A stretch of DNA of 41,150 bases from Thiomicrorhabdus sp. (GTDB lineage Bacteria > Pseudomonadota > Gammaproteobacteria > Thiomicrospirales > Thiomicrospiraceae): contig WFQP01000109.1 in the NCBI GenBank assembly GCA_015487015.1, positions 1 through 41,150 on the forward strand. Direction: 5' to 3'. Below the pieces are notes generated by a model, which did not search any database, was not told the DNA's origin, and saw only the letters and a program-made list of their open reading frames with translations. The position numbers and the translations under genes were made by a program. Shown one piece after another: positions 1 through 41,150 of this stretch; the stretch's first letter is position 1; each line of letters begins with the position of its first letter.

Positions 1-81
1 TGTCAATATGGCGAAGTGGAATGTTCACTTTTCTGAGTGGCCAGTGGTTCGAGTTTCATGAAATTAAATGTAAGAAAAAAT

Positions 82-915
82 ATGACAATAAAATTTACAA
101 AAATGCAGGGCTTAGGGAATGACTTTATGGTGGTGGATGCGATTCATCAATCCATAATTTTTTTTCCCCCCCTTGTTCAGCAGTGGGCAGATCGTCATTT
201 TGGCATTGGATTTGACCAACTATTGGTGGTGGAAGAAGCGACCCAAGAGGGGGTGGATTTTCGTTACCGAATTTTTAATGCCGATGGTTCTGAGGTTCAG
301 CAGTGTGGCAATGGTGCGCGGTGTTTTGCACGATTTGTGGTGGATAAAGGCTTAACAGATAAAACGGAGATTACCGTTGAAACCGCGTCGGGTATTATTG
401 TGTTGTATATGGAGCAAAGCGGTTGGGTGCGTGTGAATATGGATGCGCCTAATTTTGCGCCTGAATCGTTGCCTTTTTTACAAGCAGAGCCGCAGACGGA
501 CTATACGCTTGAAGTGTTAGGTGAATCGATTACGCTGGGGGCGGTCTCGATGGGCAATCCTCATGCCGTATTATTGGTGGAGGATATTCAGAGCGCTCAG
601 GTGGATCGATTGGGTGCGGCGATTGAGTCGCATGAGTGTTTTCCTGAGCGAGTGAATGTCGGCTTTGCACAAATAATAGATCGCCAGCACATCACATTAC
701 GCGTGTATGAACGCGGTGCGGCAGAAACCTTGGCCTGTGGCACGGGAGCGTGTGCGGCGATGGCGGTGTTACGAGCGTGGAATTTAGTTGATGAGTCGGT
801 CACGATCACCCTTCCGGGGGGAGATTTATTGATTCGTTGGAGTGGTCAAAAAGAGGACTCGGTGTGGATGAGTGGCCCAGCGGTTACCGTATTTGAAGGA
901 GAGATAAGCGTATGA
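82..915 (+). CDS. dapF: Diaminopimelate epimerase
   Basis: Cytoplasmic PLP-independent epimerase that converts LL- to meso-diaminopimelate for lysine and peptidoglycan synthesis. The 277-residue product has the N-terminal KMQGLGNDF motif and both catalytic cysteines, Cys75 in QQCGNGARC and Cys219 in LACGTGAC, so it should be active. I start it at the ATG at 82 because family members begin just before this motif. In-frame GTG 37 and ATG 58 would only add a non-conserved tail. A T8-C7 run (C at 166-172) lies at about codons 29-31 and encodes PP; one inserted C leads to a nearby stop. The gene overlaps the next one by four bases (ATGA), indicating translational coupling in the dapF-DUF484-xerC operon known from many gammaproteobacteria. 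Confidence 0.96.
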   Translation: MTIKFTKMQGLGNDFMVVDAIHQSIIFFPPLVQQWADRHFGIGFDQLLVVEEATQEGVDFRYRIFNADGSEVQQCGNGARCFARFVVDKGLTDKTEITVETASGIIVLYMEQSGWVRVNMDAPNFAPESLPFLQAEPQTDYTLEVLGESITLGAVSMGNPHAVLLVEDIQSAQVDRLGAAIESHECFPERVNVGFAQIIDRQHITLRVYERGAAETLACGTGACAAMAVLRAWNLVDESVTITLPGGDLLIRWSGQKEDSVWMSGPAVTVFEGEISV

Positions 916-1589
916 CACAAGGTACTTTACATCCTGAAGAGGTGGTGAACTATCTCGATCAAAATCGAAAGTTTTTTCATGCATGCCCCAATTTATTGGA
1001 TGAATTGAGTATTCCGCACCCTAAAACGGGCAAAGCGGTTTCTCTGTTAGAGCGTCAAGTTTTTCAACTACGAGAGCAACGCGATGCGTTAAAGGTTGAA
1101 GTGGATACCTTAGTGAACATTGCGGGTGAAAACGGGCAGTTGTTTTTAAAGGTGCAAAAATTTACTAAGGCATTGATGGCGACTCAAACAGAGCAGGCAG
1201 CGATGGACTGTATTTATGAACAGATGGCCACCCTATTTGAGGTGGAGCATATTGCGATGGTATCTTGGGATACGCCTAAGATTTGTTTGCAGGGCTTAAG
1301 CCAGTTGGGAGTGAGTCAAACGTGGGCGGAAACGCTTAAAGGCAGCTTGGAGATGGGCAAGCCTGCGTGTGGTTTTGTGGAGAACGAGTGGCAAAAAGGC
1401 TTGTTTCATACTAAAGAGCCGATGAAATCGGTCTGTATTTTGCCGTTAGGGCAGGAGGCTGTCTGGGGCGTTTTGGCACTGGGGTCGCAAACCGAACGCT
1501 TTAACCCAAACCTAGGAACCTACTTTTTAACGATGATGTCGGAACTGATTACTGCCAAACTCAACCACCTGTTTAAGCGCACAGACTAG
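912..1589 (+). CDS. DUF484 family protein
   Basis: A 225-residue DUF484 protein (YigA type), a family of unknown function regularly encoded between dapF and xerC. The N-terminal part (about residues 1-35) includes the family-typical segment YLDQNRKFFHACPNLLDEL. A predicted coiled coil follows at about 44-70, and the rest is GAF-like. No catalytic residues can be named. The start overlaps the dapF stop (ATGA) and the stop is ten bases before xerC, so it is probably co-translated with its neighbours. The link to XerC or to peptidoglycan precursor synthesis rests only on conserved context. Confidence 0.9.
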   Translation: MTQGTLHPEEVVNYLDQNRKFFHACPNLLDELSIPHPKTGKAVSLLERQVFQLREQRDALKVEVDTLVNIAGENGQLFLKVQKFTKALMATQTEQAAMDCIYEQMATLFEVEHIAMVSWDTPKICLQGLSQLGVSQTWAETLKGSLEMGKPACGFVENEWQKGLFHTKEPMKSVCILPLGQEAVWGVLALGSQTERFNPNLGTYFLTMMSELITAKLNHLFKRTD

Positions 1590-1599
1590 GTCTGTTTTT

Positions 1600-2538
1600 G
1601 TGTTAACAAATTTTTTAAGAACATTACAGCTTCAACAAAAGTCGGCGCATACGATTGCGAATTATCGGAGTGATATTGAAGATTTTTTGGCGTTTTATCT
1701 CACTGGACAAACCCGCCAAGAGGGGGGGGAAGACTCTGTGACTGAACGCAAACAGATGATGGGCTGTTTTGAGGATTGGTCGGTTATTGATTCTGAGGCG
1801 ATTCGAGCCTTTTTAGCGTTTCGGGTGCATCAAGGCATTAGTGCACGAACACTGGCAAGACAGTTATCAGCTTTGCGTTCGTTTTATGACTATTTGTTGC
1901 GAGAGTCGGTGGTGTTTAAAAACCCTGCAAAAGGGGTGAAAGCGCCGAAACAACCTCAACCGTTGCCTAAAAGCTTGGATGTGGATTGGACGCAAAAATT
2001 ACTAGAGCAGCCGATTGAGTCTTGGCAAGATGTTCGAGACCAAGCGGTGTTTGAGTTGTTGTATTCGGCAGGGTTGCGTGTCTCGGAGTGTGCAACGTTG
2101 GATATCTCACCGGGGTTGGATGAGCTAGAATCGGGCTGGGTACGTGTTTGGGGTAAAGGTCAAAAGCAACGGCTTGCACCCGTGGGGTCAAAAGCTCTTC
2201 AGGCAATCAATACTTGGCTGGCGGTTCGTGAACAGTATGCCAACTCTGATGAACAGGCCGTTTTTGTCAATCAAAGAGGCGGCCGTTTTGGTGTACGATC
2301 TATTCAAAATAGTTTGGATAAACGCACCTTAAAAGCAGGGCTGCCCACCAAAATGTCGCCGCATCGTTTACGCCATGCTTGTGCCACCCATGTATTGGAA
2401 TCCAGTGGTGACCTGCGAGCGGTGCAAGAGATTTTAGGTCATGCCAATTTATCGACCACACAAATTTATACCAAGCTTGATTTACAGCACTTGGCGCAGG
2501 TGTATGATCAAGCGCACCCGAGAGCCAAAAAGAAATAA
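1600..2538 (+). CDS. xerC: Site-specific tyrosine recombinase XerC
   Basis: Cytoplasmic recombinase that acts with XerD at dif to resolve chromosome dimers. The 312-residue product has an N-terminal SAM-like core-binding domain (about 1-100) and a C-terminal catalytic domain. The full active-site set is visible: Arg160 (SAGLRVSE), Lys186 (GKGQKQ), His255 and Arg258 (HRLRHACAT), His281 (GHANL) and the nucleophile Tyr290 (IYTKLD). Position after dapF and DUF484 supports XerC over XerD. The start is a GTG. The N-terminal domain carries an extra loop at about residues 36-58 that contains a G8 run (1722-1729) encoding two glycines. This loop makes it slightly longer than the usual ~300 residues. 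Confidence 0.94.
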   Translation: MLTNFLRTLQLQQKSAHTIANYRSDIEDFLAFYLTGQTRQEGGEDSVTERKQMMGCFEDWSVIDSEAIRAFLAFRVHQGISARTLARQLSALRSFYDYLLRESVVFKNPAKGVKAPKQPQPLPKSLDVDWTQKLLEQPIESWQDVRDQAVFELLYSAGLRVSECATLDISPGLDELESGWVRVWGKGQKQRLAPVGSKALQAINTWLAVREQYANSDEQAVFVNQRGGRFGVRSIQNSLDKRTLKAGLPTKMSPHRLRHACATHVLESSGDLRAVQEILGHANLSTTQIYTKLDLQHLAQVYDQAHPRAKKK

Positions 2539-2586
2539 AGAATAAGTTTTTGTTTTCATTTAAAATACGGGCATTAATTTTTTATT

Positions 2587-2595
2587 CCCCCCCCC
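2587..2595. repeat. C9 run in the hslV leader
   Basis: Nine consecutive C on the plus strand, 32 bases upstream of the hslV start and between the xerC stop and the hslV ribosome-binding site (AAAGGAAGG). It could alter the leader or promoter spacing if its length changes. Confidence 0.9.
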
Positions 2596-2627
2596 TCTAT
2601 TTATATTAGGTTTAAAAGGAAGGTAGT

Positions 2628-3164
2628 ATGTCATTTCGAGGAACCACAATTTTATGCGCCAAGCGCAACGGTCAAATGGTGATCGGTGGAGATGGTCAGG
2701 TTACGCTGGGGCATGTGGTGATGAAAGGCAACGCCCGTAAAGTCAGGCGTTTGTACAGTGGCGAAGTGATTGCAGGATTTGCCGGAGCAACCGCCGATGC
2801 GTTTACACTGTTTGAACGCTTTGAAGCTCGTTTGCAAACGCATAATGGACAATTGATGCGTTCCGCTGTTGAGATGGCAAAAGAGTGGCGAACCGATCGT
2901 GCCTTACGCAAGCTGGAAGCGATGATGTTGGTCGCGGACAATGAAAATATGTTACTGATTTCGGGAACAGGCGATGTGATTGAGCCGCAAGATGATTTTA
3001 TTGCCATTGGTTCGGGTGGCAGTTACGCACACGCGGCGGCACAAGCTTTGATGGCGAACACTGAATTATCAGCACGCGATGTGGTAGAAAAGTCATTACA
3101 CATTGCGGGCGATTTATGCATTTATACCAATCATAATTTAACCATTGAATCGTTAGGAGAATAG
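2628..3164 (+). CDS. hslV: ATP-dependent protease proteolytic subunit HslV
   Basis: Threonine peptidase subunit of the HslVU (ClpYQ) protease, 178 residues. The mature N-terminal Thr-Thr is in FRGTTIL, followed by GGDGQVT and the GFAG segment typical of HslV. The ribosome-binding site AAAGGAAGG is well placed. In most proteobacteria hslU, the ATPase partner, follows immediately. Here the next gene, one base after the stop, encodes a UPF0114 membrane protein, and no HslU is present anywhere in the window. HslV alone has little activity, so an HslU elsewhere is expected. No clear sigma-32 promoter was recognised upstream. Confidence 0.95.
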
Positions 3165-3165
3165 T

Positions 3166-3741
3166 ATGACAGAGAGTCAAAAAGAGGCCGTTGTAGAGAC
3201 GGCATGTGATAACAAAGAGCAAGGCATGGGAGAGAAGGTCTTTGAGTCCCTCTTGTGGAATAGTCGTTTTGTAGTATTGATTGCTGTGGTCGCCAGTTTA
3301 ATTACCGCATTTGCCATTTTTTACCTAACGGCGATTGATGTGTATTACACCATTTCGCATTTAGCGAATTACCATAGCTTGGCAGATGCAGAGCGAGCGT
3401 TGTTAAAGTCACAAACTATTGCGCATGTAGTGGGTTCGGTGGATGGCTTTTTACTCGGTGCGATAATGTTGATTTTTGCACTTGGGCTATATGAGTTGTT
3501 CATCTCTAAAATTGATGTGGCAGGCACCAAACATGGCGCCAGTAATATTTTGTTCATCAATTCGCTGGATGAGTTAAAAGATCGTTTGGCAAAAGTGATT
3601 GTCTTGATCTTGATTGTGATGTTCTTTGAGCAAGCGATTTTCTTGAAGCCGACGGAGTCAATGGATCTTCTCTATTATGCGTTGTCTATTTTATTGGTTT
3701 CTGGTTCGTTATATTTGTCGCATAAAGCGTTTCAAAAATAG
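3166..3741 (+). CDS. UPF0114/YqhA family membrane protein
   Basis: An inner-membrane protein of 191 residues with four predicted membrane segments (about 34-56, 87-110, 143-160, 168-186), an acidic N-terminal tail and the VDGFLLGAIMLIFALGLYELF segment split across the second helix. These features match the UPF0114 (YqhA) family, whose function is unknown. It begins one base after hslV with its own TAGGAGA ribosome-binding site, so the two are almost certainly co-transcribed. It occupies the position where hslU normally lies. It ends ahead of a strong bidirectional terminator. Confidence 0.85.
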   Translation: MTESQKEAVVETACDNKEQGMGEKVFESLLWNSRFVVLIAVVASLITAFAIFYLTAIDVYYTISHLANYHSLADAERALLKSQTIAHVVGSVDGFLLGAIMLIFALGLYELFISKIDVAGTKHGASNILFINSLDELKDRLAKVIVLILIVMFFEQAIFLKPTESMDLLYYALSILLVSGSLYLSHKAFQK

Positions 3742-3761
3742 TTGAAACGCACTTAAACGAT

Positions 3762-3803
3762 AAAAAAGCCCGCAATTGAATCATCAATTGCGGGCTTTTT
3801 TTG
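3762..3803. terminator. Bidirectional rho-independent terminator
   Basis: A perfect 12-bp stem (3768-3779 pairing with 3784-3795, GCCCGCAATTGA and its complement) with a four-base loop, A6 on the left and T7 on the right. It lies between the convergent UPF0114 gene and the porin gene and can terminate both. Confidence 0.95.
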
Positions 3804-3843
3804 TATGAAGATTTTGTATCTAACTAAAAGGGCTTGGCCTTAG

Positions 3844-5022
3844 TTACATAACCATTTGCCAGCGCATTTGTAGGATGGATGGATCATCATCCCCCGCTTC
3901 TTGGTCGGTGTCGATATCAATATAGTTGAGCATGACACGCACATTTTTGTTTTGATACCAATTGAGCGCAAAGGTCGTATTGGTTTGTTCGCCACCTGTA
4001 ATCGTTCCTGTTCGGCTGTTTAGATCAATGTAACTACGACGAATAGCCACTTCCCATACATTTTGACCTCGTCCTACTTTAACTGCACCAAAGCTGCCTG
4101 ACCGTGCGGAATAGGCTCGTTGTTTGCCGTTAATTAGCCAACTGGCAGAGAGGTAGCCACCGTCGAAGGTTTCATCCTGTTTGTCTCCAAAGCGTGAAAC
4201 GCGGGTGGCAATGTATTCACCTTGAAGTGTTACAGGGCCTGTGGCGAGAATGGCTTCAATTCCTTGAATCATTTGACTGTCTACATTTCGCATTCGCCCT
4301 GTGCTGACTAAGGTTTCGGTGGTTACGCTGGATTCGGGTTGGGTTCGAATGCGTAATTTTTGATCAAGATCCGGCGTACGATAAGACGCGGAACCCCCAA
4401 AATGTAAAATAGTATTTCGGTCACGATAGCTGGTAAAGGTTAAACGACCACTGAATCCTTTTGCGCCGTCTTGTGGAAAAAGATCGGAGTCTTCAATGTA
4501 GGTCTCCCAAAAGCTACCTGCTGTAAATCCCCAGTTATTTCCCCAGCGTTGCATGGAAAATCCAACATTAAATCCGGGGCTGAAGGCATTGGCAAGAGAG
4601 CGTTCCATAAAGACTAGGTTGTTGGAGCTGGTGACTTCTTCAAGGCTAAAAGGTTCTTGGATTTGACCAGCTGTTAGGTAGGTTTTATAAAATCCTGAGT
4701 AACGAATAGAGGCGGATTGAAAGGGGGTATCATCGCCAGATACATTGTATTGTGCACTGATTCGCCAGTCATTAAATAGATCGGCTCTGAGTGATATACG
4801 CGCTCGACGTACCATCCAATCATTTTCTAATGGTGTTTTGTCTTCATTAAATACTGCACCATCTAGGTGTAATCGCCCGCCCATTTTGATCTTGACATTG
4901 CCATCGTCGGATTGGTATAAAAACCCTTTACTAGGGAGCTTTTGATCGTTTGCATGTACGGGAAGTGCAGAAACTCCTAGACAAGAAATAAAAGCAAGGG
5001 GGGGGAAAAATTTGACGTTCAT
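3844..5022 (-). CDS. Phosphate-selective porin O/P family outer membrane protein
   Basis: A 392-residue protein with a signal peptide (about residues 1-24, ending HA before NDQ) and a long run of amphipathic strands. The early GGRLHLDGA, VRRARISLRADLFNDW and QEPFSLEE segments are typical of the OprO/OprP (porin_O_P) family, so it is probably a 16-stranded trimeric anion channel in the outer membrane; the true substrate is unknown. It ends in Met instead of the usual terminal aromatic residue recognised by the Bam machinery. Its signal-peptide codons 6-9 contain a C8 run (4998-5005 on the plus strand). A change of one base gives a stop within about 16 or 30 codons. It is the last gene of a four-gene unit, 11 bases after the hydrolase gene, and ends at a strong terminator. 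Confidence 0.82.
   Translation of the reverse strand: MNVKFFPPLAFISCLGVSALPVHANDQKLPSKGFLYQSDDGNVKIKMGGRLHLDGAVFNEDKTPLENDWMVRRARISLRADLFNDWRISAQYNVSGDDTPFQSASIRYSGFYKTYLTAGQIQEPFSLEEVTSSNNLVFMERSLANAFSPGFNVGFSMQRWGNNWGFTAGSFWETYIEDSDLFPQDGAKGFSGRLTFTSYRDRNTILHFGGSASYRTPDLDQKLRIRTQPESSVTTETLVSTGRMRNVDSQMIQGIEAILATGPVTLQGEYIATRVSRFGDKQDETFDGGYLSASWLINGKQRAYSARSGSFGAVKVGRGQNVWEVAIRRSYIDLNSRTGTITGGEQTNTTFALNWYQNKNVRVMLNYIDIDTDQEAGDDDPSILQMRWQMVM
4998..5005. repeat. C8 run in the porin signal-peptide codons
   Basis: On the coding strand the run follows TTT TT and spans codons 6-9 of the porin gene. Insertion or loss of one C closes the frame quickly in both alternative frames, read by hand. Confidence 0.9.
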
Positions 5023-5033
5023 TACGGTATCTC

Positions 5034-5915
5034 TTATAAAAATTGAGTTGTAAGGGCTAGGTTTAAATCGGCATAGCTCACAATATTTGGTGCATTTTTT
5101 TGAAGAGTAGACGGTATTTTTTTATCTGTTTGATGACCAAATAAAGCCAAAAATACGTGTATTGCCATGCCGCCTATTTTAATACTGCGAGTAAAAGAGT
5201 GGTTAGAGTTGGGCAGAGCAATAAACTGGTATGGGGTGTTTAATCCATGTTGTTGTGCGGCATGTTGCATTGCACGAATCCAGTGTTGTCCACGTTCAAA
5301 ACGATTGATTCCTTGTTGATCTGCTTTTTTAGATTTACGCAGGGCGTCATCTCTTAGTGTGTCTTCTTCTCCGACCAATACATAAGCAGGTATTTGTAAA
5401 AACTGTGCCATATTAAATCGTAAGTCGGGCAGCTTAGGATGCGGTGCAATACCGTAGGGATAGCGTTTTTTAGGGTTGGGAAGGGTGTACCAACCTGCCG
5501 CACCAATCGCCATTGCTTTGACGCGCTGAGGGTAGGCCAACGCATAACGGTGTACAAATTGTCCCCCTCCAGAGTAACCAAATAAAGAGAATTTTTGTGT
5601 GTTAACGTTGGTTTTAGAGGCGACTTCATCCAGTATTTGGTTTAAGGCTAAGTCGGCTCTTTGACCACTGAGTCCTAAGCGTTGATAGCCTGAATAGTGG
5701 TTTTGATCAAATAGAGGGGCGATAATCAAAACGTTATAGAGTTCGGCTTGCTCTGCAAAGAGACGTGCTTGTTTTTGTGCATTGCGAGAAATGCCATGAA
5801 CGGCCACCAGTACTTGAGTATTGGCCGTGACAACGGTCGGCGTGTACTGAAAGTAGTGGAGTGCTTTATTTTGTGCAAGCTGATGCATCTGTATACGACG
5901 GTGTAATAACTTCAT
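5034..5915 (-). CDS. Alpha/beta hydrolase
   Basis: A 293-residue alpha/beta-hydrolase-fold protein. The nucleophile elbow GYSGGGQ carries the serine, the oxyanion region is VAVHGISRN, the probable acid is Asp in VGEEDTLRD and the probable base is His in NSNHSF. The overall pattern recalls the polyhydroxyalkanoate-depolymerase-like esterases (COG3509 type). It lacks a signal peptide, so it acts in the cytoplasm, and no substrate can be assigned. It lies 18 bases after the ABC transporter gene and 11 bases before the porin gene on the same strand, suggesting one transcript. An internal start at Met10 is possible. Confidence 0.78.
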   Translation of the reverse strand: MKLLHRRIQMHQLAQNKALHYFQYTPTVVTANTQVLVAVHGISRNAQKQARLFAEQAELYNVLIIAPLFDQNHYSGYQRLGLSGQRADLALNQILDEVASKTNVNTQKFSLFGYSGGGQFVHRYALAYPQRVKAMAIGAAGWYTLPNPKKRYPYGIAPHPKLPDLRFNMAQFLQIPAYVLVGEEDTLRDDALRKSKKADQQGINRFERGQHWIRAMQHAAQQHGLNTPYQFIALPNSNHSFTRSIKIGGMAIHVFLALFGHQTDKKIPSTLQKNAPNIVSYADLNLALTTQFL

Positions 5916-5933
5916 CTAGGACGTTCCATTTAG

Positions 5934-7667
5934 CTAGATTGCGGTTTGAATATCAACAACTTTAGGGCGTTGAAAGAGTTTTGCGGTGGCACTGTCACTG
6001 TTGAGCAGGTAGTCAGGCGTGCCTGTTTCAATCAGTTGTCCATCGTCAATAAACCAAACTTGATCGGCTAACTTAACCCAATCTAAACGGTGGGTAACTA
6101 ACAGTACCGTTCCGGGATAATCGGCTAATACACGGCGCAAAGCAGCTGCGGCTTGGTGGTCTAGGTTGGCATCGACTTCATCGAGTAAGAGTAGGCGTGG
6201 TTTGCCTAAAATAGCACGAGCCAGTCCAATTCGTTGGCGTTGTCCAAGGGATAAATTTCCGCCTTCTTCCGTGACTCGCGTACGAAGTCCGTTGGGTAAG
6301 CTTTGAATAAGTTCATCAATATCACATAAACGACGTGCTTCTTCGAGCTCTTTTTCGGAGGCTTTGGGTAGGCGATAGCTTAGGTTTCGCTCAATAGAAC
6401 CTCGTAATAAAGGGAGATCAGGCGTCATGACTCCAACAGCTTTTTTAAGAGAGCTGGGCTTTACTTTGGTAATGTCATGGCCATCGAGTAATATTTTTCC
6501 TTGGTTGAGGTCAATTAATTGCGCGGTGAGTGACAAAAGCGTTGATTTTCCTGCCCCGTTTGGCCCGACTAATGCCACGACTTGACCCGCAGGAATATGA
6601 GCACTAAATCGTTTATTTTTTTCACGATTATTTTGGGTGATTTGAATGTTTTCAAAGTGAATTTCACCAGGGCCTGGAGGAAGCTCTTTTGCAAGTCTCG
6701 GTGCTCGCTCTAAACGAGGCATGGCGATAAAATCACTGATTTTTTCACGTGAGACTACGGCGCCGTGCCAGTACTCTTGCACGCGACCTAAGTCACGTAA
6801 AGAGGGAATGAGTAGCCCTACAATACTCATCGCTGCAACGACGGTACCAGGTGTGGTTGCGCCAGAATTGACTAATGCCGCTCCCACAAGAAGCGCGCTA
6901 CCAGTGGCCAATGCTGCGGTGAGCTCAATGACACCTCGAAAGGCTCCTACGGCTTTGGCTCGGTTTACCATGGCGTTGGTTAGCGCCTCACTTTGACGTT
7001 TAACACGTTTGCGTTCACGATACGACTGACCAAATACTTGGGCAACCGCAGGGGATGCAATTTTTTCACTGACATTAGCGGCCAGTCGTGCGCGTCGTTT
7101 TCGAGCTTCTCGAACGGCATTTTGTAGCCAGCCTCCGAGAGCATAGGAGGCCAACCCGCCTAGTACTAATGCCGTAGTAACCGCTAAGGCTAACATGGCA
7201 TTAATAAAGCTTAAAATGACTAAGGTAATAATGGTGGTGATGCTGGCAACGGTTAGGCGTGCAACGCCTAAACTGACCCACTGTTTGAGTGCGTTTAAAT
7301 CGCCAATAAAGCGTAACATGATTCCCCCACGGCTTCGGCTCTGAATCAGTCTTGGAGAGATACGATTCATATGACTAAACAGCCCAGTGCGAATTTCATG
7401 GGTATAGAGTTGCCCCATGTGTTCGGCATCAATACGTTCAAGCATTCTGAGTAGTGCGATTGCAATACCTGTGGCGGCAAGTCCAAGGCCACACTCTAAT
7501 AGTGAGAGAGTGGTGGGTTCGCTGTTGGGAATGATAAAGCCATCAAAAGCCGTTTTAATCAGCCATGCGGTGGTGATCATCACTAAGGCTTGTGTTATCC
7601 CGTTACCAATAAGCCGAGCCATGAGCCATTTACGGCGACCAACTAAAATATCGGGTATGGCTCTCAT
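5934..7667 (-). CDS. ABC exporter (fused membrane and ATPase domains)
   Basis: A half-transporter of about 577 residues with an exporter-type six-helix membrane domain (to about residue 290) and an ATP-binding domain. Walker A is GPNGAGKST, Walker B LLLLDEVD with the catalytic Glu, and the H-loop His is in VTHRLD. The signature is LSLGQ rather than LSGGQ. The Q-loop reads MTPDLPLLRG, where Pro occupies the usual Gln position. I start at ATG 7667, one base after the upstream stop; the in-frame ATG 7718 would overlap that gene by 50 bases. It probably works as a homodimer in the inner membrane. The exported substrate is unknown. Confidence 0.85.
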   Translation of the reverse strand: MRAIPDILVGRRKWLMARLIGNGITQALVMITTAWLIKTAFDGFIIPNSEPTTLSLLECGLGLAATGIAIALLRMLERIDAEHMGQLYTHEIRTGLFSHMNRISPRLIQSRSRGGIMLRFIGDLNALKQWVSLGVARLTVASITTIITLVILSFINAMLALAVTTALVLGGLASYALGGWLQNAVREARKRRARLAANVSEKIASPAVAQVFGQSYRERKRVKRQSEALTNAMVNRAKAVGAFRGVIELTAALATGSALLVGAALVNSGATTPGTVVAAMSIVGLLIPSLRDLGRVQEYWHGAVVSREKISDFIAMPRLERAPRLAKELPPGPGEIHFENIQITQNNREKNKRFSAHIPAGQVVALVGPNGAGKSTLLSLTAQLIDLNQGKILLDGHDITKVKPSSLKKAVGVMTPDLPLLRGSIERNLSYRLPKASEKELEEARRLCDIDELIQSLPNGLRTRVTEEGGNLSLGQRQRIGLARAILGKPRLLLLDEVDANLDHQAAAALRRVLADYPGTVLLVTHRLDWVKLADQVWFIDDGQLIETGTPDYLLNSDSATAKLFQRPKVVDIQTAI

Positions 7668-7668
7668 C

Positions 7669-8769
7669 TTAACTGGCCTTACTGTTATTCTGTTCAAGGA
7701 GGGCGCCACATAGCTCATAGGCTTTTACCGCTATTTCAGGTGAGGATAGGTCTTTGAGCGTTAATATGGATAGGTCTGTGGCACGTTTTGCTTCTCGAGA
7801 GGCAAGAGGAGAGGCACTGACACAACCACTGACGGCAATAATCGGTAGATCACGTTTACGTAACCATTCAACCCCACTGTAAGCCCCCATAGAATCTCCT
7901 GCGGCAAAAATGATGCCGTCAATATTCTCTTTAAATTGAGGGGATTCCAGCAACATGATAGTTTCTTGTTGTAATAATCCATCGGCGACTTCTAGCACGA
8001 TGGCTTCGGCACCTTGAGCGTGTAAGTGATTCATTAAGTGTGTTTGAACTTGGTGCAATTCATCCAGCGTGGCTTGGTAGGTGGATGCAAACCCTGCATC
8101 GGTAAAATCGACCACTTCAATAGCTCCTGAGTCGACCATTAACCAGCGGTCACCACCAGCGCCTGTTCCGGTTAATTTTGCAGCACCCACTTTCATTCCT
8201 GAGCGAGTTAATCCTTTAATTAAGTGCGCGGCAGTCGTGGTTTTACCTGCGTTCATTGAGGTTCCAACGACGGTAATTACGAAAGGGCGTGGGCGTTTGG
8301 TTTCAATGTTGGGAACGGTCCAGTCTGCGATATTAACGGGGTTGCCTTCTGCATCACCAAGCAGTCCAATAGGCTGAATACGGGTTGGAACACGAGTTTT
8401 GTCATGGCGTGTTAAGCAACGAGAGGCGATGCCTCCTCCAGCAACCAGTTGGCACTCGGATAGGTTGTTAGGCACTTCTGACTCAAATTGATCGGGGGCA
8501 TAACGGTGTCCGTAGCAGACAATAATTTCATCGCCTACAAACATTGGAGAGCGACGACCATGAGCCAATTCAATACGCTTGTGATGACCAATTCTTTCAA
8601 CACGCGCCAGTACTAAATCACCCGATTTTGGCTTCCAGTTACCTTTTAATAGGGTTTTAACGGTGTTTTTATCTACTAAGCGGGTGGTATAGGCTGATTT
8701 TGCAAGTGCAATGCGGTCTGCTTTGATTGGGCAAACTTGGGCAGTGGTTTCAATATTGTCTTGGCTCAT
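7669..8769 (-). CDS. DUF1611-like P-loop NTPase
   Basis: A 366-residue cytoplasmic protein. Residues about 45-90 look like a small beta-rich domain. From about 160 a P-loop domain begins, with the Walker A motif VGTSMNAGKTTTAAHL (about 168-183), a KLTGTGAGGD segment and a later AAGDSMGAYSGVEWL segment. The fold resembles dethiobiotin-synthetase-like NTPases, and the motif pattern matches what I recall of DUF1611 proteins; that assignment is from memory. It is the first gene of the compact unit continuing into the ABC exporter, hydrolase and porin genes. Its role there is unknown. Confidence 0.7.
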   Translation of the reverse strand: MSQDNIETTAQVCPIKADRIALAKSAYTTRLVDKNTVKTLLKGNWKPKSGDLVLARVERIGHHKRIELAHGRRSPMFVGDEIIVCYGHRYAPDQFESEVPNNLSECQLVAGGGIASRCLTRHDKTRVPTRIQPIGLLGDAEGNPVNIADWTVPNIETKRPRPFVITVVGTSMNAGKTTTAAHLIKGLTRSGMKVGAAKLTGTGAGGDRWLMVDSGAIEVVDFTDAGFASTYQATLDELHQVQTHLMNHLHAQGAEAIVLEVADGLLQQETIMLLESPQFKENIDGIIFAAGDSMGAYSGVEWLRKRDLPIIAVSGCVSASPLASREAKRATDLSILTLKDLSSPEIAVKAYELCGALLEQNNSKAS

Positions 8770-8860
8770 AGCGAATGTTCCTTGTAAATTTTTTGTATGT
8801 GTAAAGCGCTGGCTAAAAGTAATTTTGGTCTCAAAACGCTTTTTATTTGTTTGGATAAAA

Positions 8861-8933
8861 GAGTCTCTGCATAAGCTCTTTTTACCTCTGTAGTAGAGGG
8901 GGGAAGAGGTAAAAATAGCTTATGCAGAGATTC
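8861..8933. repeat. 73-bp near-perfect palindrome
   Basis: Two 26-bp arms (8864-8889 and 8905-8930) are exact reverse complements apart from one mismatch and extend to 29 bp with a second mismatch; the loop is 15 bases and contains G6. The arm starts TCTCTGCATAAGCT. It lies between the end of feoC and the start of the DUF1611-like gene, both on the minus strand. It could be a terminator for the feo operon (only four U follow on that strand) or a miniature inverted-repeat element. I see no clear target duplication. Confidence 0.9.
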
Positions 8934-9042
8934 CTTAAAGTAGATCAATATCCTTGCGGCTTATTAGAACAAAGCTAAATGAGTATCTAGGTGACAAAAA
9001 GATTAAGAATAGATGAAGATGAAGTGAATTTGGTATTTACAC

Positions 9043-9333
9043 TTAGTTTTTTGGATGTAAAAGAGGCTGTACAGGAATTGAAATTTGTTTTTTGGGAGAT
9101 GAACTCCATTGATAGGTTGTGGTGGGTGTTTGCGTGGAATGAGCGCAGTTTGTCGTACAGGTTTGGCTTTGGCAAGAAGAGACTGTGTTAGCCATGATTA
9201 CATGCCCTTGTTGCAGCAAGGGGTGTAGTAAACCTAGTGCCGCCTCTTCTGATAGATCGAAGTGGGCTTGAATATCTTTTAGAGTGACCCGTTGGTGTTG
9301 TTTAATATAACGTTTGAGTTTGAGCAGAATCAT
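9043..9333 (-). CDS. feoC: FeoC-like regulator
   Basis: A 96-residue protein starting MILLKLKRYIKQHQRVTL. It forms a winged helix (about residues 1-50: LKDIQAHFDLSEEAAL, then LLQQGHVIM), followed by a cysteine cluster (SCQSQTCTTNC) as in FeoC proteins that bind an iron-sulfur cluster. FeoC is thought to control or stabilise FeoB. The ATG at 9333 is chosen because FeoC proteins begin at this point. It overlaps the annotated feoB end by 32 bases because of the G7 run at the junction (9340-9346). With one more G, feoB would stop just before this ATG. Confidence 0.8.
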   Translation of the reverse strand: MILLKLKRYIKQHQRVTLKDIQAHFDLSEEAALGLLHPLLQQGHVIMANTVSSCQSQTCTTNCAHSTQTPTTTYQWSSSPKKQISIPVQPLLHPKN

Positions 9334-11662
9334 TTTTATCCCCCCCTCTCTTTTTTCCAAGATGGCGTAAGGTTAGGTAAATAGCGATCATGATTGAAGT
9401 GAGAGTGCTTAACCAAATGAGGCTACTGGTGGGGTGTTGGTTAAACGTGGCCGTTTGGTAAAAGCCAACCGCAACGCTGTAGCCGAGAGTCATGCTCCAG
9501 CCACCACTGTACAGCGCCCACTTCCAACCCAGCTCTTGTTTGATGGCACTGAAGGTGGCAATGCAAGGAAAGTAGAGCAGTATGAGTAATAAATAGGCGT
9601 AAGCACCGATGTAACCATCAAAGTGGTTGACCATTTTATCCAGTGTTGAGAGAGTAAAGCCTTGGTCTTCGGCAACTTTAAGTTTATTTTCAATGTTATC
9701 AATGGCATGCAGCCCTAGTGGATCTGTGATGTCATTGACAATGCTGGATAAATTATTAGGTATGGTGGCCAGTGCGGTATGCATGGCATGAATAAAGTCA
9801 TAAGGGGCTGAGTTTTCGGGGGGTGGGCTTTGGTTCTGATACAGTGCATCCAGAGAGCCAACCACCACCTCTTTGGCTAATAATCCGGTAATTAACCCAA
9901 CGGTGGCTGGCCAGTTCTCTTCTGTAATGCCCAGAGGCTCCACAACGGGGGTGACCAATTTTGCGGCAGTACTGAGAACAGAGTGGGGTTGGTTTTCATT
10001 ACCAAAGGTGCCATCGGTACCTAGACTGTTAAAAAAGTTAATTACGAGCACGACAATTACGATGATTTTACCAGCATCTAAAATAAAGCTTTTGAGCTTA
10101 TTGCGTGTGCTGAGCAGTACATTCAATAGCGCGGGTTTATGGTAGATAGGCAACTCCATAAGTAGGGCGGGTGCATTACCGGGTAGAAGTGTGTGCTTTA
10201 ACAGCAGTGCAGTAAGAATGGCGGCAAGAATTCCGACTAAATACAGTGAAAAAACAATGAGTGCAGCATGCTCGGTAAAAAAAGCGGTTGCAAACATAAC
10301 GTATACGGTTAAGCGGGCACTGCACGACATAAAAGGGGTCATCATCGAGGTCATGATGCGATCCCGTTGATTGGGTAGGGTACGAGTGGCTAATACGGCT
10401 GGAATATTACACCCAAAGCCAATGATGAGTGGAATAAAGGCTTGCCCTGATAAGCCCAGATGGCGCATGAGATTATCCATAACCAGTGCGGCGCGTTGCA
10501 TATAGCCGGTCTCTTCCATAATGGAGAGCATTAAAAAGAGTGCGCCAATCACTGGAATAAAGGTGGCTACGACTTGAATACCACTTCCAATGCCTTGTGC
10601 TAGAAATGAGATGAGCCAGCTGGGGGCGTGAATGGACTCTAGTAAAACGGTGGGCCCATCGACAAATAAGGCTTGTGCTCCGAGATCAAAAAAATCTAAA
10701 AAGGCGTTGCCCATGGTAATGGAAAGCGCAAAAACTAAGTACATAATGCCTAAAAAAATGGGCATGCCTAAGTAGGGGTGCAGTAACCAGTGATCCAGTC
10801 GATCGGTTGTGCTGCGGGTAAATTGGTCGGTATGAATTTGGCAAGCATGGGCAGCATCGTGGGCAAATTGAAAGTATAAATCCGCAATAATAAGTGCGAG
10901 GTCTTCTTGAAACAGTGCCTCTAATCGTTGTTTTTCAGCTTGGCATATTTGTTGTACTGTTTGTGGTGCGGCGAGAGGTCTAAGTAAGTATTGTAGGGCT
11001 TGCCAACAACTGGTGGCTGTGCTGATTTTTTGCAGACGGAGAACGGATTGACGCAAAGCATCAGGAAGATGCAAATTGAGGGGGGCAGGAGACGGCTTTA
11101 ATAACTCGGGCAGTCGTTGTTTAAGCAGGTCAATACCCTTGTTGTAATAGGCGGATACGGGAATGACGGGGCAACCCAGTTGTTCGGCTAATTTATCACA
11201 GTCAATCTGAAGGTTACGTTCACCGAGTAGATCCATGCGATTGAGCACCACCACAACAGGCTGTCCCATGTGCAGCAGTTGTGCGGTTAGAAAAAGCTGA
11301 CGCTCTAGGCTGGTCGCATCCACCACATTAATAATGAGGTCAGGTGAGGCGGTTTGTAGGTATTGGCAAGCCACTTGTTCGTCCAAGCCACTGTGAGAGG
11401 TTTGCTCTAAGCTGTAAATACCGGGTAGATCAACCACATCGTAGTGATGCTGGTTAAACTCAAAATTACCAACCGTTTGTTTTACGGTAACGCCTGGCCA
11501 ATTGCCTGTGGTTTGCTGGCTGCCAGTGAGCCGATTAAAAAGTGTGGTTTTGCCACAGTTAGGATTGCCAATTAACCCAATTTTAAGTACTTTTTTAGGG
11601 GGGGGGGAAGCTTTTTTACGAGCATCAAGAACATTGGGTGTGTGGGTGGGCTGTTTATTCAT
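9302..11662 (-). CDS. feoB: Ferrous iron transporter FeoB
   Basis: Inner-membrane GTP-gated Fe2+ importer of 786 residues. The N-terminal G domain shows G1 GNPNCGKTT, G2 NWPGVTV, G3 DLPG and G4 NRMD, followed by the helical regulatory domain and the membrane domain with two Gate regions (for example GFGCNIPAVLATR). Two homopolymers matter. A C10 run at codons 19-22 (11598-11607, encoding SPPP just before the G domain) closes the frame at once if one C is gained and shortly after if one is lost. A G7 run at the 3' end (9340-9346) sets where the protein stops relative to feoC. The start overlaps feoA by ATGA. Confidence 0.97.
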   Translation of the reverse strand: MNKQPTHTPNVLDARKKASPPPKKVLKIGLIGNPNCGKTTLFNRLTGSQQTTGNWPGVTVKQTVGNFEFNQHHYDVVDLPGIYSLEQTSHSGLDEQVACQYLQTASPDLIINVVDATSLERQLFLTAQLLHMGQPVVVVLNRMDLLGERNLQIDCDKLAEQLGCPVIPVSAYYNKGIDLLKQRLPELLKPSPAPLNLHLPDALRQSVLRLQKISTATSCWQALQYLLRPLAAPQTVQQICQAEKQRLEALFQEDLALIIADLYFQFAHDAAHACQIHTDQFTRSTTDRLDHWLLHPYLGMPIFLGIMYLVFALSITMGNAFLDFFDLGAQALFVDGPTVLLESIHAPSWLISFLAQGIGSGIQVVATFIPVIGALFLMLSIMEETGYMQRAALVMDNLMRHLGLSGQAFIPLIIGFGCNIPAVLATRTLPNQRDRIMTSMMTPFMSCSARLTVYVMFATAFFTEHAALIVFSLYLVGILAAILTALLLKHTLLPGNAPALLMELPIYHKPALLNVLLSTRNKLKSFILDAGKIIVIVVLVINFFNSLGTDGTFGNENQPHSVLSTAAKLVTPVVEPLGITEENWPATVGLITGLLAKEVVVGSLDALYQNQSPPPENSAPYDFIHAMHTALATIPNNLSSIVNDITDPLGLHAIDNIENKLKVAEDQGFTLSTLDKMVNHFDGYIGAYAYLLLILLYFPCIATFSAIKQELGWKWALYSGGWSMTLGYSVAVGFYQTATFNQHPTSSLIWLSTLTSIMIAIYLTLRHLGKKRGGDKNDSAQTQTLY
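9340..9346. repeat. G7 run at the feoB/feoC junction
   Basis: Reading the coding strand by hand: G7 (present) extends feoB into feoC; G8 would give GGA TAA and stop feoB three bases before the feoC ATG; G6 would put feoB in frame with feoC and fuse them. Confidence 0.85.
11598..11607. repeat. C10 run at feoB codons 19-22
   Basis: Ten C on the coding strand, with A6 starting three bases upstream and T-A6 following. One extra C gives TAA directly after the run; one fewer gives a stop about eight codons on. This is the joint longest G/C run in the window. Confidence 0.9.
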
Positions 11663-11913
11663 GAGAGGGGTTCCACTTGTATATAGGTGGCTATTTTTTG
11701 ATCCATTGCAAAACGACTGCCATCGACACTGACCACGATGTTTTTACCATACTTTAAAACAAACTCTACTACGCTGTTTGTATGGAAACCCAAGTGTACA
11801 AGGCGCATTTTAATTTTAGAGTCACCCAGCAGTGCTGTAATTTGACTGATTTGTCCCACAGAACATTGAGATAAAAGCAGGTTGTGTTCGGTAGGTTTTT
11901 TGAGTTGAGGCAT
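11659..11913 (-). CDS. feoA: Ferrous iron transport protein FeoA
   Basis: A small SH3-like protein of 84 residues that partners FeoB in Fe2+ uptake. The GQISQITALLG and RLVHLGFHTNSVVEF segments and the final VDGSRFAMDQKIATYIQV match the FeoA domain. It is first in feoABC and overlaps feoB by four bases. A Fur-box-like sequence lies about 19 bases upstream of the start, consistent with repression when iron is plentiful. The ribosome-binding site is weak. Confidence 0.93.
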   Translation of the reverse strand: MPQLKKPTEHNLLLSQCSVGQISQITALLGDSKIKMRLVHLGFHTNSVVEFVLKYGKNIVVSVDGSRFAMDQKIATYIQVEPLS

Positions 11914-11931
11914 GTGAACTTTGACTCTAAA

Positions 11932-11946
11932 TGATAATTGTTATTA
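11932..11946. promoter_or_regulatory. Fur box upstream of feoA
   Basis: TGATAAT-T-GTTATTA matches the 7-1-7 Fur consensus (TGATAAT-N-ATTATCA) at 12 of 14 positions. It lies 19-33 bases before the feoA start, where bound Fur would block transcription. Confidence 0.75.
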
Positions 11947-11995
11947 TTTGCATATAGAATAACAAATTTAGGATAAGAGTTCAAATAGCTGAATA

Positions 11996-12051
11996 GGGGG
12001 GGAGTTATAGTTTATTTAGTATTTAATACACTAGAAGAATTTCTTCCCCCC
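11996..12051. repeat. G7 run and C6/C4 cluster between feoA and metW
   Basis: G7 at 11996-12002 lies 83 bases upstream of feoA; on the feoA strand it is a C run. A second pyrimidine block, C6-T-C4 at 12046-12056, precedes the metW stop codon (the gene ends at 12065). No other feature is visible in this 150-base gap apart from the Fur box. Confidence 0.8.
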
Positions 12052-12064
12052 TCCCCTTCTTTTT

Positions 12065-12673
12065 TTATTTCTTTTGAACCTTATACAAAGCCACTTCACC
12101 GAGCCAATTGGGTGCGATTCTCATGCCTAAGCTACTACGATGTTCGGTATTGACAACGGTACGAGCAATGATTTCAATATTTTTATCTTCACAAAGTGTT
12201 TCAAAATCTTTAAAGGTACACATGTGAATATTGGGGGTATCAAACCAGTGGTAGGGCAGGGTATCTGTTTGAGGCATGCGGCCTGTTAATAGTAGTTGGG
12301 CGCGGTTACGCCAGTGGCCAAAGTTGGGGAAGGTTACAATGATCTGTTTACCTATGGTTAACATGTCTTCAAGCAGTTGGTCGGGTCGACTGACGACTTG
12401 AAGCGCTTGCGTCATAATGATGTAGTCAAACGAATTGGGGTCAAAGTAGTCAGCTAGATCATGACTATTGAGGTCACTTTGAATAACATTCAACCCTTTT
12501 TCAATCGCTTGAATATTTTTATGTGGATCAATCTCCATGCCGTACCCTGTGACATTATAGGTATCAATAAGGTGCTTGAGCAGTTGACCATCGCCGCAAC
12601 CTAAGTCTAATACACGACTGTTGGGGGTGATCCATTCTGAGATGAGTTTAAATTCAGGGGTGAGTTGACTCAT
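12065..12673 (-). CDS. metW: Methionine biosynthesis protein MetW
   Basis: A 202-residue SAM-methyltransferase-fold protein with motif [13 protein letters not shown], then YGMEID, then [11 protein letters not shown], as in MetW. MetW is found with MetX and is needed for homoserine acylation in several proteobacteria; its exact biochemical action is debated. It overlaps the metX stop by four bases (ATGA), so the two proteins are translationally coupled. The protein is full length. Confidence 0.93.
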
Positions 12674-13824
12674 TTTTTGGTCTCATCATGTTGAGAAGGT
12701 ATGTCTTTTAATACGCGTTTCATGTAAGCACGAAAAATACCTTCATAGTGTTCGTTTGGCAGTAAAAATGCATCGTGTCCGTGCTCTGACGTAATTTCGG
12801 CATAACAGACATCGGTATCGTTATCGAGTAGGGCTTTTACGATTTCATGTGAGCGTTCTGGTGAGAAACGCCAGTCACTGGTGAAAGACACCACTAAAAA
12901 CTTGGCGGTTGCACAGGCGAGGGCTTTAGATAGATCGTGGTCAAATTCTGCGGCAGGATCAAAATAGTCCAGAGCTTTGGTCATTAGCAGGTAGGTGTTG
13001 GCATCAAAATTTTGTTTGGTCGCAAATTTTTCACCTTGATAGTTTAAATAACTTTCAATTTGAAACTCGACTTCGTAGTTGTATTTTAATGCATCTTCGC
13101 GACGCTCACGCCCAAACTTTGTTCCCATTAAATCATCCGATAAATAGGTTAGATGACCGAGCATTCTGGCTTGTGCCAATCCTTGTTTTGGGGTGGTATT
13201 GTGTTCTAAAAAACGCCCTTCATGGAAGTCGGGGTCACTCATAATGGCACGACGAGCGACGACATTAAAGGCGATATTTTGAGCGGACAGTTTAGGGGCT
13301 GCGGCAATCACTAAGGCGTGTCGCAGTTGATCGGGATAGTCCATCGCCCATTGTAGTACTTGCATTCCACCCATTGAGCCACCAATTAAGGCGGCCCATT
13401 GGGGTATTTTTAGGTGTTTTTGCAGTTCATATTGACTGTTAACCCAGTCTTTACAGGTTGCAATTGGAAAATCGGGGCCATACACTTTACCTGTTTCTGG
13501 GTTCAAACTGGCTGGCCCTGTACTACCTCGGCACCCTCCTAAATTATTGGAGCACACCACAAAAAAATGATTAGTATCTACAGGTTTTCCTGGGCCAATG
13601 TAGCTGTCCCACCAGCCCGGTTTGTTGTCCGCATCCAGCCCAGCAACATGATGGTCGCCACTGAGTGCATGACAAACCAGTATGGCATTGCTTGCATCCT
13701 CATTTAATTGACCGTAGGTTTCATAGGTAAGGTCATAGCGAGGCAGTACTGCGCCACTGGAGAGTGTTAGGGGTGTTTCAACTTGCATAACTTGGGGGGT
13801 AATGACACCGAGTGTTTGAGCCAT
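12670..13824 (-). CDS. metX: Homoserine O-acyltransferase MetX
   Basis: Alpha/beta-hydrolase-fold acyltransferase of 384 residues that activates homoserine for methionine synthesis. The catalytic Ser lies in [13 protein letters not shown], an [12 protein letters not shown] segment precedes it, and the Asp ([10 protein letters not shown]) and His (EHGHDAFLL) complete the triad. MetX proteins encoded with metW often use succinyl-CoA instead of acetyl-CoA; I cannot decide the donor from the sequence. It is eight bases after yggT and overlaps metW. Confidence 0.95.
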
Positions 13825-13831
13825 ACTAAAT

Positions 13832-14404
13832 TTACCCTATCATGCTTTGAGCAAACCCAGAAATACTGCCTACTACCACAATTTGAAAGAGCTTGATGGC
13901 GAGTATGGCTGCAATGGGTGAGAGGTCTATTCCACCGATGGGGGGAATAACGCGTTGAAAAGGGGCGAGTATTGGGCGAGTAATTTGTTCAAAAATCGCT
14001 GTGTTTGGGTTGTAGCTTGGAGCCACCCAGCTTAAAACGGCTTGAATAATAATTAACCAGAAGAGCATGTCTAACAGTTGGTTCATAATTTCAGTGGTGG
14101 CGGCTAAGGTGATAAATGCAACCCCAAAGGCTTTGCCTGTTAAATAGCCAATTGCGATGACAAACAGGGCTTGTACTATAATGGCCGTGCTCAGTGCTGA
14201 CCAATCCCAGCGCCCTTTTAAAGGGAAAATCATATTGAAGGGTGCGCACAACGGATTGGTGACTTTGGCAGTAAAGGTCACAATAGGGTTACGCCAGTCG
14301 GCATGGGTTGCTCGTAATAAAAAACGCAACATCAACATAAAAATGACAATGCCTGTTACAAATTGCAATAAAAATAGTCCGCCTTGACCAATGGGTGCAT
14401 CCAT
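13832..14404 (-). CDS. YggT family membrane protein
   Basis: A 190-residue inner-membrane protein with two YggT repeats, each with two membrane helices and a short motif after the first: [12 protein letters not shown] (about residues 50-61) and [13 protein letters not shown] (about 142-154). The function is unknown; the family is often encoded beside proC. Its ATG overlaps the proC stop by one base (TAATG), implying coupling. Confidence 0.9.
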
Positions 14405-15231
14405 TACGAGTGTCCTCCGAGTTCATTACCAATTTCAATTGCACGTTTTTGTGCCGCATTCATCGCTTTTTCTACTGTTTGTCGAATATTGGAGTATTCA
14501 AAGCTGTTGATCGCTTGCTCTGTTGTGCCATTGGGTGATGTAACATTTTCACGAAGTGTGACACAGTTTTGTTTGCTCTCCATTACCATTTTGGCCGAGC
14601 CTAACGCGGTTTGCATGGTGAGTAGGTGAGCGGTTTGAGCATCCAAGCCCATTTTAATAGCGGCTTGCTCCATGGCCTCCATAAACAAAAAATAGTAAGC
14701 TGGGCCACTGCCAGATAGGGCGGTCACAATATCCAATTGGGCTTCTTGATCAACCCAAATGGTTAAGCCTGCTGCACGTAAAATATGTTCGGCTTGCTCT
14801 TTTTGTTCGGCAGACACCAACGCATTGGCAAATAACCCCGCCGCACCCGTTTGTACGAGTGAGGGGGTATTTGGCATCGCTCTCACGATAGCGACATTCC
14901 CGCCTAACCAGCGATCCATGTCCTGAGTACGAATGCCTGCAGCAACGGAGATGATCAGTTTAGGTGCGGCTTGAATACTGTTTTGAATGCTGTTGCAAAC
15001 CGTTTGTAGAACTTGTGGCTTAACGGCAAGCACAACAATATCCGATTGTTCAATCGCATGCTGATTGTCTTCATAACACTGAATACCCAATGCTTGGGTT
15101 AGGGCAGCGCACTGTTCGGATGAGGGATCAGCTGCAATGATTTTTTCTTTGTTATAACCACTGGCAATGAGACCGCCAATTAAACTTTTGGCCATGTTGC
15201 CTGCGCCAATAAAACAGATGACTGAATTCAT
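14404..15231 (-). CDS. proC: Pyrroline-5-carboxylate reductase
   Basis: Cytoplasmic enzyme for the last step of proline synthesis, 275 residues. The Rossmann motif FIGAGNMAKSLIGGL is at the N-terminus, VRAMPNTP in the middle, and ALSGSGPAYYFLFMEAM and ENVTSPNGTTEQAI in the dimerisation domain. It heads proC-yggT-metX-metW. The yggS gene often seen just upstream is absent here. A G9 run (C9 on this strand) is 81 bases upstream of its start. Confidence 0.96.
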   Translation of the reverse strand: MNSVICFIGAGNMAKSLIGGLIASGYNKEKIIAADPSSEQCAALTQALGIQCYEDNQHAIEQSDIVVLAVKPQVLQTVCNSIQNSIQAAPKLIISVAAGIRTQDMDRWLGGNVAIVRAMPNTPSLVQTGAAGLFANALVSAEQKEQAEHILRAAGLTIWVDQEAQLDIVTALSGSGPAYYFLFMEAMEQAAIKMGLDAQTAHLLTMQTALGSAKMVMESKQNCVTLRENVTSPNGTTEQAINSFEYSNIRQTVEKAMNAAQKRAIEIGNELGGHS

Positions 15232-15603
15232 AATAGGTTCGCTTTTACTGTGATAAAAAAGATAAGCAATATTATACGCGATATCAAAAATACTCCCTCT
15301 TCTTTTTGATAGGGGGGGGGAATTAAGGGTTTTAATTTAGAAAAAAGTTTCTTGAATTCACACATTAAGTGCAATTCTGTCTAAGCCATTAAGAAATCTA
15401 ACGATTGTTGTTGAATATATATTTTTTCAGTTAAAGTGCTTGCTTGATGCGTACTATAGCTGATATGTTGGTATGTGGTTATAAAAAATGTTCTTAATTT
15501 GCTGCTAGGAGGGCTTTAAATAATGAGTAAACGTGCGAAATAAAAGTGGAGGCATGTTTCTAATTTTTGTTCACACTCTTTTCATATTTATTGTTCGAAG
15601 CAC
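15232..15603. other. Intergenic region between proC and the FliA-promoter gene
   Basis: About 480 bases separate proC from the next gene. They contain the G9 run, AT-rich sequence, and near 15507-15543 a consensus ribosome-binding sequence AGGAGG followed 10 bases later by a six-codon open frame (MSKRAK, stop at 15541-15543). No RNA gene or transposon end was recognised, and the mini-frame may be chance. Confidence 0.6.
15312..15320. repeat. G9 run upstream of proC
   Basis: Nine G on the plus strand, that is C9 on the proC strand, 81 bases before its start codon. Confidence 0.9.
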
Positions 15604-15630
15604 TATAGTTTTTTAATCATTGGCCGATAG
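15604..15630 (+). promoter_or_regulatory. Sigma-28 (FliA) type promoter
   Basis: TATAGTTT, an 11-base spacer, then GCCGATAG. This agrees with the FliA consensus TAAAGTTT-N11-GCCGATAA at 14 of 16 positions with the exact spacing. It is oriented toward the gene at 15711, leaving a leader of roughly 75 bases. Confidence 0.72.
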
Positions 15631-15710
15631 TTTAGTTTATCCATTCTTGAAAAGATCTTTATCCGAAGATTAGGGTAATATGATTGAATAATTAAAAAAG
15701 GGGTTTCAGC

Positions 15711-16658
15711 ATGTCTTCTAATACCATTTCTCAAGATTCAACGTTGGTTAAACAGCTGTTTAACCCTGATGCTAAGACAGACAGTAAAGGTGATAAATCT
15801 ATTTTGGGTGCCCCTGATTTGGTACGTGCAGGATTAAATAATAAGGATATTCCCAAGGATCAATTTTTGCCAACCGAACAGGGGCGTATGGCAGCGGCTC
15901 AGATGACAGGTGTGGAAGCTTCGTATCAGTACAGTGAAAGCATGAGTTTGCAGTTAACAACGCGTGAAGGCGATACGGTATCCATTGATTTTAGACAGCT
16001 GTACTCTGAATATCAGTCGTATCGTTCAGAGCAGGCGGCGGTGGCAGACCCAAGTGGTGTTCGTTATTTTGAAAGCAAAGAGGCAATGGAATCAACGGCC
16101 TTTGAAGAGCGATTTGCATTTTCGGTGAGTGGCGATTTAAATGAAGATGAGTTGAAAGCTATTTTTGATGTATTTGAACAGGTAGACAATCTGGCCAATA
16201 GTTTTTTTGAGGGTGATATTGAAAAAGCATTGGAGCAAGCCGTGGAGTTGGATATTGATTTTGGACAGCTGCAAAGCTTTCAGCTTAATTTAACGCAAAC
16301 GGAAAGTCGAGCAGTCAGTTATCAACAAGCAGCGTTGGCAGAGTACGATACGGTTCAAGAAACCAATGAGAGTAGTGGGGGGAGTATATCTGATTTACCG
16401 CCTTACCTTACGCAATGGCAAGCGGCGATTGAAAAACTAGATGCTCAATTTGTTGAATCACAAAAAGTATTTGATGAGCTCATGAGTGATGTAACGGCAC
16501 AGCGTTTTCCAGATCAAGACTCACGTTCGGGTTGGTTGGAGCGCGTACAATCATTTCATGAGCGTTTGTCAGAGTATGCGTCACAACAAAAGATAGATAA
16601 TGAAGCGGTTGAAAACCCGAATACGGAGCAGGAGGTGGATAAAACAGTCCTCACGTAA
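15711..16658 (+). CDS. Unknown protein, possibly DUF5610-like, likely in the flagellar regulon
   Basis: A 315-residue acidic, soluble protein with no signal peptide or membrane segment. The middle (about 135-200) has the pattern LKAIFDVFEQVDNLANSFF then GDIEKALEQA and QSFQLNLTQTES. This reminds me of DUF5610 proteins, but that is recollection. The N- and C-terminal parts are polar and probably disordered. A good FliA promoter lies about 80 bases upstream and AAGGGG serves as ribosome-binding site, so it may be made with late flagellar or motility genes although none are adjacent. A hairpin terminator follows, so it is monocistronic. Confidence 0.65.
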   Translation: MSSNTISQDSTLVKQLFNPDAKTDSKGDKSILGAPDLVRAGLNNKDIPKDQFLPTEQGRMAAAQMTGVEASYQYSESMSLQLTTREGDTVSIDFRQLYSEYQSYRSEQAAVADPSGVRYFESKEAMESTAFEERFAFSVSGDLNEDELKAIFDVFEQVDNLANSFFEGDIEKALEQAVELDIDFGQLQSFQLNLTQTESRAVSYQQAALAEYDTVQETNESSGGSISDLPPYLTQWQAAIEKLDAQFVESQKVFDELMSDVTAQRFPDQDSRSGWLERVQSFHERLSEYASQQKIDNEAVENPNTEQEVDKTVLT

Positions 16659-16673
16659 GCATTCTGGTTATTT

Positions 16674-16681
16674 CCCCCCCC
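16674..16681. repeat. C8 run downstream of the 15711 gene
   Basis: Eight C, 16 bases after the stop codon and just ahead of the terminator hairpin. Confidence 0.9.
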
Positions 16682-16684
16682 TTG

Positions 16685-16725
16685 CTTCACCTTTTTCATA
16701 AAGGTGAAGATCTTTATTTTTTATT
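16685..16725 (+). terminator. Hairpin terminator
   Basis: CTTCACCTTT at 16685-16694 pairs perfectly with AAAGGTGAAG at 16700-16709 around a five-base loop. T-rich sequence follows, interrupted by a few A. Confidence 0.75.
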
Positions 16726-16765
16726 TCCAAAAAAGCTTGAATCGACATAAATCATCCCTATTTAG

Positions 16766-16793
16766 TTGACAGTGAAATATAGATGACTAAAAT
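16766..16793 (+). promoter_or_regulatory. groESL sigma-70 promoter
   Basis: A consensus TTGACA (16766-16771), a 16-base spacer and TAAAAT (16788-16793). The predicted start of transcription falls inside the CIRCE element. Confidence 0.8.
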
Positions 16794-16795
16794 AT

Positions 16796-16822
16796 TTAGC
16801 ACTCAGGCGTATAGAGTGCTAA
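16796..16822. promoter_or_regulatory. CIRCE operator (HrcA binding site)
   Basis: TTAGCACTC, nine bases, GAGTGCTAA: an exact match to the CIRCE inverted repeat. It lies directly after the -10 box, so HrcA would repress groESL until heat or misfolding stress titrates it. Confidence 0.95.
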
Positions 16823-16874
16823 ACCATGTTGGTTACTGTATGCAAATCAATCTATTTATTTTTTAGGAGAAATC

Positions 16875-17165
16875 ATGAACATTAAACCATTACAAGACCG
16901 TGTTGTTATTCGTCGCGTAGAAGAGAAAAAAGAGTCAGCTGGCGGTATTTTATTACCGGGTTCAGCAAAAGAGCAACAGAATGTAGGTGAAGTGGTTGCG
17001 GTCGGTCCTGGAAAAGCGTCTACAGATGGAACCATTATTGCGATGACGGTTACGGTTGGTAATAAAGTTATCTTTGGTCAGTACTCTGGTCAAGAAGTGA
17101 GTGATGATAAAGGTGAAGAGTTCACCGTAATGCGTGAAGATGACATTATCGCAATTATTGATTAA
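16875..17165 (+). CDS. groS: Co-chaperonin GroES
   Basis: A 96-residue co-chaperonin that caps GroEL. It has the typical start MNIKPLQDRVVIRR, the mobile loop ESAGGILLPGSAKEQQ and the C-terminal REDDIIAIID. TTAGGAG is the ribosome-binding site. It is transcribed with groL from the CIRCE-controlled promoter. Confidence 0.98.
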   Translation: MNIKPLQDRVVIRRVEEKKESAGGILLPGSAKEQQNVGEVVAVGPGKASTDGTIIAMTVTVGNKVIFGQYSGQEVSDDKGEEFTVMREDDIIAIID

Positions 17166-17220
17166 ATTAATGTTACTGAAATGAATGAGCACACTTGAAT
17201 GTGCGATTAAAAAAATTTAG

Positions 17221-18864
<1,644 letters not shown>

Positions 18865-18890
18865 ATCATACCGAACCACTTGTTTCACTG

Positions 18891-18918
18891 AAAAAGCCCG
18901 TTTTTACGGGCTTTTTTT
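18891..18918 (+). terminator. groESL terminator
   Basis: A5-GCCCG, a short loop, CGGGC-T7. This is a classical rho-independent hairpin about 30 bases after the groL stop. Confidence 0.93.
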
Positions 18919-19017
18919 ATGGCTGAATATTCGTAAAACGTGGTCTTTTTATTTAGAATAGTGGTTATCTTAATATTAAATAGTAAATAGGCTTGAATAA
19001 GGTCTTGAGGACAGAGT

Positions 19018-20073
19018 ATGCAGACGAATAATCAAGGGGTTCAAGTAGGCATTGTAGGCGGAACAGGCTATACCGGTGTCGAGCTATTACGAACGCTTGC
19101 CAATCACCCTTCGGCTCATGTAAAGATGATTACCTCTCGAAGTGAAAAAGGGGTGTCGGTTGCGGATATGTACCCTAATTTACGTGGTATTTACGATTTA
19201 CAGTTTTCAGTGCCCGATATTGACGCGTTAAAAACCTGTGACGTGGTCTTTTTTGCAACCCCGCACGGCGTCGCGATGAGCATGGCGCTTGAATTAATTG
19301 AAGCGGGCGTGAAGGTCATTGATTTGGCTGCTGATTTTCGAATTGAAGATTTGGCGGTATGGGAGCAGTGGTATGGCATGACGCATTCGGGAGCAGCCTT
19401 AATGCCTAAGGTGGCGTATGGCTTGCCTGAGTACTATCGAGAGCGCATTCAAAAGGCTTCTATTATTGCCAATCCAGGATGTTATCCTACCAGTATTTTA
19501 CTTGGAATTTTACCGCTGCTTAAAGCAGGGTTAGTGGAGAAAAATTCGATTATCGCAGATGGCAAGTCGGGGGTGAGTGGTGCTGGAAAAGGGGCGAATG
19601 TTGCGATGTTGGCAGCCGAAATGAGTGAAAGTTTTAAGGCGTATGGTGTGAACGGGCATCGTCATCAGCCTGAAATGGCTGAAAAAATGGTAGATATTAC
19701 TGGTGAATCGGTTGATTTAACCTTTGTACCGCATTTAGTTCCGATGGTTCGAGGCATGGAATCCACCATTTATGTGACCTTAAAAGAGAATACCTCACAA
19801 GAGGTGATTCAACGTTTATATGAAGAAGCGTATGCGTCTGAACCGTTTGTAGATGTGATGCCAGCGGGCAGTGTACCTGAGACTCGAATGGTGAAGGGCT
19901 CTAATATGTGCCGTATGGCTATTTATCGTCCTGCGGGAGGAAGTAAGGTGGTGATTACTTCTGTTATTGATAATTTAGTCAAAGGGGCGGCGGGTCAAGC
20001 GGTTCAAAATATGAATATTTTATTTGGATTGGATGAACGTTTAGGCTTAAATCAAGTGGCATTATTGCCTTAA
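19018..20073 (+). CDS. argC: N-acetyl-gamma-glutamyl-phosphate reductase
   Basis: NADPH-dependent third enzyme of arginine synthesis, 351 residues. It has the N-terminal [16 protein letters not shown], the catalytic cysteine in NPGCYPTS, the [10 protein letters not shown] segment and HRHQPEM, all typical of the long-form ArgC. It stands alone, with no other arg gene near, and its terminator overlaps the 3' end of the convergent yidD. Confidence 0.96.
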
Positions 20074-20104
20074 ACCTAATAATGTTTTGAGGCTAAACCG
20101 ATAA

Positions 20105-20140
20105 GGGGGGGGAGAAATTTATTTCTTGCCCTTTTTTTTT
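20105..20140 (+). terminator. argC terminator built on a G8 run and embedded in yidD
   Basis: G8 (20105-20112), then AGAAAT paired with ATTTCT and GGG paired with CCC across a bulge, then T9 (20132-20140). The T9 and half of the stem are also the last codons of yidD on the other strand. Confidence 0.65.
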
Positions 20141-20418
20141 GTTTGCGTGTTGGATTTGGAATCCTCTGTTGCACAAGACGAGTGTGTGCAAGGGGGTACG
20201 GGATCAACCCCTCCAGGGTTTTTAGGGTGACACCGTGCAATACGTTTGATGGCAAGCCAGCCGCCTTTGAGTACTCCGTGCAGTTTGATGGCTTCAATAG
20301 TGTAGTGAGAGCAGGAGGGATAAAAACGACATCGTGGGCCAATGACAGGGCTAATGAAGAGCTGATAAAACCGTACTAGGCCAATTAATAGCCAGAAAAG
20401 CGGGTTATAAGACTTCAT
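20119..20418 (-). CDS. yidD: Membrane protein insertion efficiency factor YidD
   Basis: A 99-residue YidD protein with the family core [22 protein letters not shown] and the later [20 protein letters not shown]. An N-terminal amphipathic or membrane segment precedes it. YidD usually lies between rnpA and yidC. Here it is behind a cyclic-di-GMP regulator, overlapping its stop codon by four bases. The C-terminus is a lysine-rich tail partly encoded by an A9 run that doubles as the argC terminator. Confidence 0.93.
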
Positions 20419-23177
20419 GTTTTTGTGTAGAAATTATGGTTATTATTGTTCAGCCAGTTTTCAAGTTTTTGGGGTGAAAGAGGCCGGCTGATGTAATAGC
20501 CTTGCGCGAGGTTACAGTCTAAGGTTTTTAAAAATTTAAGTTGTTCAGCGGTTTCAACACCTTCTGCAACAACTTTCATATTGAGGTTGTGTGATAAACT
20601 CAAAATGGCCTTAGCAATACTGATATCGTCTTCATTCATGGGAAGTCCATCAATAAAACTTTTATCAATTTTAATAATACTGAGCGGAAACTTTTTTAAA
20701 TAGTTGAGTGATGAGTAACCTGTTCCAAAATCATCCACCGATAATTCAAACCCTTGATTACGAATTTCATTAAATCGAATAATATTCTCTTCGGCATTTG
20801 ACATGATTGTCCGTTCAGTGAGCTCTATTTCTAATAAATTAGTTGGCAGATTTTCTTGTTTCATCATTTGGCTGATTGAGAGCAAAAAATCAGGGTGCTG
20901 AAGTTGCTGGCTACTGACGTTAATAGCTATATGTAAGGCTTTGTGTGGGCTGTTTTTCCATAGGCTAAGTTGTTGAATGGCGCTTTGTGCTACCCAGTTG
21001 CCAATTTCAATAATGAGGTTGCTCTCTTCTGCAATGAAAATAAATTGATCGGGGGGGACAAAACCAAGCGTTGGATTATTCCAACGAATAAGAGCTTCTA
21101 CGCCAGTAATTTCGCCTGTTTGAACATCAAGTTTAGGTTGGTATACCAATGAAAACTCATTATGTAATATCGCATTTCTGAGATTTTTTTCGAGTAAGAG
21201 GCGTTGGGAGAGACGCTCTTCCATAATATTATTGTAAATAGAAAAGGTATTCTTTCCTAAACCCTTAGATTGGTACATGGCGGTATCAGCATGTCGTAGC
21301 AGGGTATCTACATCGTGGCCATGTGTGGGGTATAGAGCTACACCAATGCTGCCCGAAATTTTTAACTCATCATTTTTAAGCTTTACAAGGCGCTCAAGTG
21401 TCTTTAATAGGCGTAGTGAAATTTGTGCCGCCTGCTCTTCGGAGGCGCCACCCAGCATTAAGACAAACTCATCGCCACCAAAACGGCAGATATGTGTGGG
21501 GTGCTTGGATTGTCTTAAGGCGTTGACAATTCTTTTTGCAATGACAATGAGGAGTTCGTCTCCGACACTGTGTCCTAATGAGTCATTTACTTGTTTAAAG
21601 CCATCTAAGTCTAAAAAGAGAATCGCAAAAGAGTGCGGCTGTTTATATTGAATGATTTTTTCAACTTGGCTTTTAAAGTAGGTTCGGTTTTCTAAGTGCG
21701 TGAGAGGATCAAAATAGGCTAATTGCTTAATTTCAGCTTCCGTTTTACGTTGATAGGTGATGTCTTTAATAAAAAAACTGACTTCAATATCATTTATATT
21801 TTTGGGGTTGTTAATAATGGACGTGGCGACTTCGGCGATAATATTTTTATACGTACGTGTAATGAGCTGCATCTCTTGTTTTAGATGGCTGGAAGTTGCT
21901 TGTTCGAGTCCAAAGGCATCTAAAAACGGCTGTTTTAGCCCTTTTTTAAGCGGGTATTTTGTTTGATCAAAAATGAGTTTTATAATAGATTGATTGAGGG
22001 CTTCTTTTTCTGAGTAACCAAAAAGTTGAATGGCTGTAGGGTTCCATATTTTAATAATCCCTTCTTTATTGGTCACAATAACGGCTTCTTGTGAGGTGGC
22101 AATAATACATGTCAGTCGTGTTTGCGTTTGCTGTAAGTGTCGAGTGTGGCGGTACACCATGATTGAAAATAGAATAATAGCAAGGTAGCTTGCCAACGCG
22201 ATGTACAGTGTAATAATTAGAGATTTAATGTCTAAATTTGTTAAGTACCAGTGCTGCTCTAAATTTAGCTGTGTTTGAGGCTGATTTGAAATAAGAGAGA
22301 AGGGCGAGTAAAGGTGAAATTCCATCAAATATAATAAAGGATTTTCAGTATGCTGGTGGTAGGTCATTTGACTAAACAAGGGACTGTTAAAAATGGCCAG
22401 TGGGGTTTTAAAAAAGACGTTATTTTGTGCAAAGAGGGAGGTAATTTGTTTGAAGATAACCTCTTCAATGGGCACAATGATAAAAACAATCCCTTTGACT
22501 TGTTGTAATCGCTCTTGAGTGGTGAGTTCATTTGGGTCTTTTTGGTATACGGGTTTAAAGCTCAGAGTGTAAAACTCTTTTGTGTGGCTGGACTGTAACA
22601 GTTCAATATGAGATTGGTTATTTTTTACAGTATTGGTAAAGTGTTTCGCAATGCCCGGTAAGCTGAATAAGTCTTCACTTAAAAAGGGCAAGTGCTCGGC
22701 ATTAAGTGGAATAATTTGACTGACAGGAAGTGTAATATTTGAGGTATTTAGCTGTTCCTCTTCAAAGAGTCCCTTTGCTTGAATTTTAACGGATTCGAAG
22801 CCTTTTAAGAGTTGTGTTTTTTCAAAAATATCGGTTTGGTTTTTGGGTACATAGGGAGCAAAACCAATGGAGTGAATGGTTGAGCTTTGTTTGTATAGTC
22901 CTTGGGCAAAGTGTTCAAACTCATTGTTGGCTTGACTTGAATTGGTGGCATAGTATTGAGATAACGCATTCAGCAAGGTAGTGGTTCGTTTTTCAATTTG
23001 TTGTTGCTGTAAGCTTAGTTTATCAACGTTATCATGAAAGGTACTCTTAGCGGTATGGTATTGCTGTGAGGCTTCAAACAGAAAGGCGATAAGCAGTACA
23101 AGGCAACTTGATAAGAAGACCAAGATCAGCTGTTTACGGGATAAGTTTAGGGGGTCTTTAAAAATGAAATATTTCAC
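20415..23177 (-). CDS. CHASE-PAS-GGDEF-EAL cyclic-di-GMP regulator
   Basis: A 920-residue inner-membrane protein. Membrane helices at about 16-34 and 315-340 enclose a periplasmic CHASE-like sensor. A PAS domain (about 355-470), a GGDEF domain and an EAL domain follow. The GGDEF motif is intact ([11 protein letters not shown]), but the upstream inhibitory RxxD site is absent (KHPT occupies it). The EAL domain keeps [24 protein letters not shown] and VVAEGVET, so phosphodiesterase activity is likely. A C7 run (21051-21057) encodes the PP of VPPDQF. The gene is coupled to yidD and its upstream gap holds no obvious operator. Confidence 0.92.
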
Positions 23178-23388
23178 ATAGACTCTTTTGAACGATTAAC
23201 TTAAATTAGGATTAAAAATATTACAACGATTCAATAGGGAATGCTAGGGATAGAATACTTATTTAGAGGCTCCTTTAAGTGCTACGCTTATAGATTCTCT
23301 TAGTGTATTCTTTTTTTATGGTGTATGATTTGAAGTGTCTTTTTCGTTATATGTCAGGATAAGGGCAAGTGTAATTTACAAATTTCTT

Positions 23389-23396
23389 CCCCCCCC
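23389..23396. repeat. C8 run in the leader of the EAL-HDOD gene
   Basis: C8 followed by T-C4, 57 bases upstream of the start codon, in the 276-base gap between two divergent regulatory genes. Confidence 0.9.
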
Positions 23397-23453
23397 TCCC
23401 CTATTTTTTAGTGGTTAGCGGAATCATTACGGGATTTTTAGGATAATAAAAGT

Positions 23454-24653
23454 ATGTCAGAAGTCTTTATTGGTCGACAGCCCGTTCTAGATCGTTACAT
23501 GAATGTATTTGCGTATAGTTTACAGTTTTATCAAGGCCTAACCCCTTCTGGTGAAGCCACATTACAAGCCACACAGTCTTTAATTGCGAAGATTCAAGAG
23601 GCGATAGGGTTTCAAGCCATTGTGGGAAACCATGCGGCGATGGTGCACCTACCCAGTCAAATGATACGTAAAGAGTTTTTACCCCGTTTTGATGCGCTGC
23701 ACCCCCTGATGTTAGAAATTTCCAGTAGCACCTTAGGCAATGCGCCTCTTCTTAGGAGTTTAAAAGAGTTAAAGCAGTTAGGATCCAGTATTGTATTAGA
23801 CGAGTTTATTGATTCGAAGACTTGTACTAAACTGGCGAGTATCAGTGATTACGTCAAAATAGATGTGTGTGGTAAAGATGGCTTGGAGCTTAAATCTACG
23901 GTTGATGCATTGCATCAAAAAGGGATTAAAGTCATTGCACAAAAAGTGGAGACTGAAGCGCAATTTCAGATGTTAAAAACCTTAGGTTTTGATTACTTTC
24001 AAGGGTATTTTTTTAATAATCCAACCATCATTAACGGTAAAAAACTGTCTGGAAATCGTCTTATTTTGTTGCAGTTGTTGGCTAAAATTAATGAGCCATC
24101 TACCCGTTTTCAAGAGTTATCAAGTCTTATTAGCCAAGACGTTACCTTGAGTTATAAGTTATTAGAAGCCATCAATAATCCAGCGGCCATGATTCCAATT
24201 CGAGTTGAACGTATTTCGGATGCCTTAAAGTATTTAGGCTTAAATCGTTTAAAATTTTGGGTCAATACGTTAATGTTGTCGAACATGGAAGGTGTTCCTA
24301 AAGAGTTATTGACCAGTTCGTTAGCGCGTGCTAAATTTTGTGAACGTTTGGCATCTGATACGGAGTATACCAAGGATAAAGAGAGCTTTTTTTTAGTGGG
24401 CTTGTTCTCAAGTTTAGGTGCTTTTTTTAAAGTGGCTCTGGAAGACATTGTGATGGAGATGCCTCTATCGAATGAAATTAAAGCGGCTTTGGTTCAGCGC
24501 AGTGGTGTAATGGGTGAAGCACTGTCGGTTGTTGAGCAAATCGAGCAACTCGATGCGTCATCCAGTCAGCTTAAATTTGAACAGTTGGGCATTTTAGAGC
24601 TATCTGAGCGATTTATGTTGTCAAACGCTTGGGCACAACAGGCTATTTTATAA
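23454..24653 (+). CDS. EAL-HDOD signalling protein with degenerate EAL domain
   Basis: A 399-residue cytoplasmic protein of the YuxH type. It begins FIGRQPVLDRYMNVFAY, where the catalytic EAL-equivalent positions are replaced (VFAYSLQFY), so phosphodiesterase activity is unlikely. The later EAL-fold segments KIDVCGKD, VIAQKVETEAQF and YFQGYFF remain. From about residue 195 an HDOD domain follows (LISQDVTLSYKLLEAINNP and ALKYLGLNRLKFWV). Such proteins act in cyclic-di-GMP and motility signalling through protein contacts. It is divergent from the GGDEF-EAL gene, which may be functionally related. Confidence 0.87.
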   Translation: MSEVFIGRQPVLDRYMNVFAYSLQFYQGLTPSGEATLQATQSLIAKIQEAIGFQAIVGNHAAMVHLPSQMIRKEFLPRFDALHPLMLEISSSTLGNAPLLRSLKELKQLGSSIVLDEFIDSKTCTKLASISDYVKIDVCGKDGLELKSTVDALHQKGIKVIAQKVETEAQFQMLKTLGFDYFQGYFFNNPTIINGKKLSGNRLILLQLLAKINEPSTRFQELSSLISQDVTLSYKLLEAINNPAAMIPIRVERISDALKYLGLNRLKFWVNTLMLSNMEGVPKELLTSSLARAKFCERLASDTEYTKDKESFFLVGLFSSLGAFFKVALEDIVMEMPLSNEIKAALVQRSGVMGEALSVVEQIEQLDASSSQLKFEQLGILELSERFMLSNAWAQQAIL

Positions 24654-24669
24654 TTAATCAATAATTTTT

Positions 24670-24679
24670 CCCCCCCCCC
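24670..24679. repeat. C10 run in the aldehyde dehydrogenase leader
   Basis: Ten C flanked by T5 and a run of T, only 28 bases upstream of the start codon and 16 bases after the preceding stop. Confidence 0.92.
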
Positions 24680-24707
24680 TTTTTTTTTATTTAACAAGGA
24701 GCAGTTC

Positions 24708-26078
24708 ATGGCAATGGAATCCATTAATCCAGCAAACGGTGAGTTATTAGGTACGTTTGAAACCTGGGATCAAGCCACCTTAGATGATGTGGTTACCCAA
24801 GCTGGCTATCAGTTTAAAGAGTGGTCTCAGCTGACCCCTATTGAAGACCGTTGTACGATGATCAAGCGCGTTGCAGATGTGCTTAGAGACGACAGTGATA
24901 AGTTGGCTGAATTGATTTCACTGGAAATGGGTAAAACCTTTATTGAAGCACAAGGTGAAATTGAAAAATGTGCCAAGGTCTGTGACTATTACGCGGAAAA
25001 AGGGCCTGAATTTTTGGCAGATGAACTGGTGGAAACCGATGGCTCTAAAAGTTATGTGAACTACCAGCCGCTAGGGGTTGTGTTAGCCGTGATGCCTTGG
25101 AATTACCCTTTTTGGCAAGTGTTTCGTTTTGCGGCACCTGCGTTAGTGGCTGGAAACATTGCTATATTAAAGCACGCATCCAATGTACCGCAGTGTGCGT
25201 TAGCGCTAGAAGAAGTCTTTAGAAAAGCGGGCTTTCCTGAAAATATTTTTACCACGCTTATGATTGGTGCTCGTATGGTTGAAAGTGTGATTCGCCATCC
25301 TGCCGTTAGAGCGGTGACTTTAACGGGTAGTGAAAATGCTGGACGAAAGGTAGCCAGTGTAGCGGGTTCAGAGCTTAAAAAAACGGTGTTAGAGTTGGGT
25401 GGGGCGGATGCCTTTATCGTACTCGACAGTGCTAATATGAAAGCCGCCATTGACGGCGCGGTGGCTGGTCGTTTTTTAAATATGGGTCAAAGCTGTATCG
25501 CTGCGAAACGATTTATTGTGGATGAGAGTCGTTTTGAAGAGTTTGTTGAAGGCTTTAAAACAGCGATTGAAGAGAAGTTTGTTGCGGGAGATCCGATGGA
25601 TGCCAGCACAACCTTGGCACCGATGTCTCGTCAAGATTTATTAGAAGAGATGCATGAGCAGGTAGTGAAAGCGGTTGAAATGGGGGCAACCCTTGTTACA
25701 GGTGGCTATCAGCTAGACCGCCCTGGAAGTTATTACGCGCCGACTATTTTAACGGGCATTACTAGTAATATGCCAGCATACAGTGAAGAGTTTTTTGGTC
25801 CGGTGGCTATGGTGTTCTCGGCAACGGAACCAGCGCATGCGTTAGGCATTGCTAACTCTATCAATTACGGGCTGGGTGGCTCGGTGTGGAGTGATGACTT
25901 AACAACCGCAGAAACTATTGCTCGGGGTATGGAATCGGGAGCAACCTTTATTAACAGCCCAAGCTTTTCTGATCAAAGAATGCCATTTGGGGGGGTAAAA
26001 AATTCGGGTTATGGCCGTGAGCTCTCTTCACAAGGCATTCGCGAATTTATGAATGTGAAGTCTATCTGGATTAAATAA
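24708..26078 (+). CDS. NAD(P)-dependent aldehyde dehydrogenase, succinate-semialdehyde type
   Basis: A 456-residue cytoplasmic aldehyde dehydrogenase. The catalytic Glu lies in LELGGADAF and the catalytic Cys in NMGQSCIAAKRF, with PWNYPFWQVFR and LTGSENAGR in the cofactor domain. The length, MESINPANGELL start and FMNVKSIWIK end fit the short GabD/Sad (YneI) group, so oxidation of succinate semialdehyde is the likeliest reaction, but the substrate is not proved. A G7 run (25989-25995) encodes the GG of FGGVKNSG. It is coupled by TAATG to the next gene. Confidence 0.88.
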   Translation: MAMESINPANGELLGTFETWDQATLDDVVTQAGYQFKEWSQLTPIEDRCTMIKRVADVLRDDSDKLAELISLEMGKTFIEAQGEIEKCAKVCDYYAEKGPEFLADELVETDGSKSYVNYQPLGVVLAVMPWNYPFWQVFRFAAPALVAGNIAILKHASNVPQCALALEEVFRKAGFPENIFTTLMIGARMVESVIRHPAVRAVTLTGSENAGRKVASVAGSELKKTVLELGGADAFIVLDSANMKAAIDGAVAGRFLNMGQSCIAAKRFIVDESRFEEFVEGFKTAIEEKFVAGDPMDASTTLAPMSRQDLLEEMHEQVVKAVEMGATLVTGGYQLDRPGSYYAPTILTGITSNMPAYSEEFFGPVAMVFSATEPAHALGIANSINYGLGGSVWSDDLTTAETIARGMESGATFINSPSFSDQRMPFGGVKNSGYGRELSSQGIREFMNVKSIWIK

Positions 26079-26845
26079 TGTTTGATCTGCTGTTAAAAAC
26101 CCTTTCTGACCTTAAAGAACCCGCCATTTTATGGCGGCTGTTCATTCCTTTCTTGGCCTCTATTATTTTAGTCTCTGTATTAGGATATGGGCTATTTGGG
26201 GTCTTCTTATTCAGTGATTTTGTGACCCATAATCCAGTGGTAATGGATGTTACCACTTGGAGTGTTGAAGCTGAGCAAACTATTGGCGCCATTCCGTTTG
26301 TGGGTGCGCTGTTGTTGTGGGTTGTAACGGCCGTCTTTGCGGTGGTTGCAGGTATTTTGGGTATATTATTGGGCAGTTATTTGATTTTGCTGTTTGCGAT
26401 GATTATTACTGGGTTTATGACCGATAGTTTGGTTAAAGTCGTGCATGATAAGCATTATCCTAATGTAGATTATGAAGGACACGGAACCATGTTAGGCATG
26501 CTGGGTAAGATGCTTAAGTTTGGTTTATTATTACTTTTACTGTTCTTATTAACATTCCCGATGTTGTTTATTCCACTGGTCAATATTGTTTGGTTCTGGT
26601 TATTAGGTTTTCTCTTTTTTAGGTATGCCTTGGTGCTCGATGTTGGCCAAGTTATTTTGCCAGAGAAGATGTTTAATGAGATTAAAGGTTTAGGGGCTTG
26701 GTCTCCCACTTTGGTATTAGGGCTGTTTTTTCTATTAAGCACTTTCCCAATTTTGGGGTTGTTTGCTCCTGTATTTGGTGTGATTGCTTTATCGCACTAT
26801 TACTTTGATTACCTTTCAACGATGCCAAATAGAGTTAAATCTTAA
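26078..26845 (+). CDS. EI24/CysZ-like membrane protein
   Basis: A 255-residue integral membrane protein with about five hydrophobic segments. The central stretch FAMIITGFMTDSLVKVVHDKHYP and the final GLFAPVFGVIALSHYYFDYL are typical of the EI24 domain family that includes the sulfate transporter CysZ. The substrate is unknown; no cys genes lie nearby. Its ATG overlaps the dehydrogenase stop by one base, so it is co-translated with it. Confidence 0.75.
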   Translation: MFDLLLKTLSDLKEPAILWRLFIPFLASIILVSVLGYGLFGVFLFSDFVTHNPVVMDVTTWSVEAEQTIGAIPFVGALLLWVVTAVFAVVAGILGILLGSYLILLFAMIITGFMTDSLVKVVHDKHYPNVDYEGHGTMLGMLGKMLKFGLLLLLLFLLTFPMLFIPLVNIVWFWLLGFLFFRYALVLDVGQVILPEKMFNEIKGLGAWSPTLVLGLFFLLSTFPILGLFAPVFGVIALSHYYFDYLSTMPNRVKS

Positions 26846-26850
26846 TATTT

Positions 26851-26880
26851 AAGGTGGGGGGAAGTTTCCCCCCCACCCTT
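26851..26880. terminator. G/C-run hairpin between convergent genes
   Basis: AAGGTGGGGGGAA pairs with TTCCCCCCCACCCTT with small bulges. The C7 run is 26868-26874. It overlaps the helicase stop codon, and the following T tract is interrupted on both strands, so termination efficiency is uncertain. Confidence 0.65.
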
Positions 26881-28102
26881 ATTTCTTCTTAGCCTTTTTC
26901 TTAGCACTTCTTTTTGGTTTCTTTTTGTTTTTCTTTTTATTTTTGAGTACACTTTTTAAGGTAAAGCTGGGTTCAAGCCCTGCAATTTTTTCGACAGGCA
27001 GAGACTGTTGTAAGTGGTATTCAATGCGTTCTAAATTTTTAAGGTCATGGTGCTCAACTAAGTTGATGGCAATGCCCACTTGTTGTGCGCGTCCAGTACG
27101 TCCAATTCGGTGAATATAAATATCTCCTCGGTAAGGGATGTCGTAGTTGATGACGTGTGTAATTTGCAACATATCAAGCCCACGTGCTGCCACATCGGTG
27201 GCGACCATAACTTTAATTTTGTTGCTTTTAAACTTTTTAAGCTTTTCAAGTCGAACGGCTTGTATGAAGTCTCCATGGAGCACTTGAGCTGAAACATTTT
27301 GAGATTGCAGCCATTCGGTCACTTCGATGGCTTTGTCTTTTTTATTGCAGAAAACGATGACGCTTTGAGAGCTGGTGTCTTGTACAATGCTGGCCAGCAG
27401 GGCTTGTTTGTGTGCTTTGTTATCGGCTAAATAGACCAGTTGCTGTACTTGCTCTGATTGTTGATTGGGTGCATCTACTTGCACAACTTCAGGCTCTTCT
27501 AAAATTTCTTCTGCAAAATGTTCAATACCTTTTCCTGATAGGGTGGCCGAAAACAGTCCTGCCTGAAAGTCGGTTGGAATGGATTCGAGCAGAGCATGAA
27601 CAGTTGGGCCTTGCCCCATATCAAGCATTCGATCGGCTTCATCAATAATGACGATTTCAATAAAGGAGAGGTCAACGTGTTCATCTTCAACCAATTTAGC
27701 CAAGCGCCCAGGAGTCGCGACTAAAATATCGCAAGCTCTGGTGAGCGTCTCGGCTTGTTGGCTCTGTTTAAAGCCTCCGGTAATAATAACGGAAGGAAAA
27801 TTACCATAGGTGCCAAGTTGGTTAACAACCTTATGAATTTGAAAGGCCAATTCACGAGTGGGGGATAAAATGAGCACGCGCGGATGCCTGCTGGAACGCT
27901 TAGGTTCATCCAGTAGGTATTGTAAGGTTGGGATGACAAAAGCGGCGGTTTTTCCTGTTCCGGTTGCGGCACCTGCAAGAATATCTTTGCGTTCGAGCAT
28001 CAGTGGAATCGCCACTTCTTGGATGGGGGTGGGTTTGTGATAAGCCTGTTTTTTGATGGCGTTTAACAGGATTTCATCTAGGTCAAAATCTTCAAAAGTC
28101 AT
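26879..28102 (-). CDS. DEAD-box RNA helicase, SrmB-like
   Basis: A 407-residue ATP-dependent RNA helicase. It has the Q motif (KPTPIQEVAIP), motif I ATGTGKT, Ia PTRELA, II DEAD in IIDEADRMLDMG, III SAT, V VATDVAARGLD and VI HRIGRTGRA. A lysine-rich tail (about residues 385-407) follows. The overall form is closest to SrmB, which assists 50S ribosome assembly; RhlE is the alternative. It lies downstream of ppnN with a 29-base gap. Confidence 0.9.
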   Translation of the reverse strand: MTFEDFDLDEILLNAIKKQAYHKPTPIQEVAIPLMLERKDILAGAATGTGKTAAFVIPTLQYLLDEPKRSSRHPRVLILSPTRELAFQIHKVVNQLGTYGNFPSVIITGGFKQSQQAETLTRACDILVATPGRLAKLVEDEHVDLSFIEIVIIDEADRMLDMGQGPTVHALLESIPTDFQAGLFSATLSGKGIEHFAEEILEEPEVVQVDAPNQQSEQVQQLVYLADNKAHKQALLASIVQDTSSQSVIVFCNKKDKAIEVTEWLQSQNVSAQVLHGDFIQAVRLEKLKKFKSNKIKVMVATDVAARGLDMLQITHVINYDIPYRGDIYIHRIGRTGRAQQVGIAINLVEHHDLKNLERIEYHLQQSLPVEKIAGLEPSFTLKSVLKNKKKNKKKPKRSAKKKAKKK

Positions 28103-28131
28103 GTGGTTTCCAGCGAGCGTTAATGCGAATG

Positions 28132-29505
28132 TTAAGAGCAGTGAATTTTATAACAAGGATTATAGTTGCTTGCGTCAATTTTCATACGTTTTTGTTCAAC
28201 AAAACTTTGCAGTAAACGATCCATCGCTTTCATAATTTTTGGATCGCCATTGAGTTCAAAAGGCCCATACTTTTCAATTTCTCTAACGCCTTCTTGCTTT
28301 ACGTTACCCGCTACGATACCTGAAAAGGCTTTGCGCAGTTGGCTAGAGAGTTCATGAATGGGTTGGTTTTTATGTAGATTGAGTTTTGACATGGTTTCAT
28401 GCGTTGGAATAAAGGGCGTTTGCAGATCCATCGTGAGCTTTAAATTCCAGTTGTAATAATAGGCATCACTGCTCTCTTTTCGATTTTGACGAATTTTTAC
28501 CATTGTTTCAGACATACGCGTAGCGACATCTCGAGGGTGATTAATAATCACTTCGAGGTGTTGAGTGGCTTTAGGCCCTAATGTGACATCAATAAAATTA
28601 ACAATCGATGCGAAGTAGGCTTCGCTCTGTTCATTTCCCGTTAGAATCAAAGGCAAGGGGAGGTCTTTATTGTCAGGGTGTAACTTAATGCTGAGTAAGT
28701 ACAACAGCTCCTCCATGGTGCCAGGGCCTCCAGGAAAAATTACAATACCGTGTCCTAAGCGCACAAAGGCTTCAAGGCGCTTCTCAATATCAGGATAGAT
28801 ACAAAGCTCATTGACGATTGCGTTAGGGGCTTCAGCCGCAATGATTTCGGGTTCTGTTAGCCCTATATAGCGTGCATTGGCATTGCGCTGTTTGCCGTGC
28901 CCCAAAACAGCGCCTTTCATTGGACCTTTCATGGCACCAGGGCCGCAGCCCGTGCAAATATCTAAGTTACGCAGCCCTAATTCATATCCTAGGTGTTTGC
29001 TGTACTTGTATTCGGTTTCAGAGATAGAGTGCCCGCCCCAGCACACCACAATATTGGGATCTGAGTTTGGAAGCATTAACTGGGCATTACGGGCAATATG
29101 AAAGACGGCATTGGTAATGCCAGCAGAGTCATCTAAGTTAAATTGTGGGTTTTCTAAAATATCATTTCGAGTGTAGATCAGGTCTCGAATTACCGCAAAT
29201 ACGTGTTCTTTGAGTCCAACAATAAGCTGGTTGTCTACAAACGCGCTGGCAGGTGGTTTTTTGAGTGTAACTTGTACGCCACGACCTTTCACGGTAACTT
29301 TTATATCAAAGTCTGGAAATTTTGCTCGTAACCCGTCATTACTGTCCTCTTTAGAGCCAGTGTTTAATACCGCCAAAGCACACTGCACTAATAGGTCATT
29401 CAGTCCTTCATCGGAGCAATCACAGAGCTGTGTGGCTTCTTGATGGGATAAAATTTGCAGAGAGCCTTCTGGGCGGATAATGACTTCTTCAATATTGGTA
29501 TTCAT
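28132..29505 (-). CDS. ppnN: Nucleotide 5'-monophosphate nucleosidase PpnN
   Basis: Cytoplasmic LOG-family nucleosidase (YgdH) that splits purine and pyrimidine monophosphates into base and ribose 5-phosphate; E. coli PpnN is activated by (p)ppGpp. About 457 residues. The family motifs CTGCGPGAMKGPMKGA and FPGGPGTMEELLYLL are intact, as are the N-terminal and C-terminal PpnN-specific domains (SGIVAGNVKQEG, ending CYKIHC). I prefer the ATG at 29505 (MNTNIEEVII); an in-frame ATG at 29523 adds six residues. Confidence 0.93.
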   Translation of the reverse strand: MNTNIEEVIIRPEGSLQILSHQEATQLCDCSDEGLNDLLVQCALAVLNTGSKEDSNDGLRAKFPDFDIKVTVKGRGVQVTLKKPPASAFVDNQLIVGLKEHVFAVIRDLIYTRNDILENPQFNLDDSAGITNAVFHIARNAQLMLPNSDPNIVVCWGGHSISETEYKYSKHLGYELGLRNLDICTGCGPGAMKGPMKGAVLGHGKQRNANARYIGLTEPEIIAAEAPNAIVNELCIYPDIEKRLEAFVRLGHGIVIFPGGPGTMEELLYLLSIKLHPDNKDLPLPLILTGNEQSEAYFASIVNFIDVTLGPKATQHLEVIINHPRDVATRMSETMVKIRQNRKESSDAYYYNWNLKLTMDLQTPFIPTHETMSKLNLHKNQPIHELSSQLRKAFSGIVAGNVKQEGVREIEKYGPFELNGDPKIMKAMDRLLQSFVEQKRMKIDASNYNPCYKIHCS

Positions 29506-29555
29506 ATTAAGATACACTCTCATTTGAATATGTTTGTTTATCAGAGGTTTTTATT

Positions 29556-30659
29556 ATGCGTGACAATCGTCCTTATGAGGAAGGTTTTTTAATTATTTTG
29601 TTGCTTTTGGCACTGGCAGGTTTAATTTGGTTATTTTCGCCTTTTTTAGAGGCATTATTTTTTGCAATGATTTTAGCTACCGCCAGTTATCGATTGTATG
29701 AAGGCTTGTTACCTCATTTTAACGGTTCTGAAACAGTGGCGGCCTCCGTTATGAGTGTACTGGTGTTTATTGGTGTGATTGCACCTGTAACGTATCTTTT
29801 GGTTGAAGTGAGCTTGCAGGTGGGGCAGTTATATGGGGATGCTCAGCATTGGATTGGCTCGCAAGACTCAGAAAGCTTAGCGCAATTAAACCAAACCTTA
29901 CTGGGCTATTTACCTTTGAGTGATGCCGCGCAAAGCAGCGCATTAGAGCAAATTAAAGCTAACTCAGAAAAAATCATTGCCTTTGTTCAGAAGACCACCG
30001 TCTTTTTATTGGAAGGTATTGTGGGCACAACCTCTTCGTTTATTGCGTTTATTGGTTTGTCTGTGTTTGCACTGTTCTTTTTTTACAGAGATGGTCATGC
30101 TATTGCGAAGCACATTGCCATTTTATCGCCGCTTGATAACCGTTATGACCGCATGATTATGCAACGTTTTGCCAGCTTATCGAGTGTTTTAACCTTAAGT
30201 GTTGTGGGCATTGCCGTATTGCAGGGCGTGTCTTTTGCTTTAGTCTCATGGGCACTGGGTTTACCTGGGCTGTTTATTGGAATGGCAATCGCAGTCACCT
30301 CATTTATTCCCATTGTGGGAGCGGCACTGGTTTGGATTCCTGTAGCACTGTATGCTTTGGCTCAAGGAGAGATTGTCGCCGCATTGGTACTCATGTTTTG
30401 GGGAGTGGTGATTACTGGCTTTGTTATTGATAATATCGTGCGCCCGATTATGATCACTAAGTTGACGAAAGCAATGGGTCAAGCGGGAGAGGGCTTGATG
30501 GTTGCCAACCATACTTTGTTGACGGTATTGTCTACCTTTGCTGGATTAATTCACTTTGGTGTAATCGGTCTGTTCTTTGGGCCTGTTATTGCTGCTATGG
30601 CGATTACTATTTTTGATGTGTATGAACATAAAAATTCGAATATACTGGATCGAAGTTAG
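29556..30659 (+). CDS. AI-2E family transporter (PerM/YdiK type)
   Basis: A 367-residue inner-membrane protein with the usual pattern of paired helices at the N-terminus, an extracytoplasmic segment (about 85-150) and a C-terminal block containing GLPGLFIGMAIAVTSFIPIVG and DNIVRPIMITK, hallmarks of the AI-2E/PerM family. Members export autoinducers or exchange ions; the cargo here cannot be told. It is divergent from ppnN (50-base gap) and 27 bases before the next gene, possibly co-transcribed with it. Confidence 0.88.
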   Translation: MRDNRPYEEGFLIILLLLALAGLIWLFSPFLEALFFAMILATASYRLYEGLLPHFNGSETVAASVMSVLVFIGVIAPVTYLLVEVSLQVGQLYGDAQHWIGSQDSESLAQLNQTLLGYLPLSDAAQSSALEQIKANSEKIIAFVQKTTVFLLEGIVGTTSSFIAFIGLSVFALFFFYRDGHAIAKHIAILSPLDNRYDRMIMQRFASLSSVLTLSVVGIAVLQGVSFALVSWALGLPGLFIGMAIAVTSFIPIVGAALVWIPVALYALAQGEIVAALVLMFWGVVITGFVIDNIVRPIMITKLTKAMGQAGEGLMVANHTLLTVLSTFAGLIHFGVIGLFFGPVIAAMAITIFDVYEHKNSNILDRS

Positions 30660-30686
30660 TAAAAACAAGACTAGAGGATATTTGTT

Positions 30687-31796
30687 ATGAAGCGTTTTAA
30701 AAAAAATATATTTGCTTTGACGGCACTGACGGTGGCGTTATATACCGCGCAAGGCATTTCATCAGAGCCAGCCATACAAGACCCTTATATTGAGGGGTTT
30801 AAAGCCTATGCTGAAGAGGTTAAAAGTTACAGTAATGACTTAAATCACTCTTTATTAAGTTATGTGGATGAGGTTAAACAGGCTGAAAAACAGGTGGGGT
30901 ATATTGGTGAGGTACTGCCTATCCCGAATGCTATTCAGGTCACCGACGGAGTGTATACCGTGGTGGGGAGTATGATTTGGCACAATCCGAGTAATTTTGG
31001 TTTAAATAATAATCTGTCTTTTATTATTTTTGAAGATGGGGTGTTTGTTTTTAATGCGGGGGCGAATGCGGCCTTAGCGTACAGTCTTCATCAACAAATA
31101 AAAGCTCTCACGGACAAGCCTGTTAAATGGATCGCTGTTGAAAACAATCAAGGGCATGCTTATTTGGGTGCCAGTTATTGGGTGGATGTGGGGGTAAAAA
31201 ATCTCTATTCGAGTGAAGTCGCCAATGAGCAGTTTGATGCGGGGTTTGATCGAACAAAGCGCGAGTGGTCAGAGCGTGTGGGTAAAAAAATCACCTTATC
31301 AGCACGTAATGTCAGTGATCAATTTACAACCTTTGAAGATAAAATGGTGATTGAGGTAGGGGGGGGAGAAAAAGTGTATTTGTATGATTTTGGCCCCGGT
31401 CATACCCCCGCCTCAACCAGTCTTTATGTTCCATCTCGTAAGGTCTTCTTTACGGGTGACTTAGGCTTTAATGAACGGATGCCTGTTTTTTTTAAATACA
31501 CCAATGTTAAGGCATGGATTGAGTCTTATGAAGCAATGATGTCTACCATTCCTGAAGATACGATTATGGTGCCGGGTCATGGAACCCCTACAAGTATGGT
31601 GACATTAAAAAAACAGACGTATGATTATTTAGTGTATTTATATCAAAATATTGAAAAAATTGTGGAAGCGGGCGGGTCACTAGAGGATGCTTTATCATTG
31701 GATCAATCAATGTATCAGGATCGACCTGTCTTTCGCCAGGCGGCAGAAAATAATGCAAGGCATGTTTATAATGAAATTAGTGGAGGAGGGTTTTAA
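30687..31796 (+). CDS. Periplasmic metallo-beta-lactamase-fold protein with degenerate metal site
   Basis: A 369-residue protein with a signal peptide (about 1-22), so probably periplasmic. The metallo-beta-lactamase fold is recognisable, and the later ligands His239 (GPGHTPAS), Asp258 (TGDLGF) and His298 (VPGHGTP) are kept. The first motif, normally HxHxDH, reads ENNQGH at 152-157 and keeps only its last His. The zinc-1 site should therefore be missing or altered. The general architecture recalls SoxH-like or quinoprotein-relay hydrolases of sulfur oxidisers. A G8 run at codons 225-227 (31359-31366) encodes GGG. Confidence 0.78.
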   Translation: MKRFKKNIFALTALTVALYTAQGISSEPAIQDPYIEGFKAYAEEVKSYSNDLNHSLLSYVDEVKQAEKQVGYIGEVLPIPNAIQVTDGVYTVVGSMIWHNPSNFGLNNNLSFIIFEDGVFVFNAGANAALAYSLHQQIKALTDKPVKWIAVENNQGHAYLGASYWVDVGVKNLYSSEVANEQFDAGFDRTKREWSERVGKKITLSARNVSDQFTTFEDKMVIEVGGGEKVYLYDFGPGHTPASTSLYVPSRKVFFTGDLGFNERMPVFFKYTNVKAWIESYEAMMSTIPEDTIMVPGHGTPTSMVTLKKQTYDYLVYLYQNIEKIVEAGGSLEDALSLDQSMYQDRPVFRQAAENNARHVYNEISGGGF

Positions 31797-31824
31797 GGGA
31801 GCACTAGATGGGGGGTATGGATGT

Positions 31825-31863
31825 AAATAAAAACCCCCTTTAACTCAAGTGAGTGGCAGGGGG
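31825..31863 (-). terminator. Terminator of the OmpA-family gene
   Basis: Read on the minus strand, CCCCCT and AGGGGG (31859-31863 with 31834-31838) enclose an inner ACTC/GAGT pairing and are followed by TTTTTATTT. Confidence 0.75.
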
Positions 31864-31881
31864 CTGACTGAATAGTTCGAT

Positions 31882-32742
31882 TTATTTAACTAATTCGACA
31901 TCAACACGGCGGTTATGAGCACGACCTTCGCGTGTATTATTATCGGCCGTTGGATTAGATTCTCCTTCACCAGATGCTATCATTCGGTTGGCAGAGATCC
32001 CTTTATTAACAAGGTATGCTTTGACCGCATCGGCACGTTTTTCAGAAAGTAACTGGTTATAGCTGGCTTCTCCACGAGAATCTGTATGCCCAGTAATTTT
32101 TACTTTACTATTTGGTTGAGCTTTCATGAATTTTGCATAGGTATCAAGCTCTTCATGTGCTGAATGCTTAAGGATTGCTGAGTTTGTATCAAAGAACCCA
32201 CGAAACGTAGCAACAGTAGGGATTGGAGCTGGCTTTGCTGGAGCAACGGCGGGAGTCGGTGCGACGACAGGAGCCACAACTGGTGCAACGACAACGACTG
32301 GCTCAACAATGATGATTTCTTCTACAACGACTACTTCTTCTTTGCCTTCACAACGGGCAATTTCAGTTTCTGGCGTCCATTCAATCGTGCGAACACATGC
32401 GCCCCAAGAGTCACGAACAACATCTCCATCAGTATCGATGGCATAACCACGTAATCCGTTGTCTTTAATGTCGTTATTGGTTGCAACAACTGCTTCACTT
32501 GTTGTGACTTCTTCTGTTACTGTTTCGGTAGCGGTGTTTGCAACAACGTCTGTTGTTTCACAACTTGCGATGGCTGTTTCGGCTGTCCAGTTGATTGAAC
32601 GAGTACATGCACCGTAAGAATCTACAACGATGTTACCGTAAGAATCGGTAACGTAAGCATTTGTATTGTTGTGACCGTCTGCTTGAGCAGTAAATGAAAC
32701 GGCTGACAGTACAGCAATGAGGGGAAGTAGTTTAGTGTTCAT
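31882..32742 (-). CDS. OmpA-family protein with two N-terminal repeats
   Basis: A 286-residue envelope protein with a signal peptide (about 1-21, TAQA before DG). It has two copies of a 33-residue motif: about 30-62 (VDSYGACTRSINWTAETAIASC) and about 100-132 (RDSWGACVRTIEWTPETEIARC); each copy has two Cys that may form a disulfide. A Val/Pro/Ala-rich linker leads to an OmpA-type peptidoglycan-binding domain (FFDTNSAILK, ITGHTDSRG, RAHNRRVDV). It has no N-terminal beta-barrel. It probably links the outer membrane or periplasm to peptidoglycan. Strong ribosome-binding site AAAAGGAAAA. Confidence 0.88.
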   Translation of the reverse strand: MNTKLLPLIAVLSAVSFTAQADGHNNTNAYVTDSYGNIVVDSYGACTRSINWTAETAIASCETTDVVANTATETVTEEVTTSEAVVATNNDIKDNGLRGYAIDTDGDVVRDSWGACVRTIEWTPETEIARCEGKEEVVVVEEIIIVEPVVVVAPVVAPVVAPTPAVAPAKPAPIPTVATFRGFFDTNSAILKHSAHEELDTYAKFMKAQPNSKVKITGHTDSRGEASYNQLLSEKRADAVKAYLVNKGISANRMIASGEGESNPTADNNTREGRAHNRRVDVELVK

Positions 32743-32920
32743 AAGTAGTTTTTCCTTTTTAGTTTGATTTCTGCAGATAATATCATAATTTTGGAGTGAT
32801 TTTTGGGGTTTTATACGTAATATAGGTACATGTGCTTATCTATATTGGTTTTTTTCTTTAAAGTGGCATGTTTTATGCACTTTTAGTTAGGTCTTTTTCA
32901 ATAGGTTGTTGGATATTGGT

Positions 32921-33436
32921 TTATATATCTTTGGGTCGAATAAATTGAATGAGTTTGCCATCGCCTTTTTCGAGCGTGTGCCAAGATTGAGGCAAAATAA
33001 AGTGTGCAAGAGAGGTGGTTGGAAATAAGGTCACTCTGTCTGAATTTTCGGTATGTTGACTGTCTTCATGATTTAAAAATGCAAACAGCATTTCGAGTCC
33101 TGGGTTGTGCCCAATAAGCATAATACGTTCAGCCGATGGAGCCTCAGATAATACTTTTAGCAGCGTATTAAGATCGGCAAGGTAGAGTGCATCAACGGTA
33201 ATACTGTTGACAGAAAATTCACTGCATATTCGTCGTAAGGTTTGTTGTGCTCTTTTGGCAGGGGAGACTAAAATTAAGTCAGGGATGAGGGCGTTCTCTT
33301 TTAACCAGCGCCCCATTTTAGATGCATTTTTTTTACCACGGTCAGAAAGAGGGCGATCAATGTCGGCTAATTCACTATTTTTCCATTCGGATTTTGAGTG
33401 CCTTAATAACATGAGTTCACGTAGTTTAGTGGCCAT
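32921..33436 (-). CDS. sixA: Phosphohistidine phosphatase SixA
   Basis: A 171-residue histidine phosphatase of the RHG superfamily. The motif LLRHSKSEW holds the nucleophilic His, SPAKRAQQTL the second Arg and LIGHNPGLE the second His. SixA dephosphorylates phosphohistidine in signalling or PTS-type proteins. It is 29 bases downstream of pyrE on the same strand. The upstream gap to the OmpA-family gene contains an imperfect short inverted repeat but no clear terminator. Confidence 0.88.
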   Translation of the reverse strand: MATKLRELMLLRHSKSEWKNSELADIDRPLSDRGKKNASKMGRWLKENALIPDLILVSPAKRAQQTLRRICSEFSVNSITVDALYLADLNTLLKVLSEAPSAERIMLIGHNPGLEMLFAFLNHEDSQHTENSDRVTLFPTTSLAHFILPQSWHTLEKGDGKLIQFIRPKDI

Positions 33437-33465
33437 TTATTCCCTCCCTTAAAGGTTGCACTAAA

Positions 33466-34110
33466 CTAACCAATACCATATTTTGAGCGGTAAGCTTTCA
33501 TGGCATTTAAATAGTGTTGGCTGGACTCTGTATCGGATTGTTCTAAGTAGTTGATAATATCATTTAAGGTAATAATGCTTTTGACAGGAATACCAAACTC
33601 TTTTTCAACTTCTTGAATGGCGGAGAGTTCACCGTTGCCTTTTTCCATTCGATCCAGAGCAATTACCACCCCAGCAGGGGTAGCTCCATTTTGAGTGATA
33701 ATCTCGATGGCTTCTCGAATAGCGGTTCCTGCGGTAATGACGTCATCAATAATCAGCACTTTTCCCGTTAAAGCATGACCCACAATGCTGCCACCTTCGC
33801 CATGTGTTTTTGCTTCTTTGCGATTAAAGGCATACGGTTTATCTTGATTAAACTGTGTCGCAAGGGCAACGCTGGTGGTGGCTGCTAAAGGAATGCCCTT
33901 ATAGGCTGGGCCAAAAAGAACATCAAAATTAAGATTAGATTTACTGATCGCATGTGCATACCCTGTGGCGAGGGTGGCGAGTTGTCCGCCGGTATTAAAA
34001 AGACCAGCATTAAAAAAATAGGGGCTAACGCGTCCAGATTTAAGAGTGAATTCTCCAAGCTTTAACACGCCTGTTTGCATTACGAATTCAATAAATTGAT
34101 TTTTATCCAT
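33466..34110 (-). CDS. pyrE: Orotate phosphoribosyltransferase
   Basis: A 214-residue pyrimidine-biosynthesis enzyme that joins orotate to PRPP to make OMP. The PRPP-binding motif is [17 protein letters not shown]. The N-terminal [18 protein letters not shown] and the [10 protein letters not shown] segment complete the family pattern. It lies between nfo and sixA on the minus strand. Confidence 0.96.
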
Positions 34111-34160
34111 GGAGTCGAATATCTTCTTTTTAAGGTTTTAGATTCATATTTTACTCAATA

Positions 34161-35003
34161 TTAGGAGGGGGGGAGAAAGTTTTTTAATTGTTGAATCTCT
34201 TCTGGCCAAATACTCATGTCAATGGTTTCTAAGGTCATGGGGATATTATCAATTCGTGGGTCTGCCATGAGCTGTTTAAAACAGTCCCAGCCTATTTCCC
34301 CTTCTCCTAAGCTGTGGTGACGGTCTAATTTTTGCCCTAGCACGGCTTTGGAGTCATTTAAATGCATGCCTTTTAAATATTGAAAGCCAATCACCGATTC
34401 GAAATCAGCCATGACACCTTGATAGTCATTTTTTAAATCGTAGCCTGCCGCATAGGAATGGCAGGTATCAATACAGACACCAATGCGGGTTTTATCTTCT
34501 ACTTTTTCAATAAGATAAGCGAGCTGTTCGTGGCGATAACCTAGATTAGAGCCTTGTCCTGCAGTATTTTCAATGACGGCTGTTACGCCGTTGGTTTGGT
34601 CGAGTGCAAAATTAATGGATTCGGCAATGAAATCTAAACAACGTTTTTCAGAAATTTCTCGTAAATGACTCCCCGGATGAAAATTTAACAGGGTTAACCC
34701 AAGTTGTTCACAGCGTTGCAGTTCATCAATAAAGGCATCCAGTGATTTTTGACGTTTATCAATATCAGGATGACCCAAGTTAATTAAATAACTGTCGTGA
34801 GGCAGTATTTGATGCGATTGATAGCCATAGGTTTCACAGTTTTTCTTAAAGGCTTCAATGCTCTGCGCTGTTAAGGGTTTTGCCTGCCATTGACGTTGGT
34901 TTTTGGTGAAAAATGCAAACGCGGTTGCACCGATTTCATGCGCACGGATGGGTGCATTTTCAACCCCTCCAGCCGCTGAGACATGAGCGCCTATGTATTT
35001 CAT
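34161..35003 (-). CDS. nfo: Endonuclease IV
   Basis: A 280-residue zinc-dependent AP endonuclease for base excision repair. Signature elements are [88 protein letters not shown] split over the active site, and the final TLETID. These supply the expected His, Asp and Glu metal ligands. A G7 run (34167-34173) encodes the last LPP residues. Confidence 0.96.
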
Positions 35004-35160
35004 TTAAATCAACACTCCTTATTTAGATGGCGTACAGCTGAGTTTGGCATGTTATATGCATAGCATTCATTATAGCGAATTAAACCGTCAATTAATTGGC
35101 ATGACTGAGTGTTTTAATCCGTCCTTGTCTACTTGGCGTGAACAGAAGAGGTATGAAAAA

Positions 35161-35670
35161 ATGGCAATTGATCTACGAAAAGTTGAGCCACTTGGCTCCA
35201 AAAGTGTTTTGTTAGAGCAGGCGATGCGTCGTCAACAAGGCATGGGGGGGGGGAATATTGGTAGTGGACATCAGATGAATGACATTGATATGTCGGATAT
35301 GGTGACCCCTGATTTTGAATGGTTAAAAGAAGATAAGATTGCAATAGAGGGCTTGGTTAAGCAGATGGATGCCTCGATTGGTATGTTGGCTAATCAAATA
35401 AAAGATGTGGATACGGCGTCTAAAAAGTCTCGAGTGATGATTGAAAAAGAGCAACAACTCCTGTTTAAACAAATTCGAACCCTAAACAGTCTATTAAAGA
35501 ACCAGGTGGATCTTTTTGGTTCTATTGAACGCCAAATGTCGGCCGTTGAGTTGAAGCAGAATAACTTACTACCTCAAATTGGCATTGGTTTAATGGCGGG
35601 GTTAATGTCTGCTGTTACGATTTTAGCCACCGCACCTTGGCTAACCGTGCTAATTGAAGGGATGCGGTAA
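35161..35670 (+). CDS. Unknown coiled-coil protein with C-terminal membrane segment
   Basis: Not recognised. I choose the ATG at 35161 because AGAGGT lies about nine bases upstream; the longer frame from a TTG at 35044 is less likely. The 169-residue product has a polar start, a predicted coiled coil (about 60-135) and one hydrophobic segment near the C-terminus (IGIGLMAGLMSAVTILATA), like a tail-anchored membrane protein. Codons 28-31 are ATG followed by a G10 run (35244-35253, encoding MGGG); gain of one G brings TAG four codons later and loss of one brings TGA soon after. It converges on ppx with a 15-base gap. Confidence 0.6.
   Translation: MAIDLRKVEPLGSKSVLLEQAMRRQQGMGGGNIGSGHQMNDIDMSDMVTPDFEWLKEDKIAIEGLVKQMDASIGMLANQIKDVDTASKKSRVMIEKEQQLLFKQIRTLNSLLKNQVDLFGSIERQMSAVELKQNNLLPQIGIGLMAGLMSAVTILATAPWLTVLIEGMR
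35244..35253. repeat. G10 run near the start of the 35161 gene
   Basis: Ten G after CAT, at codons 28-31. Both single-base length changes shut the frame within a few codons. Confidence 0.92.
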
Positions 35671-35685
35671 TAAGGTATTTTTAAT

Positions 35686-37242
35686 TCACTGACAGGTCAA
35701 TGTAAAATTGATCGCATTTAGGTGCTTGGCTTCGGTTTCTAAATCGAGCTGAGTCAACGGGTGGGAGGGCAGCCAGTCGTTTTCAAATTCAATGTAAATT
35801 TTATTGTCATCTTTGATGGTGAGCTTCGGCTCAATACACTCAAGATCTCTCCCTCTGTGAATACGTACCGCCAATCTGAGAAGGATGGTTAGATAGATGA
35901 GGCTTTGTGCAATGCTTTCATCTAGGTCGTTGTAAACACTGATGTCTAACTTACCACGATGGTTGAGCATTAATGCGCTTAACAGCTGTTTTTCTTGTTG
36001 ATCAAAGCCAGGCATGTCCGATTGAGAAACTAAGTAGGCGCTGTGATGTTGGTAGCGTTTATAGCTGATGGCAATACCCGTTTCATGCAACATGACGGCC
36101 CATTTTAGCAAGCACTTAAAGTCATAATCGGGGGTGTGCAACCCCCATGTTTTATGGGTTTGTTTGTAAAGCGCATTTGCGGTGTTAAGGATGTAATCCG
36201 CTTGTTGTGTATCAACGCTCATCCAGCTTTGCATGGCTTTAATACTGATCTCACGAACATCTTCGGCGTATACTCGACCTAAGGTATCAAGAATTAACCC
36301 CTCCCGTAACGCATTTGCAGAGATTTGCATTTGCTCAATATTGAGCTCCATAAAGGTCGCAATTAAGATGGCTAACCCACCTAAAAATACGGGACGACGC
36401 TCCTCTTTTAACCCATTCAGTTTAATGGTTTGAATAGACTCAGAATCGATGAGTTTTTGATTGAGTTTAAGCATGCTTTTTAAGGTGATGCCTGAGTCAC
36501 TCCAACCATTCACTTCAATAATTTGCCCAATCGCCTTGATGGAACCGGATGCACCAATGGCTGTATCCCAGCCTTTCTTATTTAATTTACTGCGGTGTGG
36601 ACGAAGAATTTGGCGACAGTGTGCGATGGCGGCATTCATGCTCTGCTCAGTTACTTTTTCTTTGCTAAAAAAAGCTTGAGTAATGCTGATACATCCCATT
36701 TCCGTACTGCTTAGGTGGCTGTTTTCGGCGTGCTTTCCAATAATGTATTCGGTACTGCCTCCACCAATATCCATTACAAGTCGTTGCTCATCGTTGGTGG
36801 GCAGGCCATGAGAGACACCTAGATAGATCAGGCGAGCCTCTTCTTGGCCAGAGATAATTTTAATACTGCACCCTAAAGCTTGTTTGCCTTGTTTTAAAAA
36901 TGCACGGCTGTTTTTAGCATTACGTAAGGTATTGGTGCCAACAGCACGAATGTTTTTGTTTGGAATGCCTTTGAGTCGTTGCCCAAAGCGTTCTAGGCAC
37001 TCAATGCCCGCTTGAAAGGCTTTGTCAGTTAAATTGCCCTCTTTATCCAGCCCCGTTCGAAGACGAATCATCTCTTTATGCTTGTCTATGACTTGAAATT
37101 GCCCGTGTGTTTCTCGGGCAATAATCATGTGAAAGCTGTTGGAACCTAAATCGATGGCAGCATACAGTGACTGGTCTAAATTATCGGCAGGTGCTGAGTC
37201 TGTTGTGTCGTTTATTTTTTTGGCCATTTTATGTGTGCTCAA
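35686..37242 (-). CDS. ppx: Exopolyphosphatase (Ppx/GppA)
   Basis: A 518-residue protein of the actin-like phosphatase superfamily that hydrolyses polyphosphate ends or pppGpp. It has the phosphate-binding motif AIDLGSNSFHMII, the catalytic region SGQEEARLIYLGV, the second phosphate motif DIGGGSTEYIIG and a C-terminal HD-like helical domain (LHETGIAI, HHSAYLV). Its ATG overlaps the ppk1 stop by four bases, so synthesis and breakdown enzymes are coupled, favouring Ppx over GppA. Confidence 0.93.
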   Translation of the reverse strand: MSTHKMAKKINDTTDSAPADNLDQSLYAAIDLGSNSFHMIIARETHGQFQVIDKHKEMIRLRTGLDKEGNLTDKAFQAGIECLERFGQRLKGIPNKNIRAVGTNTLRNAKNSRAFLKQGKQALGCSIKIISGQEEARLIYLGVSHGLPTNDEQRLVMDIGGGSTEYIIGKHAENSHLSSTEMGCISITQAFFSKEKVTEQSMNAAIAHCRQILRPHRSKLNKKGWDTAIGASGSIKAIGQIIEVNGWSDSGITLKSMLKLNQKLIDSESIQTIKLNGLKEERRPVFLGGLAILIATFMELNIEQMQISANALREGLILDTLGRVYAEDVREISIKAMQSWMSVDTQQADYILNTANALYKQTHKTWGLHTPDYDFKCLLKWAVMLHETGIAISYKRYQHHSAYLVSQSDMPGFDQQEKQLLSALMLNHRGKLDISVYNDLDESIAQSLIYLTILLRLAVRIHRGRDLECIEPKLTIKDDNKIYIEFENDWLPSHPLTQLDLETEAKHLNAINFTLTCQ

Positions 37243-39374
37243 GAGGTATAGGTTTCAATAAGGGTTTGCTGTGCATTAAAAGGAGGAAGGTTATCCTGCT
37301 TTGGCTGGTAGCTGCCATCGGGTTGCAGCAGCCATGCACCAGTATTATCTTTTAGATAGATAATTAACCCCTCTTCGTATACTTGTTGAAAGCAGTCGGG
37401 GTCCATAACAGGAAAGCAAGTCTCAACACGCGCCCATAAATTGCGTCTCATCCAGTCGGCACTGGAGCCGTATAGCTCCGCTTGACCCTCAGTGTTTAAA
37501 AAATAATAGACTCGATGGTGCTCTAAAAAACGCCCAATAATGGAGGTAACGGTAATATTTTCAGAAAGCCCCAACACACCGGGTCTTAGACTGCAAATGC
37601 CTCGCACAATTAGGTCAATTTTAACGCCCGCTTGTGAGGCTTCGTACAGCGCATCAATAATAGAGACCTCTTCGAGACCGTTCATTTTAGCAATAATACG
37701 CGCTGGTTTTCCAAGGCGAGCATTATGAGCTTCGCGTTGAATTTTTTCAATCATGCTGGACTGTAACGTAAACGGTGATTGCAAGAGTACATCGAGGTCT
37801 TTGGTATCGCCTAGGCTGGTCAATTGCTGAAATATTTTAGAGGCATCTTGGCCTATTTCGGGGTTGGCGGTGAGCAGTCCAAAGTCGGTATAAAAACGGG
37901 TGGTTATGTGGTGGTAATTTCCTGTGCCTAAGTGTGTATAGCGTTGGATTTTATCGCCTTCTCGTCGAATGACTAAAATCATTTTAGCGTGGGTTTTATA
38001 GCCAACCACTCCGTAAACAACATGAACCCCCGCATCTTGTAAGCGCATGGCTTGAATAATATTGTTGTCTTCATCAAAGCGAGCACGTAACTCAACCACC
38101 GCGGTGACTTCTTTACCATTTTGTGCGGCACGTTCTAATGCTTTAATAATTTTAGAGTGTTCGCCGGTTCGATACAGCGTCATACGAATTGCTAATACAT
38201 TCGGGTCGGTCGCTGCTTGTTGTAAAAAATCGATGACAGGCGTAAAGGCATCGTAAGGGTGGTGCAGTAAAATGTCTTTGTGACGAATTTTATCAAACAA
38301 TGTCTCAGCAATGTCTTGGCGTTTGAACAGTCTAAACGGGCTTTTAGATTTGCGCTTGGTGTTCATTTTTTTGGGCGCATAGGGGGGGAATAATAAGTCT
38401 GAACGATTGGCCATATCGGGTACTGCATTTAAACGGTGCAGGTTAACGGGGCCGTTGACTTGGAAAAGAGCATTTTCATCAAGTTGAAAGCGGTCGAGTA
38501 GATAGTCAATAATATTACGTGGGCAGTTATCGGCGACTTCCAAGCGAATGCTACCACCGTATTGACGAGCAGAAAGCTCTCCTCGAAGGGCGCTCATTAA
38601 GTCTTCCACTTCCTCTTCATCAATGACCAAATTTGTATTACGAGTAACCCTAAATTGATAACAGCCGGTAACCGTCATACCCGGAAATAGGCGGGAAACA
38701 TTGGCGTGTAAAATGGAGGAGAGAAAGACGAAATCATTTTCACCTTCGGTGGCTTCGGGCGGTAGCTTGACAACACGTGGCAGAGATCGGGGAACAGGCA
38801 CAATTGCTAAGCCATTGGAGCGTCCAAAGGCATCCTTTCCTTCCAGTGAAACAATAAAATTTAAGCTTTTATTTAATACTCTTGGAAAAGGGTGGGAAGG
38901 ATCGAGTCCCACCGCACTTAATACGGGCTGCAAGGATTCGGAAAAAAACTGGGTAATCCACTGATCGTGCTGTTCAGTCCAGTGGTTACGACGTAAAAAA
39001 TGAATATGCTCTTTTTCCAGTTCTGGAATCAAAATATTATTTAAGGTGTGGTACTGATCTTCCACAATCTGTTTAGCGGCTTGCAATAAATTTTTAATAA
39101 CCACTTTTGGGTCTTGTGAATCGGGCGTGGTTAACATACCCGGCTCTCGAGAAAGTTCATACAGCCGAGCCAAACGCACCTCGACAAACTCATCCATATT
39201 ACTACTGGAGATACATAGGTATTTTAAGCGCTCTAATAGAGGAATATTACTCTTTTTAGCTTGCGCCAGTACTCGGCGATTAAATTCGAGCAAACTCATC
39301 TCTTTATTAATATAGCGAGGGTAAGAAGGTGTGTCTTGAAGATTGGCTTCAGTAGAAGGGGGGGTAAATTCCAT
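37239..39374 (-). CDS. ppk1: Polyphosphate kinase 1
   Basis: A 711-residue enzyme that makes polyphosphate from ATP. The N-terminal domain begins RYINKEMSLLEFNRRVL. The catalytic His is in VGYKTHAKMILVIRREG, and the second conserved His is in FLEHHRVYYFLN; SSADWMRRNLWARVE is also typical. A C7 run covers codons 4-6 (39358-39364, encoding TPP): one extra C gives TGA four codons on, one fewer gives a stop within about 25 codons. A second C7 (38392-38398) encodes FPP. No convincing Pho box was seen upstream. Confidence 0.97.
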   Translation of the reverse strand: MEFTPPSTEANLQDTPSYPRYINKEMSLLEFNRRVLAQAKKSNIPLLERLKYLCISSSNMDEFVEVRLARLYELSREPGMLTTPDSQDPKVVIKNLLQAAKQIVEDQYHTLNNILIPELEKEHIHFLRRNHWTEQHDQWITQFFSESLQPVLSAVGLDPSHPFPRVLNKSLNFIVSLEGKDAFGRSNGLAIVPVPRSLPRVVKLPPEATEGENDFVFLSSILHANVSRLFPGMTVTGCYQFRVTRNTNLVIDEEEVEDLMSALRGELSARQYGGSIRLEVADNCPRNIIDYLLDRFQLDENALFQVNGPVNLHRLNAVPDMANRSDLLFPPYAPKKMNTKRKSKSPFRLFKRQDIAETLFDKIRHKDILLHHPYDAFTPVIDFLQQAATDPNVLAIRMTLYRTGEHSKIIKALERAAQNGKEVTAVVELRARFDEDNNIIQAMRLQDAGVHVVYGVVGYKTHAKMILVIRREGDKIQRYTHLGTGNYHHITTRFYTDFGLLTANPEIGQDASKIFQQLTSLGDTKDLDVLLQSPFTLQSSMIEKIQREAHNARLGKPARIIAKMNGLEEVSIIDALYEASQAGVKIDLIVRGICSLRPGVLGLSENITVTSIIGRFLEHHRVYYFLNTEGQAELYGSSADWMRRNLWARVETCFPVMDPDCFQQVYEEGLIIYLKDNTGAWLLQPDGSYQPKQDNLPPFNAQQTLIETYTS
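39358..39364. repeat. C7 run at ppk1 codons 4-6
   Basis: Seven C on the coding strand just after the start codon. Both alternative frames close early by hand reading. Confidence 0.85.
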
Positions 39375-39503
39375 AAGCGTTCTGAATGTTCCTGAATGGT
39401 GTTACAAAAAAGATTATTCCATTTTAGCGAGTTTTGTTTTAAAAATCAGGTTCAAAACAGTAAATTTAATTAAAGGGTTATTGAGCCTCCTTAAAATGTT
39501 TTT

Positions 39504-39512
39504 TGTTATACT
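39504..39512 (+). promoter_or_regulatory. Possible extended -10 promoter of erpA
   Basis: TGTTATACT fits an extended -10 box (TGnTATAAT). It lies about 85 bases before the erpA start, and no good -35 is at the right distance. Confidence 0.35.
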
Positions 39513-39595
39513 ACGACTTTTCGAATACAAAGCTTTCTTAAAGCCCTTTTAATATGAAGGGGCTTGGAAGGTCTCTTATATATAAGGAGGCAGAA

Positions 39596-39937
39596 ATGTC
39601 TGCTATTCCAACACCATTAGACTTTACTGAAGCAGCAGCCGCTAAAGTAAAAGGTTTAATTGAAGATGAACAAAATCCAAATTTAAAATTACGCGTGTAC
39701 ATCACCGGCGGTGGTTGCTCTGGCTTTTCGTATGGCTTTACGTTTGATGAAGAGCAAGCTGAGGACGATACGGTTGTCACCAAAGAAGGTGTTACGTTAT
39801 TAGTGGATTCAATGAGCTTTCAATATTTGGTGGGTGCTAAAATTGATTATCTAGAAGATTTGCAAGGCGCACGGTTTGTGATTGAAAACCCAAATGCAAC
39901 CACCACATGTGGTTGTGGTTCATCTTTTAGTGTTTAA
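39596..39937 (+). CDS. erpA: Iron-sulfur cluster insertion protein ErpA
   Basis: A-type iron-sulfur carrier of 113 residues. The three cluster-binding cysteines are in GGGCSGF and CGCGSSF, and [20 protein letters not shown] is characteristic of ErpA. The start at 39596 is fixed by the near-perfect ribosome-binding site TAAGGAGG; a longer in-frame start at 39554 lacks conservation. It is divergent from ppk1. Confidence 0.95.
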
Positions 39938-39946
39938 AATGTCTTC

Positions 39947-39954
39947 CCCCCCCC
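39947..39954. repeat. C8 run between erpA and citrate synthase
   Basis: C8 starting 9 bases after the erpA stop and 55 bases before the citrate synthase start. Confidence 0.9.
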
Positions 39955-40009
39955 TCTTCGTATGTAAAGCTCCTAGAGCAAATTAAACAAGTTAAATAGG
40001 ACAGCAATA

Positions 40010-41150
40010 ATGGAATATATTCCCGGTTTAGCAGGGATTCCCGTAACGGAATCAAAAATATCTTGTATTGATGGCCAAAAAGGAATCTTGTCATATCGTG
40101 GTTATGATATTCAAGAACTGGCGGAATTCTCCTCGTTTGAAGAGACAACGTTACTGTTGCTATTTGGCGATTTGCCAACGGCGGAAGAGCTGGCGCGGTT
40201 TGATGAGCAGTTAAGAGAGAATCGACGGGTTAAATATAACATTCGTGAAATCATGAAAAACTTACCGCCCACAACCCACCCAATGCACATGTTGCAGGTG
40301 GTCGTGGCGAGCTTGGCGAGCTTTTACCCAAGTACCGAGTACATGAAGGGTGGCACAGAAAATGAAGGTTATATTAACGATGTAACCGTTAAAATTATTG
40401 CCCACATGGGAACGCTAGTGGCCATGTGGGAGCACATGCGTAATGGCTATGACCCCATTGAACCGCGTAAAGATTTAACCTATGCCGAAAACTTTTTATA
40501 TATGGTGACAGGTGAAGAGCCCGATGCAAATTGGGCGCGTTTATTAGATGCCATTTTGATTTTACATGCAGAACACACCATTAACGCTTCTACATTTACT
40601 ACGATGGTAACTGGATCTACCTTGGCAAACCCCTGTTCCGTGATCTCTTCGGCTATTGCCTCTTTATCGGGGCCATTGCATGGTGGCGCAAACCAAAAAG
40701 TGATTGAGATGCTTGAAGAAATTGGCGCGCCTGAGAATGCACGCGCTTACATTGAAGACCGTTTGGCCAATAAAAAAGTCATTTGGGGCATGGGACATCG
40801 AGAGTATAAAACCAAAGATCCACGTGCCACGATTTTGCAAAAACTCTCTTCGGCCTTGTTGAAAGAAAAATCGGAAGAGTTGAGTACGATTTTTCAAACG
40901 GCATTGGAAGTGGAAAAAATATGCGAAGAGCTATTAGGACATAAAGGGGTTTACCCCAATGTCGATTTCTATTCGGGTATTCTGTATAAAGAGATGGGCT
41001 TTGATGTTGGTATTTTTACCCCCATATTTGCCGTAGCACGTTCAGCGGGGTGGATGGCGCATTGGCGCGAGCAGTTGCAAGACAATAAGATTTTTAGACC
41101 CACTCAAGTTTATAAAGGTTCAGGAAGTTTGTGCTACTTGCCCGTTGAAA
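40010..41150 (+). CDS. gltA: Citrate synthase (3' end beyond the window)
   Basis: The first 380 codons of a citrate synthase that condenses oxaloacetate and acetyl-CoA; the frame is open to the window edge. It starts MEYIPGLAGIPVTESKIS and shows the catalytic His in HAEHTINAST, SGPLHGGANQKV with the second His, GMGHREYKTKDPR and the catalytic Asp in PNVDFYSG. The short N-terminus is that of the dimeric (type I) citrate/2-methylcitrate synthase group, so 2-methylcitrate synthase is a less likely alternative. No prp genes are seen. Confidence 0.94.
   Translation, partial: MEYIPGLAGIPVTESKISCIDGQKGILSYRGYDIQELAEFSSFEETTLLLLFGDLPTAEELARFDEQLRENRRVKYNIREIMKNLPPTTHPMHMLQVVVASLASFYPSTEYMKGGTENEGYINDVTVKIIAHMGTLVAMWEHMRNGYDPIEPRKDLTYAENFLYMVTGEEPDANWARLLDAILILHAEHTINASTFTTMVTGSTLANPCSVISSAIASLSGPLHGGANQKVIEMLEEIGAPENARAYIEDRLANKKVIWGMGHREYKTKDPRATILQKLSSALLKEKSEELSTIFQTALEVEKICEELLGHKGVYPNVDFYSGILYKEMGFDVGIFTPIFAVARSAGWMAHWREQLQDNKIFRPTQVYKGSGSLCYLPVE

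Follow-up and report, generated by a model that had tools for sequence, protein, structure and literature searches.

A directional G-tract word, and candidate DNA-uptake signal, in one clade of Thiomicrorhabdus

The window, meaning the whole 41,150-nt stretch of the Thiomicrorhabdus sp. draft genome (G000) analysed here, carries genes that include dapF, feoB and ppk and is dotted with 21 G/C runs of 7–10 nt, three of them 10 long. Read on the G strand, the run is preceded by A in 17 of the 21 cases and followed by A in 19, and 12 of the 21 lie inside ORFs. The initial annotation had reported this number of runs, these flanks and twelve runs in genes, and an exact recount agrees; 19 of the starts it listed are also correct, while the other two belong at 38382 (rather than 38392) and 39946 (rather than 39947).

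In the survey that follows, ORF names ending in "-like" are our own readings. At the left end, a minus-strand G7 (C7 on the plus strand, 166..172) lies inside dapF, where a C-run of at least 8 occupies the same place in G038, G039, G043 and G044, is broken in G045 and is absent in the relatives with low run counts. The plus-strand G8 in a xerC-like recombinase ORF (1722..1729) is G5 in G045 and not retained in the other aligned relatives, and the minus-strand G9 in the intergenic stretch before hslV (C9 on the plus strand, 2587..2595) is C7 in G039 and lost in G045. Together with AAAAATTT, the plus-strand G8 at 4998..5005 makes a full match to the extended word described below; it falls at the 5′ end of a porin-like ORF on the minus strand and is absent in G044, the sole relative aligned. 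feoB has a run at either end: at its 3′ end a minus-strand G7 (C7 on the plus strand, 9340..9346), which is C9 in G044, C7 in G038 and G039 and broken in G045, and at its 5′ end, in Pro codons, a plus-strand G10 (11598..11607), which is G7–G9 in G045, G044, G039 and G038. Intergenic copies follow on the plus strand (G7, 11996..12002; G9, 15312..15320, upstream of a proC-like ORF; in neither case did a relative align across the run) and on the minus strand (G8, C8 on the plus strand, 16674..16681; C8 in G043 and C6 in G045).

Between convergent ORFs lies a plus-strand G8 followed by AGAAATTTATTT (20105..20112; G10 in G043, G6 in G045, none in G044 or G039), and a GGDEF/EAL-like ORF contains a plus-strand G7 (21051..21057) where relatives have GGGTGG. 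The next two copies are intergenic and on the minus strand: G8 (C8 on the plus strand, 23389..23396), which is C8 in G043, the sole relative aligned, and G10 (C10 on the plus strand, 24670..24679), which is C9 in G043 and C7 in G039. The plus-strand G7 followed by TAAAAAATT in an aldehyde dehydrogenase-like ORF (25989..25995) is G7 in G039 and G043 and G6 in G038; outside the clade, eight loci corresponding to this site have a shorter or interrupted run, G5 at most. A close inverted pair, G6-AAGTTT-C7 (26856..26874), sits between convergent ORFs and is predicted to form a hairpin of -20.6 kcal/mol (z -3.07). Further plus-strand copies occur in a metallo-beta-lactamase-fold-like ORF (G8, 31359..31366; G8 in MAG D96SM), at the 3′ end of an endonuclease IV-like ORF (G7, 34167..34173; G8 in D96SM, G6 in 4281-140, broken in 354-166), in an uncharacterised ORF (G10, 35244..35253; G6 in MAG 4281-140, broken in others), inside ppk (G7, 38382..38388; GGGTGG in MAGs D96SM and 4281-140) and at the ppk 5′ end (G7, 39358..39364; not retained). 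The last copy, a minus-strand G9 (C9 on the plus strand, 39946..39954), is just past a HesB/IscA-like ORF; D96SM has a C11 a few bases away, and the run is interrupted in 354-166.

Over the orthologous positions compared, sites are kept as runs of at least 7 in 29 of 58 within-clade comparisons and in 0 of 22 outside the clade. Retention is uneven, with one MAG keeping none of 5 and another none of 3, and at some sites the differences resemble point mutations, with GGGTGG in relatives where this genome has GGGGGGG. Because the word recurs at orthologous sites of separately assembled genomes, including differently named MAGs, assembly error is unlikely.

The runs far exceed chance expectation. 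An order-2 Markov model predicts 2.35 runs of 7 or more in the window, where 21 are found (the order-3 expectation of 6.67 is raised by the runs themselves), and for 321,752 bp of G000 the order-2 model predicts about 16 such G/C runs where 121 are counted; A/T runs of 7 or more in the same sequence show no excess (317 against about 331). These figures bear out the excess that had been suspected from a rough estimate. Across the whole G000 draft, runs of 8 or more number 532, about one per 3.7 kb, almost evenly divided between the strands (258 and 274). Among the 62 family genomes counted, five relatives of G000 have 279–599 each and the remaining 56 have 0–42. In a comparison of 12 genomes with low-count relatives as the outgroup, the six G-run-rich genomes, all incomplete drafts (79–94%), form one clade.

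The G-runs form the core of a non-palindromic word that is longer than the runs, about 18 bp, and directional, approximately A-G(7-10)-AAAA-TTTT. The string AGGGGGGGGNAAANNTT has 157 matches in the six clade genomes against 5 for the reversed word, and in the other 56 family genomes it has a single match, as does its reverse. The A/T context is present at runs of 7 or more and absent at runs of 4–5 G, and it looks alike in coding (148) and intergenic (77) copies. The core is a homopolymer of variable length, and the switch from A to T tracks the end of the G-run more closely than its start: over 118 clean sites its position has a slope of 0.76 on run length, which contradicts a switch at constant distance from the first G. 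No clear signal of a second AT segment appears in the site logos past about +19. Scanned with a position weight matrix trained only on the five relatives, 322 kb of G000 yields 244 hits and 597 kb of low-count relatives yields 2. Since this held-out matrix also scores reversed sequence highly (160 hits against 244, the G-run dominating the score), the case for directionality rests on the AGGGGGGGGNAAANNTT counts and the logos. Near-cognate copies without a G7 number 30 against 14 in a Markov control at score 10, only about twofold, in a scan whose matrix was trained on the sites it then scored and which was not used for directionality. The suggestion that the runs are a motif and more than base composition stands, with direction added; the A-then-T block 3′ of the G-run, which had been missed, is the key to the word's identity.

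The word is common inside genes yet enriched between them: ORFs cover 89% of the sequence but contain 61% of the longer runs (90 out of 147 with at least 8 G). Spacing is random (CV 0.98 observed, 0.99 for random placement), whereas USS, the uptake signals of Pasteurellaceae, are reported to be spaced somewhat more regularly than that. Orientation of neighbouring copies is random as well (90 of 189 neighbours agree, where chance would give 97 ± 5), except that all six neighbouring pairs of runs of 7 or more lying less than 60 bp apart are inverted. We found nine close inverted pairs with arms of at least 6, eight of them between ORFs, and hairpins were predicted for all 5 of the 9 that were folded (z -1.8 to -5.2). 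Of 39 cases in gaps between tandem genes, 27 have the G strand in antisense. By gene quintile, intragenic copies number 20/9/8/18/24 in G-sense and 33/13/6/9/8 in C-sense, a position bias that resembles that of USS in the excerpts of PMC2346458; we leave it uncounted because our ORFs were extended to the furthest possible start codon and because homopolymers generally favour gene ends. The two longest stretches free of sites contain ordinary genes and so give no evidence that the word is depleted in mobile DNA. One of these stretches is, in our reading, the dnaA-dnaN-recF-gyrB region.

Several features of this architecture recur in the Pasteurellaceae USS (AAGTGCGGT / ACAAGCGGT). As described in excerpts of PMC1626085, USS, like the G-tract word, number in the hundreds and occupy both strands, with about two thirds of copies in genes (65% for H. 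influenzae), and the two have in common intergenic enrichment, close inverted pairs and an origin by point mutation; in Haemophilus, too, an A-then-T segment lies directly 3′ of the core. The two differ in that the USS core has GCGGT rather than a variable-length G-tract, and in that USS carry another AT segment some 12 nt beyond the first, whereas the G-tract word has only one. The G-tract word is also randomly spaced, belongs to another bacterial family and occurs where we found no canonical PilQ, and its uptake role is putative. The Neisseriaceae DUS is likewise abundant, is swapped for other words in related lineages and forms inverted pairs, in its case at terminators (PMC3630211, excerpts); its sequence is unrelated, and the excerpts of PMC1626085 describe it as having no flanking motifs. 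Cyanobacterial HIP1 (GCGATCGC) is also highly iterated with lineage-specific replacements (PMC4390886, excerpts), but it is palindromic and tied to methyltransferases, in contrast to the non-palindromic G-tract word, although the words CAGGCCTG and ACCGGCCGGT of relatives are palindromic.

We think, with moderate confidence, that the G-tract word is a USS-like DNA-uptake word working as the Pasteurellaceae uptake signals do. In this scheme a DNA receptor on a pilus or the uptake machinery would prefer word-bearing DNA, the A/T segment would aid binding or bending, and word-bearing fragments would enter via ComEA/ComEC and then recombine. Through transformation, such uptake bias would keep restoring mutated copies, and biased restoration of lost copies would let hundreds accumulate on both strands, in and between genes. 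G000 has ComEC and a ComEA-like protein (50.7 bits, under the TIGR00426 cut-off of 53.1 and over the Pfam HHH_3 cut-off); among the six clade drafts ComEC is present in five and ComEA in three. Both also occur in relatives lacking the G-tract word, so the machinery does not track the word. The PilQ profile TIGR02515 matched in 13 of 14 genomes, never above its cut-off, which only 1 of 14 control genomes exceeded. A GspH/FimT profile search for a receptor matched in 1 of 14 genomes and in none of the clade, and GspH and N-methylation profiles identified no ComP-like receptor. The pilus clusters of G000 look to us like MSHA-type and type II secretion clusters.

Among the readings originally offered for the runs (contingency loci, a DNA-structure or protein-binding motif, mutational bias), a protein-binding motif fits best, given that the runs are part of something longer, a word with a direction. 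That word could instead be the binding site of an abundant, clade-specific chromosome-organising or nucleoid protein unrelated to uptake. A specific site of about 18 bp at the observed density, including a potentially DNA-bending A/T segment, would suit such a protein; we nevertheless consider it unlikely, since there is no orientation or neighbour pattern save the close inverted pairs, many copies lie within genes, and the USS architecture is the closer match. A role like that of Chi or KOPS, in recombination or segregation, we regard as very improbable: these signals are strand-polarised, whereas neighbouring copies on the contigs here are randomly oriented and the closest ones inverted, even though a G-rich word in hundreds of coding and non-coding copies would otherwise be in keeping with such a signal.

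Explanations that start from the G-run itself have to contend with the rest of the word. Slippage, or loss of a repair function, might let G-runs grow in the clade; run lengths do range from 7 to 11 across copies and relatives, and the sharpness of the clade boundary might reflect a repair gene lost there. This is improbable, as A/T runs are not in excess, slippage is unable to make the A at -1, the AAAA-TTTT or the 157:5 directionality, and some sites differ by substitution while many are retained. The extended motif and the A/T-run counts led us to reject slippage or repair loss as the sole cause, and mutational bias alone leaves the A/T segment, the directionality, the orthologous retention and the sharpness of the clade boundary unexplained. 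G-tracts of 7–10 are a classic substrate of phase variation, and tract lengths differ between copies here, as hypermutable tracts that switch genes on and off would lead one to expect; the homopolymeric contingency loci of Campylobacter and Neisseria have G-tracts of similar length. The G-tract word differs from these in its extended motif, its genome-wide distribution and its retention across the clade. Its window copies are in or adjoin housekeeping-like genes (dapF, feoB, ppk and similar) or are intergenic, the coding copies sit in open frames, the non-G context is one that slippage cannot make, and some sites differ from relatives by substitution, so we give the contingency-locus suggestion almost no weight.

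Returning to the uptake-word reading, other members of the family offer a possible context. The palindromic CAGGCCTG is abundant in 32 of the 62 family genomes, and ACCGGCCGGT of relatives is also palindromic. An A/T segment beside the palindromic words is clear in 2 of 6 genomes tested, and this similarity suggests dialects: the G-tract word is probably one dialect within a family of such words. A broader scenario is more tentative, namely that the Thiomicrorhabdus family may have a third independent uptake-word system with at least three dialects (AG8-AAAATTTT, CCAGGCCTGG and ACCGGCCGGT) sharing the A-then-T segment, that in one clade alone the G-tract word took the place of a palindromic word, and that uptake possibly proceeds via a non-PilQ pilus. 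G036 was considered as an intermediate and rejected: it has 36 runs, the 30 inspected by eye have no A/T segment, and it groups with G035 outside the clade. We also set aside the idea that the 24 copies of CAGGCCTG in G038 are remnants of an earlier dialect; of 12 inspected, three share longer, repeat-like flanks. In open-licence PMC titles and abstract openings, none of the matches listed concerned G-tracts, uptake words or these palindromes in Thiomicrospira or Thiomicrorhabdus, and the literature searched yielded no uptake experiment for the G-tract clade. The word is best read as previously unreported.

One general lesson is that a G-tract excess need not imply phase variation. Pasteurellaceae and Neisseriaceae are the best-established examples of bacteria that use words to recognise their own DNA during uptake; if our reading is true, environmental sulfur oxidisers, with word switching inside a single family, would provide an independent case in which to study the origin of uptake words, dialect change and species isolation by such words. 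Under the broader scenario, the palindromic cores of some dialects would imply a receptor able to read DNA both ways. The receptor question would become testable outside pathogens. Within 22 kb of each genome, T. chilensis DSM 12352 has 10 copies of CAGGCCTG and T. arctica DSM 13458 has 6, with 0 occurrences of the reversed control in each; because cultured Thiomicrorhabdus carry this word, a first test would be feasible without an uncultured organism.

The excess of G-runs reported in the initial annotation is real, and larger than stated there. A recount of the window found exactly the 21 claimed runs of at least seven G or C, three of length 10, against 2.35 expected under an order-2 Markov model; all but two of the listed starts were correct, these being wrong by 10 and by 1. 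As claimed, on the G strand A precedes 17 of the 21 runs and comes after 19, and 12 lie within ORFs. The same holds at genome scale: 321,752 bp of the window's own genome (G000) contain 121 runs of 7+ with ~16 expected, and no excess of A/T runs. Its Ppk marks the host as a Thiomicrorhabdus, the closest relatives of this protein being Thiomicrorhabdus MAG records (87–94% identity); dapF, hslV, groEL, feoB, metX and ppk were named by search, the remaining genes from our reading of translations.

These runs sit within a longer word. When G000 copies of 8+ are aligned at the first G, A occupies position -1 in 90% and -3 in 61%, and the run is followed by several As and then T, with the A-to-T switch ~4 nt past the run's end (slope 0.76 on run length, 118 clean sites). 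Among copies of 7+, this A/T segment appears in the coding set (148) as well as in the intergenic one (77). None of these flanking features was found around runs of 4–5 G in the six G-tract genomes or around the G-runs of low relatives (family genomes with few), which therefore implies two populations of G-runs. The pattern AGGGGGGGGNAAANNTT matches 157 times in the G-tract genomes (G000 52, G038 38, G039 19, G043 20, G044 10, G045 18) versus 5 times when reversed; the other 56 genomes yield one forward and one reversed match. Among the over-represented 9-mers listed for G000, the top 14 all include part of the G-run. A PWM built from 68 sites in the five relatives gave 244 hits scoring 14 or more in G000 versus 2 in low genomes, of which more sequence was scanned; reversed G000 also gave 160, because the G-run dominates the score. 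Word copies without G7 occur at ~2x the Markov control. In addition to the G-run, words resembling ATCCCCAGATAGAA in G043 (loci L052–L054) and CCCCACTTATT in G039 (L058–L062) are over-represented and may be local repeats.

Of 62 family genomes searched, the six carry 532 (G000), 599 (G045), 529 (G043), 342 (G039), 325 (G038) and 279 (G044) runs of 8+, compared with 0–42 in the remaining 56, where four exceed 20 (G011 42, G036 36, G017 23, G054 21). A ten-protein tree of 12 genomes, with gaps allowed, sets the six apart from an equal number of low relatives; the full support applies to the separating branch rather than to a root. G036 (L130–L159), above most low relatives in its count, groups with a low genome in this tree; A precedes 26 of its 36 runs, and the extra A/T motif is absent from all 30 fetched.

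Across eight sets of clade relatives, in which some named MAG loci may share species with numbered genomes, a run of 7+ is kept within 12 bases at 29 of 58 alignable sites; random 8-mers, judged by a different criterion, are identical at 302 of 1609 (19%). By the same site criterion, low relatives have a run at 0 of 22 aligned sites. Retention is uneven (0/5 in MAG 354-166, 0/3 in 4281-140). The initial annotation offered contingency loci as one reading of the runs; neither slippage nor phase variation finds support here. Genic copies differ from relatives by substitution (GGGGGGG versus GGGTGG at 21051 and 38382), and the intergenic copy at 39946 is displaced a few bases in a relative.

In 573,755 bp from the six genomes (ORF coverage 89%), ORFs contain 90 of the 147 runs of 8+, and in 46 of these the sense strand carries the G-run. 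Intergenic runs of 7+ reach their highest density in convergent gaps, at 18 in 6.0 kb; tandem gaps hold 39 in 27.0 kb (G antisense in 27) and divergent gaps 12 in 14.3 kb. Spacing is random and neighbouring runs show no common orientation; those of 7+ less than 60 bp apart are inverted in 6/6 cases. Nine close inverted pairs have arms of 6+, and eight of them are intergenic. Each of the five that were folded gives a hairpin, with energies from -18.6 to -31.8 kcal/mol and z-scores from -1.8 to -5.2. One close inverted pair lies at 26856–26874 in the window.

G000 encodes ComEC (an 872 aa ORF) and a ComEA-like helix-hairpin-helix protein (91 aa). Searches of two slightly different 14-genome sets detected ComEC in 11 genomes and ComEA in 10, whether or not these carry the G-tract word. 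PilQ was above cut-off in none of 14 genomes, with sub-threshold matches in 13; the G000 secretin matches fall in clusters C80, which looks like type II secretion, and C119, which looks MSHA-like from its gene order and MshEN domain. Several pilin-like genes are present, none of which could be named as the uptake-word receptor. One pilin-like protein (L027:3473-4867) has an N-methylation motif and, in its C-terminal half, GxGxD-like repeats that we take to resemble RTX repeats; Pfam at E 0.001 gave N_methyl only.

We infer from the word and its observed distribution that it probably serves in DNA uptake, a USS-like role being the best-supported mechanism; the main rival, that it is the site of a clade-specific chromosome-binding protein, seems less likely beside the following likenesses. 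According to Redfield et al. (2006; PMC1626085), the Pasteurellaceae USS is 65% coding with non-coding DNA preferred, forms oppositely oriented close pairs, was tested for origin by point mutation, and has an AT-rich segment immediately 3' of its core, As first and 3–4 Ts last. The G-tract word shares with it the coding/non-coding pattern, inverted close pairs, an apparent point-mutation origin and the A-then-T 3' segment; unlike the USS as described there, it lacks regular spacing and a second AT segment. Accounts of other systems describe DUS dialects and terminator-associated inverted pairs in Neisseria (PMC3630211), the palindrome HIP1 tied to methyltransferases (PMC4390886), and the minor pilin ComN as predicted USS receptor (PMC12616744).

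K-mer counts in low relatives revealed a distinct palindromic word, CAGGCCTG, with 236–1173 copies in 32 of 62 family genomes, from four of seven genera, versus 0–28 for the reversed pattern (L106–L109, L070–L077, L087–L088, L235–L236; named strains L006, L008, L013). The G-tract genomes have 3–24 copies and the remaining 24 genomes 0–74. Nothing on it was found in the literature searched. One of these 24, G027 (L092–L095), instead carries another palindrome, ACCGGCCGGT, with 36 copies in 80 kb (72 counting both strands). No clear dominant word was seen in G002, G025, G031, G040 or G042, and other repeats dominate the counts in G007, G008 and G013; G029 was sampled too little for a dominant word. 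Dense long-word repeats (~18–40 copies) in G021 (L106–L109) and in G007 and G008 (L110–L117) are possibly CRISPR arrays or other repeats, and CCCAACCTGG and AACCTGGCAG, over-represented in G013 (L126–L129) with 14 and 11 occurrences in 80 kb when both strands are counted, are possibly a further word.

Counted from the core start, the palindromic words are flanked by A at 10–11 and T at 13–15 in G027 and by A at 11–12 and T at 14 in G021 (p<0.001 per position, uncorrected), compared with A at 9–13 and T at 13–16 for the G-tract word. G035 shows T alone (13–14), G034 a single A (11), and G048 and G036 neither; G052 and G006, for which sampling was light, gave no clear flank signal. CAGGCCTG is a word of either HIP-like or uptake-like kind, and the palindromic words may have a HIP-like role. 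From these flanks we read the G-tract word and the palindromic words as what may be dialects of one kind of system within the family.
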